Under the pieces are notes generated by a model. It was given only the letters and a program-made list of their open reading frames with translations. It ran no database searches and was not told where the DNA came from. Shown piece by piece: positions 1 to 64,000 of a DNA stretch of 64,000 nucleotides. The translations under genes and the position numbers were made by a program. The stretch covers positions 248,001-312,000 of the forward strand of contig NZ_BCNB01000002.1 of assembly GCF_001485575.1 (NCBI RefSeq). The letters run 5' to 3'. Position 1 is the first letter of the stretch. The number at the start of each line of letters is the position of its first letter. This stretch comes from Haloarcula sp. CBA1127 (GTDB lineage Archaea > Halobacteriota > Halobacteria > Halobacteriales > Haloarculaceae).

Positions 1-102
1 AGGTATCGGTACGAGATGACGCAGCGCTAGGTAATCGACTGCAACCATAGTCCTGTTAAAGGTGGACAGTGCTGTGAGCACTGTCGGTAAACCGCTGTTC
101 GT

Positions 103-1107
103 TTACAGTGGGGTGCCACAGCCCGGGCACAGCGGGGGACCGGATTCGGGGAGTGAAAGCCCGCAGTGTGGGCATCCGCCATCGCCTTCCGGCGTCCGGA
201 TTTCTGAGACGATGTCGGCTGTCTGCGTGCGGATTGCATCTCTCGCGGCTATACCCGCGAAGCCCTCAGCAGGTTCTGCCCCGCGATACCGGGAGAGAGC
301 GAACTGGGCTCGCTCTGCAACAAACTCCTCGTCCACGGCGAGCCTTTCGAGGTGTGCTTGCGGGAACGCCTCCATGCTATCAGTGCCGGCAAGCAATCCC
401 AGCGCTTCGGCCGCTCGTCCACGGACGTATCTGCTTTCGTCTTCGAGGCACGAGACAAGTACTTCCTTGGCGTCTGCAAGCCGTTCGGGACACGCAGAAC
501 CGATAACGACGAGTGTTGTGCTCAGGTGATATCGAACTAATTCGCTGTCTGCTTGAAGATGCTCGGCGAGTGAGTCGACTTGATAGCGGAGTCTGTCGGG
601 ACTACCCAGGGCCACATGGACCAGCGCCTTCGCCAATTTCTCTGTTACTTCTGGTTTGTCGAACTCTAGACCGATACGAAGGTCTGCCACGACCGCAGGC
701 GAGACGACGGCGTCGGGATGGTCGACGGCGACGTAGCCCAGCGCCTCTGCACACCGAGCACGAACGTAGTAGAACCCTGACTCATCCGCCAGTCGCTCGG
801 CAAGCGTTGGGACAACCGGAACCACGCTGTCCGGCGCGCCCTCGCTGATCGTGACGACCAATTTCGCTGTCGTGAGCCGTGTTGGCCGCTCGCTGTCCTG
901 TAAAAAATCGGTGAGCGATGGCAGTACGCCGTCGAACAGTTCCGGCTGCTCGTCGGCAGCCGCTTTGAGTGACCGCAAGCACGCCTGTTGGGTAGCCGGT
1001 CCGGCTGTCGAAAGCCGCTCAAGTGCTGCCAGTGCGTCAGCCTCTTTCCCTTGTTCAAGCAATGTTGCAATCTCTGTGTCTGGAGGTCCACTGGGTCGGT
1101 CGTCCAT
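103..1107 (-). CDS. HEAT-repeat protein with C-terminal zinc ribbon
   Basis: The protein has about 334 residues when started at the ATG at 1107; an upstream in-frame ATG at 1140 would add 11 residues unlike the rest. It is almost entirely alpha-helical, with repeated A/L-rich helix pairs typical of HEAT/armadillo solenoids (for example the blocks around 'RCAEALGYVAVDHPDAV' and 'RGRAAEALGLLAG'). The last 25 residues carry two CPxC pairs (CPHC and CPGC), a zinc-ribbon tail. HEAT solenoids serve as protein-protein scaffolds; no enzymatic residues are visible. It is divergent from the lactate-oxidation operon, so a shared role is not implied. The specific function is unknown. Confidence 0.8.
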   Translation of the reverse strand: MDDRPSGPPDTEIATLLEQGKEADALAALERLSTAGPATQQACLRSLKAAADEQPELFDGVLPSLTDFLQDSERPTRLTTAKLVVTISEGAPDSVVPVVPTLAERLADESGFYYVRARCAEALGYVAVDHPDAVVSPAVVADLRIGLEFDKPEVTEKLAKALVHVALGSPDRLRYQVDSLAEHLQADSELVRYHLSTTLVVIGSACPERLADAKEVLVSCLEDESRYVRGRAAEALGLLAGTDSMEAFPQAHLERLAVDEEFVAERAQFALSRYRGAEPAEGFAGIAARDAIRTQTADIVSEIRTPEGDGGCPHCGLSLPESGPPLCPGCGTPL

Positions 1108-1460
1108 CGGTCCGTTGTCGGTGTTTCTTCGAGAACGCACAAAACCTCTTGCCTCTCAGTCATTGCTTGATCTGAAAACAACTGCTTAGCGTTGAATCTG
1201 CGATACCGTGAGTAATGTATCATCTGGTAGTGGATTCTTCATAGGCATATCTATCTGTCGAATATATCGATACGGAATACCAGGATTTGGTTATGTTATG
1301 GGTGCCGCTTCTATGAACACTGATCGTGATGTGCCCAAGTTCACAACATTGCAGTCACTGTAGGCTACCTTCTGAGTCACATTTTAGTATGAACTTGTCG
1401 GACGTCCATTCGTTTCAGACAAAAACTAAATGATGATGTAGGTTTACGGTTCGCGTATAG
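1108..1460. other. Divergent intergenic region, HEAT gene / lut operon
   Basis: This gap of about 350 bases lies between two divergent genes and must hold both promoters. It is AT-richer than its flanks. A TATA-like 'attttagtat' occurs near 1381-1390, but no element sits at a convincing leaderless distance from either start. No coding potential or RNA gene was seen. Confidence 0.4.
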
Positions 1461-1982
1461 ATGGAAAGCAAACGCGCGTCGTTCGAGGGCGCTCTCGAAG
1501 CCTTGGGTGTGACAGTTGCCAGCACTACTGAATCCGAACTCGAAGCCGCTGTCACCGAGGCGGTCACGGAGCCTGCCGTTGGGGTTGCGCCTGATGAGGC
1601 GGTTGCGGACGAGGCGTTTTCGCTCACAGAGACGCCGGTAACAGTTGACCCGACACCGGTCGCGCTTCGAGAGGCGACCACTGGCGTAACCGAGGCCGAA
1701 CTCGGTATCGGCGACTACGGCTCACTTGTCCTCTCGATGACCGATCAGGCCAGCGAACTCGTGAGCCTGTTTGTCGAGCGCCACGTGGCCATTCTTTACG
1801 AGGAAGACATCCAGCCCGATATGGACGCAGCAGTGGCAGAGTTGGACGAGCGGTTCAACGAAACCGGCGGGAGTGCAATTATCGCAACCGGGCCGAGCGC
1901 GACAGCCGATATGGGCGCGCTGGTCAAGGGCGCACACGGACCCAGAGAGGTCCACGTCATCATCGTAGAGGAGGGTGTGTGA
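1461..1982 (+). CDS. lutC: LUD-domain protein, LutC/YkgG type
   Basis: This 173-residue protein matches the small LUD-domain subunit LutC of the LutABC lactate-oxidation complex, which converts L-lactate to pyruvate with iron-sulfur partners in the cytoplasm. The characteristic parts are a central 'GDYGSLVL' segment, a 'HVAILYEEDI' strand and a terminal 'MGALVKGAHGPREVHVI' segment. The stop codon at 1980-1982 overlaps a possible GTG start of the next gene, so the two are translationally coupled. The fused downstream protein supplies the LutB and LutA functions, which supports the assignment. The substrate could be another 2-hydroxy acid such as glycolate. Confidence 0.82.
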   Translation: MESKRASFEGALEALGVTVASTTESELEAAVTEAVTEPAVGVAPDEAVADEAFSLTETPVTVDPTPVALREATTGVTEAELGIGDYGSLVLSMTDQASELVSLFVERHVAILYEEDIQPDMDAAVAELDERFNETGGSAIIATGPSATADMGALVKGAHGPREVHVIIVEEGV

Positions 1983-1984
1983 CG

Positions 1985-4165
1985 ATGGCAACCGCAGACG
2001 AAATCCGCGAGCTGATGCGGACCGAGGGTGCGGCAGTCGCGGAGAACACGCAGGGGTTCAACACGGGGCGTTACGACTCTGTCGCGGATTTAGAGGACTA
2101 CGAGGAACTCAAGCGAGCGGCCCGGAGTATCAAGGAGGACGCCATCGAGGACCTTCCAGATCTCCTCGACCAACTGACGGAGACTGTCGAAGCGAACGGG
2201 GGAACGGTGTACATCGCCGACGACGCCGCCGACGCAAACGACTACATCCGCGACGTCGTCGACGAGCGAGCGGCTGACCGGGTCGTCAAGAGCAAGTCGA
2301 TGACCAGCGAGGAGATCGAAGTCAACGAAGCGCTCGAAGCGGACGGCGTGGACGTAGTGGAGACGGATCTGGGCGAATGGGTGTTGCAGATCGCCGACGA
2401 AGCCCCCTCCCACATCGTTGCCCCCGCGATTCACAAGTCACGCGAGAGTATCGCGGAGCTGTTCAACGAACAGTTCGACCCCGATGAGCCACTGGAGACG
2501 GCCGAGGAACTGACCCATTTCGCTCGCGAGAAACTCGGTGAGCAGATCGTCGACGCGGAAGTCGGCATTACCGGTGCGAACTTCATCGCGGCCGATACCG
2601 GAACGATGGCGCTGGTCACCAGCGAGGGCAACGCCCGCAAAACGGTGGCTGCGACGGACACGCACGTCGCCGTCGCTGGCGTCGAAAAAGTCATTCCGAC
2701 AGTCGCAGACCTCCATCCGTTCATCGAACTCATCGGTCGGTCGGGCACCGGGCAGGACATTACATCGTACGTCTCGCTGCTGACTCCTCCGGTTGACACG
2801 CCGGTCGTCGATTTCACCGACGACGAAACACCATTGTCGGAATTTGATTCCGACCGCGATTTCCATCTTGTGTTGATCGACAACGGCCGACTGGAGATGC
2901 GAGACGACGAGCAGCTTCGGGAGACGCTGTACTGCATCCGATGTTCCGCCTGTTCGAACTCGTGTGCGAACTTCCAGAGCGTCGGTGGCCACGCCTTCGG
3001 CGGGGAGACGTATTCGGGTGGCATTGCGACGGGCTGGGAGGCCGGCATCGAAGGGGTAGACGTGGCCGAGGAGTTCAACGACCTCTGTACCGGGTGTACG
3101 CGGTGTGTGAACGCCTGCCCGGTCGGTATCGACATCCCCTGGATCAACACCGTCGTCCGGGACCGAATCAACCGCGACAAGGACGCCCCCGGAGAGTGGC
3201 TCGTCGACGGACTCACGCCCGACGAGGAGGACGACGGTGCGCCACTGCAAAAGCGCTTCTTCGGCAACTTCGAGACCGTCGCAAAACTCGGCAGCGCCAC
3301 CGCACCGGTGTCGAACTGGCTCGCCGGGACGACGCTCTCCCGCCGAGCTATGGACCGGATTCTGGGCATCGACCCGCGTCGGGACCTCCCGACGTTCGAG
3401 CGGGAGACGCTCGTCGACTGGGCCGCTTCCCGCGACTCGCAGGTGGCCAAACCCGAACGCCGAGCGGTACTGTATCCGGACCTGTACACGAACCACGTGC
3501 AGGTCGAGCGCGGCAAAGCCGCTGTGAAGGTACTCGAATCGCTGGGTGTCGACGTGGTTGTTCCACCGGCACCATCCAGCGGCCGCGCGCCGCTATCCCA
3601 GGGGATGATCGCGACGGCGACCGACCATGCGGAACGAGTCACGGAGACGCTCGGCCCCCACATTGAAGACGGTCGCGACGTGGTCGTTATTGAACCGAGC
3701 GACCACGCGATGTTCACGCGCGAGTACGAGCGGCTCATCGACGAGGCGGCGTTCACCAGCATCGCGGAAAACAGCTACGAGGTGTTCGAATACGTGTTCG
3801 GGCTGCTCGACAACGGGGCGTCCGTCGAGTCACTCTCGACAGCCACCGGCGCTGAAATCGCGTACCACAGCCACTGCCAGCAGCGGACCCTCGGGCTCGA
3901 AGCCCACACTGTCGCTGTCCTCGAAGACTGTGGCTACGACGTGGTCACGTCCGACGTGGAGTGTTGCGGCATGGCCGGGAGCTTCGGGTACAAGTCCGAT
4001 TACTACGAGTTGAGCATGGACGTCGGCGACCGACTCCGGACGCAGTTGCGCGACGACGGTGTCCAGGACCGGCCCGTGGTCGCCAGCGGGACTTCCTGTC
4101 TGGAGCAGATCGACGCCCTGCTGGAACGACAGCCACGTCATCCGATCGAGCTACTGGCGACGTAA
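1985..4165 (+). CDS. lutB: Fused LutB-LutA-like protein (LUD, 4Fe-4S ferredoxin and CCG domains)
   Basis: The protein has 726 residues from the ATG at 1985 (a GTG at 1979 is also possible). An N-terminal LUD domain (about 60-300) precedes a two-cluster ferredoxin domain: C317-C320-C323-C327 ('CIRCSACSNSC') and C368-C371-C374-C378 ('CTGCTRCVNACP'). A C-terminal heterodisulfide-reductase-like CCG region (about 470-726) follows. LutB and LutA are usually separate proteins, so this is a fusion. The second CCG motif is intact (C631, C660-C661, C705). The first is not: the expected CCG reads S531-S532-G, and the usual EPSC reads EPSD. Only one non-cubane cluster is therefore likely. Predicted role: electron transfer and catalysis in lactate, or similar hydroxy-acid, oxidation together with LutC. 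Confidence 0.85.
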   Translation: MATADEIRELMRTEGAAVAENTQGFNTGRYDSVADLEDYEELKRAARSIKEDAIEDLPDLLDQLTETVEANGGTVYIADDAADANDYIRDVVDERAADRVVKSKSMTSEEIEVNEALEADGVDVVETDLGEWVLQIADEAPSHIVAPAIHKSRESIAELFNEQFDPDEPLETAEELTHFAREKLGEQIVDAEVGITGANFIAADTGTMALVTSEGNARKTVAATDTHVAVAGVEKVIPTVADLHPFIELIGRSGTGQDITSYVSLLTPPVDTPVVDFTDDETPLSEFDSDRDFHLVLIDNGRLEMRDDEQLRETLYCIRCSACSNSCANFQSVGGHAFGGETYSGGIATGWEAGIEGVDVAEEFNDLCTGCTRCVNACPVGIDIPWINTVVRDRINRDKDAPGEWLVDGLTPDEEDDGAPLQKRFFGNFETVAKLGSATAPVSNWLAGTTLSRRAMDRILGIDPRRDLPTFERETLVDWAASRDSQVAKPERRAVLYPDLYTNHVQVERGKAAVKVLESLGVDVVVPPAPSSGRAPLSQGMIATATDHAERVTETLGPHIEDGRDVVVIEPSDHAMFTREYERLIDEAAFTSIAENSYEVFEYVFGLLDNGASVESLSTATGAEIAYHSHCQQRTLGLEAHTVAVLEDCGYDVVTSDVECCGMAGSFGYKSDYYELSMDVGDRLRTQLRDDGVQDRPVVASGTSCLEQIDALLERQPRHPIELLAT

Positions 4166-4370
4166 CGACCGCTTCGGCTTGCAATTTGCGTGCGCACGGG
4201 ACCCATCATACCTAACGCATGTACGCCCGTTATTTATCGGTCTTTATATCCTTCCGTGTGTCGGGTGTGTGTCGCTTAGACTTCGCGGTCTGAGACACCG
4301 CGTGAGTGTCGCGACGACGCACTATAGTCTGTCAGGTCCGCGCTCTGCAGTACAGCTCCGATATCGACAG

Positions 4371-5720
4371 CTACTCCCGGAGCGTCGGTGCGACGAGCTG
4401 TCCGTTATCAAACTCGACCGGCGACGGCGCTTCGACCACACGGAGGTCGTCGCGTTCGCGTGCGGCCTCGACCAGCGCCGGCGAAGCGTAGAGCTGGTGG
4501 AGATGCATCGTGTCGGCTGCACGGAGCATGCGAACGGTGTCGGTATCGACGACCCCTATCGTCGACAGCGCGGCGACGATGCCGGCACGGTCGGTTTCGA
4601 CCACTGGCGGTAGTTTCACCCCGCGAATCGTGCTTGCGGTGAGCGCATTGATAAGCGACGTTCGCGCGTCAAGTTCTGCGACGACATCCTCGTGGACGAC
4701 ATCGGCGGAGCCGACGCCCATCGCGTTCCCGTGGGTCTTCTCTGTCAGCCCGCGTGTGAAGATGCGCTTGATGTCCGGTGTCTCTGGGGCCGGCTCGTTT
4801 ATCGAGAACGGTCGGCGACCGATGACGTTGGTATCGAGTCCCTGGCCGCTGATCTCCTTCCCCTGGCGGTCGAATATCACGAGATCGAGATCGTCGAACG
4901 GGAGCTTCGGCATCAGTTCGTAGGCGGTCTCTAACAGTTCCGCCTCGCGGTCGAGGAAGCCACTCGGCGGCACGCCCTCTATCAGCGTCGTCTCGTCATG
5001 CTGGTCCTCGACGATTGCGACGCCGCCGACAATCGGCAACTCGTCGAGCAACTGCCCGGTGATCTCTGGAATCATCCGCCGGAACGACCAGTCGACGGCC
5101 CACTTGTGCGCGATCTGTGCGCCGCGTTGCTTGCCCATGCCGATGACGAGCATCTTTGAGAGCCCACTCTCGACTGGCCCGTCGAAGTCCGTGTGCGGCT
5201 TGACGCGGTTGATAGGGATGATTGCATCAGCCGCCACCGCGTTGTCGTCGGCGACGACGGGCACGTCCCGGTCGGGTGTTCGTCCGACCTCGACCACGTC
5301 CATCGTCGACCGGATTTCACAGCCGATAGCCGACTCGGTCACGCCCAGTTCGTTCAGCATCGTTCGCTGGCCCTCGCCAGTAGCCCCACCGTGGCTTCCC
5401 ATCGCCGGGAAGACGAATGGCTCGTAGCCGGCGTCGGAAACCGCGTCGACGACACCGGCGACAATAGTGGGCAGGTTCGCGATACCACGGCTGCCGACGC
5501 CCAGTGCGACTTTGCCGCCTTCTGACACGTCGGCAAAAGACAGGGATTCGACCGCCCGGGCCGCGTGTGTTGCGACGTCGTCCGGCGCTATCGGGTCCGT
5601 TTCCCAGTTCTGTTCGATGACGCCGAGTTCGGGGAGCGGCGGGTCGCCACAGGCATCGATGATTGTTTCTTCTGGGACGGAGAGGGCGTCCGCCGCGATC
5701 TGTTGATCGGGTGTGTTCAT
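4371..5720 (-). CDS. LarA-like (DUF2088) hydroxy-acid isomerase/racemase homologue
   Basis: Starting at the ATG at 5720 gives 449 residues; the open frame runs further upstream but that part is non-homologous in character. It carries the lactate-racemase-family pattern 'GVGSRGI' (75-81), 'PAMGSHGGATGEGQ' with H110, 'VKPHTDFDGP' with H176, 'GLSKMLVIGMGKQRGA' with K189, and 'AQIAHKW' with H205. Their spacing mirrors LarA H108, H174, K184 (the lysine carrying the nickel-pincer cofactor) and H200, so a nickel-pincer isomerase of a 2-hydroxy acid is plausible. Characterised LarA homologues act on many substrates and the exact one here cannot be read off. It is convergent with the lut operon and upstream of glycerate kinase. 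No LarB, LarC or LarE cofactor genes are in the window. Confidence 0.72.
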   Translation of the reverse strand: MNTPDQQIAADALSVPEETIIDACGDPPLPELGVIEQNWETDPIAPDDVATHAARAVESLSFADVSEGGKVALGVGSRGIANLPTIVAGVVDAVSDAGYEPFVFPAMGSHGGATGEGQRTMLNELGVTESAIGCEIRSTMDVVEVGRTPDRDVPVVADDNAVAADAIIPINRVKPHTDFDGPVESGLSKMLVIGMGKQRGAQIAHKWAVDWSFRRMIPEITGQLLDELPIVGGVAIVEDQHDETTLIEGVPPSGFLDREAELLETAYELMPKLPFDDLDLVIFDRQGKEISGQGLDTNVIGRRPFSINEPAPETPDIKRIFTRGLTEKTHGNAMGVGSADVVHEDVVAELDARTSLINALTASTIRGVKLPPVVETDRAGIVAALSTIGVVDTDTVRMLRAADTMHLHQLYASPALVEAARERDDLRVVEAPSPVEFDNGQLVAPTLRE

Positions 5721-5844
5721 ACCCGGCCTATCAGCCTGTCCGTTGATAAACGTGAGCCACGGAGCGAACGGTACTGCCCTTCCATCGTGATGCGCAGTCC
5801 GGTAGTACCACTCGAAAATAGCCACCGTGTCTCGGGGGGCGGCA

Positions 5845-7179
5845 CTACTCGTTCGGATCTGGGATAACGAGCACAGCCACGTCGTTGACGTTCGTCCCGG
5901 TCGGCCCAGTCTCGACTGTCGCCTCGATTTGAGAGAGGTACGAGCCGGCGTCGTTTGCAAGCAGCGCATCGCGGGCTCGTTTGCGGTCGTCGATGATGCT
6001 CGCATCAGCGATAGCCCCGGCTGCGTCGGAGCTCCCGTCTTCCCCGTCAGTGTCGACGGCGGCGATGACCGCGTCCCCGTCGTGGTCCAGTGCGCCGGAG
6101 AGGACGAACTCCTGATTGGGGCCGCCCTGTCCACCGTCTCCGGTCACGGTCACAGTCGTTTCGCCGCCGGCGAGGAGGACGGCCGGCGGCTCGACCGGTG
6201 TTCCCGTCGCCGTGGCTTCTTCGACGATAGCGACGAGCGGTTTCGCCACCTCACGGGCCTCGCCGCGCAGGCGAGACGTGAGCACGAGCGGTTCATACCC
6301 GGCCTCCCGTGCGACGGCAGCGGCGGCGTCAAGCGCGGTTGCGTTGTCCCCGATGAGGTGGTTCGTAACACGGTCAAAGACCGAATCATCGGGAAACGGT
6401 GTCTCCGATATTCGGCCGTTTTGTCCGACTTCGAGGTGGTCTCGAACGGCCGGCGGTGGAGTGACGTTGTACTGAGAAAACACGTCAAGGGCGTCCTCGT
6501 AGGTGGTCTCATCCGGAACTGAAGGCCCGCTACCGATGGTCGAGAGGTCGTTCCCGACAACGTCGCTGATCAGTAGCCCGGCGACAGTGGCGGGAGCCGC
6601 ACGCCGTGCTATCTGCCCCCCTTTCAGGTCAGAAAGGTGCTTCCGGACTGCGTTGATTTCTTCAATCGGGACGCCGCCACTCAGGAGTCTGTCGGTCGTC
6701 GTCTGGAGGTCGTCCAGTGTCAGGTCCCCGGCCGGAGCCGACAGAAGCGCACTGGCTCCGCCGGTCAGGACAAACAGAACAAGTGTGTCTTCGTCGGCTT
6801 CGTCGACTCTTTCCAGTATATCGGTCGTCGCTTCGACGTTCCGGTTCGACGGTAGCGGGTGATCTCCGACGGAACTCCGGACAGTTTCAGTGTCGACAGC
6901 CTGCTTGACGACGATGTGACCGCCACTGAGGGAGTCGCTGAGAATGGATTCGAGCGCACGGGTCACGCCGCCCGTGGCTTTCCCGCCGCCGACAAGGACG
7001 ACATCGGTGTAGTTACCGAGGTCGTACGTTGTCTCACCGACTGTCAGCGTCTCACCGTCGCGGCTGACGACCGACCTAGTGGCTACTTCTGGCGCAGCCG
7101 CGGCCACGGCGGCCTCGATACAATCGAGTGCCACCTCGCGTATAGCGTTGGCAGCCAGTGCGGCCCGGTTCTGAATCAT
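5845..7179 (-). CDS. Glycerate 2-kinase, MOFRL family
   Basis: The protein has 444 residues from the ATG at 7179. It matches the GckA/TtuD-type glycerate 2-kinases, which phosphorylate D-glycerate to 2-phosphoglycerate. Family signatures are 'VVLVGGGKATGGVTRALE' near the N-terminus, 'VLTGGASALLSAP', 'GNDLSTIGSGPSVPD', and the MOFRL block 'GGQGGPNQEFVLSGAL' followed by 'VDTDGEDGSSDAAGA'. Length is normal. It lies 124 bp upstream of, and in the same direction as, the LarA-like gene, so the two may share an mRNA. Together with the Lut genes it suggests three-carbon hydroxy-acid use, glycerate entering glycolysis at 2-phosphoglycerate. Confidence 0.88.
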   Translation of the reverse strand: MIQNRAALAANAIREVALDCIEAAVAAAAPEVATRSVVSRDGETLTVGETTYDLGNYTDVVLVGGGKATGGVTRALESILSDSLSGGHIVVKQAVDTETVRSSVGDHPLPSNRNVEATTDILERVDEADEDTLVLFVLTGGASALLSAPAGDLTLDDLQTTTDRLLSGGVPIEEINAVRKHLSDLKGGQIARRAAPATVAGLLISDVVGNDLSTIGSGPSVPDETTYEDALDVFSQYNVTPPPAVRDHLEVGQNGRISETPFPDDSVFDRVTNHLIGDNATALDAAAAVAREAGYEPLVLTSRLRGEAREVAKPLVAIVEEATATGTPVEPPAVLLAGGETTVTVTGDGGQGGPNQEFVLSGALDHDGDAVIAAVDTDGEDGSSDAAGAIADASIIDDRKRARDALLANDAGSYLSQIEATVETGPTGTNVNDVAVLVIPDPNE

Positions 7180-7961
7180 ACAATTGCTTCCATCCGAATC
7201 GGTAAAAATCCCCTCAGTACAGGAGTCAGCGAGCACTGTCTGCTGTCATAATATATCAGCCCTGCCGATAGGGTGATACTGACAGTGGGTCACTGGAAAG
7301 GCGAGTGACCGGCAATATTGGCCACAACGCGTGTCAATGCACCGAGCCAGTTACCGTCTGACGTGTCCAGAAGTAGCCCTGTCTCAAACATGGAGACGAA
7401 TGCGCGGTGATACTATCACACACCCGACAACAGTGTTCGATAAGGAGGTTAAACATCTACTATTTAAAACCGGCTCGATATACCTCAGCCCTGCTGGAAA
7501 CATCGTCCGAGGATATTCCCGAGTCAGGGTACTTGTAAACGAGCGGATTGCACCGGTCAGAGCTGGGTAGAGGGCAAGAAATAGAGAATTCTTATATTCG
7601 AAATCTGATATTTTCTCCATCAATATGGTCTGTGGCGGGTTTCCTGTTACGGCCAGCGTCCGATGCACCTCCGTTCTCATCGTGTCGGTATCCACCTTTC
7701 AACTCTTCTGGCTGTTCCAATCGCCAACTCTCAGTGTATTAACTTGGGCTGGTTGAGCAAGCCAAATGTTTTCGATCAGGACCAGTGGTAGATGTTGTCT
7801 TATTTCATTACGTATGGATTATCTGAGTCCTTCATATGGACATCACTGAATCGATGAAGCAACCAAGTATCTGCCTCTTTAATATTGAGATCAAATAACC
7901 GGTCTGAATGTGGATATCTTACTATATTTGTACATATCACTCGATCACTAACCGGCGGCGT
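7180..7961. other. AT-rich gap at the left edge of the polysaccharide island
   Basis: About 780 bases hold no convincing gene. Base composition drops here relative to the genes on the left. On the minus strand, 7800-7961 is open for 53 codons in the same frame as the preceding epimerase stop and reads like protein ('DLNIKEADTWLLHRFSDV'), but it lacks a good start. Two further short coding-like stretches in other minus frames follow (about 7600-7800). This looks like decayed coding sequence, though chance cannot be excluded. Confidence 0.4.
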
Positions 7962-8885
7962 TTATTCCCCTTCAGCACTGAGCGTCAGTTCAAGCCCCCT
8001 TTCGAGCGACACTGTTGGTTCATATCCAAGCAGTGTGCGTGCGTCACTGAGATCTGCTTCGCTCTCCCTGATGTCCTCCGTACGTTCGGGGACGTGATTT
8101 ATTGCTACATCCGTACCGACGACATCACGGACGGTTTCGGCGAGTTCGTTGATAGTGATACTTCGTCCAGTTCCGACGTTGAACGGCCTGCCGATAGCAT
8201 CCGTTGTAGCTGCAAGCAGGTTTGCACGTACGACATCATCGACGTGGACGAAATCTCGCGTCTGTTCCCCGTCACCCTCGACTGTGAGCGGGTTGCTTGC
8301 CTGCGCCTGACGAATGAAGGTGCCGATGACACCGGCGTACTCCCCGTCAAGCCCACGCGGCCCATAGACGTTGAAGTATCGTAACGGAACTGTCGGCAGG
8401 CCGTACCGTTCTGTGTAAAACTGCGCATACTGTTCACCGAGATGCTTCTCGATTCCATATGGAGTGCGTGGATCGGCCGGCTCCTCTTCTCTAATCGGGA
8501 CTGTCTCGGGATTGCCGTAGACGGCGGCACTGGAGGCGAGTACGACCCGTGCATCCTGCCGTCGAGCGCAATCGAGAACGGTGACAGTTGCCGACCCGTT
8601 GACTTCGTGACAGTCGACCGGCTCCTCGATTGACTCGGGGACACTGACCATCGCGGCCTCATGAAAAACTATGTCGACGTCGTCCATCGCTTCGCTGACT
8701 GTTTCCTTATTTCGTATGTCTCCCTCAATGACAGTCACATCCTCCGGGAGGTTTGCTCGCCGTCCCGTCGAGAAGTCATCAAGGACTCGAACATCGTTCT
8801 CTACCGCTAACGTTGATGTTAGATGGCTTCCAATGAACCCACCTCCCCCGGTAACTAGCACCCGACAATTGCTGACCTCATTCAT
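7962..8885 (-). CDS. NAD-dependent nucleotide-sugar epimerase/dehydratase (GalE-like)
   Basis: This short-chain dehydrogenase of the extended type has about 307 residues from the ATG at 8885 (an upstream ATG at 8915 adds 10). The Rossmann motif 'VLVTGGGGFIGSH' is at the N-terminus. The catalytic region has 'LASSAAVYGNP' and 'YGIEKHLGEQYA', giving the YxxxK pair, followed by 'LRYFNVYGPRG'. It most resembles UDP-glucose/UDP-GlcNAc 4-epimerases, which invert C4 of UDP-sugars in the cytoplasm. Its place at the left end of a glycosyltransferase cluster supports precursor supply for a surface polysaccharide. A dehydratase role cannot be excluded. Confidence 0.85.
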   Translation of the reverse strand: MNEVSNCRVLVTGGGGFIGSHLTSTLAVENDVRVLDDFSTGRRANLPEDVTVIEGDIRNKETVSEAMDDVDIVFHEAAMVSVPESIEEPVDCHEVNGSATVTVLDCARRQDARVVLASSAAVYGNPETVPIREEEPADPRTPYGIEKHLGEQYAQFYTERYGLPTVPLRYFNVYGPRGLDGEYAGVIGTFIRQAQASNPLTVEGDGEQTRDFVHVDDVVRANLLAATTDAIGRPFNVGTGRSITINELAETVRDVVGTDVAINHVPERTEDIRESEADLSDARTLLGYEPTVSLERGLELTLSAEGE

Positions 8886-9240
8886 CGATATGTCATTCGA
8901 AGACGCGGTTTTCATGTTTTAAGTTATTCGTAGACATACGTCTCGTTTCTCGAGCGAGTCATCTCGGTCTCGTAGAGGCTGGGCCGAACTAAACCCATTT
9001 GAGACCGTAGCAGCTATGCGTTGTATCCCCACGTCAGACTATACTTTGTTACCTGCTTTTTGCGGATAATACAGGATTGGGGCGATCTCGGAAAGCTGGG
9101 AATAACAATGTGATAACTCGTTCACAGCAGAGCACAACGGGGTCCACTACTCGCTACAATGACACCACTATACGTACCGGAGCGTGTGGACGACCACACT
9201 GAACGACCGCCATCGAGAGCGGTTCCGGAGTGGGACTGAG
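8886..9240. other. Divergent intergenic region, epimerase / GT2
   Basis: This gap of about 350 bases contains the promoters for the divergent epimerase and glycosyltransferase genes. It is AT-rich in places (around 9040-9120). A GTG-started extension of the glycosyltransferase frame to 9184 exists, but the ATG at 9241 is preferred. Nothing else was recognised. Confidence 0.35.
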
Positions 9241-10560
9241 ATGTCGGATAGAATCCAGCAATCACCCGCTAGTGACGGTATCCGCGAGGTTTCGAAGAAC
9301 TTGCCCGCGGTGGGACTAATCGCGACCGAGTCGAACGCTGAGTGGATCGCGGCTGAAATCCTTCGCATACATTCACGGGCACATCAGGCAATCGTTACAG
9401 CTGCTGTTGATGCTGACCTTCAGGCACTCACTTTTGCCAGGTGGCTTGATGCAGAGGTGGTTCTCCCTTCTGGAAACTGGGCTGAGACCGATACCCCTCG
9501 CGAGCGGTTGCGTCTGTTCGCTAAGCAAGCAGGGTATCCAGGACTCCTGTATCATGGTGAAGAGAAGGGATCAGTTAATCTCTCGGCGAGCCGCGAAGCC
9601 CTGGAGAGTACCGAGAAATTCACCGTCGACGCCCGTCTTGAACCTGTTACCGAGCCGGATCCGACCGTCATGGTCGGCATTCCCGCGTACAACGAGGCGG
9701 CGACGATTGGGGCAGTAGTGGAGTCTGCTAAGAACTATGTAGACACCGTTCTGGTGGTCGACGATGGGAGTACTGACGACACCGTCGAAGTCGCAGCGGC
9801 GGCCGGTGCGACAGTGTATGAGCACGACCGTAACATCGGGTATGGCGGTGCCCTCAACAGTATTTTTGACCAAGCTGACCGAGGTGACGCCGACCACTTG
9901 GTCATACTTGACGCCGATGGGCAGCACGACCCCAGTGATATCCCGGAATTAATCGAACAACAGCAGAAATCCGGAGCAGAAGTTGTCATCGGTAATCGGT
10001 TTGATCAGGATGCAGACACCGAGATCCCGTTGTACAGGCGGTTTGGCCTATTTGCGGTTAACCTCATGACAAACCTCAGCCTCGGAATCCTCAAGCCGGC
10101 AAATCAGATCAGCGATACACAGAGCGGATTCCGTGCGTATAGTACAGAGGCCATAACCTCGCTCGCTGAGGACAACTCAATCGGTGACCAGATGGATGCA
10201 AGTACCAATATTCTGTACCATGCCCACTCAAATAGCTACCAGATCACAGAGGTTCCGACGACGATAGATTACGACGTGGAGACTTCTAACAACCTTGGTC
10301 CAGTTGAGCATGGGCTTACGCTCGTTGGAAACATTATTCGGACGGTTGAGCGAGAACATCCTATTATGTTGCTCGGCGTGCCTGGTGTCTCCTGTGTTCT
10401 GATCGGATTTGTGTTTACTTACCTTACGATGTTTAGCTATCTTCAGTCCGGGACTTTCCCACTTGGACATGCTCTGGCTAGCACTACCTTCACAATTATT
10501 GGCATCCTCGCAGCTTTCACTGGGATCATTCTCCACTCCCTAGAATTGTACCGCCAATAG
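9241..10560 (+). CDS. Family 2 glycosyltransferase with C-terminal membrane anchor
   Basis: The protein has 439 residues from the ATG at 9241, preceded by a purine-rich 'ggagtggga'. The first 140 or so residues form an extra domain of unknown role with no membrane segment. A GT-A domain follows: 'GIPAYNEAATIG', 'VLVVDDGSTDDTVEVA', 'NIGYGGALN', the metal-binding 'ILDADGQHDP' and 'DTQSGFRAY'. These are features of the dolichyl-phosphate-sugar synthase branch of GT2. Two hydrophobic helices near residues 375-435 ('LLGVPGVSCVLIGFVFTYL' and a later one) anchor it to the membrane. It probably loads a sugar onto a lipid carrier for glycan or exopolysaccharide assembly. Confidence 0.85.
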   Translation: MSDRIQQSPASDGIREVSKNLPAVGLIATESNAEWIAAEILRIHSRAHQAIVTAAVDADLQALTFARWLDAEVVLPSGNWAETDTPRERLRLFAKQAGYPGLLYHGEEKGSVNLSASREALESTEKFTVDARLEPVTEPDPTVMVGIPAYNEAATIGAVVESAKNYVDTVLVVDDGSTDDTVEVAAAAGATVYEHDRNIGYGGALNSIFDQADRGDADHLVILDADGQHDPSDIPELIEQQQKSGAEVVIGNRFDQDADTEIPLYRRFGLFAVNLMTNLSLGILKPANQISDTQSGFRAYSTEAITSLAEDNSIGDQMDASTNILYHAHSNSYQITEVPTTIDYDVETSNNLGPVEHGLTLVGNIIRTVEREHPIMLLGVPGVSCVLIGFVFTYLTMFSYLQSGTFPLGHALASTTFTIIGILAAFTGIILHSLELYRQ

Positions 10561-10778
10561 CCGCCCGTTCAAGTATTCACCAGTCAAATTAGGCTTCGTA
10601 TCTTTCCTTCTCAGGTGTTGTTTACCAATATATCTGATTTTTGACTGGGAACAACTTCCGCATAACAAAGGGTAACCTATATTATTCGTAAGTCAATGCG
10701 GCACGAACCCATATCAGACTATCTGGAACGGGGACAGCGCTACGGGTCCATAATAAAACTACGGGAGGCACTGGATAC

Positions 10779-12059
10779 ATGACTATCTGCGTCCATGGGC
10801 TCGGCTATATCGGGCTTGCAACCGCATCGCTGTTCGCCAACGAAGGTACCGATGTCATTGGTTTCGATGTCAACGAAGATGTAATAGATCGTCTCCACGA
10901 GGGTGATCCCAAAGTCAGCGAACCGGCGCTTGAGTCGTACATTCAGGATGCGCTAGAGTGCAATCTAACGCCGAGCCGTCGTCCCCAACCCGCAGATGTG
11001 CACATAATCTGCGTTCCAACACCGTACGACGAACTGAACGACGAGGCAGATCTGACCTACGTGAAAGGCGCTGGGCGAAACGTGGCCAACGTTCTCAGGC
11101 CAGGCGACACCGTCATTCTGGAATCAACAGTGCCGCCGGGAACAACTACCGGAATCCTGGCGCCGATCATATCACGAGGCGATCTCAATGTCGGTGAAAA
11201 TGTCCACTTGGGGTACACGCCGGAGACGGTGATGCCAGGGAACACGCTCACAGAACTCCGAACCAACGATCGAATCGTCGGAGGTGTTGATGAAGCCTCG
11301 GTTAGCGCTATCAAGTCCCTCTACGAACCGCTTACCACCGGAGAGATACATGTCGCCGCTGACCCAACAACCGCCGAGTTCGTGAAACTCGCACAGAACG
11401 CTGAGCGAAACGTCAGTATCGCGTATGCTAACACGCTCGCCCTCCTCGCAGAGAACTACGGCATCGATGTGCGGTCTGCGATCAACCTCGCAAACAACCA
11501 TCCGCGGGTTGACATTTTGAGTCCTGGTCCAGGGGTAGGTGGACACTGTCTTCCTGTCGACCCACGGTTCCTGAGCGATGGTTCTGGTGCAACGGAGCTA
11601 ATCGATATAGCGAACCGGGTCAACGACAGGATGCCTGAGCACGTTATCAGATTACTTGAGGACGCTATCGACTCGCTCGAAAGTAAGACTGTAGCTGTTC
11701 TTGGAATCACGTACAAGGGTAACGTCAGCGATACTCGAAATAGTCCAGGCTTGGAAATAGCACAACTGCTCGGTAATGTCACGGTGGATACACCCCCGGC
11801 CATGGATGGGGGTTGGGACGAGGGGGCAGTCACTATCCACGACCCACGGGCGACGGACTCCAGACTACAGCTCGTCACGCTCGATACAGCAGTAAATGAC
11901 GCTGATGCGGTGGTATTTGGGGCAGCACACGATGAGTTTGCAGACCTTAACCCGGAAGACATCCGGTCGAAGATGACGGGCCGAACCGTGGTTGATCCGG
12001 TCGATGTAATCGACGTGGATCACTGGACTGAGCACGGGTTCGATGTCCGGACAATCTGA
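10779..12059 (+). CDS. wecC: UDP-N-acetyl-D-mannosamine dehydrogenase-type nucleotide-sugar dehydrogenase
   Basis: This 426-residue NAD-dependent dehydrogenase of the UDP-glucose/UDP-ManNAc dehydrogenase family oxidises C6 of a nucleotide sugar to the uronate. The NAD site 'VHGLGYIGLATASLFA' is at the start. 'ICVPTPYDE' and 'ESTVPPGTT' follow, the central domain has 'AEFVKLAQNAERNVSIAYAN', and the catalytic cysteine is C257 in 'GPGVGGHCLPVDP'. A good ribosome-binding sequence, ggagg, lies about 10 bp before the ATG. Because the next gene is a UDP-GlcNAc 2-epimerase, the substrate is most likely UDP-ManNAc, giving UDP-ManNAc uronate for the polysaccharide. Confidence 0.87.
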   Translation: MTICVHGLGYIGLATASLFANEGTDVIGFDVNEDVIDRLHEGDPKVSEPALESYIQDALECNLTPSRRPQPADVHIICVPTPYDELNDEADLTYVKGAGRNVANVLRPGDTVILESTVPPGTTTGILAPIISRGDLNVGENVHLGYTPETVMPGNTLTELRTNDRIVGGVDEASVSAIKSLYEPLTTGEIHVAADPTTAEFVKLAQNAERNVSIAYANTLALLAENYGIDVRSAINLANNHPRVDILSPGPGVGGHCLPVDPRFLSDGSGATELIDIANRVNDRMPEHVIRLLEDAIDSLESKTVAVLGITYKGNVSDTRNSPGLEIAQLLGNVTVDTPPAMDGGWDEGAVTIHDPRATDSRLQLVTLDTAVNDADAVVFGAAHDEFADLNPEDIRSKMTGRTVVDPVDVIDVDHWTEHGFDVRTI

Positions 12060-12226
12060 GTTGTTCTGGGAATACCATTCTGTTAGTAACAACTCCTTCG
12101 CGGACGCTGACCATTATCAACGGTGTAGGAGGCCCATAACAAATCTTGTTGACGACTCACGAAACGCTATGAAACTGATCGGGTGGAGATATTATCAGAA
12201 TTCCGACCTACGAGGCGAGGACGACA

Positions 12227-13342
12227 ATGACTGACAGCACTGTGGGTTTCATCCTCGGAACGCGTCCCGAGATTATCAAGTTAGCACCGGTAATCCAGGA
12301 GTGTCACCGGCGTGGCGTCGACACACACATCATCCACACTGGTCAGCATTATTCAGACTCGCTGGATACTGTCTTCTTCCGACAACTCGGGTTATCACCC
12401 CCAGATACGAACCTCGAAGTCGGATCTGACGATCACGGGGCGCAAACTGGTGCGATGCTCGCTGGCATTGAGAAAGAACTTCAAGATGCCGAGCCCACGG
12501 TGGTGTTTGTCCAAGGGGACACGAACTCGACTCTCGCAGGTGCATTAGCGGGAAGCAAGATGGATGTCGATGTAGCCCACGTCGAAGCTGGGCTTCGGAG
12601 TTTCGATGACGACATGCCCGAAGAGACGAACCGTGTCATCATCGATCACATCTCCGATTACCTCTTTCCCCCGACCGCCGAGACAGCGGCGTTGCTCCGT
12701 GACGAAGGGATTCCTGAGGACCGCATCACAGTCGCCGGAAATACGATCGTCGACGCAGTCGAAACTTTTGATGATGAAGCCGCAAACAAAAGTCAGATTC
12801 TGAGTGAACTCGGCGTTTCCGAAGGGCAGTTCGACCTATTGACTGCTCACCGGGCGGAAACAGTTGACGACCGGGAAGCCTTCGAGCGGATTCTCAGCGG
12901 TGTTGCACGGGCAAGCGCTCAAGCGGACCGGGAAGTCATCTACCCGATCCATCCCCGAGCGGAGGACCGCCTCGAAGAGTTCGGTATCGCAGTCCCCGAT
13001 CAAGTTCGTCTTATCGAGCCACTGGGGTTCTTCGATTTCCTCAGATTAGAGAGCACAGCGGACCTGGTGTTCACCGATTCAGGTGGTGTCCAAGAGGAGA
13101 CGAGCATCCTCGGGACACCGTGTGTGACGCTCAGGTATGGAACTGAACGCCCTGAGACGGCGTTTGTCGGTGCGAACTGCGTTGCTGGCCGGGAGCCGAG
13201 TAGTATCACTGCGGCGGCGACACAAATGCGCGGAAAGGCTGAGGATTGGACGACGCCTTTCGGAGATGGGACAGCCGCCATTCAGATACTCGATGCAGTT
13301 TCGGAACTCCCCGTCAGGGAACCTGTCACAGCGCCCGAGTAA
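12227..13342 (+). CDS. wecB: UDP-N-acetylglucosamine 2-epimerase (non-hydrolysing)
   Basis: This 371-residue protein of normal length interconverts UDP-GlcNAc and UDP-ManNAc. Family motifs occur in order: 'GTRPEIIKLAPVI', 'HTGQHYS', 'QGDTNST', 'HVEAGLRSFD', 'PEETNR', 'TAHRAETVD' and 'FTDSGGVQEE'. It lies 167 bp downstream of the wecC-like gene on the same strand. The pair supplies UDP-ManNAc uronate, an unusual sugar found in archaeal and bacterial surface polymers. Confidence 0.92.
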   Translation: MTDSTVGFILGTRPEIIKLAPVIQECHRRGVDTHIIHTGQHYSDSLDTVFFRQLGLSPPDTNLEVGSDDHGAQTGAMLAGIEKELQDAEPTVVFVQGDTNSTLAGALAGSKMDVDVAHVEAGLRSFDDDMPEETNRVIIDHISDYLFPPTAETAALLRDEGIPEDRITVAGNTIVDAVETFDDEAANKSQILSELGVSEGQFDLLTAHRAETVDDREAFERILSGVARASAQADREVIYPIHPRAEDRLEEFGIAVPDQVRLIEPLGFFDFLRLESTADLVFTDSGGVQEETSILGTPCVTLRYGTERPETAFVGANCVAGREPSSITAAATQMRGKAEDWTTPFGDGTAAIQILDAVSELPVREPVTAPE

Positions 13343-13640
13343 CCGGCCAGTAAGCACGGTGCGCCCGGTGCTGATTCGGGTAGTTTCCTGAGTACGAATT
13401 GACTGCTGCTCAACGACTTGTTTGGCCAGCGATAGAGGATGACGACCAAATCCGCACAACTGGAAGCCCGTGTTCTGTATGGTTGCTTTCCCGGTGGTAA
13501 TTTACCGACTGACAACAGGTTACTCTCCATCCAATTAGCTTATTTTTGGCCAGATTCCGGACGAGAGTTCTTGCTACTAATCGGTTACATCCACTGGTAG
13601 TAACTGTCTAATTTTATTACTACGCCCGCACCAAGCGATA
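13343..13640. other. Intergenic gap before the DUF1616 gene
   Basis: These 298 bases between same-strand genes hold a TATA-like element near their right end and no convincing open frame. The composition becomes AT-rich after 13530. Confidence 0.4.
13609..13620 (+). promoter_or_regulatory. TATA box for the DUF1616 gene
   Basis: The sequence 'taattttattac' lies 21-32 bp before the ATG at 13641, the spacing expected for a leaderless haloarchaeal transcript. It is inferred from position and composition only. Confidence 0.45.
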
Positions 13641-14618
13641 ATGGCTACTGATGCAGATGCGAACATCGAGACGGAGACGCTCCCGATCGATCTTCTGCTG
13701 ATCGGACTCCTCGGCTTCTGGCACCTCGGCGTTGCCCAGGGGTATTTCGAACAGTCTCCCGCAGGGGTTTTTTTAGGGTTGGGGGCGGTACTTGTTGCAC
13801 CGGGATACGCTCTAGTTGCGCTTCTATTCCCACGAGGCTCTTCTGAGTCAGGTGGACTGTTTGACAACCGGGAAGGACGAATATCTACCGGTGAACGACT
13901 CCTCCTTGCAGTCGGGAGCAGTGTCTGTATAGTTCCACTATTGGGGCTTGGGTTAATCTTGGGCTCGCTTGGTGCGACTACTGGATCGTATCAACTCTCT
14001 ATCGGAGTAACGACGGTACTCCTCACGTTTGCTGCAACGATCCGACGGTTGCAAGTGCCACCAGATGTGCGTTTCAGTCCCCTGCGGTGGGTGACAACTG
14101 TACGGAGCATAGCGGTTCTAAAACCCGCAGGCGGTGTCCCGGCGCTCCGTATTCTCCTTGTACTTGGCCTTCTTGTCTCCGGTACCGGGATCGGTTACGC
14201 GGCTATGTCAGCAGATCGGGGTGAACGGTTTACCGAGTTTGCGCTGGTAACTGAATCCGCCAACGGAGAACCCATAGCGTCTGAGTATCCGTCACAGATC
14301 CCGCTCGGCAGTTCTCGGACTGTTCAGGTCACCATCGGCAATCATGAAGGCCAAGATCTAAACTATACTGTTGTTGTCATTGCGCAGAGAATCGAGAACG
14401 GCAGTGTTCTGGCCACCGCACGGATTGACCGATTCAGAAACCGTGTCGCGGCGGGTGACACCCTCAAGCGGTCACACGAAATGTCCCCCACGCTGGTCGG
14501 TGATGACGTTCGTGTTTCATACCTCCTCTACCGCAATGAAGCACCCGTCGGGGCGAACCCTCGTCCCGAGAACGTGTATCGCCGCACACACATCTGGGTT
14601 AACGTCACCAGCGGCTGA
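13641..14618 (+). CDS. DUF1616 family membrane protein
   Basis: This 325-residue integral membrane protein has four predicted helices: about residues 16-36, 43-66, 85-130 (two close segments) and 172-193. The N-terminal region with 'GLGAVLVAPGYALVALLFPR' fits the archaeal DUF1616 family. After the last helix an extracellular domain of about 130 residues is beta-rich, with strands such as 'SRTVQVTIGNHEGQDLNYTV' typical of DUF1616 C-terminal parts. DUF1616 genes often sit in haloarchaeal glycosylation and exopolysaccharide clusters, as here. The biochemical role is unknown. Confidence 0.8.
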   Translation: MATDADANIETETLPIDLLLIGLLGFWHLGVAQGYFEQSPAGVFLGLGAVLVAPGYALVALLFPRGSSESGGLFDNREGRISTGERLLLAVGSSVCIVPLLGLGLILGSLGATTGSYQLSIGVTTVLLTFAATIRRLQVPPDVRFSPLRWVTTVRSIAVLKPAGGVPALRILLVLGLLVSGTGIGYAAMSADRGERFTEFALVTESANGEPIASEYPSQIPLGSSRTVQVTIGNHEGQDLNYTVVVIAQRIENGSVLATARIDRFRNRVAAGDTLKRSHEMSPTLVGDDVRVSYLLYRNEAPVGANPRPENVYRRTHIWVNVTSG

Positions 14619-14948
14619 CAGCATAGACTTGCGCTCCGCAAGGACCAAGCTAGCCCCGTAGTGATTATTCGAGAGGTGTCTTTTCTGCTATGTATGGTTA
14701 CCTATGCTTGGCACAGCACGCCTGTGAACAGCTCTTATTGTTTTCTAATACGGGATAGTATCAAAACGATGATTTCACAAGTCAGGAGGACTCTCAATTA
14801 TTGTAGACAGGATACCACAGGTATTGAAGCCAGATGTATTCTCATTCAGAATCAATACAGTTCCGCCACCAAATTCTGAAGGAGAAAATGAATTGCGAAG
14901 ACCGTTCGCAGCTCTATCACGTCGCACCTTCAAAAACACCGAAAAGGC
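14619..14948. other. AT-rich intergenic gap
   Basis: About 330 bases lie between convergent genes. No convincing gene, repeat or RNA was found. Several short open frames have neither family resemblance nor haloarchaeal composition. Confidence 0.4.
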
Positions 14949-15221
14949 TCAGACTACTGCAATGACCCGCTCAAATAGGAGGGAAAGGGTAATAAGCCAA
15001 CCGACAAGCTTGACGACCTGTAGCCGACGCCACCACTGCCCGTCTGCCAGCGGCGGGAACACCTCACTAGTTACGAGTAGGGTCAGAAACAGTCCGACAA
15101 GATAAACTCGAAGATCAGTGATGCCAACGACCCAGATAGTGGCTAGCGAGAGCGTTTCCAGAGTCACAAACGATACGAGAAACCACTGGAACCGACTCTG
15201 GCTAGGCCCTGACATCGACAT
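14949..15221 (-). CDS. Small polytopic membrane protein, unknown
   Basis: A 90-residue frame starts at the internal ATG at 15221 (an alternative ATG at 15248 gives 99). It contains three hydrophobic stretches ('FLVSFVTLETLSLATIWVV', 'LRVYLVGLFLTLLVTSEVF' and 'LVGWLITLSLLFERVIAVV') separated by basic residues, as in a three-helix membrane protein. The hydrophobic periodicity is hard to explain as noncoding sequence. It runs opposite to its neighbours inside the polysaccharide island. No family was recognised. Confidence 0.55.
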   Translation of the reverse strand: MSMSGPSQSRFQWFLVSFVTLETLSLATIWVVGITDLRVYLVGLFLTLLVTSEVFPPLADGQWWRRLQVVKLVGWLITLSLLFERVIAVV

Positions 15222-15519
15222 GGATGGTATCCACTTGGTCACCGGCATATGGATTACGTACTAAGCCATAGTGAGACCTGACAAATAGTAATTCCCCTGA
15301 AAAGCTAGGGTTCTGGTCGATAAGACATCGACTAACGATACGCTGTTTCATTATTTACGCGCTATCTCTTTCGAAACCAACCGAAGACATTGTCTGTATA
15401 ACATCAATTCAGACCTACCATCTTGGGAGGTTATCACTTCGCCCACAAACCACTCTTGTCTGTCGGTAGCAATGTTGTACTTAACTATACCGGCATAGAA
15501 ACTACAACTCAAAATTAAC

Positions 15520-16488
15520 ATGTCGGGGGAAAGCCGCACGAACGGTGAGAATCCGCTTGTGAGCGTAGTAATACCTACGTATGGGAGAGATGAACACCTG
15601 CCAGCCGCGATTAAAAGTGTACTTAAGCAACAGTACGACCGGATCGAACTTCTCGTCGTTGATGACGGATCACCGACACCGGTAGCGACGACATTACCCG
15701 AGGATATTTTGAGTGACGGGCGTGTGAAAACTCTCCGGCATGAAGAAAACAGGGGTGCAAATGTGGCCCGAAATACGGGTATTCAGACTTCAAACGGCGA
15801 TTATGTCGCGTTCCTCGACGACGATGACCGGTGGGACGAGACGAAGCTCAGGAAACAGGTCGATACGTTCACTGAATCACCACCCGAAACAGGAGTCGTT
15901 TACACGTGGGTCAAACGTGAGAGTCCGACTGGAACAACGGTTTCAACCCCATCTGCGGCGGGCGAGGTGGTCACAGATCTGCTGACCGGCGCAAATTTCG
16001 GACAGTTCTCTTCGGTTCTGGTCGACACTGCGGTGATCTCCGATGCCGGACTACCCGACGAAAGATTTCCCGCGTGGCAGGACCGTGAGTGGTTCTTCCG
16101 ACTCGCACAGGCTTGCGAGTTCCAACCGGTCCCGGAGACGCTTACGCATCGCCAAACTGGCCGAGAGGATAGCATCACAGCAAAGTTCGAACAGAAGCGA
16201 GACGTCGCCTATCCTCTGTTTGTCGAGAAGCACGGCAGCCTCGCAGCGGAGTACGGGAAATACTACAAGCGGACCTTTCTCGCGTCCATGCGACGCTCGC
16301 TTGCACGGTCAGCAATCCATGCTGGGCGGTACGACGAGGCCCGTAAGTACTTTTTACTGGCCTTTTTTGCCAACCCACTCTACCGTCCTGTCTACCCCCA
16401 TCTGCTACCTTCCTTGGGAGGGGAGTGGACCTACGAGGTTGTTGCGACCTTGCGTCGGAAACTGACAGAGACAATACCTGCAAAATGA
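15520..16488 (+). CDS. Family 2 glycosyltransferase
   Basis: This 322-residue soluble GT2 enzyme starts with 'VSVVIPTYGRDEHLPAAIKS'. The nucleotide-binding 'LLVVDDGSPTP' and the metal-binding 'FLDDDDRWDE' follow. The acceptor-side region contains 'DEREWFFRLA'-like sequence ('AWQDREWFFRL'), where the catalytic base usually lies. The C-terminal third is helical with a 'YDEARKYFLLAFFANPLYRPVYPHL'-type tail region common in these enzymes. It transfers a sugar from a nucleotide donor during assembly of the cluster's glycan. Donor and acceptor cannot be told. Confidence 0.87.
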   Translation: MSGESRTNGENPLVSVVIPTYGRDEHLPAAIKSVLKQQYDRIELLVVDDGSPTPVATTLPEDILSDGRVKTLRHEENRGANVARNTGIQTSNGDYVAFLDDDDRWDETKLRKQVDTFTESPPETGVVYTWVKRESPTGTTVSTPSAAGEVVTDLLTGANFGQFSSVLVDTAVISDAGLPDERFPAWQDREWFFRLAQACEFQPVPETLTHRQTGREDSITAKFEQKRDVAYPLFVEKHGSLAAEYGKYYKRTFLASMRRSLARSAIHAGRYDEARKYFLLAFFANPLYRPVYPHLLPSLGGEWTYEVVATLRRKLTETIPAK

Positions 16489-16797
16489 GGCCGTTCTGTG
16501 GTATTCGGCTTTGGAATCCCATTCTTACCTGGTCTCAGTTGACAACATTTCTGTCTGCTCAAGCAAAGTCAATCTGCTTGAAACGATTACGGATATCCGT
16601 ATGAATGTACCACCTCGACAAACTGGTAGGTACCACGACTAAAATACGGCACCGACTAACTCGAACGGATAGCTTCCGCCCGATAGCAATTTCTACTTAA
16701 CACAGTCTGTCCTACTTCAATGCCATCGGTCACATTAACTTTGGTACCGAACGAATCCAGTGACTAACAAAGTCTATCTGACGGGTCCAACACGATA
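16489..16797. other. AT-rich intergenic gap
   Basis: These 309 bases between two same-strand glycosyltransferase genes presumably hold the promoter of the second. No clear TATA box at a leaderless distance, no gene and no repeat was seen. Confidence 0.35.
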
Positions 16798-18006
16798 ATG
16801 GACGAGCCGACGCCTTCAGACAGTGCTGGTTCTGCTGTCTCGACAGTAGCCGAACAGAATATTCCAGCTGCGACGGACAGCGACCGACCACTGCTGGCCT
16901 TCTTTATTCCGGATCTCTCCGTCGGCGGTGCAGAGCAGGTCGCGATCACAATCGCGAATGGACTAGCCACCCGAGGGTACGACATTGACCTTCTCCTGTC
17001 ACGGGCGAGCGGTGAACTCCGGGCAGAGTTGTCTGAGCAGGTCTCTATCGTCGAGCTTCCACCATCGACAACGCCAGTGGTGGGGGTGGCCGCACATCTG
17101 CCGTTTCTAGCCACATATTTAAATAAACACAAGCCAGCAGCGTTGTTTCCCCATCTTGAACACCCAAGCATTGTCTCGCTCGCCATCAATAAATTCCTTG
17201 ACATCGAGACTACCGTGATTCCGACGCAACACTCTGCGTTCGGACACGAAGTGGAGGCGACATCGAAAGATCAGATAGTCAGACAAATCGTCCCTCGGCT
17301 TTACCCCGCCTCGGATCAAATCATCAGTGTTTCCGAGGGCGTCGCAGACAGCCTCACTGACAGGACTCCAGTCGAACGCTCGGACATCTCAGTACTTTAC
17401 AATCCTGTGGATGTCGAACAGATTCGTCGGCGGGCCAGCCAAACAGTTGATCACGACTGGGTAGAGAACGATGATCGGGATGTCGTCTTATTTGTTGGGC
17501 GACATGCACGTCAAAAGAACCTGGATGGATGGGTCCGTGCGTTCGAGAAGGTAGTCAGTAGGAATGCGAATGCACGTGCAATCATAGCAGGAAAAGGACC
17601 GTGCCGAGCGAAAGTTCAGGCGACGGTCGAGCGACTGGGCCTGTCAGACGAGGTGTCGCTTCCTGGATTCGTCGATAACCCGTATCGGTATATGGCAAAG
17701 TCAGACGTTTTTCTCCTCTCCTCCCGGTATGAAGGGCTACCGACGGTCCTGATCGAGTGTTTGGCGGTTGGATGTCCGATCGTTTCAACGGACTGTCCGA
17801 GCGGTCCAAGGGAAATTCTCTCCGATGGAGAGTACGGGATACTTGTCCCCAGGGATGATGTGGATGGATTGGCTAACGCAGTCCGTGATATGCTTGCTGA
17901 TCCTCCCGATCCTGACCGGTTGCGGTCCCGCGCCGACGACTTCTCGCCGCGACCTGTGTTTGACGAGTACGAGCGGTTTCTCGGAGAGCACGTCTTCACA
18001 ACCTAA
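16798..18006 (+). CDS. Family 4 glycosyltransferase
   Basis: This 402-residue enzyme has a GT-B layout. The N-terminal acceptor half begins with 'FIPDLSVGGAEQVAITIANG'. The C-terminal donor half has 'VLFVGRHARQKNLDGWVRAF' and the nucleotide-sugar motif 'SRYEGLPTVLIECLAVG' with the EX7E-type glutamates, then 'CPSGPREIL'. It resembles GalNAc/GlcNAc-type transferases of capsule clusters. It likely acts at the cytoplasmic membrane face on a lipid-linked intermediate. It is convergent, 16 bp apart, with the next glycosyltransferase gene. Confidence 0.87.
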   Translation: MDEPTPSDSAGSAVSTVAEQNIPAATDSDRPLLAFFIPDLSVGGAEQVAITIANGLATRGYDIDLLLSRASGELRAELSEQVSIVELPPSTTPVVGVAAHLPFLATYLNKHKPAALFPHLEHPSIVSLAINKFLDIETTVIPTQHSAFGHEVEATSKDQIVRQIVPRLYPASDQIISVSEGVADSLTDRTPVERSDISVLYNPVDVEQIRRRASQTVDHDWVENDDRDVVLFVGRHARQKNLDGWVRAFEKVVSRNANARAIIAGKGPCRAKVQATVERLGLSDEVSLPGFVDNPYRYMAKSDVFLLSSRYEGLPTVLIECLAVGCPIVSTDCPSGPREILSDGEYGILVPRDDVDGLANAVRDMLADPPDPDRLRSRADDFSPRPVFDEYERFLGEHVFTT

Positions 18007-18022
18007 CACTATCTGGTGGACA

Positions 18023-19240
18023 TTAGTCCAAGACTTCAGCCGCTGGGAGCTGGCCGTCAGCGATGACTGATTCGTGGAGGTTCGCAAGTCGCTGACCGTG
18101 AGCTTCCCACGTCCATCCCTTCGATACCAACCGTTCCTTGCCGTTTGTTCCCATCCGCTCTCGCTCTTTTGGATTGGTGATGAGACTGTTCAGGGCAGTG
18201 GCAAGCGCATCGGAGTCTTTCTTTGGGATCAAGAGGCCTGTCTCCCCGTCCACCACCTGTTCTGGGATACCGGATACAGCTGAGGCGACAACCGCAGTTT
18301 CGCTGGCCATCGACTCGTATATCGTGTTCGGTCGACCTTCTGCGTGGCTTGGGAGCATGAAAATATCTGCGGCAGCGAACCACCGCCGGAGACCCAGCGG
18401 TGGGACTTCCCAGAGGACCCGATAGTTCTCGTGGTGACTATCTTTGAGTTCAGCGATGAGGTCTGTGCGGAGATCACCGTAATGACCGACGAAAACGAAG
18501 GCTACGTCGTCGTTATGAATTTCATCTAGGGCTTCACAAATCTCGTTAATCCCTTTTCGTTCCGTGTACCCACCACAGAACATGATCAGTGTGGTATCTC
18601 CATCAATTCCCAGTTCTCGCCGAATCGCCGCCTCGTTGTCCGTCGGATACCGCGCTGGATTCGCCCCGTTCGGGAGCACAGTAGCTTTCGGCGTTTCGGT
18701 GATATTGTTGGCGATTCGTGCGAGCGACTCACTCACACAAAAGATGCCGTCCGCGTAATTGAGGGTCTCTCTGATTTTTCTCCGACTGGTCTGTGAGAGG
18801 TTATAGAAGTTGTTTAAAATTTTCCCACGTCCCATGACTGTCAGCGGGACATCGTTGCGCCTACAATACGGCACTAACCCGTAGCCATCATAGTGGATGT
18901 GGCCAGCATGGCAAATATCCGGTATCTCAAAGTTTGTTGAGATGTACTCCGGGAGCATTTTCGAAAACGACCGTGACGACAACGTGTATTTAAATATTTT
19001 CTGCGGTAATAAGTAGAGAAATCTAGGGTAATGGACCTCGTGAGAACTGTAATCATGTCGGCTCGGTATGTCGCCGAACTCGGAGTAGGGACCTATTGGA
19101 GGCGCTCTCGGACGAGGAGTAACGACATCTAGACTAGTGTCTGTCATACTGAGCGCCCTGATGGATCGGAAATTGAACAGCCCCATGTAGGGATTAAAGG
19201 GGTCTGGATGGTTCATCGCGCTCACGACCGCATCGTACAT
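18023..19240 (-). CDS. Family 4 glycosyltransferase (minus strand)
   Basis: The protein has 405 residues. The donor-binding half is clear: 'IMFCGGYTERKGINEICEAL', 'PSHAEGRPNTIYESMASE' with the EX7E glutamates, and 'VSGIPEQVVDGETGLLIP'. The N-terminal half is less typical and shows aromatic-rich segments ('YPRFLYLLPQKIFKYTL'), possibly a membrane-associated acceptor site. It is read opposite to most genes of the cluster and has AT-rich flanks, which suggests a separately acquired or inverted segment. It presumably adds a sugar to the polysaccharide or glycan made by the island. Confidence 0.85.
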   Translation of the reverse strand: MYDAVVSAMNHPDPFNPYMGLFNFRSIRALSMTDTSLDVVTPRPRAPPIGPYSEFGDIPSRHDYSSHEVHYPRFLYLLPQKIFKYTLSSRSFSKMLPEYISTNFEIPDICHAGHIHYDGYGLVPYCRRNDVPLTVMGRGKILNNFYNLSQTSRRKIRETLNYADGIFCVSESLARIANNITETPKATVLPNGANPARYPTDNEAAIRRELGIDGDTTLIMFCGGYTERKGINEICEALDEIHNDDVAFVFVGHYGDLRTDLIAELKDSHHENYRVLWEVPPLGLRRWFAAADIFMLPSHAEGRPNTIYESMASETAVVASAVSGIPEQVVDGETGLLIPKKDSDALATALNSLITNPKERERMGTNGKERLVSKGWTWEAHGQRLANLHESVIADGQLPAAEVLD

Positions 19241-28651: not shown

Positions 28652-29902
28652 ATGACGACTGACTGTGTCATCGTCTCTCAGCGGTATCCCCCGGAAAAGG
28701 GAGGCAATGCCTCCAGAATCCACGACACAGCTGTCAATCTTGGCGAAGACCTCGACGTGACAGTTCTGGCGCCGTCCCTCTGCTACCCACCGGGAAACTT
28801 CGAACGGACTTGGAAGCGTAAGCAGACAGAACACGAGAAGGGAGTGGTCGTCCACCGACTGTGGACGTGGCAGCCACAGAGTGAGAATCCCTCTCTGCTC
28901 CGCCGGCTCCCTTACTACCTCATATTCGCAGTCCATGCGGCACTCTGGTTAGTCATGAATTTCCGGCAGTACGACGTTGTCATGACATCTACGCCACCAA
29001 TCACCACTGGCTTTCCCGGACTCGTGGCTGCTGCCATCGGGAACCCCTGGGTGATCGATGTCCGCGATCTGTGGATTGAGAACTCGATCGCCCTTGGATA
29101 CATTACAGCAGACAGCCCACTGGTAAAAGCCGGGCGCACATTCCAGCGTCTTGCGTTACGCTCCGCTGATCGCATCACGGTAACAACTGAGACGCTCGGA
29201 GACGCAGTTGCTGACACGTACGGCAGCGATCTCCGGGATCGGATCCGAGTCATCCCAAACGGTGTTGACACCGGCCGGTTTTCCTCGGTTTCCACCACTG
29301 AAGAAGACAACTCGCGAATCGTATACACCGGGAATATCGGTAGTGCACAGGCACTCGAACCGTGTATCCGGGCGATGCAACACGTCTCAAGCGACGATGC
29401 TGTGCTCCAGTTAGTTGGCGACGGGGATGAAGTATCTCGGCTTAAAGGTGTAGTGGAGAGACTCGAACTCACAGACTGCGTGGAGTTTGTTGGATTGGTG
29501 GATCGTAAACGAATCCCGGAGATCCTTGACACCGCAACTGTCGGATTAGCCCCGATAAAAGACAGTCCAGAGCTGGACTACGCGATACCCACGAAGCTCT
29601 ACGAGTACATGGCGTGCTCGCTACCCGTCGTCGTCACTGGGAGAGGAGAAATCAAGCGGTTCGCGACGGATACAGACGCAGGTATCCACACAGAACCCGA
29701 TCCCGAGAGTATTGCGGCAGCGATTGACAGCCTCCTCGAAAATCCCGATCAGCGGGTGGCGATGGGTCGAGACGGACACCGAATCGTTTCCAAAGAGTAC
29801 GACCGGAAAGCCATCGCGGGCCGACTGGGCGAGGTGTTCCGGACGTTGACAACGGGCGAACAGCAAGAATTGTCCACAGCCCCAAGTACTGACCATGACT
29901 GA
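28652..29902 (+). CDS. Family 4 glycosyltransferase
   Basis: This 416-residue GT-B enzyme resembles WbuB-type transferases. The N-terminus reads 'VSQRYPPEKGGNASRIHD', with a glycine-rich acceptor-side loop. A hydrophobic stretch around residues 91-120 suggests membrane association. The donor half shows 'RIVYTGNIGSAQALEPCIRA', 'DSPELDYAIPTKLYEYMACS' with the glutamate motif, and 'DAGIHTEPDPESIAAAID'. It overlaps the downstream heparinase-like gene by 8 bp, so synthesis and cleavage functions are co-expressed. Confidence 0.87.
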   Translation: MTTDCVIVSQRYPPEKGGNASRIHDTAVNLGEDLDVTVLAPSLCYPPGNFERTWKRKQTEHEKGVVVHRLWTWQPQSENPSLLRRLPYYLIFAVHAALWLVMNFRQYDVVMTSTPPITTGFPGLVAAAIGNPWVIDVRDLWIENSIALGYITADSPLVKAGRTFQRLALRSADRITVTTETLGDAVADTYGSDLRDRIRVIPNGVDTGRFSSVSTTEEDNSRIVYTGNIGSAQALEPCIRAMQHVSSDDAVLQLVGDGDEVSRLKGVVERLELTDCVEFVGLVDRKRIPEILDTATVGLAPIKDSPELDYAIPTKLYEYMACSLPVVVTGRGEIKRFATDTDAGIHTEPDPESIAAAIDSLLENPDQRVAMGRDGHRIVSKEYDRKAIAGRLGEVFRTLTTGEQQELSTAPSTDHD

Positions 29903-31778
29903 GTCCCTGCGGACGCTTCCGAAAACGGTCCAGTTGTACGGGCACACGCTCACACAGTTGGAACCTGCTCAGGTACTCGGAATGGCTGAACGAACGACTC
30001 GGAATTCCGTCCTCACGCGACTCCCGCTCGACTTCGACGGGCGATACGACGCGGCGATTCCCCAAACTCTCTCGGTGGCGATCAGTCCAGTCGAAACAGA
30101 CCTCGACCTGCTTCGGGATGAACTTTCAGAGTCGACCGTCCGGACGTTCCAGCAACGGAGTCGCCAAGCGGCCGACGGCAACCTGACGTTCCTCAACAGG
30201 ACAATACAGTTTCGGTCGCCAGACCAGCCTAACTGGTTCGACGACCGGTTTGACGACTATCCGCTTCTCTGGCCGCTGAAACTATACGCGTTCGAACCTC
30301 TCCGATGGGCGACGCTGGGATTCAAAGACCCGCAGGTTGCTCCCGACAGGGTTGTCGAGGTGTTCGACCAGTGGATGCGGGACTGGGCCGATAGTATCGG
30401 AATCGGTCAGCCGGGCTACCTTCGAAATGCGTGGACACCGTGGGCAGTATCACTCCGTATTCAAACACTCGTGCGATACCTCGCGTGGCGAACTGGGGGC
30501 ACCCAGGAAGGCGTTTCAGAGAGACTTACTGAGGCACTTGCTCGAGAGATATATCGGAATTCGCTCTTCCTCACAAACCACGTCGAGGGTGATGTCGGCG
30601 GTAATCACCTCGTCGAAAACGGGCTCGCACTGCTCATGGCCGGACTCACCTTCCCAGAGAATGATAGCTCTTGGGTTTCGAAAGGACTGTCCATTCTCGG
30701 CCGTACAGGGGCTAAGCAGTTCCTATCTGATGGCGGACATTACGAGCGGTCGCCGATGTATCATACAATCGTTACAACACGCTACGTGACAGCGTGCTCC
30801 GTACTGGCAGCCAGTAATCGCACGGTCCCCAACTGGTTGACAGCGATGACAAGGCAGGCCGTAGCGTATCTGCGGTACCTCTGTCCCCCAGACAAGCGGA
30901 TCCCGCTGTGTAACGACGCCGTGTTCGGTCAGGCACTCCCACTTGCCGACTGTCTGGGGTACGCTGCTGCCGCCGGATTCGAGTCAAATGACCGTCCAGC
31001 ACCAGCACAGAGTCCGGCGAGTGGGGAATCAGGGTACTACTGGCTCGATACGGACCATGGACGTCTATTAGTGGATGGCGGCCCCGTCGGACCCCCGCAT
31101 TTACCCGGTCACTCACACAACGATATGCTGAGTGTCTTGCTCTGGGTCGACGGACACCGAGTGCTTACTGATACCGGTGTGTATGATTATGCCAGCGACG
31201 AACGACGACAGTACGTCAGAAGTGTTGCTGGACACAATACGGTGCAGGTCGGCGATACGGAGCCGATAGAGATCGGTGGAAAGTATCTGATGGGGGCGCG
31301 AACGGAACCGACGGTACGCCACGAGAAGACAGAACCGGCGGTTTTCGACGGATGCTACGAGACAGCATCTGATGCATCAGCGTCGTATCGGCACAACAGG
31401 ACAATCGTTGCGGCGGACGACTGGTGGCTTGTTCGGGATATACTTGGCGGACCCGACACTGAGACAGAGCCGAGCGTCTCCCGCCTCCATTTCCATCCGG
31501 ACATTGCCGTCACAGTCGATGAGTCTGGACCGATACGGGTGTCTCACCGGGCAGCCACTGACGATGATCCGTCCTTACTGAGTGTCTACCCGCTGGGTAC
31601 TAGCGACGTTCGCACCACTACAACCCAATACTTCCCCGAGTTTGGCGTCACCCAGGATCGACAGACAGTGGAACTACGGTCCGGTCCCGAATCGGGGACA
31701 ACAGCTCTGGGGTATCTCCTCGCCCCGGGTGCCAGCGGTGGCGATATATCTGGCTCCTCGGGCGACGGTGCGGAATAA
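29895..31778 (+). CDS. Heparinase II/III-like polysaccharide lyase
   Basis: The protein has 627 residues. The N-terminal half is an alpha/alpha toroid with 'NWFDDRFDDYPLLWPLKL', 'VGGNHLVENGLALLMAG' and 'DGGHYERSPMYHTIV'. The C-terminal half is the beta-sandwich of the heparinase II/III family with 'HLPGHSHNDMLSVLLWVDG', 'DTGVYDYASDERRQYV' and 'GHNTVQV'. These carry the Asn, His and Tyr residues that are catalytic or metal-binding in the family. Members cleave uronate-containing polysaccharides by beta-elimination, which fits the ManNAc-uronate precursor genes here. No signal peptide is visible, so it may act in the cytoplasm or leave by another route. It could trim or release the polymer. Confidence 0.85.
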   Translation: MTESLRTLPKTVQLYGHTLTQLEPAQVLGMAERTTRNSVLTRLPLDFDGRYDAAIPQTLSVAISPVETDLDLLRDELSESTVRTFQQRSRQAADGNLTFLNRTIQFRSPDQPNWFDDRFDDYPLLWPLKLYAFEPLRWATLGFKDPQVAPDRVVEVFDQWMRDWADSIGIGQPGYLRNAWTPWAVSLRIQTLVRYLAWRTGGTQEGVSERLTEALAREIYRNSLFLTNHVEGDVGGNHLVENGLALLMAGLTFPENDSSWVSKGLSILGRTGAKQFLSDGGHYERSPMYHTIVTTRYVTACSVLAASNRTVPNWLTAMTRQAVAYLRYLCPPDKRIPLCNDAVFGQALPLADCLGYAAAAGFESNDRPAPAQSPASGESGYYWLDTDHGRLLVDGGPVGPPHLPGHSHNDMLSVLLWVDGHRVLTDTGVYDYASDERRQYVRSVAGHNTVQVGDTEPIEIGGKYLMGARTEPTVRHEKTEPAVFDGCYETASDASASYRHNRTIVAADDWWLVRDILGGPDTETEPSVSRLHFHPDIAVTVDESGPIRVSHRAATDDDPSLLSVYPLGTSDVRTTTTQYFPEFGVTQDRQTVELRSGPESGTTALGYLLAPGASGGDISGSSGDGAE

Positions 31779-31898
31779 CCACCAGCGAGCTACAACCGCT
31801 AGCTCCCTCCGATACTGTCGGTTTCGTGGCTAAGGGACCCGTCCACTCCGCAGTGAGCGGGGGAGAAGCCACTTACCTCGGCACGATCTAATTCCGAA

Positions 31899-32333
31899 TC
31901 AACTAAGCAAACGCTTCAGCCGAGCTACGAGGCTCTTCGAACGGTCACCGCCACGGCGGCGCTGCTGATCAGACTCAGTATCTGCGGATTTGGACCCCTC
32001 TCCCTCGCTTCCAGTGGCCGATGCGTCGCCGTCGGCGGCCGCAATCGCGTCAGAGATCATTCCTTCAGCGTCGTTGACGGCGTCCTTGACGGTTCCGTCG
32101 ATCAGCGGGACGCTACTGAATCGGTCCTGACTGACCGACGTGTCGGAGGCGATGATGGCGGCATCGGCGGCTTCAATGTCCCCGTCAGAGAGTTCGTTCT
32201 CCGCGCCCATTGCTCCCTGAACTTCTACCTTGATATCGTGGCCCTGTTCTTCTGCCGTCTGTTCGAGGTTCTCAGCTGCCATCTGACTGTGTGCGATACC
32301 AGTCGGACAGGAGGTGACTGCGACGAGTTTCAT
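31899..32333 (-). CDS. ptfB: PTS fructose-type EIIB component
   Basis: The protein has 144 residues. The N-terminal 100 residues form the EIIB-fructose fold with the phosphocysteine C9 in 'VTSCPTGIAHSQMAAENL'. The C-terminal 40 residues are a low-complexity, charged tail unlike the core. EIIB takes phosphate from EIIA and gives it to fructose bound by EIIC. Its ATG overlaps the ptsI stop (ATGA). It is the last gene of the ptfC-ptfA-ptsH-ptsI-ptfB transcription unit, the order known in Haloferax volcanii. Confidence 0.92.
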   Translation of the reverse strand: MKLVAVTSCPTGIAHSQMAAENLEQTAEEQGHDIKVEVQGAMGAENELSDGDIEAADAAIIASDTSVSQDRFSSVPLIDGTVKDAVNDAEGMISDAIAAADGDASATGSEGEGSKSADTESDQQRRRGGDRSKSLVARLKRLLS

Positions 32334-34015
32334 GTATCTATTGTGGTATTGACTTCGCTTCGCGTTGCGGCGAGTCGGGCGCGGTCCCCGCGCTCGCTCG
32401 CGGTACTGTACTCGGTTTCGCTGATGGCCGTCTTGACTTCAGGAATCGTCACGGCGCTCATGCTGAGTTCGTCGAGACCGAGACCGACAAGCAGTTCCGT
32501 CAAATCGGGGTCGCCGGCCATCTCGCCGCACATCCCCACCCAGGCGTCTTCGGCGTGGGCTGCGGTAACTGTCCGATGGATCGCGCGCAGGACCCCCGGA
32601 TGCGTCGGGTCGTGTAGGTCATCGACGCGCTCGTTCTCCCGGTCGGCGGCCATTACGTACTGCGTGAGGTCGTTTGTCCCGATAGAGAGGAAATCCACCC
32701 GCGTGGCGAGTTCGTCGGCCATGAAGGCGGCGCTCGGCGTTTCTATCATAACGCCGACTTCGGGATCAACGGCGTCAGCGTTGCAGCCTTCAACCTCGGC
32801 CGCAGCTGCGTCCAGCGTGTCTAGTGCAGCCTCGAGTTCCTCGACAGTGGCGACCAGCGGGAACATGATGGAGAGGTCTCCGGCTCCGTCCGCCCCAGCA
32901 CGCAGGAGTGCACGGAGCTGCGTGGCGAACAGGTCCGAATCCGGGTCGAGCGAGCGTCGGATTCCCCGCTCACCGAGGAACGGGTTCTCTTCTTCCGGCA
33001 GGTCCAGGTACGGGATGCGCTTGTCGCCCCCGATATCCAGCGTCCGGACGACGACGCGTCCGTCCGGAAACGTATCGAGTGCCTCTCGGACGGCCTCGTA
33101 CTGTTCGTCCTCCGACGGCGGCGTTTCCCGGTCGAGAAAGAGGAACTCGGTCCGGTAGAGGCCAACGCCGTCAGCACCCCGTTCTGCTGCGGGTTCCAGT
33201 TCCGCCGGCTGGCCGACGTTCGCCGCCACTTCGACGTGTCGTCCATCAGTTGTTTTGACTGACTCATCGACGACAGCGGCTCCCGAGTCGCTTGCTGCGG
33301 CCGCTCGTTCGGTGTCATCAGGACTGACCAGCAGGGTCCCGTTGTCGCCGTCGACCACGACCTCTGTTTCGCCCTCAACAGATTCGAGCGCGTCGCCGAT
33401 TCCAACGACGGCTGGCAAGGCCAGCGAACGGGCGAAAATCGCCGCGTGGGACGTCCGGCCGCCGGTTACCGTGGCGAACCCGGCGACGCGTTCTGGGTCG
33501 AGTTGTGCCGTGTCACTGGGAGTCAACCGCTCGGCGAGGACGACACTGCCCGCCGGTAAGTCACCGAGGTCGACCCGCTCCCCGTCCGTCAGCAGACGGA
33601 GGAGTCGGTCACGGACGTCGCGAAGGTCGTCCGCTCGCTCGGCCATCCGCCCGTCCATCCCCTCGAACTGTTCGATGTGTTCGCTGAACGCGGCATCGAC
33701 GGCGTTCGGTGCGGGAATCCCATCGGCAATCATCGTCTCGACTGCGTCCTCGATTGTCGGGTCTTCGAGGAACTGGATGTGCGCATCGAACACCGCGGCC
33801 TCGTCTTCGCCGACACGTTCGGCGGTCGCCTCGCGCTCAGATTCCAGTTCAGCGCGGGCGGTGTCGACCGCGTCGGCGAACCGCTGGACCGCCGTCTCGG
33901 GATCGACTTCCACGCCGTCCGGGTCCGGGAGCGAGATGTCGCGACCGTACCAGACAACTGTCCCGACGCCGGAGCGAGGCGTTGCACCGGTCCCGTGGAG
34001 CGTGCGTTCAGCCAT
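32330..34015 (-). CDS. ptsI: Phosphoenolpyruvate-protein phosphotransferase, EI
   Basis: This 561-residue enzyme starts the PTS phosphorelay by taking phosphate from PEP. The phosphohistidine is H190 in 'GGRTSHAAIFARSLALP'. The PEP-binding barrel has 'LYRTEFLFLDRETPPSEDEQ', 'VRTLDIGGDKRIPYL', 'FLSIGTNDLTQYVMAADREN' and the catalytic cysteine in 'VGMCGEMAGD'. Length and domain order are normal. The start overlaps the ptsH stop by 8 bp. The phosphate acceptor is the HPr encoded just upstream. Confidence 0.96.
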   Translation of the reverse strand: MAERTLHGTGATPRSGVGTVVWYGRDISLPDPDGVEVDPETAVQRFADAVDTARAELESEREATAERVGEDEAAVFDAHIQFLEDPTIEDAVETMIADGIPAPNAVDAAFSEHIEQFEGMDGRMAERADDLRDVRDRLLRLLTDGERVDLGDLPAGSVVLAERLTPSDTAQLDPERVAGFATVTGGRTSHAAIFARSLALPAVVGIGDALESVEGETEVVVDGDNGTLLVSPDDTERAAAASDSGAAVVDESVKTTDGRHVEVAANVGQPAELEPAAERGADGVGLYRTEFLFLDRETPPSEDEQYEAVREALDTFPDGRVVVRTLDIGGDKRIPYLDLPEEENPFLGERGIRRSLDPDSDLFATQLRALLRAGADGAGDLSIMFPLVATVEELEAALDTLDAAAAEVEGCNADAVDPEVGVMIETPSAAFMADELATRVDFLSIGTNDLTQYVMAADRENERVDDLHDPTHPGVLRAIHRTVTAAHAEDAWVGMCGEMAGDPDLTELLVGLGLDELSMSAVTIPEVKTAISETEYSTASERGDRARLAATRSEVNTTIDT

Positions 34016-34295
34016 CGTCAGTGTCCAGTTCCGCCTCTGGTGTTGTCAGTATCCGCTCCAGTTCGTCGAGCACTGCCTCCGCATCCGGCCCGTCGGCGAC
34101 CAGTTTGATGTCGTCGCCCTGTCCGACGCCGAGGCTGGTGACGGCGATCATACTCGCCGCCTGGACGAGGTCACTATCCGGGCGACCGGCCGAGACTTCA
34201 GCCTCGTGGTCGTTCACAGCTTGGACGAACGCCGACGCCGGTCGAGCGTGTAGGCCCGCCTCCGGAACAATCGTGACAGTACGCTCGACCGTCAT
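34008..34295 (-). CDS. ptsH: Phosphocarrier protein HPr
   Basis: This 95-residue HPr carries the active-site histidine H16 in 'EAGLHARPASAFVQAV'. The second helix has 'AASMIAVTSLGVGQGDDI', the usual partner-binding region. It passes phosphate from EI to EIIA. The start overlaps the ptfA stop (ATGA), so the PTS genes are tightly coupled. Confidence 0.94.
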   Translation of the reverse strand: MTVERTVTIVPEAGLHARPASAFVQAVNDHEAEVSAGRPDSDLVQAASMIAVTSLGVGQGDDIKLVADGPDAEAVLDELERILTTPEAELDTDDG

Positions 34296-34768
34296 GCGAT
34301 GGCCTCCCGGAGCGCGTCCTGAACGGTCGCCTCGTCCTCTGCTTCGTGGAGTCGGTCCCGAACGTCGTCGTGCATCAGAGCCCGCGAGAGGGAACTGAGG
34401 ATGTTGAGGTGCTCTTCGCCGCCGGCTTCCGGCACGAGAATCATGAAGATGAGCGTCGCGGGCTCGCCGTCCATCGAGCCGAAGTCGACGCCTTCCTCGG
34501 AGCGGACAAACGCCAGCGACGGGCGCCTCACGGCGTCAGTCTTCGCGTGCGGGATGCCGATACCCATGCCGACGCCCGTCGTGGTCTCCGATTCGCGTTC
34601 CAGCAGCGCGTCGAGTGCGCGTTCGCGGTCCTCAACCCTGCCACCGTCAACTAATAGGTCGAGCAGGGACTCGATACACGCTTCCTTCTCAGCTGGTGGC
34701 TCGGACAGCGAGATGTGGTTGGCCGGAATCAGTTCTTCAATATCGTCCGCTGCGATTGCGTCTGTCAT
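34292..34768 (-). CDS. ptfA: PTS fructose-type EIIA component
   Basis: The protein has 158 residues from the ATG at 34768 (an ATG three codons upstream is possible). The phosphohistidine is H74 in 'GVGMGIGIPHAKTDAV', the standard EIIA-fructose/mannitol motif. A later 'FMILVPEAGGEEHLNILSSL' is also typical. It accepts phosphate from HPr and donates it to EIIB. It lies 14 bp after ptfC in the same transcription unit. Confidence 0.94.
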   Translation of the reverse strand: MTDAIAADDIEELIPANHISLSEPPAEKEACIESLLDLLVDGGRVEDRERALDALLERESETTTGVGMGIGIPHAKTDAVRRPSLAFVRSEEGVDFGSMDGEPATLIFMILVPEAGGEEHLNILSSLSRALMHDDVRDRLHEAEDEATVQDALREAIA

Positions 34769-34782
34769 TGTAATCACCGTCG

Positions 34783-35934
34783 TTAGTCGTCCGTCGGTTG
34801 CGTGCTGCTCGTCTCTGCCCCGGCGTCGACGCGGTCCTCGAAGTCCGGCTTGATAACCGTCGCAACAACAGCCGTCACGAGTGAACCCAGCAGGATGCTG
34901 CCCAAGAATGCGAGTGGCTGGTTCGACAGCAGGACCACGAAGATACCGCCGTGGGGCGCAGGCATCGTGACGCCGAGGGCCATCGATGTCGCACCGCCCA
35001 CAGCGCTACCGGCCACGATAGCCGGGATGACGCGGAGCGGGTCCGCGGCCGCGTACGGAATCGCACCCTCGGTGATGAACGACAGGCCGAGTACGATACC
35101 GCTTTTCCCGTTCTCGTACATCTCCGCCGCGTACTTGTGTGGCGCAATGAAGTTCGAGAGCGCGAGGCCGATCGGCGGAATCATCCCGCCGATCATCACC
35201 GCGGCCATCGGCGCGTAGATCTCCTCCGTGATGAGCCCGGTCGCGAACACGTAGGCGACCTTGTTGACTGGGCCACCCATGTCGAAGGCCATCATCCCGC
35301 CGAGGATGAGGCCGACGACGATAGCCTGACCGCCCTGCATCGACTGCAGGAACGAGGTTAGGCCCTCATTAGCGAGTGCGACGGGGACGCCCAGCACGAA
35401 CAGCATGATGGGTGTCAGAACTGCCATCGTTGCGGCAGGGATTAGCAACACTGGCATCATCGGCTGGATGAACTCGGGGACGTCGAGGTTCTTGAAGAAG
35501 CGCGCGACGTACCCAGCCAGCAGCCCAGCGACGATTGCGCCGAGGTAGCCGGCACCGGCCTCGCCACCGGAGATGCCGATTACCGTCGCCGCTTCGGCGA
35601 CGACGTTCCCTTGCTGGAGAATGTATGCCAGCAGGAATCCCGGAGCGAGTCCCGGGCGGTCCGCGATGGCGTACGCGATGTAGCCCCCGAGGATGGGAAC
35701 CATAATTGTCAGCCCAGCAACGCCGATCTGTGCGAGGAACCAGCCTGCCGAGCCGGTGTTCTCGAACACTGTCTGTGTGTCCCCTATCGCGTACGCGACG
35801 GCGAGGAAGATACCCCCGATAGTTACGAAGGGAATCATGAACGATACGCCCGTCATCAGGTCCTCCTTGACGGAGGTTACGTGAGCGCGAAGCGCACTCT
35901 CGGCCCGGTCTTGATCTGTCATGGTCAACGACAT
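34783..35934 (-). CDS. ptfC: PTS fructose-type EIIC permease
   Basis: This 383-residue integral membrane protein has about 8-10 helices. It binds and translocates fructose while EIIB phosphorylates it to fructose 1-phosphate. Motifs include 'MIPFVTIGGIFLAVAYAIG', 'MAFDMGGPVNKVAYVFATG' and 'SFITEGAIPYAAADPLRVIP'; the latter holds the conserved ITEGAIP substrate-site motif. The C-terminus is short and hydrophilic. As first gene of the operon it has a strong TATA box about 26 bp before the ATG at 35934, supporting that start as leaderless. Confidence 0.94.
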   Translation of the reverse strand: MSLTMTDQDRAESALRAHVTSVKEDLMTGVSFMIPFVTIGGIFLAVAYAIGDTQTVFENTGSAGWFLAQIGVAGLTIMVPILGGYIAYAIADRPGLAPGFLLAYILQQGNVVAEAATVIGISGGEAGAGYLGAIVAGLLAGYVARFFKNLDVPEFIQPMMPVLLIPAATMAVLTPIMLFVLGVPVALANEGLTSFLQSMQGGQAIVVGLILGGMMAFDMGGPVNKVAYVFATGLITEEIYAPMAAVMIGGMIPPIGLALSNFIAPHKYAAEMYENGKSGIVLGLSFITEGAIPYAAADPLRVIPAIVAGSAVGGATSMALGVTMPAPHGGIFVVLLSNQPLAFLGSILLGSLVTAVVATVIKPDFEDRVDAGAETSSTQPTDD

Positions 35935-35954
35935 CGACAGCTACGCCCATTGTG

Positions 35955-35966
35955 TGATATAAAGGT
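35955..35966 (-). promoter_or_regulatory. TATA box of the PTS operon
   Basis: Read on the minus strand the sequence is 'cctttatatcac', a near-ideal haloarchaeal TATA box, ending about 21 bp before the ptfC ATG. A leaderless mRNA is predicted. The region just upstream (35965-35990) contains partially symmetric 'gtacacg...cgtgtta' sequence that could be an operator. Confidence 0.7.
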
Positions 35967-36136
35967 ACACGTTTGAGCGTGTTATTTACCGAAATTGTTT
36001 GCTATCTGGATTTAGGCGATTGTTTCTGCATGGAACTAGGTCCGCAAATCCGATGGAATAACAGACATATGCTTGTTAGCCGCGGGCAACTACTGGGGTA
36101 TAAATCCGAATGGGCGGTGCCACGCGCGCCATAGTG

Positions 36137-36146
36137 CTTATATCCG
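36137..36146 (+). promoter_or_regulatory. TATA box of the SMC-like gene
   Basis: 'cttatatccg' lies 21-30 bp before the ATG at 36167. It supports that ATG, rather than the upstream in-frame start at 36110, as the true leaderless start. Confidence 0.65.
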
Positions 36147-36166
36147 TCACTCGCACACACCGAAAT

Positions 36167-38125
36167 ATGGGTTCACTCTCGGTATCCGGGGAGGTGGCAA
36201 CCGTCACCGTCGAGAAGATCGGGGGGATCGACGAGACGACAGTCGAGGTTCCACCAGGGGTGACAGTGCTTCGAGGCCGGAATGCGACCAATCGGACGTC
36301 GTTTCTTCAGTCGGTGATGGCCGCCCATGGGAGCGAGTGGGCGAGCGTGAAAGGTGACTCAGACCAGGGGCGCGTCGAACTCTCACTGGGAGAGGAGACG
36401 TACTCTCGGACACTGACCAGAACCGATGACGGTGTTGTCGGGTCGGGCCTCGGACTGCTTACTGACCCAACAGTTGCGGACCTGTTCGCGTTCCTGCTCG
36501 AAGACAACGAGGCCAGGCGAGCTGTCGAACGGGGTGAGGACCTCCAGGAGATCATTATGCGGCCCGTCGACGTGGCGTCTATTCACCGACAGATACGTGC
36601 GGCCGAACAGCGCAAGGAAGAGATCGACGAGGAACTCGATCGTATCGCGTCGCTCAAGCGTGATCTTCCAGATCTCGAACGGCAACAGGCAGCTCTGCGC
36701 GACGAGATCGCTGAGACCAGAGACGAACTCCAGCACGTGGAGGAACGAATCGACGAGCGGGACGTAGATTTCCAGACGACCCAGGAAAACAGGGACGAAC
36801 TCGAAACGGCCCTCGATGAACTCCAGGCGACTCGATCCGAACTGAAACGCGTGCGAAACGATATCCAGTCAGAACAGGAGAGTATCTCGGCACTGCGCGA
36901 CGAGCGGGGTAGCCTCGCGGTCGAACGGTCCGGACTTCCGGAATCGCCGGACGAACGACTCGAAACGCTCGAATCGGACATCGAGCGGCTCCGAGAGCGA
37001 AAGCGGGAGCTCTCAGAATACACCACGCGACTACAGAACGTCATCGGGTTCAACGAGGAACTGCTGGCTGGCGAACACCGGGAGATAACCGATGCTATCG
37101 ACGCAAAGCCCGAGAGCGTGGGAGACATCACGGACCAGCTCTATCAGGGGTCCAAGACGACCTGCTGGACCTGTGGCTCGCGAGTGAAGCCGGACCGTAT
37201 CGAGTCGACGCTCCAGAGCATGCGCGACCACCTTCAAGAAACAGTCACAGAGATTGACGATATCGAAGACGAACTCGACGAACTGACCGACCAACGTGAC
37301 AAAATTGCGGAGACACGCACGCGAGCGCAGGACCTCACCACAACGATTGAGGAGGTCGACGCCGAAATCGAGCGTCGGCAGACGACTGTTGTCGACCTCC
37401 GAGAGCGACGCAACAACCTCTCCGCTCGCGTCGAGGAACTTGAGGAGCGGGTCACGTCGATCCGGACGGAAGAGTTCGACGAGGTGCTCGAACTCCATAC
37501 GAAAGCGAACGAACTTGAGTTGGAACTGGACCGACTCGAATCGGAACGAGACGAGGTGAGCGAAGAGATTGCCGATATCGAGTCAGAGATCCGCCGAAAC
37601 GACGAACTGGCTGCCCAACGGGAAGAGGTGGTGGACGAGCTGATCGACCTCCGGTCACGTATCGACCGCCTCGAAGCTGAGGCGACCGACCAGTTCAACG
37701 AGAAGATGGACGACCTGCTCGACATTCTGAGCTATGGTAACATCGAACGAATCTGGCTCGAACGGACCGAGACACCCGATGACCCGGTCCATAACAGCGA
37801 CGACAGTGTCACGGGATCGACGTTCACGCTCCACGTCGTCAGAAGTACCGACGGTGGAACTGTCTACGAAGACACGGTTGCCCATCTGAGTGAGAGCGAG
37901 CGAGAAGTGACCGGACTCGTGTTCGCACTCGCCGGATACCTCGTCCACGATGTGTACGAGGATGTTCCGTTCATGCTGCTCGACTCGCTCGAAGCAATCG
38001 ACTCGGAGCGTATCGCTTCACTCGTTGAGTATTTCGCGGAGTCCCCCTCCTATCTCGTTGTCGCGTTGCTCCCTGAGGATGCGCAGGCGCTTCCGGAGAA
38101 GTACAACCGGATTACCGATATCTGA
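36167..38125 (+). CDS. Archaea-specific SMC-related ATPase with zinc hook
   Basis: This 652-residue protein has the plan of SMC/Rad50 proteins: head, long coiled coil, hook, returning coil, head. The N-terminal nucleotide loop is 'LRGRNATNRTSFLQS', a degenerate Walker A in which the usual GK(S/T) is replaced by N-R-T-S. Coiled coil covers about 140-310 and 340-540. A Rad50-like hook sits between them at C333/C336 ('CWTC'). The C-terminal head has the Walker B-like 'PFMLLDSLEAID'. It fits the archaea-specific SMC-related (ASRP) family. The RdfA-like gene lies immediately downstream in convergent orientation, a common haloarchaeal pairing. Chromosome organisation or cell-shape control is inferred, not shown. 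Confidence 0.88.
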   Translation: MGSLSVSGEVATVTVEKIGGIDETTVEVPPGVTVLRGRNATNRTSFLQSVMAAHGSEWASVKGDSDQGRVELSLGEETYSRTLTRTDDGVVGSGLGLLTDPTVADLFAFLLEDNEARRAVERGEDLQEIIMRPVDVASIHRQIRAAEQRKEEIDEELDRIASLKRDLPDLERQQAALRDEIAETRDELQHVEERIDERDVDFQTTQENRDELETALDELQATRSELKRVRNDIQSEQESISALRDERGSLAVERSGLPESPDERLETLESDIERLRERKRELSEYTTRLQNVIGFNEELLAGEHREITDAIDAKPESVGDITDQLYQGSKTTCWTCGSRVKPDRIESTLQSMRDHLQETVTEIDDIEDELDELTDQRDKIAETRTRAQDLTTTIEEVDAEIERRQTTVVDLRERRNNLSARVEELEERVTSIRTEEFDEVLELHTKANELELELDRLESERDEVSEEIADIESEIRRNDELAAQREEVVDELIDLRSRIDRLEAEATDQFNEKMDDLLDILSYGNIERIWLERTETPDDPVHNSDDSVTGSTFTLHVVRSTDGGTVYEDTVAHLSESEREVTGLVFALAGYLVHDVYEDVPFMLLDSLEAIDSERIASLVEYFAESPSYLVVALLPEDAQALPEKYNRITDI

Positions 38126-38163
38126 CCCGGTTGTGGCTACCAAAGAGCGGACCTTTTGAACGC

Positions 38164-38760
38164 TCACTCACAGTTACAGCCGCCGCGGTCGAGAAGGTCG
38201 CTAACACTATAGCGCGTTTCGCAGTCCTGACAGCGGATATCGATGTTCACGAACACTCGATAGTCGCCCAAAGTGAGCTTGTCTGCGGTGTTCAGTCGGT
38301 CGACCGTATCCCGGACGATTGTCTCGACGCGACTGCGGAGGCGGTCGATAGTTCCACGCTCTTGCTCGACCTGTGCAGCTTCTGATTCAGGTTCGTAGCA
38401 CACATCACGAACCTCTGTGAGGTAGTACCGAATCGCCTGATACGTGACGAACTGGCTTTCCAGCGTATCGACGTCGATGCCAGTCCGTTCGAGTCGGTTC
38501 CGCGCTTCGGTTCGCTTGCCTGCACTGACGTCGTCATCTGTCAGCAGTCGATAGAAGTTCGCCGGTTCGCCGTCGATAACATCCATACCCGCATCGCGGA
38601 TTGCAGCCACAAGCAAAGCTTGATTGAACCGATCAGCGAGGTCACGAAGACTCTGTCGTTCCCCATTCTTCCCAAGCCATGCGTGCTCCAGTTCCGTCCC
38701 CATCGACGTCAGTCCATGCCTCTCGATCAACTGTGCGACTTTCGACTGCGCTGACCCCAT
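38164..38760 (-). CDS. rdfA: Rod-determining factor RdfA-like protein
   Basis: This 198-residue protein matches the RdfA family. The N-terminal helix region is 'KVAQLIERHGLTSMGTEL', followed by 'SLRDLADRFNQALLVAAI', and the middle is helical and charged. The C-terminus carries a four-cysteine zinc motif, 'CQDCETRYSV' followed by 'GGCNCE'. RdfA was described in Haloferax volcanii as a factor needed for rod-shaped cells, and many haloarchaea carry several paralogues next to SMC-related genes, as here (38 bp, convergent). The activity of this copy is unknown. Confidence 0.82.
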   Translation of the reverse strand: MGSAQSKVAQLIERHGLTSMGTELEHAWLGKNGERQSLRDLADRFNQALLVAAIRDAGMDVIDGEPANFYRLLTDDDVSAGKRTEARNRLERTGIDVDTLESQFVTYQAIRYYLTEVRDVCYEPESEAAQVEQERGTIDRLRSRVETIVRDTVDRLNTADKLTLGDYRVFVNIDIRCQDCETRYSVSDLLDRGGCNCE

Positions 38761-39011
38761 TATCGTCAGAACGCGTCGATCCGGTTTAGCCGTTTTGTTG
38801 CGATATCTGCGCGTTTAATCTGGAAGATGAGACTACAGCGGATTTAGCGGGCCTGTAATGCATTTTTCGGACGAATTAGAAATCAGGATCTGGTTCTAAC
38901 TGCTTTCTGAGCGGCCATTTCTGTTACCTATACAACTGATTCGGGGGCAATCCGAGACTCCGGATAGTGTCGCCACTCAGACGCCGCGCTCTCATCGAGA
39001 GAGTCTTGTTA

Positions 39012-39525
39012 CTATCCGATTCCAGTCTCCTTCTTCAGCAGCGTCAGCGGGGTATCAGCCGTCACGATCGGTGAGTGTTCATACTTACCGGTCAACTGGA
39101 CCTGCACGAGTAGATCACCCGCTCGGCATATCGAGTACAAGAGACACGCGAACGCGAAGTAGAAGAACCGCAGGCCGAAGTGTTTCGACGTTGTGGCGGC
39201 CATGAACCGTTTGATGGACTTGTAGCCGCTCTCTATTTCCCACCGGGAGCCGTACTCGGTGAGGTGCCCGCTCCCCCGATTCGTCATGAACACCGAATAC
39301 TGCCGATGATCGGTATGTTCGGAGTTCTCTCTGCGTCGGTAGACCAGCGTCGTGGAATGCCACTCATTATCGCCGAGATGCAGTCTTCGGTCGGTTTCCT
39401 AGCGATCCTTTCCCTTCTTGAGGAGTCGTTTCGCTGGGCTTTTTCGCTGGTCTGCATCCGCTTCGGGACGACATAGGAAAGCCCACGCTGGCTGATCATC
39501 TCCAAGATGTGCTGGCTGTCAAACC
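39012..39525 (-). pseudogene. Decayed transposase, ISH3-like
   Basis: Three reading-frame pieces on the minus strand together give the C-terminal part of a transposase: 'FDSQHILEMISQRGLSYVVP' (around 39515-39450), a middle part in another frame, and the intact tail 39012-39293 with 'SRWEIESGYKSIKRFMAATT' and 'LRFFYFAFACLLYSICRAGD'. The last matches the Y-x-x-K/R region with catalytic Glu of DDE transposases. At least two frameshifts separate the pieces and the N-terminal half is missing, so it is inactive. The ISH3 assignment is from memory of such tails and is tentative. Inverted repeats were not identified. Confidence 0.75.
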
Positions 39526-39907
39526 TGAAAGTACAGAAATCTCAATCACCGGTGAAAGAAATAGGAAGAAATTGGATGTTAGCTTCCCCAATCCTCGGGA
39601 GAGGGGTCTAGTTGAGGATCCGGACTTTGAAGTTTCTGTAATCAGTAAGCCTAGCAAGTCCTCCGAAGAAAATCCAGGTATATTTGAGTTCTCTGTGACT
39701 AATACTCAAGATCAGCCTGAGATATTTAGATCTGTCTGGACAAACACAAATTATGGTTGGAGCAATACCATTGAAACGGAGTTTAAGCCCAAAGAAACTA
39801 TAGAGACGAAACAGTATGTACGTCATAATGAGCTAGGGCTTGAAACAAAGGAAACAGAATCATATGTACTTGATTATGGGGAAGATCCAGTGGAGGTGTC
39901 TGCATAA
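39524..39907 (+). pseudogene. 3' fragment of an AT-rich gene cut by the IS remnant
   Basis: This is an open frame of about 128 codons, low in GC, immediately after the transposase remnant. The protein is rich in beta-prone and charged residues ('FEFSVTNTQDQPEIFRSVW') and resembles a beta-sandwich domain. Its in-frame start codon (GTG at 39509) lies inside the transposase remnant, so the true 5' part is probably missing. No family was recognised. Codon use differs strongly from most of the window and matches the lipoprotein that follows, pointing to a shared foreign origin. Confidence 0.6.
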
Positions 39908-40012
39908 TTTGTAAAATATGGAATAATCCGTAGACGAACAGTTTCATTGCTTTGGTCTCTCACTCCTGGTAGCCGCAACAAAGTCTTTATCGATGTGGGT
40001 GGATCTAAATAT

Positions 40013-40477
40013 ATGAACCGTCGGGGTTTTGTTTCCATGATTACGGTGTCATTCGCTATTTTATCTGGTTGTAGTAGTGATAATAATCCATCAACTGGGG
40101 CAGGAACCGAAAGCGATCAAACCACCACGGATAGTAATAATACTAACACAAATACTGATATCCAAGATGTGAGCTCATCAAATAGTGGTACCTCATGTCC
40201 ACCATCTGGTGAAGTTAGAGCTCGAGTTGCTCAAGGTCCTTCGAATAAAACAATAATCGATGCAAATGGAAGTGATGTTACTGAGAATAAGTATATTGTT
40301 GAAGCATTATCAAAAGCAAAGGAAGCAAATAAAAGAGGGAGCAGAAATAGTGTTCATGTAAGTGTTGATGATATACAAAATAGTGGTGTAGAGGAAAAAA
40401 TTGGTTACGCAAATGAAACATATATAAAGTATTCTAATGATATTTACGAAATTGCTTTTTATGTAATTGAATGTTAA
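40013..40477 (+). CDS. AT-rich Tat-type lipoprotein, unknown
   Basis: This 154-residue protein starts at the ATG at 40013. The leader 'MNRRGFVSMITVSFAILSGC' combines twin arginines with a lipobox (LSGC), typical of haloarchaeal Tat lipoproteins anchored outside the cell. A Ser/Thr/Asn-rich linker follows to about residue 65, then a small domain with two cysteines. No family was recognised. GC content is far below that of the surrounding genes, and codons such as aat, aaa and ata are frequent, which marks recent transfer. Confidence 0.75.
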   Translation: MNRRGFVSMITVSFAILSGCSSDNNPSTGAGTESDQTTTDSNNTNTNTDIQDVSSSNSGTSCPPSGEVRARVAQGPSNKTIIDANGSDVTENKYIVEALSKAKEANKRGSRNSVHVSVDDIQNSGVEEKIGYANETYIKYSNDIYEIAFYVIEC

Positions 40478-40832
40478 CTATGCATACTCACTAAGCGACC
40501 AAGTCAATCTAAGTCCTCTGAATGAAACCGGTGGTAATACCATATGCATTGAGATGACCAGCCTCAACTACTGCTTTAATCACCACTTCGCAGCCAGACT
40601 TCTTGATCACAGAAGACACCACTCACGGGAATATGCTTGACTCCAGATATATGTGATATGGGCCAATAGAATCACATATAGTTACATAAGCCCGACATTC
40701 ATAGATATATAGGCACTAGCCGTAGGAGAAAACAGGTTCTGAATCTATTCTTCGGTATATATGGTGCGCACTCGGTAACGACTATCTACCACGAGAATTT
40801 TATACCTGACATTACAAGCGAGAAATTACACG
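40478..40832. other. AT-rich intergenic gap
   Basis: About 355 bases form the right edge of the foreign patch. 40640-40800 is AT-rich with several 'atatat' runs. It ends with a promoter for the next lipoprotein gene. No coding sequence was recognised. Confidence 0.4.
40796..40805 (+). promoter_or_regulatory. TATA box for lipoprotein pair
   Basis: 'aattttatac' ends 27 bp before the ATG at 40833, the right spacing for a leaderless transcript of the two coupled lipoprotein genes. Confidence 0.55.
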
Positions 40833-41525
40833 ATGGTCCCCTCCACCCGACGTACCCTCCTCCACAGCGCATGCGGGCTAGCGACGATGCTGGCTGGCTG
40901 TAGTGGGATGTTCGAGAGCAGCGACGAATCGACACGCACCGCTTCCGAAAACAATGGCTCGGCCGCTCCGGGAACTGGCATGGAACCTGACCCGGAGTCA
41001 GTTGTCACACGCGTGGACGCCGACCGTCGGCCTGTCTGGCTTAACGATGGAGACGGCCGGCCAACCGAAAGCCGACACTCCCGTCGATTGGAATCCAAGA
41101 TTATCGATACGGCATCCAGAGCAGACCGGCTCGCCGTCGCCGAAGACGTGGACCGTTCGCTGATCGAAGCCTTCCTCGACGAGACTGACTTCGACACGGA
41201 AACGGTCTACGTCCAGACTGTGACGATCGAGGAGTGTTTTCGATTGACGCTCTGCCGGATCAGTTGGACGACAGACAAAATCTCAACTGACTACGGCCGG
41301 GTGAGCCGCCCCTACGACGAACCTTGCACAGCGGGCAACACGGTGTACGCGGTTTGGTTCATCCGGATTCCCGACACAGTCAACGCCGACGACATCTCCA
41401 GTTATTCGTCCTCAATCGGAGGCAATAGCTGTGACAGCCAGCGAGTCAGTGCTGAGGGGGAAAGCGGGGGCGGATCAGCATCAAGTAGTAACCGCCGCAC
41501 CCAGACTGGTGGTGGCCAGGCATGA
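40833..41525 (+). CDS. Tat-type lipoprotein, unknown
   Basis: The protein has 230 residues. The leader 'STRRTLLHSACGLATMLAGC' shows twin arginines and the lipobox LAGC. A Ser/Glu/Gly-rich linker follows to about residue 55, then a domain of about 150 residues with four cysteines ('TIEECFRLTLCRISW', 'DEPCTAGN' and 'GGNSCDS'), which could form disulfides outside the cell. The C-terminus is Ser/Gly-rich. Its stop overlaps the next ATG (ATGA), so the two lipoproteins are coupled. No known family was identified. Confidence 0.8.
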   Translation: MVPSTRRTLLHSACGLATMLAGCSGMFESSDESTRTASENNGSAAPGTGMEPDPESVVTRVDADRRPVWLNDGDGRPTESRHSRRLESKIIDTASRADRLAVAEDVDRSLIEAFLDETDFDTETVYVQTVTIEECFRLTLCRISWTTDKISTDYGRVSRPYDEPCTAGNTVYAVWFIRIPDTVNADDISSYSSSIGGNSCDSQRVSAEGESGGGSASSSNRRTQTGGGQA

Positions 41526-42832
41526 CTGACGACACGTCCGAGACGGGCGGGGACTACGCTTGGATGACTCGGCGTGGTGTGCTCGCGCTAGCTGGAGCCA
41601 GCGCCATCGCTGGCTGTAGCAGTATCGACAGTGTGGGTGGGGGAGGCGAGGCAACTATCGATATCTACAACCTTCCCGATGTCCAGCGTGAGGAAAAGCG
41701 AGAAGCCCCAATCCCCCCGGCAATCCCGGTCGACATTGAAACGAGCCATTTCGATGCCGCGCGAGAGCGTGTTCGATCGCTTCTGGCGACGCTTCCGACC
41801 CCGCTCGGACCGGAAGAAATCCCGAACGGTCACATCCGCCAGCACCTGACGGATGCCGCCAGTGACGCCTCAGACGGCCTCGACGATGCGCGGACGGCCC
41901 GAACCGGGTTGATGGTGCTCCGGTCGTTGCGGCGGGCTCGTGAAAACGCCCGCTACGCCGCTGCGGGGTGGAGGGTTGTCGAGAGCGGCCGTACCGCTGC
42001 TCCGCTCCAAGACGAACACAGCAGGACCGTGTCTGCGGCCCGTGAAACCCGGCAGGAGCACGAATACGTCGGGATGGACCCGGTGCGCGCGGCGCTGGTC
42101 CACGCCCACATCGAGGCGGGACTGGTGCGGGCCAGTGACATGGATGTCATGTCCAGGGAAGAGTCAGAGCTGCTGTCTGTTGCCGAATGGGGTGAGACGG
42201 CCGAGTCGGCACAGGCGTATCTCGACGACGCTCGCCACGTCGGGGCGCAGTTCGCTGCCTCACTCCCAGCCGACGCCGGGACGGTCAGGCCGACGCTGAG
42301 TGATGCAGCAGAAGCACTACTGGCGGACGTCCGCGACAGGCAGGCGGACTTGCCGCCGGAAACACCCGTTGACGACCGCACTCCTGGGCAGATGGCTCTG
42401 GAAGAACTCCGCTGGGAAGCCGAGAGCGGAACCAACCGCCTCACGGAAGCCGTCGGGCCCGCGAGTGCTGTTGTCGACGCGAACAGCCGGCTCGCCCGGT
42501 TCCGAGCGCTCGACCGCATTCAGTCAAGTCGGGAGGCGGAAGCGCTCGCTCGGCCATCGGACGGGACAGCAGTTCGCGACATCAGACAGACCGCGTACAA
42601 GGCACTCACTGCGGCCCTCGAATCGAGTTCACAGCCGGAACTGGTCCGGACGGTTCTCGTTGACGCCGGCCACAAGATCATGGCCGCTGACCGTGGGTTG
42701 ACGCATCATCAGGGAGAGATTGCGGCGTCCGCTCTCGATAGAAGCGTTGCGGACTACTGGCACGCAACAGCACTCGCCCGTTCAGCATCGGCGGCGACCC
42801 AACAAACGGTTCAGGCGCTACAATCTGACTGA
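41522..42832 (+). CDS. Helical Tat-type lipoprotein, unknown
   Basis: The protein has 436 residues. The leader 'MTRRGVLALAGASAIAGC' is preceded by 14 polar residues and carries twin arginines and the lipobox IAGC. The mature part is almost wholly alpha-helical, with Ala-, Arg- and Glu-rich helices and no cysteine apart from the lipid-modified one. No motif was recognised. It is co-expressed with the disulfide-bearing lipoprotein encoded just upstream, which suggests a two-component surface complex. Confidence 0.78.
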   Translation: MTDDTSETGGDYAWMTRRGVLALAGASAIAGCSSIDSVGGGGEATIDIYNLPDVQREEKREAPIPPAIPVDIETSHFDAARERVRSLLATLPTPLGPEEIPNGHIRQHLTDAASDASDGLDDARTARTGLMVLRSLRRARENARYAAAGWRVVESGRTAAPLQDEHSRTVSAARETRQEHEYVGMDPVRAALVHAHIEAGLVRASDMDVMSREESELLSVAEWGETAESAQAYLDDARHVGAQFAASLPADAGTVRPTLSDAAEALLADVRDRQADLPPETPVDDRTPGQMALEELRWEAESGTNRLTEAVGPASAVVDANSRLARFRALDRIQSSREAEALARPSDGTAVRDIRQTAYKALTAALESSSQPELVRTVLVDAGHKIMAADRGLTHHQGEIAASALDRSVADYWHATALARSASAATQQTVQALQSD

Positions 42833-43042
42833 ACCAGCGTTACGAAAACCATGTTTCAGCTGGTGCCGGTCAACGGAAACGCGCTTACTGCCGTGCAGGC
42901 GAACTCGTTGAACGATTTATACTACACGACATTCACGGTCTATGATATGTTGTAGTACGAAATCACAATGTTACCACTGTTATTCCAGTACTGAACTAGT
43001 GGGGAACAGAGACTTTGTACGTTGAGCTCCTGTTTTGCTGTA

Positions 43043-43675
43043 ATGGATTCCCGGGAACAGGAACCTGCACAGCAGCACGAGACTGCGACCCAACCAACAG
43101 ATGGCTTCGACGAAGAGAAGGCGCGACGTGGCGCTCGCCTCTTGCTTGAAGCCGCTGGCCGTGACCCCGATTCGGCAGGACTATCGGACACCTGGAGCCG
43201 ACGTGTCCCGGAAATGTTCGAAACGCTGACCGCAGGCTCTCGGCCTGAGTCCAAACCGGTCATGCGCACCTTCGATGCGGAGACCGACGGTCTCATCGTC
43301 AAAACTGGAATTCCACTTCACAGTATGTGCGAACATCATATGCTCCCCTTTCAGGGCGTTGCCCACGTGGCGTACAGACCCGGGGAGGAGATGGTGGGAT
43401 TGTCAAAGCTCATCCGGTACGTCCGGTGGCAGTCACGCCAGCTGACGACACAGGAGACCCTCACGCGAGATATCGCAGTCGGTCTAGCCGATGAACTCGA
43501 CGCGCACGGCGTCGTCGTCGAGATGACCGCAACGCATATGTGCGAAGTAATGCGGGGCATCGAGACGGAGACTGAAACGACGACCAGAGAGCACGTCGGA
43601 ACCATCAGCGAAGCGGACCGCACGCAGTTCAGGGAATCGATTCGACGGTATGCTGGCGGGCCCAACGGCCAGTGA
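43043..43675 (+). CDS. folE: GTP cyclohydrolase I
   Basis: The protein has 210 residues from the ATG at 43043. It matches type I GTP cyclohydrolases, which convert GTP to dihydroneopterin triphosphate, the first step of folate (and biopterin) synthesis. Key features are the zinc ligands in 'IPLHSMCEHHMLPFQGVAHV' (Cys and His), 'GLSKLIRYVRWQSRQLTTQE', and the second zinc cysteine in 'TATHMCEVMRGIE'. Many archaea use MptA (FolE2) instead, so a bacterial-type FolE is notable. The folate and one-carbon genes downstream fit a local demand for tetrahydrofolate. Confidence 0.92.
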   Translation: MDSREQEPAQQHETATQPTDGFDEEKARRGARLLLEAAGRDPDSAGLSDTWSRRVPEMFETLTAGSRPESKPVMRTFDAETDGLIVKTGIPLHSMCEHHMLPFQGVAHVAYRPGEEMVGLSKLIRYVRWQSRQLTTQETLTRDIAVGLADELDAHGVVVEMTATHMCEVMRGIETETETTTREHVGTISEADRTQFRESIRRYAGGPNGQ

Positions 43676-44064
43676 GTACCAATGACCGCGTCCCGTGGGA
43701 CGGAGTTCTGGAGTGAAGTGGTCCAGTCCTCACCACGCGGATGTTCGTCGTCAGTGGACTACTCAAAACTCATAATGTTAAAACTTTGAAGGTCTGAGTA
43801 TTTTGCCTGCTTTCGCCAGTGCCGGACCACAGCCGTGGACCCGACGACGGGTCTCCGTGCTGGAGCAGGTGTTTGCCGCTGCTAAGACTCCGGACAGCGA
43901 CTGCTCACTGGTAATCAGTGCCCCGGTGGTATATAAATCGCCGCAGAACTGTGGTTCCTGCTTCTTTCCCGAAAGAGGCCACGCTCAAAACGGACGATGT
44001 TGAGAGCTATCACCACAAGAGGCGAGAGTACAGTTCGGTCCGCCAGCATACGGGTGAGACCGCG
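43676..44064. other. Gap before the first dehydrogenase gene
   Basis: These 389 bases contain a TATA box at 43929-43939 and otherwise nothing recognised. An in-frame extension of the dehydrogenase frame to 43918 is not supported, because it overlaps the promoter element and has no family-like sequence. If the promoter is used, the mRNA has a leader of about 100 bases, unusual for a haloarchaeon. Confidence 0.45.
43929..43939 (+). promoter_or_regulatory. TATA box upstream of dehydrogenase-ETF genes
   Basis: 'gtatataaatc' is a good TATA match. It lies about 126 bp before the ATG at 44065, so transcription from it would give an untranslated leader. Confidence 0.5.
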
Positions 44065-46599
44065 ATGAGTTCGAACTCGCTGCCGTCAGAGGCGAAGACA
44101 GTAATCATCGGTGGCGGTATCGTCGGAAACAGTCTCGCGTATCACCTCGCCCGGATGGGGCGAGAAGACATCGCAATTCTGGACAAGGGGCCGTTGCCCG
44201 ACCCCGGTGGCTCGACGGGTCACGCCTCGAACTTCCTGATGCCGGTGGAACACTCCAAAGAGATGACCCACCTCACCCGGCGGAGCATCGAGCAATACAG
44301 GGACATGGACACGTTCACCAACAGCGGCGGTATCGAGGTGGCACGCACCGAGGAACGGGTCGAGGAGCTGAAACGGCGCGTTCAGTCGGCGAAGGCGTGG
44401 GGAGAACCGGCAGAGCTGTTGACCCCCGAAGAAGTCGAAGCGCTCGTACCCTACGTCAACACCGACCTCATCAAGGCAGGGTTCTACAGCACCGGCGCCG
44501 GGACGTGCGACCCGCTCCGGGCCGGTGAAGTGATGCGAGCGCGGGCGGACGAGTACACTGACGGGGGTCTGCACGTCTCGCCCAACACCGAAGTGCTCGA
44601 CCTTCACGTCGAAAACGGGTCGATACAGGCGATCGAGACCGACCGTGGGACGATATCGGCCGACGAGGTGGTCATCGCAGCGGGGCTCTGGAGCCCGAAG
44701 ATCGCCGAGATGGCCGGTGTCGATATTCCGCTGACACCGGCAGTCCACCAGATGGTCAGCGTCGGCCCGATTTCCTTCTTCGAGGACTACGAGGGCGAAA
44801 TCTCGTTCCCGGTCGTCCGCGACATGGACACACAGATGTACGAGCGCCAGCACGGGAACGACCTCGAAGTGGGGTCGTATCAGCACCGGCCGATACTCTG
44901 GGACGTCGAGGACATCCCGTCCATTGACGAAGCGCCGCTGTCGCCGACGCAGCCGCCGCTGACCGACGACGCGTTCGAGCAGTCGATGGCCGATGCACTG
45001 GAAATCGTCCCGGAACTCCTCGACGACCCCGAGGCTGGCATCCGCCACGAAATCGACGGCCTGCTTTCGCAGACACCAGACGGTGCGCCGCTTCTGGGCC
45101 CGCTGCAGGATGTCGACGGGCTCTGGTCGTGTGCCGCAATCTGGATTAAGGAGGCCCCGGCCATCGGCGAGGCGGTCGCCCAGTGGATGACGCGTGGGTG
45201 GTCGGATATCGACCTCCACGGGGCCGACGTGAACCGGTTCTACGAGTACGGGACCTCCCGCTCGTTCGTCAAAGACCGGGCCAGCGAAGGCTTCCAGAAG
45301 ATATACGATATCGTCCACCCGGCCGAGCAGTACCAGTCGGCGAGGGAACTCCGGACGAGCCCGTTCTACGAGAAACAGGCCGACCTCGACGCGGAGTTCT
45401 TCGAGGCGGCGGGCTGGGAACGGCCGCAGTGGTACGAGTCGAACAGCGACCTGCTGGACCGGTACGAGGACGAACTCGCCGAGTTCCAGCGGCCGAACGA
45501 GTGGGACTCGCGGTGGTGGTCGCCGATCATCCTCGCGGAGCATCTCCACACCCGCGAACACGTGTCGATGATCGGCGACATGGGCTTCAGCATCTTCGAC
45601 TTCCGCGGGTCGGACGTCGTCGACTACCTCGAACGGATGGCTGTGGGCCGCATCGATGTCGACGTTGACAAGACCGTGTACACGCCGATACTCGCCGAGA
45701 ACGGCGGCTTCATCTCGGACCTGACTATCGCCCGCCTCGGTCCCGAACACTACCGGATCGTCACCGGCGGCGCGGCGGGCGGGTCCGACCGGGCCTGGTT
45801 CGGCGACCACATCCCGGACGACGCCGACGTGACGATGATCGACCGGTCCGAGTCGCTGTGCACCCTGGGCGTCTGGGGACCGAACGCCCGCGATATGGTC
45901 GACAGCGTTACCGAAGAGGACATGTCCCACGACGCGTTCGAGCCGTACACGGCACAGGAAATCACGGTCGGCGAGGTCGATGCCTGGGCGATGCGGCTCT
46001 CCTACATCGGCGAGCAGGGCTGGGAGATTTACGCACCGATGGGTCAGGGCCGCCGGCTCTGGGACGTGCTCTGGGAGGCCGGCCAGGACCACAACGTCCG
46101 ACCGGCCGGCATGGGCGTCTACGGGACGACCGGCCGCCTGGAGAAGGGGTATCGGTTGTTCGGGCACGAACTCGAACTGGAGTACAACCCAGCGGAAGCG
46201 GGGCTAACCTTCCACGGCGTCAAGAACGCCGATTTCATCGGGAAAGAGGCCTACGCCGAGGCTATCGACGAAGAGAATACGGCCACGCTGTGTACGCTGT
46301 CCGTCGACGACCACGCTCCTGAGGGCGGCGAGCGACGCTTCATGCTCGGCAACGAACCGGTCCTCGACGGGAACGGGGATGTTCTGGTCGACGACAAGGG
46401 TCGTCGGTCCTACGTCACAAGCGCCGGGACCGGTCCGAGCGTCGGCGAACATCTTCTCATGGCGTACCTCCCGCAGTCCCACGCCGAGGAGGGGCAGAGC
46501 CTCCAGGTCGAGTACATGGGACAGCAGTATCCGGTGACGGTCGAAGTTGTCGGGAGCCGGCCGCTGTTCGACCCGGAGAACGAGCGCATCAGGAGCTAG
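44065..46599 (+). CDS. Dimethylglycine/sarcosine dehydrogenase-family flavoprotein (copy 1)
   Basis: The protein has 844 residues from the ATG at 44065. The N-terminal half is a DAO-type FAD oxidoreductase with the dinucleotide motif 'VIIGGGIVGNSLAYHLAR' and the segment 'GGSTGHASNF'. Its H53 occupies the place of the histidine that binds FAD covalently in dimethylglycine dehydrogenases. The C-terminal half (from about 430) is a glycine-cleavage T-protein (GCV_T) domain that binds tetrahydrofolate ('GFSIFDFRGSDVVDYLERM', 'SYIGEQGWEIYAP', 'LEKGYRLFGHELE'). The enzyme would oxidise N-methyl groups of dimethylglycine, sarcosine or a related amine and pass the carbon to folate. The ETF genes follow at once, naming the electron acceptor. 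Confidence 0.87.
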   Translation: MSSNSLPSEAKTVIIGGGIVGNSLAYHLARMGREDIAILDKGPLPDPGGSTGHASNFLMPVEHSKEMTHLTRRSIEQYRDMDTFTNSGGIEVARTEERVEELKRRVQSAKAWGEPAELLTPEEVEALVPYVNTDLIKAGFYSTGAGTCDPLRAGEVMRARADEYTDGGLHVSPNTEVLDLHVENGSIQAIETDRGTISADEVVIAAGLWSPKIAEMAGVDIPLTPAVHQMVSVGPISFFEDYEGEISFPVVRDMDTQMYERQHGNDLEVGSYQHRPILWDVEDIPSIDEAPLSPTQPPLTDDAFEQSMADALEIVPELLDDPEAGIRHEIDGLLSQTPDGAPLLGPLQDVDGLWSCAAIWIKEAPAIGEAVAQWMTRGWSDIDLHGADVNRFYEYGTSRSFVKDRASEGFQKIYDIVHPAEQYQSARELRTSPFYEKQADLDAEFFEAAGWERPQWYESNSDLLDRYEDELAEFQRPNEWDSRWWSPIILAEHLHTREHVSMIGDMGFSIFDFRGSDVVDYLERMAVGRIDVDVDKTVYTPILAENGGFISDLTIARLGPEHYRIVTGGAAGGSDRAWFGDHIPDDADVTMIDRSESLCTLGVWGPNARDMVDSVTEEDMSHDAFEPYTAQEITVGEVDAWAMRLSYIGEQGWEIYAPMGQGRRLWDVLWEAGQDHNVRPAGMGVYGTTGRLEKGYRLFGHELELEYNPAEAGLTFHGVKNADFIGKEAYAEAIDEENTATLCTLSVDDHAPEGGERRFMLGNEPVLDGNGDVLVDDKGRRSYVTSAGTGPSVGEHLLMAYLPQSHAEEGQSLQVEYMGQQYPVTVEVVGSRPLFDPENERIRS

Positions 46600-46641
46600 C
46601 ACACCAGTGAACCGATCGCAACCGAACGAAGGTGACACGAC

Positions 46642-47415
46642 ATGGACACCGTAGCCTGTATCAAACGCGTGCCGGACACCGGCGCGAAGATAACACTGAC
46701 CGATGACGAACAGGAGATAGACACGAGCCATCTGGGGTTCACGATATCGCCCCACGAGGAATGCGCCGTTGAGGAAGCGATCCAGGTGGCCGACGACCAC
46801 GACGGGACGGCCACCGTGCTGTCGCTTGGATCGGCGGACACAGAAGAACAGCTCCGGACCGGGCTCGCGATGACGGCCGACGAGGCGACGCTGCTGGAAA
46901 CCGACGGGGAAGAGTGGCGCCCCCGCAAAACGGCGGCCACCCTTGCAGATGCCCTGAGCGACGACTCCGACACCAACCCGGAGTTCGACCTCCTCCTGTT
47001 CGGCAACGAGTCGGCCGACGTGGCGAACCACCAAGTCGGGGTTCGCGTCGCCGAGCGGCTGGACGTGCCGTTCGTCGCAGGTGTGTCAGACTTGGCGATT
47101 GAGGACTGGACAGCCGTCGCCAAACGCGACGTGACCGGCGGGACCGAGGTGTACGAACTCGACCTCCCGGCGGCCGTTGGCGTCAAAGAGGGGCTCAACC
47201 TACCCCGCTACGCCTCGATGCGCGCCAAGATGCAGGCACGCAAACAGTCGATCGGGCGGCAGGACCCGGTCGCCGTTGAGTTCGACGGAGGAATCGAGAA
47301 AGTCCGGTTAGAAGCGCCAGAAAGCACGGAGGGCGCGGCCGAGGTGCTCGGCGAGGGACCGGACGCCGTGCCTGCAGTCGTCGACCTGCTCCGCGACGAC
47401 CTGGAGGTGATCTGA
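46642..47415 (+). CDS. etfB: Electron transfer flavoprotein, beta subunit
   Basis: This 257-residue protein of normal length has the EtfB/FixA start 'DTVACIKRVPDTGAKI', the central 'SPHEECAVEEAIQVADDH', and the signature-like 'VKEGLNLPRYASMRAKMQAR' region. ETF accepts electrons from flavin dehydrogenases and binds AMP in the beta subunit. It lies 42 bp after the dehydrogenase and 2 bp before etfA, so the three form an operon. The ETF-quinone oxidoreductase is not in the window. Confidence 0.93.
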   Translation: MDTVACIKRVPDTGAKITLTDDEQEIDTSHLGFTISPHEECAVEEAIQVADDHDGTATVLSLGSADTEEQLRTGLAMTADEATLLETDGEEWRPRKTAATLADALSDDSDTNPEFDLLLFGNESADVANHQVGVRVAERLDVPFVAGVSDLAIEDWTAVAKRDVTGGTEVYELDLPAAVGVKEGLNLPRYASMRAKMQARKQSIGRQDPVAVEFDGGIEKVRLEAPESTEGAAEVLGEGPDAVPAVVDLLRDDLEVI

Positions 47416-47417
47416 CT

Positions 47418-48386
47418 GTGATACTGACCCTCGTCGAACACGCGGGCGGGAGCCCCGAAGAGTCCTCGCTGGAGGCGCTCACGCTGGCCCGAGAACTGTC
47501 GACGGCGACCGATGCGTCGCTCGAAGCCGTCGCGTTCGGCGCTGAATCGGCGGCACTCAGGGAGGAACTCGGCGACTACGGTATCGAGACAGTCCACCGC
47601 GTCGCCGACGACCGACTGGACACGTACGCACCGGAGGCCTGGGCGGAGAGTATCGCGCAGTTACTCGATACTACGGACACGGACGCAGTCGTCGCCCCGG
47701 GGACTGACCGCGGACAGGAGGTGCTGGCCCACGTCGGTGCCAAGTGTGACCTGCCGATGGCGGCCAACTGTCTCGACGTCGAGGCCGGCGACGTGTACGA
47801 ACTGTCGCGCCAGCGATGGGGTGGTAGCCTCGTCGAACACGCACGTCTTGACGGTGACCCGAAACTACTGACGGCGGCGCCACACGAGTTTTCGCCAGAG
47901 ACGGTGACAGCGACCGCTGAGACAGCAGTCCAGCCGTTCGAGCCGTCGCTTGAGGAGAGCGCGTTCCGGGTCACCGTCGACCGCGTCGAGGAGTCCGGCG
48001 AGACCGGTGTGTCGCTCGGTGAGGCCCGCGTCGTGGTCGGTGGCGGGCGCGGCGTCGGCAGCCCAGAGGACTACGACAAACTGGAGACGCTGGCCGAGAG
48101 CCTCAGTGGAACCGTCGGCGCGTCACGGGCCGCGGTCAACGAGGGCTGGCGACCGCACGACGACCAGATCGGACAGACAGGAACGAAGATCAGCCCGGAC
48201 CTCTACGTCGCCTGTGGCATCAGCGGTGCAGTGCAGCACATGGTGGGCTGCAAGGGCGCGGACAACATCCTGGCGATCAACACCGATCCGGAGGCGGCCA
48301 TCATGCAGAAGGCCGACTACGCCGTCGTCGGCGACCTCCACGAGGTCGTACCGGAACTGAACGACGCGCTCGCCAACGAGCGCTGA
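47418..48386 (+). CDS. etfA: Electron transfer flavoprotein, alpha subunit
   Basis: This 322-residue protein starts with GTG at 47418. The C-terminal FAD-binding domain is well conserved: 'VVGGGRGVGSPEDYDKLETL', 'GQTGTKISPDLYVACGISGA' and 'AINTDPEAAIMQKADYAVVG'. The alpha subunit holds the redox-active FAD of the heterodimer with EtfB. The context makes it the electron acceptor for the neighbouring dimethylglycine dehydrogenase-family enzymes. Confidence 0.95.
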   Translation: MILTLVEHAGGSPEESSLEALTLARELSTATDASLEAVAFGAESAALREELGDYGIETVHRVADDRLDTYAPEAWAESIAQLLDTTDTDAVVAPGTDRGQEVLAHVGAKCDLPMAANCLDVEAGDVYELSRQRWGGSLVEHARLDGDPKLLTAAPHEFSPETVTATAETAVQPFEPSLEESAFRVTVDRVEESGETGVSLGEARVVVGGGRGVGSPEDYDKLETLAESLSGTVGASRAAVNEGWRPHDDQIGQTGTKISPDLYVACGISGAVQHMVGCKGADNILAINTDPEAAIMQKADYAVVGDLHEVVPELNDALANER

Positions 48387-48434
48387 GAGGACCGGCCTTC
48401 AGGTTACAGGGAGATGAGGGCTGGCCGACTCGAC

Positions 48435-48614
48435 TCACTCCTCGACAACATAGTCCCCGAAGTTGTCGATGCTTCCCACCGGCGGCGCACCGAAGGCAAG
48501 CCAGCCGTGTATTTCGTCAGTGTAGTTACAGAGCTTCCGGACCTCAGTATCACAGGTGTTGAACTGTTCCGTGGACACCGTCGCTGGCTGGGCGATTTCG
48601 TACGAAGATGCCAT
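48435..48614 (-). CDS. Small protein of unknown function
   Basis: This 59-residue frame starts at the ATG at 48614 (alternative at 48629). Composition is protein-like and acidic at the end ('GDYVVEE'), with two cysteines and a short 'GWLAFGAPPVGSIDNFG' segment. It lies between and opposite to etfA and the cyclohydrolase gene, convergent with etfA. It has no recognised family. Confidence 0.45.
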   Translation of the reverse strand: MASSYEIAQPATVSTEQFNTCDTEVRKLCNYTDEIHGWLAFGAPPVGSIDNFGDYVVEE

Positions 48615-48766
48615 ACACTGTTTTGACACAGTCTGTCCATAGCCATTGTGACGGTAGGGCCCACATGGCGTCCGAATACCTTCAGGGAAATCATTAGGCG
48701 AATGGGCTGAGAGTGCCGCAGTATGGACAATCGATCACCAGAGATGAGCGACGTTGTGTCCGACAG

Positions 48767-49360
48767 ATGACGTTTGCGGACCAGCCAATTGGTGAGTTTC
48801 TCGACGACGTCGCGTCGGGGCAGGTGACCCCAAGCGGCGGTGCAGTCGCGGCCGTCGGCGGCGCGATGGGCGCGGCGCTCTGTGAGATGGTCTGTATCCA
48901 CACTGCCAGCACAGACGGCTCCAGTGTAGAGTCCGGTGAGCTATCGACGCTGGCGGACGCTCTGGCCGACTGCCGGGAACGGCTGCTTGACCTCGCTGAC
49001 GAGGACGCGGTAGCGGTTGACGCGGTTGGGGCCGCGTTCGAGTCCGGAGACGACGCCCGGGTTCAGGCGGCTTCGAAGCGCTCGACGGAGGTGCCACTGG
49101 AGACGGCCGAGGTCTGTCTCGATGTCGTCGAGCACGCCCGCACGGTGACTACGAAGGGGACAGCGGTCGCCGTCCCGGACGCGGCGGTCGGGGCGATGCT
49201 CGCGGCGGCGGCACTACAGGCGTCCGTCTCGACTGTTCGGGCCAATCTCGACATGATAGACGACGAATCATTCGTGGCAGCCATGAAACGGCGGGCAGAC
49301 GAGACAGAAGCGGCCGGCGAAGCGGCGCTCGACGAAGCGGTCGCAAACGCGGAGCGGTGA
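48767..49360 (+). CDS. Methenyltetrahydrofolate cyclohydrolase (FTCD cyclodeaminase-like)
   Basis: The protein has 197 residues from the ATG at 48767. It matches the cyclodeaminase/cyclohydrolase domain (FchA type): 'FADQPIGEFLDDVASGQVTP', the glycine-rich 'SGGAVAAVGGAMGAALCEMV', helical repeats and 'AVPDAAVGAMLAAAALQASV'. Such proteins hydrolyse 5,10-methenyl-THF to 10-formyl-THF (or deaminate formimino-THF). Because it faces a convergent formate-THF ligase and lies beside folate-linked dehydrogenases, the cyclohydrolase role is more likely than histidine breakdown. All-alpha fold, normal length. Confidence 0.85.
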   Translation: MTFADQPIGEFLDDVASGQVTPSGGAVAAVGGAMGAALCEMVCIHTASTDGSSVESGELSTLADALADCRERLLDLADEDAVAVDAVGAAFESGDDARVQAASKRSTEVPLETAEVCLDVVEHARTVTTKGTAVAVPDAAVGAMLAAAALQASVSTVRANLDMIDDESFVAAMKRRADETEAAGEAALDEAVANAER

Positions 49361-49444
49361 GCGGCGTCCCTTTGTCGACTGCTGGGCGGTGTCCGTTGAA
49401 AGTCGAGGCGGCGAAACGCGAAGGCTGGAACGCAGGACCGGGTT

Positions 49445-51190
49445 TCAGAACAGGCCCGAAATGTTCCCGTCCTCGTCGATGTCCATGTCGGCCGCGGCCG
49501 GCCGGGCCGGTAGGCCGGGCATGGTGAGCGCGTCGGCCGTGAGAGCGACCAGGAAGCCCGCGCCGGCGGATGGGTACACTTCGCTGATTTCGAGTTCCCA
49601 GCCCTCCGGCGCACCCTTCTGACTCGCGTCGTCGCTCAGCGAGTGGAAGGTCTTGGACATAACGACCGGGTAATCGTCGAAGTCAAGCTCGTTCATCTGC
49701 TCGATATCGTCGAGCGCGCCGCCGGTGTATTTCACGTCGTCAGCGCCGTAAATCTCGGTCGCGACGGTGTGGATCTTCTCCTTGATGCTGTCCTCGTCGT
49801 CGTACAGCATCCGGAAGTCATCCTCGTTGCTCTCCTCGGTGGCCTCGATGACGTTCTCCGCGAGGTCGACGCCGCCTTCGCTCCCGTCGGAGAAGACGTT
49901 CGACTCTGCGGCACGGACACCGAGGTCCTCACGGCAGTGGTCCAGCACGGCCTGAATCTCCTCGTCGGTGTCGTCCGGGAAGCGGTTGACGGAGACGACG
50001 ACCGGGACGCCGAACTTCTGAAGGTTCGTCGCGTGCTTGTCGAGGTTCGAGAAGCCCGCTTCGACGGCTTCGACGCCGGCTTCGTCGATTTCGTCGTAGT
50101 CGACCGGCCATTGGTCGAGTCCGTGGTATTTGAGCGCGCGGACCGACGCCACCAGCACGACGGCGTTCGGCGTCATATCGCCTTTGCGACAGACCACATC
50201 CATGAACTTCTCGGCTCCCAGGTCGGAGCCGAAGCCGGCCTCAGTGACGAGGTAGTCGCCCATGCCGAATGCGGTCTTGTCGGCGACCAGCGAGTTCGTC
50301 CCGTGAGCAATGTTCGCGAACGGCCCGCCGTGGACCAGTGCCGGCGTCCCCTCGATAGTCTGGACGACGTTCGGTTTGATCGCATCCCGGAGAAGCATGG
50401 TTGCTGGGCCGGTCGCCTCAATGTCCTCGACGGTCACCGGGTCGCCGTCTTCGTCGTAAGCGACGATGATGCGACTGACCCGTTGTTTGAGGTCTCCGAT
50501 ATCGCTGGCCAGACAGAGGACTGCCATCAGCTCGGAGGCCGCCGTCAAAATGAAGCTATCCTCTCGCGGGGTCCCACCGGTTTTCCCGCCGAGGCCGACG
50601 ACTGTCTCCCGGAGCGCGCGGTCGTTCATGTCGATAGCGCGCGGCCAGGAGACGTTGTTGATGTCGATGTCCAGATCGTCGCCCTGCGAGATTTTCGCGT
50701 CAAGCATCGCGGCGATGAGGTTGTGCGCGGAGGTGAGCGCGTGGAGGTCGCCGGTGAAATGGAGGTTGATGTCCTCCATCGGAAGGACCTGCGACCGGCC
50801 GCCGCCTGCCGCACCGCCCTTGACACCGAACACCGGGCCAAGCGACGGTTCCCGGATGGCGATCATTGCTTCCTCGCCGACGTGATTGAGCGTTTGCCCA
50901 AGACCCACAGTAGTTACCGTCTTCCCTTCGCCTTTCGGCGTCGGCGTCATCCCGGTTACCAACACAAGGTTCTGCTCCCTGTTTTCGGCCTGCTCGCGGA
51001 GGCGCTCGATGGCGTGTTGTTTGACTTTCGCGGTGTATTCGCCGAAGTACTGGAGGTCGTCGAGGCCGAGTCCCCACGGTTCGACCAGTTCCCAGATCGG
51101 CTCCATGTCGGTCGACTGGGCGATGTCGTAGTCCGTCGGAATCGGCTCCTGTGTTTCTTCGGTCGCGGATTGCTCATCCTGTGAAGACAT
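49445..51190 (-). CDS. fhs: Formate-tetrahydrofolate ligase
   Basis: The protein has 581 residues from the ATG at 51190. The frame continues a further 103 codons upstream (start at 51499), but that part overlaps the folCP promoter and is unrelated. Motifs: the ATP loop 'TPTPKGEGKTVTTVGLGQTL', 'KGGAAGGGRSQVLPMEDINL', 'TEAGFGSDLGAEKF' and 'VVSVNRFPDDTDEE'. The enzyme links formate, ATP and THF to give 10-formyl-THF, or in reverse makes ATP and formate. Beside demethylating enzymes the reverse, ATP-yielding direction is attractive. A TATA-like 'cattattacg' lies about 25 bp upstream of the start. Confidence 0.95.
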   Translation of the reverse strand: MSSQDEQSATEETQEPIPTDYDIAQSTDMEPIWELVEPWGLGLDDLQYFGEYTAKVKQHAIERLREQAENREQNLVLVTGMTPTPKGEGKTVTTVGLGQTLNHVGEEAMIAIREPSLGPVFGVKGGAAGGGRSQVLPMEDINLHFTGDLHALTSAHNLIAAMLDAKISQGDDLDIDINNVSWPRAIDMNDRALRETVVGLGGKTGGTPREDSFILTAASELMAVLCLASDIGDLKQRVSRIIVAYDEDGDPVTVEDIEATGPATMLLRDAIKPNVVQTIEGTPALVHGGPFANIAHGTNSLVADKTAFGMGDYLVTEAGFGSDLGAEKFMDVVCRKGDMTPNAVVLVASVRALKYHGLDQWPVDYDEIDEAGVEAVEAGFSNLDKHATNLQKFGVPVVVSVNRFPDDTDEEIQAVLDHCREDLGVRAAESNVFSDGSEGGVDLAENVIEATEESNEDDFRMLYDDEDSIKEKIHTVATEIYGADDVKYTGGALDDIEQMNELDFDDYPVVMSKTFHSLSDDASQKGAPEGWELEISEVYPSAGAGFLVALTADALTMPGLPARPAAADMDIDEDGNISGLF

Positions 51191-51506
51191 CTCGACTAGC
51201 ATTTCCCTGCACCGTCGTAATAATGTTAGTGAAGCTGACACTACCGGGATAGGATGTGTTCGAGATGCCGTTGCAGACCTCGGAAGCCACATCATGTATC
51301 TCGGCTTACGAGAGTAGTTCTCAGACCCGGGAGCAGGCCGGACAGTAGCGGCCGCGAAGTCAAGATTTGGGAGGGTACTTGACCGGTGTCTCAGGTCCAG
51401 TATTGGGCGTTTGTCCCGATTCAGCCCGAGTTGGCATCGGTTCGCACTGTCGAAACAGGTTCTCTCTGGCGATAAATTAATCAAGCCGCCGCCGCCCAAT
51501 TGTGCT
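51191..51506. other. Divergent intergenic region, fhs / folCP
   Basis: These 316 bases hold the promoters of both folate genes: a TATA-like element near 51211-51222 for fhs (minus) and one at 51471-51480 for folCP (plus). Shared regulation of the two genes is possible. No other feature was seen. Confidence 0.5.
51471..51480 (+). promoter_or_regulatory. TATA box for the folC-folP fusion gene
   Basis: 'gataaattaa' ends 26 bp before the ATG at 51507, which supports that start and a leaderless mRNA. Confidence 0.55.
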
Positions 51507-53906
51507 ATGGAGTACCACGAGTCGGCGGACTACCTGCAGTCGCTACAGCGTCGTCGGCCCAAGTTGGGGACCGATACGACGGCGCGGATGCTCTCACATC
51601 TCGGTGACCCAGACGGCAGTTTCGACAGCGTACAGATCGCTGGGTCGAACGGAAAGGGAAGCACCGCCCAGATGACCGAGAGTGTGCTCAGAGCCGCCGG
51701 GCTAGATGTCGGCCTGTTCACCTCGCCAGGGTTGAACGGCTTCCGGGAGCAAATCACGGTCAACGGCGGCCGGGTACCGAAAGAGCGGGTGACGGAGTTC
51801 GTCGAACAGATAGCGCCCTGTATCGACCAGTTGGCTGCCGAGGACGACAAGCCGACACATTTCGAGGTACTCACAGCGCTGGCGCTGTATCACTTCGATG
51901 TCGAAGACGTCGACGTGGCAGTCCTAGAAGTCGGTATTGGTGGTCGGTACGACGCAACAAGCGCGGTCGATCCCGTCGCAAGCGCCGTCACTAGCATCAG
52001 TTTAGAGCACACCGACCTGCTCGGCGATACAATCGAGGAGATCGCTTGCGACAAAGGGCAGGTCGCCCCAAGAAACGCCCCGCTCGTGACGGGAACGACC
52101 GGCGCTGCCCTTGATGCAATCCAGGGAATTACCGACACCATCACTGTCGGTGGTGAGGCGGCCGATGTGACCGCCACGGAGAACGGTATGCGCTCGGCTG
52201 TCGAGAACCGTATCTCACTCACGGGCTCGAACTGGGCCCTCGAATCGAACCTCAAGCTGCTCGGACAGCATCAGGCGGAGAACGCTGGCGTTGCCGCGAC
52301 GCTGGCCCGACAGCTTATCGACGTGGACACGGAAACCATCTCCGAGGGGCTGCGGGCCGCGACGCTGCCAGGCCGGTTCGAGATCCGGTCGACCGACCCG
52401 ATGGTGGTCCTCGATGGCTCCCACAACCCCGGTGCGATGGAGACGCTGACAACACTCATCGAGCGATACGAGTACAACGACCTCCACGTGGTCTTCGCCG
52501 CGATGCAGGACAAGGAGTACGAACGGATGATTGCGACGCTTCCGACCGTCGAGACAGCCATCGCCGCGCGCCCGGAAATCGACCGAGCCGCGGGAACCGG
52601 ATCGCTCGCTGCCGCGTTTGAGGGGCAGGCAGCACAGATACAGCAGATTGAGTCCGTCCCCGAAGCCACCGAACGAGCAATAGCTACGGCCGGCGAAGAC
52701 GACTTCGTGCTCGTGGCGGGGTCGCTCTACGCGGTGGCCGAAGCTCGGGACCGTTGGAGTCGGCTGGTCGTTCCAAAGGATAACCTCCAGCAAGCGTCGA
52801 CGGGAGAGACTGCTGGAGCCGGTAGTGACCAACAACTCCACCAGCAGATGCTTTCGGTCACATTGCGGCGCGACCAGGCGGGAGTCGTCAAACAAGAGTT
52901 CGAGGATTGCGGCGGGACCTGTACCTGTTCGACTGTCGGGATGCCGGAGAAACTCGTCGACACGACGCTTTCGGGGACGCCGCGACAGTTTCAACAACTC
53001 ACTGACCGGCTGGCTTCGGCGGGGCTTGGGCTCGGTCACCTCGCCATGCAACTCGAAGATCGGCTATCTGAGCGGTCGTTTCCGCCGCCGTTTGACGGTG
53101 AAGAGGCGGCTGTGATGGGTATTCTCAACGTCACGCCAGATAGTTTCTACGACGGTGGCGAGTACAACCGTCGAGACCTTGCAATCAGTCACGCGGAACA
53201 GATGATCGAATCCGGGGCCGATATCGTCGATATCGGCGGCGAGAGCACGCGTCCTGGGGCAGAGCCGGTGTCTATTGAAACGGAAATTGATCGCGTAGTA
53301 CCGGTCATAGAGGCCGTTTCGTCGCTTGACACGACTGTCTCCGTAGATACCCGAAAGGCTGCCGTCGCTGACGCGGCGCTGGATGCCGGTGCCGACATCG
53401 TCAATGACGTATCGGGACTGTCAGACCCCGAGATGCGGTTCGTGGTTGCCGACCACGATGCGTCCGTTATCCTGATGCATAGCCTGTCTGCGCCAGTGGA
53501 CCCAGGTCGGACTGTGACCTACGACGATGTCGTCGATGACGTGCTTCGAGACCTCACGGAGCAGATACTGCTCGCCGAGCAGGCCGGTATCGACCGTGAA
53601 CAGATTATCATAGACCCCGGCTGCGGGTTCGGGAAAAACGCCGCCGAATCGTTCGAACTTGTCGACCGGCTCCACGAGTTTCAGGCGCTCGGCTGTCCGG
53701 TGTTGGTCGGGCACTCCCGGAAGTCGATGTTTGCCGAGATGAGCGACGCAGAGGCGGACAGGCTGCCGCCGACGCTGGCAACGACAGCGCTTGCCGCTGA
53801 ACGCGGGGCTGACGCCATCAGGGTCCACGACGTCTCCGAGAACAACGCCGTGCTCAAGACCGTTTCAGCGACGGCGGCTCGGCCATCCCAGTTTCGACAA
53901 CAGTGA
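51507..53906 (+). CDS. folCP: Folylpolyglutamate/dihydrofolate synthase fused to dihydropteroate synthase
   Basis: This is a 799-residue bifunctional protein. Residues 1 to about 420 are FolC (Mur ligase-like): 'VQIAGSNGKGSTAQM' ATP loop, 'VGLFTSPGLNGFREQITVNG', 'VAVLEVGIGGRYDATSAVDP' and 'VVLDGSHNPGAMETLT'. From about 530 it is FolP: 'AVMGILNVTPDSFYDGGEY', 'GADIVDIGGESTRPGAEPV', 'VSVDTRKAAVADAALDAGA', 'NDVSGLSDP', 'IDPGCGFGKNAAESFELVDR' and 'LVGHSRKSMF'. FolP joins pABA to the pterin and FolC adds glutamate. This fusion is known in haloarchaea. Together with FolE it supplies folate to the enzymes around it. Confidence 0.95.
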   Translation: MEYHESADYLQSLQRRRPKLGTDTTARMLSHLGDPDGSFDSVQIAGSNGKGSTAQMTESVLRAAGLDVGLFTSPGLNGFREQITVNGGRVPKERVTEFVEQIAPCIDQLAAEDDKPTHFEVLTALALYHFDVEDVDVAVLEVGIGGRYDATSAVDPVASAVTSISLEHTDLLGDTIEEIACDKGQVAPRNAPLVTGTTGAALDAIQGITDTITVGGEAADVTATENGMRSAVENRISLTGSNWALESNLKLLGQHQAENAGVAATLARQLIDVDTETISEGLRAATLPGRFEIRSTDPMVVLDGSHNPGAMETLTTLIERYEYNDLHVVFAAMQDKEYERMIATLPTVETAIAARPEIDRAAGTGSLAAAFEGQAAQIQQIESVPEATERAIATAGEDDFVLVAGSLYAVAEARDRWSRLVVPKDNLQQASTGETAGAGSDQQLHQQMLSVTLRRDQAGVVKQEFEDCGGTCTCSTVGMPEKLVDTTLSGTPRQFQQLTDRLASAGLGLGHLAMQLEDRLSERSFPPPFDGEEAAVMGILNVTPDSFYDGGEYNRRDLAISHAEQMIESGADIVDIGGESTRPGAEPVSIETEIDRVVPVIEAVSSLDTTVSVDTRKAAVADAALDAGADIVNDVSGLSDPEMRFVVADHDASVILMHSLSAPVDPGRTVTYDDVVDDVLRDLTEQILLAEQAGIDREQIIIDPGCGFGKNAAESFELVDRLHEFQALGCPVLVGHSRKSMFAEMSDAEADRLPPTLATTALAAERGADAIRVHDVSENNAVLKTVSATAARPSQFRQQ

Positions 53907-53931
53907 TACCTGTGCAGCCCGAAGAAGGTGT

Positions 53932-54165
53932 ATGGTACAGTTCCCGGTTCAGCTCGGCTCGGGTCTGCTTGAGTCCGTCGGGCAGGTGGCAGCAGTCGCT
54001 GGAACCGTTGTCCTTCTGTTGATTCTCGTTGGTCTGGGTGCCTTCGCGTACAAGAGCCTCATCGGAGACGGTATCCGCTGGCCCGATGAGCGAGAAGAGG
54101 TGGATAGTGAGGAGGACGACGGCGTCGTGCAGGGGGGCCGTGAGGACGACTGGAAGTATTACTGA
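53932..54165 (+). CDS. Small single-helix membrane protein
   Basis: This 77-residue protein starts at the ATG at 53932, 25 bp after folCP. One transmembrane helix (about 18-42, 'VAAVAGTVVLLLILVGLGAF') is followed by 'YKSLIGDGIRWPDEREEVDS' and an acidic cytoplasmic or exposed tail. The composition is typically haloarchaeal. The longer open frame to 53791 overlaps folCP and is not used. Function unknown; it is probably co-transcribed with folCP. Confidence 0.7.
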   Translation: MVQFPVQLGSGLLESVGQVAAVAGTVVLLLILVGLGAFAYKSLIGDGIRWPDEREEVDSEEDDGVVQGGREDDWKYY

Positions 54166-54278
54166 CGGCGGAATCCAACTCGCGTGTGAGCGGACAGCAC
54201 TCCACTCTTCATCTGTAGCCGTTTCGAAGCAACACACAGTCGGCCACACGACGGCACTCCAGTTGGTGTGCCCATCGT

Positions 54279-54602
54279 CTAATCGGTACTGCGGTCGTAG
54301 GAGTGTTCGAACTCCCAGTGGTACCGACAGTCCGTGCAGGTCGCCCACTCCGGGATGTCGAACCGCTCGGGGTGGCGTTGCCCGTGTTCCATCCGTTTTC
54401 GGCAGACCGGGCACGTGAGATACAGGAGGGTCAGGTCAGCAAATTCGTCGTGGCCGTATTCACCGACACACCGCGGACAGTCGATGCTGTCACGCGCGTT
54501 ATGCTGGAAGATTTCCGACTCACATCGTGGACACTCGACTGTCGCTGGCGGTCGTCTCGCCCACCCGATGTCACCGTCGTACGTCGTTGTTGCCGTGTCC
54601 AT
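54279..54602 (-). CDS. Zinc-ribbon protein, unknown
   Basis: The protein has 107 residues from the ATG at 54602. The open frame extends to 55250, but the upstream part is antisense to the next gene. Four CxxC pairs are present (CPRCE, CPRCV, CPVCRK and CTDCR), enough for two zinc ribbons. The C-terminus is aromatic and acidic ('YHWEFEHSYDRSTD'). Small multi-ribbon proteins are very common in haloarchaea and usually mediate nucleic-acid or protein contacts. No specific role can be given. Confidence 0.75.
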   Translation of the reverse strand: MDTATTTYDGDIGWARRPPATVECPRCESEIFQHNARDSIDCPRCVGEYGHDEFADLTLLYLTCPVCRKRMEHGQRHPERFDIPEWATCTDCRYHWEFEHSYDRSTD

Positions 54603-54815
54603 GCTCGACAGCCTGAACTTGTTCGGCCCGTCACTCCGCTGGAGTGGCGCAGCGACTCGCTTGCCAACCCAGACAAGCTTCGAGAGCAGAACTCCGGGCC
54701 ATTTAGACACTGTGACATGATATGTATTCTGACTGCTTAAATTTCCGGGCGGGGCGACGCTGACCCGGTGCTGTGCGGTCGATAGGTTTTCACGGCGACC
54801 CGCGGTATGTGGAGT

Positions 54816-55424
54816 ATGAGTTTTGACGCAGCTGCCAGTGTCGCACCGAGCCTCCCGAGGCTGGTGGCAACCATTTGGGACCCCGTTGTGGGACAGCTCG
54901 CGCCCGGCGTTAGCACCGAACTGTCTAGACCGCTCCGTGGGCTCGGCTCGTTCGTTCTCGTGCTCGTGGCTGGCGCACTGGTACTCCGCCTGCGACAGAG
55001 CTACCTCGACGAGTCTATCAACGCGATTTTGGACAGCCCGGCGACGGCTGTCCTCTACGGCATCGCTGGGTACATGATCGTCGGTATTGTCGGCCTCTAC
55101 GGGGCAACGACGCTGGCCCGCCTCAGTGTCGCTGGCGGGGTGTTCGTCCGCATCGCGATTCTCGTCAGTAGCGCGTTCGTTCTGGTACTCACAAGCTTCG
55201 GGTTTCTTGTCGTCGGCACGCTCGTCACTGATATTCTGTCCAACCGACAACCGGCGTTGGGCCTGCTCATCGGCGCATCACTCAGTGCTGTTCTCTGGGT
55301 CCTGTTTCCACTTGCTGGCAGTATCGTGTCTAGCCTTGCCATCGCCGCGTTCGGATTCGGCGGCGCTGCCCGGCTCTGGATACACTCTGAACGGACGGTG
55401 AAAACAGAACTGGGTGGTCGGTAG
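54816..55424 (+). CDS. Polytopic membrane protein, unknown
   Basis: The protein has 202 residues from the ATG at 54816 (or 205 from 54807). It has about five or six hydrophobic helices: 'GSFVLVLVAGALVLRL', 'LYGIAGYMIVGIVGLYGATT', 'AILVSSAFVLVLTSFGFLVV', and two more before the end ('LIGASLSAVLWVLFPLAG', 'LAIAAFGFGGAARLW'). The pattern recalls haloarchaeal bactofilin-associated or polymer-forming membrane proteins, but no family could be fixed. Function unknown. Confidence 0.72.
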   Translation: MSFDAAASVAPSLPRLVATIWDPVVGQLAPGVSTELSRPLRGLGSFVLVLVAGALVLRLRQSYLDESINAILDSPATAVLYGIAGYMIVGIVGLYGATTLARLSVAGGVFVRIAILVSSAFVLVLTSFGFLVVGTLVTDILSNRQPALGLLIGASLSAVLWVLFPLAGSIVSSLAIAAFGFGGAARLWIHSERTVKTELGGR

Positions 55425-55502
55425 TGTGAACAGTTTCGACCACTGTTAGCGATAGCGCCCAGATCCGACCGGGCGAGGCGGAAAACGCTAAAGCCGAGTG
55501 CT

Positions 55503-57263
55503 TCAGTCAGTACCCGTTGCCGTGTCGTCTCCCGGGTCGGAGATATCCGTCACCATCTCGTCACCAGAGGTCACGACGTCGACGTCATCCCGTTCGGAGA
55601 GGTCCTGAATCGTTTCTGCGAACTCTTCGGATTCGAGTATCTGGTACTCGTTATCGAGCCCCAGATACACCGTGTAACACATCAGACACAGGATGAGCGC
55701 GAACGGGAGCCCTGTGGTGATTGCGGCCGTCTGGAGCGCCGTCAGCCCGCCGCCGATGAGCAGAATCGACGCGACAAGCCCCTCAGTGAGGGCCCAGAAG
55801 ACCCGCTGTGTTCGCGGAACGTCGTGTTTCCCGCCAGAGGTCAGGTGGTCGATGACCAGTGACCCCGAGTCCGACGACGTGACGAAGAACGTGATGACCA
55901 GCAGGGTCGCCAACAGGCCGCTAATCACGCCAAGCGGGAACTGTTCCAGCAGGGCAAACATCGCGACGGTCTGGCCGACTTCGTTGTACGTCGCCAGCGC
56001 CTGTCCGTTCCCCATCAGTGAATTGAACATCGCGCTGCCGCCGAACACCGACAGCCAGAGCGTCGAGAACAGCGACGGAAGGAACAGGACGCCCAGAACG
56101 AACTCTCGGACGGACCGGCCCTTCGAAATGCGTGCGATGAACATCCCGACGAACGGCGACCACGCGATCCACCAGCCCCAGTAGAACACGGTCCATGCGG
56201 TGGGGGTCCCGTTCGCCGCTTCATTGAGCGTTCCGGTAAAGAACCCGAGCGCGAGGAGGTTCCCGAAGTACGCGCCCAGCCCTTCGGTCCACGTCCCGAA
56301 GATGTACACCGTCGGGCCAACGATAACGAGGAACCCAAGCAGTGCGAACATCAGGTAGAGGTTGAGCGTACTCAGCCGCTTGACACCGCCATCAAGCCCC
56401 GCCGCGACCGAGAGGGTCGCGACGAGCGTAATCCCAGCGATGAGCGCGACTTGCGGCCAGGTTCCTGTCGGGATATTTACCGCGCCGAGCATATCACCGC
56501 CCACGTAGGAGAGTCCCGTGTTGACCTGCGCAACACCGAGTCCCAGCGAGGTTGACAGTCCGAACAGCGTCGCGAACACCGTTACGAGGTCGATGATGTG
56601 GCCCGGCCAGCCGTAAATCCGCTCGCCAAGCAGGGGCCAGAATATCGACCGGAAGGTGAGCGGGAGCCCGCGGTTAAAGGAGAAGAACGCGAGGCCGAGT
56701 CCCACGAGGCCATACACCGCCCACGGATGAAAGCCCCAGTGGAAGAACGTCTGTGCCATCGCGGCGGACGCTGCCGCACCGGTTCCAGCTTCAGCCCCGA
56801 AGAAACTCGGGGGATTCTGGAAGTAATACAGTGGTTCTGAGACGCTGAAGAACATGAGGCCAATACCCATGCCGGCGCTGAACAACATCGCCATCCAAGA
56901 GAAATCACTGAACTCTTTTTCGGCTTCAACGCCGCCGATTCTGATATTGCCGTACTTGCTGAAGGCGAAGTACAGCAAAGTAATGATGAACACGTTCACC
57001 GCCAGCAGGTAGAACCAGCCGAAGGTGTCACCGATGGTGTTGAACAGCCATGTGTACGCAGAGGCTGCTGTGTCGCCCAGCAGTATCGTTATGGCGATAA
57101 ATAACGCAATGATCGCCAGCGCTACCGGGAAGACCACCGGGTGGATATCGAATCCAGCCGCCTGGATGTTCGTGTCACCGGGCTCGCGGTCGGACTCTGG
57201 GTGGAACAGTTCTACCTGGAGCCCGTCCGACATTCCGCCGGTTTGGTCGTCACTATCTGCCAT
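55503..57263 (-). CDS. BCCT family transporter (betaine/choline/carnitine type)
   Basis: This 586-residue protein has 12 transmembrane helices. The family signature 'GMGIGLMFFSVSEPLYYF' is present. Its all-glycine stretch is like that of sodium-coupled BetP; an Asp at this place marks proton-coupled choline carriers. Further motifs are 'FFHWGFHPWAVYGLVGLGLA' and 'YWGWWIAWSPFVGMFIARIS', with the tryptophans that box the trimethylammonium group, and 'FFVTSSDSGSLV'. The termini are acidic and cytoplasmic. It likely imports glycine betaine or dimethylglycine, which links it to the dehydrogenases here and to osmoprotection. Confidence 0.92.
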   Translation of the reverse strand: MADSDDQTGGMSDGLQVELFHPESDREPGDTNIQAAGFDIHPVVFPVALAIIALFIAITILLGDTAASAYTWLFNTIGDTFGWFYLLAVNVFIITLLYFAFSKYGNIRIGGVEAEKEFSDFSWMAMLFSAGMGIGLMFFSVSEPLYYFQNPPSFFGAEAGTGAAASAAMAQTFFHWGFHPWAVYGLVGLGLAFFSFNRGLPLTFRSIFWPLLGERIYGWPGHIIDLVTVFATLFGLSTSLGLGVAQVNTGLSYVGGDMLGAVNIPTGTWPQVALIAGITLVATLSVAAGLDGGVKRLSTLNLYLMFALLGFLVIVGPTVYIFGTWTEGLGAYFGNLLALGFFTGTLNEAANGTPTAWTVFYWGWWIAWSPFVGMFIARISKGRSVREFVLGVLFLPSLFSTLWLSVFGGSAMFNSLMGNGQALATYNEVGQTVAMFALLEQFPLGVISGLLATLLVITFFVTSSDSGSLVIDHLTSGGKHDVPRTQRVFWALTEGLVASILLIGGGLTALQTAAITTGLPFALILCLMCYTVYLGLDNEYQILESEEFAETIQDLSERDDVDVVTSGDEMVTDISDPGDDTATGTD

Positions 57264-57677
57264 ACGTTACCCCTCTCGAACGCGGTAGTGATCTGTGGTG
57301 TCTCATTGTCGTAGTTACGGTCTTGCTCTGTCATGGTCCGTTGCTACCGTCATGCCAGCGACATCCCGGCGTAGGGCGGCTGCAGCATTCGCATCCTGGT
57401 TGTCTCACTGTACTCGCCTGTGCGGGAACGGCATGCCCGCGGGCTACTGTCGACGTGTTTTATGTGCTACACAGTCTCATACATATGCACTAATGCAACT
57501 CTAATAAAACTTCACCTTAGACAGCAGTATATTATGGATTGAGGCGCTGTACTGCGGTGGTTCGGCAAACACGTATTCAATCTAGTATATTGAGGTTTGC
57601 TAGCCCTCGATGAGTCGTTCGATAATCTTGCGGTCTAGTGGGCGCGTATTTATTTCGGAATCCCACATACCACCACT
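57264..57677. other. Gap between transporter and small membrane protein
   Basis: About 410 bases lie between divergent genes. The left part must contain the BCCT promoter. An AT-rich middle (57470-57600) holds 'tatattatgg' and 'tagtatattgagg' runs. The right end carries the TATA box of the small gene. No further coding sequence was recognised. Confidence 0.4.
57646..57656 (+). promoter_or_regulatory. TATA box for 53-residue membrane protein
   Basis: 'gtatttatttc' ends 21 bp before the ATG at 57678. The spacing fits a leaderless mRNA and supports this short frame as a gene. Confidence 0.6.
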
Positions 57678-57839
57678 ATGGGACGACTTCTGGCAACGGG
57701 GGCAGCCGCGGTGGCAGCACTGCTGATGGGCGTCGGCCTCATTGGGATGACAGCTGGGGACTTTCGGCTTGCAGGGTTCAGTTTCCTCAGCGCCAGTCTG
57801 GTGATCTACATACGCGAAACGCGATTGATAGACGCGTAG
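57678..57839 (+). CDS. 53-residue two-helix membrane protein
   Basis: This is a short frame with clear signs of a gene: a TATA box at leaderless distance and two hydrophobic helices ('GAAAVAALLMGVGLIGMTAG' and 'LAGFSFLSASLVIYI'). The tail is charged and ends ETRLIDA. It ends 5 bp before the convergent universal-stress gene. Function unknown. Confidence 0.65.
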   Translation: MGRLLATGAAAVAALLMGVGLIGMTAGDFRLAGFSFLSASLVIYIRETRLIDA

Positions 57840-57844
57840 TAGAG

Positions 57845-58288
57845 TCAAATATCGTTGACGCTCATCCGCTGGCTGATGACTGGAATGCTCGACGTCCGGA
57901 CCACTTTATCTGTTGTCCCACCGAGCAGATTTCCGAGTTTCCCGCGGAACGCCGAGCCAAGAACAATCGCGTCCATACCTTCGCCTTCGGCGAACTCGAC
58001 GATCTCTTCGCTGGGCGCGCCCGTTTTGAAGTGCGTTTCGTAGTCGACACCGTGTTCTTCAGCGATAGTCCCGAGATTCGCCAGTACCTCCTCCCCGTAC
58101 TCCCGATACTCCTCGCGCATCTCCTCCTCATCGTCTCTGAGCGCGAGCGCACGGGGTGTGCCCGGCAGATCGATGACGTACAATGCATGGACTGTCGCGT
58201 CGAGTGCAGCGGCGAGTTCGATGCCGTGTTCTGCCCCTCTCCGGGCCTCATCGCTGCCGTCATACGGGACGAGTATGTGGTCGTACAT
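57845..58288 (-). CDS. Universal stress protein, UspA family
   Basis: The protein has 147 residues from the ATG at 58288 (an upstream ATG at 58321 adds 11 unmatched residues). It has the single-domain UspA fold: 'HILVPYDGSDEARRGAEHGI' at the start, 'HALYVIDLPG', 'THFKTGAPSEEIVEFAE', and the ATP-binding 'IVLGSAFRGKLGNLLGGTTD' with a GxxG-9x-G(S/T)-like pattern. Usp proteins bind ATP and help survival under stress. Osmotic stress is a reasonable context beside a betaine-type transporter, but no link is proven. Confidence 0.92.
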   Translation of the reverse strand: MYDHILVPYDGSDEARRGAEHGIELAAALDATVHALYVIDLPGTPRALALRDDEEEMREEYREYGEEVLANLGTIAEEHGVDYETHFKTGAPSEEIVEFAEGEGMDAIVLGSAFRGKLGNLLGGTTDKVVRTSSIPVISQRMSVNDI

Positions 58289-58379
58289 GGTACCTGACTC
58301 ATGTGTACTTCCCACACACACCTGTTATAGGTTTCCCCACTCACGGCGTCGGTCCGTCTGTCTGAACGCTGATTCCCGC

Positions 58380-59642
58380 TTACAATGCGCCGCTTTTCGC
58401 TTCCCGTGCAACGTTATCAACGGGATAGCCCGCGTCACGTATCGCTGTGATGATCGTCTGTGCGTGCTCGGCACCGCTCGTCTCGACGTTGAATACGAGA
58501 TACGCCTCCCCGATTTCGAGATTCTCGACGGACCGTTCGTGCCGAACGTCGTGGATATTGGCCCCTTGCCGGGCGATAACGCCCGATATCTCCTCCATCA
58601 CACCCGGCTGGTCGTCGATCCGAACCCGGAGCTGAAGGAGCTGCTGGCGCTCCGTGAGCGCATGGATGAGAACTTCTCGCATCTGTGTCATATCGAGGTT
58701 CCCGCCACAGAGCAGCGGCATCACCGTTTCACCCGACACGTCAAGGCTGTCACTCAGTACGGCAGCCACAGAGGCGGCCCCGGCACCTTCTACGACCTGC
58801 TTGGCCCGTTCCATCAACAGGAGAATCGCCTGTGCGATATCGGTGTCCGAAACCGTCACGACCTCATCGACGTTTGCCTCGATAATGTCGAGCGTCGTCT
58901 CCGAGATACCGCCCGTAGCGATACCGTCGGCGATGGTGTCGACTTCGTCAAGCACGACCGGAATACCCTTGTCGAGACTTTCATGCACCGTTTCAGCGCC
59001 GGTCGCCTGAACGCCGACGACCCGCGTCTCGGGCGAGAGGTGCTTGATTGCGGTCGAGACACCGCTGATAAGTCCACCGCCTCCGATGGGGACGATGACT
59101 GTGTCGACATCGGGGCAGTCGTGGTACATTTCCGTTCCGAGGGTCCCCTGTCCGGCAATGATGTCCAGGTCGTCGTAGGCGTGGACGAACTCAGCGTTGG
59201 TCTCCTCGACGACCGCTTTGGCGTGGGACATCGTCTCCTGAAAGTCGTTGCCGACCAGTTCGACGCTTCCGCCGTAGGACCTTGTGGCGTCGATCTTGGC
59301 CTGTGGTGCGTTTTCCGGCATGAAAATCGTCGACTCTGCCCCGCATTTCGTCGCGGCAAGGGCGACGCCCTGTGCGTGGTTCCCGGCGCTGGCAGCGACG
59401 AAGGAGTCAACGCCGTCGGCGACATCCTGCGAGATTTTGTTGTACGCGCCTCTGGTTTTGAACGACCCTGTCCACTGGAGGTGCTCCATCTTCAAGTACA
59501 CCTCGGCGTCAACGAACCCACCAAGGGACGAGCTCCGTTCGACCGGCGTCTTCTTTACAACTGTGTCGTCGTCCAGGCGTTCGCGGGCTCGTTCGATGTC
59601 CGCGTATGTGACGGGCAGGGTGTCCGATTCGGTTTGTGTCAT
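58380..59642 (-). CDS. ilvA: Threonine/serine ammonia-lyase with ACT domain
   Basis: This 420-residue PLP enzyme deaminates threonine to 2-oxobutyrate, or serine to pyruvate. The PLP lysine lies in 'GSFKTRGAYNKIS'. 'SAGNHAQGVA' and the phosphate-binding 'IVPIGGGGLISGV' follow. A C-terminal ACT domain ('RVRIDDQPGVMEEISGV', about residues 328-410) gives allosteric control and is typical of the shorter, catabolic-type enzymes. It lies 57 bp from the next dehydrogenase gene on the same strand. With demethylation making glycine and methylene-THF, serine formed from these could be deaminated here; isoleucine synthesis is the alternative. Confidence 0.92.
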   Translation of the reverse strand: MTQTESDTLPVTYADIERARERLDDDTVVKKTPVERSSSLGGFVDAEVYLKMEHLQWTGSFKTRGAYNKISQDVADGVDSFVAASAGNHAQGVALAATKCGAESTIFMPENAPQAKIDATRSYGGSVELVGNDFQETMSHAKAVVEETNAEFVHAYDDLDIIAGQGTLGTEMYHDCPDVDTVIVPIGGGGLISGVSTAIKHLSPETRVVGVQATGAETVHESLDKGIPVVLDEVDTIADGIATGGISETTLDIIEANVDEVVTVSDTDIAQAILLLMERAKQVVEGAGAASVAAVLSDSLDVSGETVMPLLCGGNLDMTQMREVLIHALTERQQLLQLRVRIDDQPGVMEEISGVIARQGANIHDVRHERSVENLEIGEAYLVFNVETSGAEHAQTIITAIRDAGYPVDNVAREAKSGAL

Positions 59643-59698
59643 GTGTTCGTATCGTCGCGGGCCTTATGTCAAAGTTGGTGGGTCAGTGCGCTGTCCTG

Positions 59699-62251
59699 TC
59701 ATCTGGTGATGCGCTCCCGAGCCGGATCGAACAGTGGCTCGTCACGCACCGTCGCGTCGTAGGTCTCGCCCTCACACTGTATCTGAACCGACGTGCCGGC
59801 TTCGGCGTGTTCGGTCGGAACGTACGTGTACGCGATTGACTCGCCGAGACTGTAGCCGTAGTTCCCGGCCTGCACGTAGCCGATCGCGTCGCCGTCTTTC
59901 AGCACCGGCCGCCCACTCAGCATGATGTCCGTCGAGTCGTCGAGTGTGAGCGGCGTGATCTTGCTGTCGATGCCCTCCTCGCGTGCGGTCTCAAGTGCCT
60001 CCTTGCCGATGAATTCGGTGTCCATGTCCACGGCGAAGGGCAGCCCGGCCTCGAAGGGGTTCGAGTCCGTGTCGATGTCCGTCCCCCAGAGGCGGTAGCC
60101 TTTCTCTAACCGCATGGAACTGAGCGCGCCGCCGCCCATCGGCCGAACCACAAGATCCTCGCCGGCGTCCTGCAGTGTCTCCCAGAGTCGCTGGCCGTAC
60201 TCCGTCGGCGCCCAAAGCTCCCAGCCGAGTTCACCGACGTACGAAACTCGCAAGGCGATGACCGGCACGTCCCCGACGTACATCTGCTTGGCGCGGAAGT
60301 ACGGGAAGCCATCGTTGGTCACGTCTGCGTCAGTACATCGCTGGAGGAGGAGCCGCGCGTTCGGTCCCCAGAGGCCGATCGTTGACTTCGCGCCCTCCTC
60401 AACATGGACCGATACGGTCGCCGGAGCCTCGTCTTCGAGGTGGCCGCCGTGGATGCCGGGGGAGTTCCCACCGCCGGTCGTCACCATGAACTCCTCGTCG
60501 TCGAGTTTGACGACTGTGATGTCCGCGAGGATGCCGCCGCCCTCGTTCAACAGCAGCGAGTAGCGGACCTGTCCAGTTTCGAGGTCCATATCGTTGCTAC
60601 AGACCCGCTGGAGGAACGCCTGGCTCCCCTCGCCCTCGACCATGATCGAACTGAACGTCGTCATGTCGAACATCGACACCTTGTCGCGGGTGTGGAGATG
60701 CTCGGCGGCCTCGATCTTTGAGCGGTTGATTCCCTGCCAGCCGTCCTGATCGGGAATCCGGTCCTCGTACTTCTCAACGAGGTCGGCGTTCGACTCGTAC
60801 CACTGTGGCGTCTCCCAGCCGCCGCTCTGGTAGAACTCCGCGCCAAGTTCCTTCTGCTGGTGGTAGAATGGACTCGTCCGGAGTGTGCGGTGGTCGTCGG
60901 GCTGCCACCGGGGCTCGACGATACTGTACACCTGCTCGTAGCGCTTGGCCCCGCGGTCGACGAAGTAGTCCTTCTCGCCCGCGTGGGGTTCGAACCGTCG
61001 GACGTGAATGCCGCCGGTATCGACCGGCCCGGACGGCAGGCGCGGAACGCCGTTCTCCATCCACTCCGCGAGGATGCGGCCGTACCCCCCGGAGTGGGTC
61101 CACCAGATGGCCAGCCCTGTCCAGAGACCGTCGACCTGTGCTGTCTCGCCGACGGCCGGCATCCCATCGGGCGTAAAGACGAAGATACCGTTCTCAGTGG
61201 CCTCGTATTCTACGTCCTGTGTCGCCGGCAACAGTTCGTCGAAGGCCTGCTTCGCAGACTTGTCCCGGCCACGGTGGGTTGGCGTCTCCCAGTGTTCTTT
61301 CGTGAACCCTCTCACTGATGCCTGGTGTTCCTCGGTGTTTTTCCCCATCGCCTCGGGGTCGACCGAGAGCGTCTCGTGGTTGTACGACCCCATCCCGAGC
61401 GCGTCGCCGTGGGTCCGGAAGTACAGCGAGTGGTCCTGGTCGCGACCGACCGGCTGGTGTGGCCCTTCGCTCATGTACTCCGCGATAGAGCGGTCCCCCG
61501 GAACGTCCAGCCCAGTCGTGTTGTCGCCGACAGAGGATTCGACGCCGGCGAGTTCCTCCATCGGCTCGGTGACGACGTACTGGTGCTCAACCGGGGCAAT
61601 CGGAAGGTCGAGCCCGGCCAGCTGGCCGGTCTGGTAGCCCCAGTTGTTCGTCGCAATAACGGCTCGCTCACAATCGATTCGACCCTGATCGGTCTCGATA
61701 GCGTTGATTTCGCCCCCCGAAACATCCAGGTCCGTGACCTCCGTGTTCCCGTAGAACGACGCTGAAGAGTGCTCCATGTACCACTGGAGCGCGGCGATAC
61801 CGTCGACGCGACCGTCGGTCGGCGAGTAGTAGCCACCGAGGATTTCGTCCTCGTCGACCAGCGGGAGGTGCTCGGTGACTTCCTCGGGCGAGAGCAACTG
61901 CGGTTCCGGAAGCCCGTAGGAAGTTGCCCACTCGACGCGCCGACGGAGGAAGTCCATGCGCTCCTCGCTGCGGGCCACTTCGATGCCGCCGACCTCGTCG
62001 TAGACACCGGCGTCGGAGAGGAGCCGACTGGTGTAGTGCGCGGTCTTCGTCTGTATCTTCGACGGCGACGTCTGGAACATTATTCCGGGGGCGTGGACCG
62101 ACGAGCCGCCGGTGACCGGGAGCGGTCCCTGGTCGATGACGACAACGTCCTCCGCGCCGAGTTCCGTCAGGTGATACGCGACGCTACACCCGACGGCCCC
62201 GGCACCGATAACAACAGTATCCGCCCGAGACGGGGGAGTCTCTGTGCTCAT
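59699..62251 (-). CDS. Dimethylglycine/sarcosine dehydrogenase-family flavoprotein (copy 2)
   Basis: This 850-residue protein has the same two-domain plan as copy 1. The FAD motif is 'VVIGAGAVGCSVAYHLTE'. The flavin-linking region is 'GGSSVHAPGIMFQTSPSK' with H53, closer to bacterial dimethylglycine oxidase ('HAPGL' with 'FQT') than copy 1 is. The middle has 'FVFTPDGMPAVGETAQVDGL'. The GCV_T part has 'SVHAEEG'-like features ('VSVHVEEGAKSTIGLWGPN'), 'VSYVGELGWELWAPTEYGQR' and 'MRLEKGYRLWGTDIDTDSNP'. It should demethylate an N-methylglycine with tetrahydrofolate as carbon acceptor. It is in tandem with copy 3, 216 bp downstream of it. Confidence 0.88.
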   Translation of the reverse strand: MSTETPPSRADTVVIGAGAVGCSVAYHLTELGAEDVVVIDQGPLPVTGGSSVHAPGIMFQTSPSKIQTKTAHYTSRLLSDAGVYDEVGGIEVARSEERMDFLRRRVEWATSYGLPEPQLLSPEEVTEHLPLVDEDEILGGYYSPTDGRVDGIAALQWYMEHSSASFYGNTEVTDLDVSGGEINAIETDQGRIDCERAVIATNNWGYQTGQLAGLDLPIAPVEHQYVVTEPMEELAGVESSVGDNTTGLDVPGDRSIAEYMSEGPHQPVGRDQDHSLYFRTHGDALGMGSYNHETLSVDPEAMGKNTEEHQASVRGFTKEHWETPTHRGRDKSAKQAFDELLPATQDVEYEATENGIFVFTPDGMPAVGETAQVDGLWTGLAIWWTHSGGYGRILAEWMENGVPRLPSGPVDTGGIHVRRFEPHAGEKDYFVDRGAKRYEQVYSIVEPRWQPDDHRTLRTSPFYHQQKELGAEFYQSGGWETPQWYESNADLVEKYEDRIPDQDGWQGINRSKIEAAEHLHTRDKVSMFDMTTFSSIMVEGEGSQAFLQRVCSNDMDLETGQVRYSLLLNEGGGILADITVVKLDDEEFMVTTGGGNSPGIHGGHLEDEAPATVSVHVEEGAKSTIGLWGPNARLLLQRCTDADVTNDGFPYFRAKQMYVGDVPVIALRVSYVGELGWELWAPTEYGQRLWETLQDAGEDLVVRPMGGGALSSMRLEKGYRLWGTDIDTDSNPFEAGLPFAVDMDTEFIGKEALETAREEGIDSKITPLTLDDSTDIMLSGRPVLKDGDAIGYVQAGNYGYSLGESIAYTYVPTEHAEAGTSVQIQCEGETYDATVRDEPLFDPARERITR

Positions 62252-62467
62252 GTATCTCGTTTGGGACTGTTTCTGTCACAATCTTAAATACACCGGTGAG
62301 TAGACCCGCTTGTAGAAGAGATATCCGGTTAGAGCGGTCAATTACCGTCATTTCGCCCGGTATTGGAACGTCTGCTATCCGGCGGCGGGGAGAATAAACG
62401 GCGATGCGGGACTGAACCACAGCGTGTTACAATTGCGATAGAACCAGCGACGGGTCCCAGACCGCTC

Positions 62468-64000
62468 TCAGACCAGCGGTTCCTCGCGGACGGTTGCGTC
62501 GTACCGCTCGCCCTCGTAGAGGATTTCGACGCTGGTCCCGGGTTCAGCGTACTCGGGTGGCAGATACGTGTAGGCCACGCAAGCGCCGACGGTGTAGCCG
62601 TACTCGGCGCTGTGGAGGTAGCCGATGGTCTCGTCGCCGTCGAGGACCGGTTTGTTATCGAGCACAACAGCGTCCTCGTCATCGAGGGTCAGACAGGCTA
62701 CCTTGTGGTCGATGTTGTCACCGTCGGCGGCTGCTGCGACTGCCTCCTTACCGATGAAGTCGGTTTCGAGGTCAACGGCCCATCCGAGTCCGGCCTCGTA
62801 GGGATTGTGCTCCGTGTGGAGGTCCTTCCCCCAGAGTCGGAACCCTTTCTCGATTCGCAGCGAATTCAGCGCACCGTTGCCGTATGGACGAATGCCGTAC
62901 TCCTCGCCGGCCTCCATTATGTGCTCCCAGAGGCGTTCGCCGTATTCCGACGGCGTGTAGAACTCCCAGCCGAGTTCACCAGCATAGGAAACGCGGAGTG
63001 CAGTCACGGGGATGTTCTTGACGAAGAACTGCTGGCTCGTGAAGAACGGGAAGGCGTCGTCGGAGAGGTCGATGTCGGTGACCTTCGAGAGGACTTTCCG
63101 GGCGTTCGGGCCGGTACAGACCATCGCCGCCAGACTGGAGGTCACGTCGTTCACGACCACGTCGTCGGGGGACTGCTCGCGCACCCACGCGACGTGGTTG
63201 TTCCCGACTTCGCGACCCGTCGTCAGCAGAAGGTAGCGGTCCTCGCCGGTCCGCGTGACCGTGATATCCGCCCGGACGCCACCGCCTTCGTTGCACATCA
63301 GCGTGTACTTCACGTCACCCACGTCAATGTCCATGTCGTTCGTACAGAGGTACTGGACGAACTCGCCGGCGTCGCTCCCGATGACCTCCATTTTGTTGAA
63401 AGAAGTCATGTCGTGGAGGCCGACGTTGTTACGCACGTTCAACGCCTCGGCTCCCTCGATTGGTGACCAGTACTTCGCTTCCCAGCCCCCGCGGTCGGGA
63501 ATCCGGTCGCCGTACTCCGCTAGCAGGTCGGCATTGGAGTCGAACCAGTGTGGTTCCTCCCAGCCGGCCTCGGCCCACAGCTCGGCGTCGTACTTCTTGT
63601 GGGTGTGGTACATCGGGGTTCGGCGGATATCCCGCTGTGTGTCGGTCCAGACCCACTTGGGGTGCATGATGTTGTAGACAATGCGGTACTCCTCACCGCC
63701 GATGTCCCGAGCGAAGTCCCAGCTGCCTTCGTGCTCGTCGAAGCGGTTCACGTCACAGTGGGCGAGGTCAATCGGGCCGGATGGGAGCCGCGGAACACCG
63801 TGTTCCATCCACTCGGCGAGCGCCTTGCCGGCACCGCCGGCGTGCGTGACCCAGATGGCCGCTGCCGTCCAGAGGCCGTCGTACTCCTGCACGGGACCCA
63901 TCACGGGGAGTCCGTTCGGCGACTCCGCGAACATCCCGTTGTACTTGTGTTCGAGTTCCTTGCCGGCCGTCGCGGGCAGCAGTTCGTCGCTGGCCTGACG
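62468..64000 (-). CDS. Dimethylglycine/sarcosine dehydrogenase-family flavoprotein (copy 3, 5' end outside window)
   Basis: Only the last 510 codons lie in the window; the frame stays open to the right edge, so the FAD-binding N-terminus is missing from view. What is seen covers the end of the flavin domain ('FAESPNGLPVMGPVQEYDGL') and the whole GCV_T part: 'GLHDMTSFNKMEVIGSDAGE', 'VSYAGELGWEFYTPSEYGER', 'SLRIEKGFRLWGKDLHTEHN' and 'GLGWAVDLETDFIGKEAV'. It ends at 'REEPLV', about 10 residues earlier than copy 2. It is paralogous to copies 1 and 2 and probably has a related but different N-methyl substrate. Confidence 0.86.
   Translation of the reverse strand, partial: RQASDELLPATAGKELEHKYNGMFAESPNGLPVMGPVQEYDGLWTAAAIWVTHAGGAGKALAEWMEHGVPRLPSGPIDLAHCDVNRFDEHEGSWDFARDIGGEEYRIVYNIMHPKWVWTDTQRDIRRTPMYHTHKKYDAELWAEAGWEEPHWFDSNADLLAEYGDRIPDRGGWEAKYWSPIEGAEALNVRNNVGLHDMTSFNKMEVIGSDAGEFVQYLCTNDMDIDVGDVKYTLMCNEGGGVRADITVTRTGEDRYLLLTTGREVGNNHVAWVREQSPDDVVVNDVTSSLAAMVCTGPNARKVLSKVTDIDLSDDAFPFFTSQQFFVKNIPVTALRVSYAGELGWEFYTPSEYGERLWEHIMEAGEEYGIRPYGNGALNSLRIEKGFRLWGKDLHTEHNPYEAGLGWAVDLETDFIGKEAVAAAADGDNIDHKVACLTLDDEDAVVLDNKPVLDGDETIGYLHSAEYGYTVGACVAYTYLPPEYAEPGTSVEILYEGERYDATVREEPLV

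Follow-up and report, generated by a model that had tools for sequence, protein, structure and literature searches.

What does a haloarchaeon gain from plasmid genes that place three enzymes of dimethylglycine breakdown beside those of folate-bound one-carbon (C1) metabolism? The 64,000-nucleotide stretch of Haloarcula DNA analyzed here (the window) sits on a 386-kb replicon (contig C2) homologous to the megaplasmid pHH400. An initial annotation of the window had proposed a self-contained route from N-methylated glycines to methylene-tetrahydrofolate (methylene-THF), formate, and ATP, with its own folate supply. That overall idea is partly supported; it is largely right but incomplete. We consider it fairly probable that this plasmid locus is an island for breaking down methylated glycines, whose methyl groups would pass via THF to formate, ATP, and CO2.

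Gene content of the island and its replicon

Profile searches recovered every gene that the initial annotation had placed in the window, namely three dehydrogenases, EtfBA, an FchA-type protein, Fhs, FolE, FolC-FolP, and a BCCT carrier (Table 1). The starts of DMGDH1, FchA, Fhs, FolC-FolP, and UspA were set by comparison with pHH400. A sigma-70-type promoter scan was set aside, its model being unsuited to archaea. Beyond the window end, the island continues with a MetF homolog, a GcvT-family methyltransferase resembling DmdA (DmdA-like), and dihydrofolate reductase (DHFR).

Table 1. Features of the island and the adjoining replicon (window coordinates unless a contig is named)
Feature	Position	Strand	Evidence and remarks
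FolE (GTP cyclohydrolase I)	43022..43675	+	NF006826 162.8 bits (cut-off 162); PF01227 175 bits
DMGDH1	44065..46599	+	DAO + FAO_M + GCV_T + GCV_T_C; longest ORF starts at 43918
EtfB (electron-transfer flavoprotein beta)	46642..47415	+	Profile search
EtfA (electron-transfer flavoprotein alpha)	47418..48386	+	Profile search; 2 bases downstream of EtfB
FchA-type methenyl-THF cyclohydrolase (FTCD_C alone)	48767..49360	+	PF04961 141 bits, over Pfam cut-off
Fhs (formate-THF ligase)	49445..51190	-	NF010030 800 bits (cut-off 652)
FolC-FolP fusion (folylpolyglutamate/dihydropteroate synthase)	51507..53906	+	TIGR01499 308 bits and TIGR01496 313 bits, both over cut-off
BCCT-family carrier	55503..57263	-	TIGR00842 474 bits (over cut-off 408); NF047988 517 bits (under cut-off 650)
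Universal stress protein (UspA family)	57845..58288	-	PF00582 108 bits
IlvA-type threonine/serine ammonia-lyase	58380..59642	-	TIGR01127 440 bits (cut-off 379); candidate serine-to-pyruvate step
DMGDH2	59699..62251	-	Dimethylglycine oxidase/dehydrogenase family; DAO + FAO_M + GCV_T fusion
DMGDH3	62468..64000	-	Same family as DMGDH1 and DMGDH2; cut by window end, runs to window coordinate 65038
AstE-like protein, 394-aa possible regulator, MetF, DmdA-like GcvT, DHFR, Bat-type regulator	beyond DMGDH3		Profile searches and pHH400 annotation
FolD, PabB, PabA, second BCCT-like protein, NuoF-like, FdhF	35 kb further; FolD at C2:347299-348192		

A single-chain FAD domain, FAO_M, folate-binding GCV_T, and GCV_T_C were found by profile search in DMGDH1, DMGDH2, and DMGDH3. 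All three are nearer in sequence to the dimethylglycine oxidase (DMGO) of PDB 1pj5, the best PDB match of each, than to mammalian DMGDH; DMGDH1 scores 483 bits against 1pj5, DMGDH2 scores 598 bits against 1pj5 versus at most 340 bits against mammalian DMGDH, and DMGDH3 scores 589 bits against 1pj5. Each retains the flavin-motif His together with the counterparts of DMGO H225, Y259, and the folate Asp D552 (these three were read by eye from the 1pj5 alignments; a separate motif check was also run), residues that we take to serve in DMGO catalysis.

Reduced electron-transfer flavoprotein had been expected as a product of the route. EtfB is tied to one dehydrogenase type: in other genera, all 18 matched places with a DMGDH1-type gene have EtfB next to it, against 0 of 91 places with other dehydrogenase types. 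The DMGDH1–EtfBA unit is optional rather than core in Haloarcula, occurring in 4 of 14 genomes, with EtfBA absent beside the core in the other 10. Because EtfB was found beside DMGDH1 only, we do not regard EtfBA service to all three dehydrogenases as part of the core. An ETF-quinone oxidoreductase had been noted as missing from the window; contig C6 (2856441) encodes a FixC-type protein that ends in a ferredoxin-like stretch, its Fe-S domain scoring 21.4 bits, under the Pfam cut-off of 24.

Fhs and the FchA-type protein are each encoded once in the genome, on C2. Against the NCBIfam FchA model NF045657, the latter reaches 112.7 bits (cut-off 275), a score that does not separate a cyclohydrolase from a formimino-THF cyclodeaminase. 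MetF is a distant homolog (PF02219, 54.7 bits with cut-off 24; NCBIfam, 71 bits with cut-off 294). FolD, previously listed as missing, is indeed absent from the window but lies on the same replicon ~35 kb past its end, in a block that also holds PabAB. The genes metF, folD, fhs, and fdhF are all on C2, which also has a NuoF-like gene near that for formate dehydrogenase (FdhF). Formate is probably oxidized onward to CO2. The plasmid FolCP, FolD, and DHFR genes are second copies, and the notion that they are the organism's sole copies was rejected on finding others on C6, where FolCP occupies an 842-aa frame. FolE is a variable part of the island; among the 13 Haloarcula relatives, six have it in the stretches compared. 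For both BCCT carriers on the replicon, the best-matching family is a betaine uptake model, with both scores under its cut-off. IlvA shares a stretch with a dehydrogenase in 29/31 and 27/49 loci of other genomes.

Linkage across the Halobacteriales

Conservation of the neighborhood in other haloarchaea was a check proposed with the initial annotation. We compared 13 Haloarcula relatives alongside the genome itself and surveyed 293 genomes of the order (Halobacteriales). The core comprises the same genes in 13/13 relatives and is collinear in 12/13, and linkage extends to other genera. Fhs and FAO_M, the dimethylglycine-enzyme domain, are both encoded in 69 of the 293 genomes (Fisher p = 2e-19; kinship is handled by genus tallies only, and the Fhs tally leaves out G086 and G237, below the cut-off). 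An FAO_M gene lies within 20 kb of Fhs in at least 55 of these 69 genomes and, outside Haloarcula, in at least 40 of 54, spanning 22 genera when our own is counted. For two random genes, such proximity is estimated at ~1%; FAO_M–Fhs linkage exceeds chance. Counts of linkage for FAO_M, Fhs, and FchA are lower bounds drawn from the matches listed. Among these matches, FchA is linked to the rest of the route only in Haloarcula and G127; of the 37 genomes from other genera that encode FchA, G127 alone places it no more than 20 kb from Fhs as well as from FAO_M. The candidacy of FchA as a constant part of the route is therefore unsupported outside Haloarcula. In G187, among the matches listed, FchA is within 20 kb of FAO_M only.

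The linked route is supported because linkage is conserved across genera, because FolD, PabAB, and FdhF share the replicon, and because FolD, FolCP, and DHFR are duplicated on C6. What does not stand is the self-containment claimed for the window alone, given that MetF, DmdA-like, DHFR, FolD, PabAB, and FdhF lie outside.

Such a gene set could instead supply C1 units for biosynthesis (formate assimilation, purines, serine), with Fhs running forward, the dehydrogenases adding methylene-THF, and no energy pathway involved. Second folate genes and IlvA would suit anabolic traffic as well, and 30 of the 99 Fhs genomes lack FAO_M (DmdA-like is found in 0 of these 30), so Fhs must have other roles in the order. 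Formate transporters have also been inferred beside folate genes in H. marismortui (PMC3102087). However, Fhs and FchA, single-copy on the plasmid, are dispensable, since G227 and G289 lack them along with FAO_M and DmdA-like. Formate dehydrogenase, moreover, shares the replicon with Fhs; in G244, no more than 14 kb separates FdhF-FolD-PabB-PabA-BCCT from Fhs-FolCP, and FdhF-like genes (41–42% identity) adjoin Fhs in G112, G128, G165, G234, and G243. A biosynthetic island is thus rather improbable to us, and we retain the catabolic reading.

Candidates for the first betaine step

The initial annotation started the route at betaine but offered no enzyme for its conversion to dimethylglycine. 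Known kinds of first step include BHMT, Rieske GbcAB, and corrinoid MtgB/MttB-type enzymes. The genome has no match to the corresponding families PF02574 (BHMT), PF00848 (Rieske oxygenase), and PF06253 (MttB), and the absence of PF00848 is meaningful because this profile detects, over its cut-off, all six haloarchaeal GbcA-like Rieske ORFs scanned. With no match to any of the three, the organism might not encode the step and might use only dimethylglycine or sarcosine, with DmdA-like serving an unrelated role. The distribution of DmdA-like, encoded just past the window edge and the likeliest candidate, argues otherwise. It occurs in 70 of the 293 genomes, all 70 with FAO_M and 67 with Fhs, whereas Fhs is found in just 2 of the 31 FAO_M genomes without it. 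This tally keeps matches of at least 63% identity (the best in each of the 70 genomes being at least 73%), drops those of ~30–34% (ordinary GcvT), and counts G076 and G222, whose genes read through one stop codon. In ~20-kb stretches around FAO_M, DmdA-like-positive and -negative loci differ in MetF (30/49 vs 0/31), Fhs (24/49 vs 0/31), and FolCP (19/49 vs 2/31).

DmdA-like also exchanges with GbcA-like genes. A GbcA-like Rieske ORF stands near FAO_M in 25/31 genomes without DmdA-like versus 4/49 with it, or 8/64 once the 14 Haloarcula genomes and G187 are added. The exchange is not strict: both genes occur in 4/14 Haloarcula and 4/49 other genomes, and 6/31 DmdA-like-negative genomes have no Rieske gene in the searched stretch. 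GbcA was the best NCBIfam match of all six Rieske ORFs scanned, at 103–145 bits, far under the model cut-off of 670. The search relied on a motif in ORFs of 281–519 aa and covered 31/31 negatives and 64/70 positives (G292, G015, G089, G139, G185, and G267 were left out). It spanned one FAO_M locus and one ~20-kb stretch per genome (5/80 shorter by >3 kb), widened to 40 kb for Haloarcula and G187 and to 100 kb for our own genome. Given the strict nesting of DmdA-like in FAO_M genomes, its exchange with GbcA-like genes, and two carriers best matched by the betaine model (if below its cut-off), we find it improbable that the step is not encoded and that DmdA-like has an unrelated role.

A different objection is that DmdA-like acts on DMSP or another onium osmolyte, and that dimethylglycine use merely shares the C1 drain of a general THF-linked methyl-oxidation unit. 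BCCT carriers can transport DMSP, and the substrate of DmdA is a sulfonium. DmdA is the closest characterized relative, with 248 bits against NF009133 (short of the cut-off of 410) and 150 bits against PDB 3tfh, slightly ahead of 141 bits against a GcvT. D108, E204, and Y206 of DmdA are kept as D142, E238, and Y240; we take D108 to be a folate/catalytic residue. In roseobacter relatives (37%), the neighbors are acyl-CoA genes, an arrangement also seen for DMSP genes. Contrary to this reading, the DMSP-key Trp of DmdA (W171 in the alignment numbering of PMC7487153; matched here to W197 of 3tfh) is Phe231 in DmdA-like and Phe in 27/27 aligned sequences, its own and those of 26 relatives, taken from 42 found. 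The gene table of pHH400 190000–285000, which is incomplete, shows no DmdBCD-like acyl-CoA genes, and a DMSP enzyme need be neither limited to FAO_M genomes (70/70) nor swapped with GbcA-like genes. We deem DMSP or another onium osmolyte an unlikely substrate.

The wider DmdA-like family is not single-purpose, as indicated by those roseobacter relatives and by a 66% haloarchaeal paralog located elsewhere. A bacterial relative (35%) stands in a MetF-GcvT-PurU-FolD cluster. The predicted structure (mean pLDDT 58) was too poor for a fold search. Judging by its accession prefix, AEM59334.1 of PMC7487153 may be the DmdA-like protein of H. hispanica.

Whether DmdA-like demethylates glycine betaine in a THF-dependent manner, adding to the known kinds of first step and exchanging with GbcA in haloarchaea, is to us an evenly balanced proposition. 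To our knowledge, no THF-dependent enzyme of the GcvT family demethylates a quaternary ammonium. A literature search of open-license papers found no report of the island or of such a demethylase, and neither appears in the available text of PMC13280387, PMC2329653, and PMC3261824.

Proposed route and its precedents

We infer the following route. BCCT carriers would bring in betaine and/or dimethylglycine, and DmdA-like would transfer one betaine methyl to THF, yielding dimethylglycine and 5-methyl-THF. The dimethylglycine enzymes would next transfer the other two methyls to THF by oxidation, with sarcosine, glycine, and 5,10-methylene-THF as products; electrons from DMGDH1 would pass to EtfBA, and those from DMGDH2 and DMGDH3 to O2 or another ETF. 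MetF in the oxidative direction would convert methyl-THF to methylene-THF, FolD and FchA would carry this to 10-formyl-THF, and Fhs in reverse would release formate and ATP, with FdhF and its NuoF-like partner taking formate to CO2. Glycine and methylene-THF could exit as serine and then as pyruvate via IlvA. The folate pool would be raised by the second FolCP, FolD, and DHFR copies with PabAB and, in some strains, FolE.

The Arthrobacter dimethylglycine oxidase cluster, reportedly described by Meskys et al. in 2001, is said to release formate with PurU. That cluster likewise reportedly links DMGO-type flavin/THF fusion enzymes with folate C1 genes, whereas the Haloarcula island has Fhs in place of PurU, which would save an ATP, and adds EtfBA, DmdA-like, and folate synthesis genes. 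SAR11 (Ca. Pelagibacter ubique) has DMGDH and a similar metF, folD, fhs, and fdhF drain for betaine and DMSP methyls (PMC3160333). According to the same paper, one SAR11 GcvT-like protein of unknown substrate is encoded beside metF and one near betaine-transport genes, and a role in betaine metabolism was already suggested for them. Unlike Haloarcula, whose genome has no PF02574 match, SAR11 handles betaine with bhmT (PMC3160333); Haloarcula, an archaeon, instead joins BCCT, IlvA, and genes of folate synthesis in a single linked island on a plasmid. DmdA itself (3tfh; PMC7487153) shares with DmdA-like the GcvT family, folate residues, expected product 5-methyl-THF, and MetF as partner; the two differ in sequence (plasmid genes carrying a DmdA annotation match DmdA-like at ~31% identity), in Phe for the DMSP Trp, and in gene neighbors, which here are dimethylglycine enzymes.

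Betaine should be plentiful in haloarchaeal habitats. It is a widespread bacterial compatible solute (PMC2329653). Its use by haloarchaea was in 2011 a possibility from genomes only: Anderson et al. (PMC3102087) noted dimethylglycine oxidase genes near BCCT genes, including in H. marismortui, and suggested betaine/dimethylglycine use, so this idea is already published. For the present route, the available text of that paper is silent on the C1 drain, folate genes, DmdA-like, and the Rieske alternative. It does state that betaine did not enhance growth of H. walsbyi and failed to support that of H. utahensis, which we count against the island reading. The island supplies a candidate for nearly every step and predicts that methyls reach formate, ATP, and CO2 via THF. 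It also provides, in DmdA-like, a specific candidate for the unassigned betaine-to-dimethylglycine reaction. Genomes that carry a Rieske oxygenase where others carry the GcvT-family protein offer a natural control for assigning function. The megaplasmid couples a folate-hungry catabolism to second copies of folate genes; if the demethylase reading is true, archaea whose osmolyte is KCl rather than betaine would gain ATP from betaine as a C1 fuel.

The 394-aa hypothetical protein is, weakly, read as probably a regulator and not a pathway enzyme, on account of its predicted structure (pLDDT 66; an N-terminal beta domain, long low-confidence links, and two helical stretches) and a conserved ETVRRYM motif. 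UspA and IlvA, between the carrier and the dehydrogenases, had been left out of the initial annotation; UspA adjoins the carrier in 13/13 Haloarcula relatives.

Replicon and gene content of the island

The 4.36-Mb genome of Haloarcula sp. CBA1127 is assembled in nine contigs, with the proposed 21-kb folate-linked N-methylglycine catabolic island on contig C2 (385,856 bases), of which the window covers 248001-312000. Because this region matches both Haloarcula hispanica pHH400 (90% DNA identity over 96%) and an H. marismortui plasmid of 410,554 bases (93% over 75%), presumably pNG600, we place the window on a Haloarcula megaplasmid. G+C content is 50-55% at window positions 8000-30000 versus 58-66% in the island, which suggests that this part of the replicon has a different history. 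At 36110-38760, a gene for an archaea-specific SMC-related protein lies opposite one annotated in pHH400 as rod-determining factor RdfA; pHH400 also carries the pair, directly upstream of the island. Two neighboring genes at 40833-42832 encode proteins of 230 and 436 aa, hypothetical on pHH400; neither has an NCBIfam match, and the 436-aa protein has no Pfam match.

Profile searches recovered every island gene named in the initial annotation, including DMGDH3, which is interrupted by the window end and complete in the adjoining stretch. The accompanying interpretation, a self-contained route from betaine or dimethylglycine to glycine, reduced ETF, formate, and ATP, was largely right but incomplete: it lacked the first step and partly misplaced ETF and the self-containment, as MetF, the DmdA-like protein, DHFR, FolD, PabAB, and FdhF are encoded outside the window. 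FolD, correctly reported as absent there, is present on the same replicon.

Genes located beyond the window end
Protein	Location	Profile evidence
AstE/AspA-like protein	past window end	
394-aa protein	L008 (adjoining fetched stretch):9504-10688; window coordinates 66504-67688	no Pfam/NCBIfam match
MetF, distant homologue	past window end	PF02219, 54.7 bits (cut-off 24)
458-aa GcvT-family protein (DmdA-like)	past window end	top NCBIfam match DmdA, 248 bits (cut-off 410)
Dihydrofolate reductase (DHFR)	past window end	profile search
Bat-type HTH regulator	past window end	profile search
FolD	~35 kb beyond	555 bits (cut-off 477)
PabB	~35 kb beyond	411 bits (cut-off 409)
PabA	~35 kb beyond	
Second BCCT-like protein	~35 kb beyond	under both cut-offs
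NuoF-like protein	~35 kb beyond	
FdhF	~35 kb beyond	828 bits (cut-off 666)

The pHH400 annotation agrees with the distal FolD-PabB-PabA-BCCT-NuoF-FdhF set. Contig C6 encodes a further copy each of FolD, FolCP, and DHFR, as well as a FixC-type protein whose tail resembles ferredoxin; Fhs and FchA are single-copy, both on C2. Many haloarchaea encode the 394-aa protein in the vicinity of dimethylglycine enzymes. It evolves rapidly: identity to its counterparts in G187 and G244 is 39-41%, whereas the neighboring proteins there retain 56-91%. It is probably a regulator; a weak structural model points to two helical domains of HTH-like form in addition to a beta domain.

Conservation and co-occurrence of the pathway genes

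Conservation of the neighborhood, proposed as a check in the initial annotation, was borne out within the genus: FchA, Fhs, FolCP, BCCT, Usp, IlvA, DMGDH2, DMGDH3, and AstE are grouped in all 13 Haloarcula relatives fetched, in the same order in 12. FchA is relocated in G244, where Fhs and FolCP have FdhF, FolD, PabB, PabA, and the second BCCT no more than 14 kb away. Besides our genome, DMGDH1-EtfB-EtfA occurs in 3 of these 13 relatives and FolE in 6 (within the fetched stretches). Among 17 Haloarcula genomes sampled, G227 and G289 have none of FchA, FAO_M, Fhs, or the DmdA-like protein, and G292 lacks FchA alone.

Across 293 Halobacteriales genomes, FAO_M, marking the dimethylglycine oxidase/dehydrogenase family, was found in 101, Fhs above cut-off in 99, the DmdA-like protein (identity ≥63%) in 70, and FchA in 51. 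Fhs and FAO_M co-occur (both, 69; Fhs alone, 30; FAO_M alone, 32; neither, 162; p = 2e-19, treating related genomes as independent); 29 of 87 genera have both, and 11 and 8 have one only. The two lie within 20 kb in at least 55 of the 69 genomes. Every genome with the DmdA-like protein has FAO_M (70/70) and 67 have Fhs, counts that likewise treat relatives as independent; its gene is within 20 kb of FAO_M in at least 53 of the 70 (at least 38/55 outside Haloarcula). Since 67 of the 69 genomes holding both Fhs and FAO_M encode the DmdA-like protein, and Fhs occurs in 2 of 31 FAO_M genomes without it, Fhs pairs with dimethylglycine enzymes almost solely in its company.

Candidate routes for the first betaine methyl

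The DmdA-like protein retains DmdA residues D108, E204, and Y206 (3tfh numbering). PMC7487153 describes W171 (alignment numbering) as key for DMSP; we equated it with W197 of 3tfh from the E-x-Y spacing. This position is Phe231 here, invariant in 27 aligned sequences (our own and 26 relatives). This replacement and the sub-cut-off score set the protein apart from DmdA; it probably shares the mode of action, methyl transfer onto THF. Its closest bacterial plasmid relatives are 35-37% identical, and plasmid genes annotated as DmdA ~31%. One bacterial relative lies in a MetF-GcvT-PurU-FolD cluster and others beside OsmC, enoyl-CoA hydratase, and acyl-CoA synthetase genes, differing company that argues for a wider family with several substrates. 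For the haloarchaeal protein, betaine is the best-supported candidate substrate.

A second paralogue (63-70% identity) occurs in G165, G287, G216, G188, G260, G203, G185, G254, G138, and G115, and a Haloarcula halophila plasmid (L217) carries a 66% relative beside an MFS carrier and sulfur genes. Given this gene company, the paralogue probably acts on a different substrate.

Profile searches of our genome with Ring_hydroxyl_A (GbcA), MTTB, and S-methyl_trans (BHMT) all came back empty; we therefore examined FAO_M neighbors where the DmdA-like protein is absent, scoring Rieske motifs in ORFs of 281-519 aa within one ~20-kb stretch per genome. Such ORFs occur in 25 of 31 genomes lacking the DmdA-like protein versus 4 of 49 non-Haloarcula genomes with it (p = 3e-11; by genus, 11/13 versus 3/23). 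Adding 14 Haloarcula genomes and G187, with longer stretches, gave 8 of 64 (p = 9e-11). All six Rieske ORFs scanned exceed the PF00848 cut-off, so the empty PF00848 search of our genome could have detected such a gene; their top NCBIfam match is GbcA, glycine betaine monooxygenase, at scores far under cut-off. Three genera contain both kinds of genome. The Rieske gene is present in 3/4 genomes without and 0/3 with the DmdA-like protein in g37, 1/1 and 0/1 in g59, and 5/5 without in g26, but also in G057, which encodes the DmdA-like protein. The genes can coexist, as a GbcA-like Rieske gene lies between DMGDH2 and DMGDH3, in addition to the DmdA-like gene, in 4 of 14 Haloarcula genomes (G083, G201, G230, G271), which may have two routes. 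MetF is within the FAO_M stretch in 30/49 genomes with the DmdA-like protein versus 0/31 without, as expected if 5-methyl-THF arises via the DmdA-like route alone.

PMC3102087 names four haloarchaea in which genes resembling dimethylglycine oxidase are close to BCCT genes and raises betaine use as a possibility; it also reports that H. walsbyi grew no better with betaine and that betaine did not support H. utahensis. PMC3160333 describes in SAR11 the same C1 drain as proposed for the island, with one GcvT-like protein adjoining metF and another close to genes for betaine transport, suggested for betaine metabolism. Our literature search recognized nothing on the island or on a THF-dependent betaine demethylase. 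We regard the island as a new archaeal, plasmid-borne version of a known pathway type, with one potentially new enzyme function.

Proposed electron and carbon outflow

Arthrobacter dimethylglycine oxidase is the closest PDB match of DMGDH1, DMGDH2, and DMGDH3 (483, 598, and 589 bits), and all three keep its catalytic residues. DMGDH2 and DMGDH3 share 49% identity, and DMGDH1 36-37% with either. In other genera, EtfB follows DMGDH1 in 18/18 matched places and the other types in 0/55 and 0/36; the ETF of the initial annotation is thus present but tied to DMGDH1, from which it most likely accepts electrons.

IlvA lies within the FAO_M stretch in 29/31 genomes without and 27/49 with the DmdA-like protein, which fits a predicted exit of glycine and methylene-THF as serine and pyruvate. 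A formate dehydrogenase shares the replicon with Fhs and is near it in G244, and FdhF-like genes (41-42% identity) adjoin Fhs in G112, G128, G165, G234, and G243. This linkage fits the prediction that Fhs runs towards formate and ATP.
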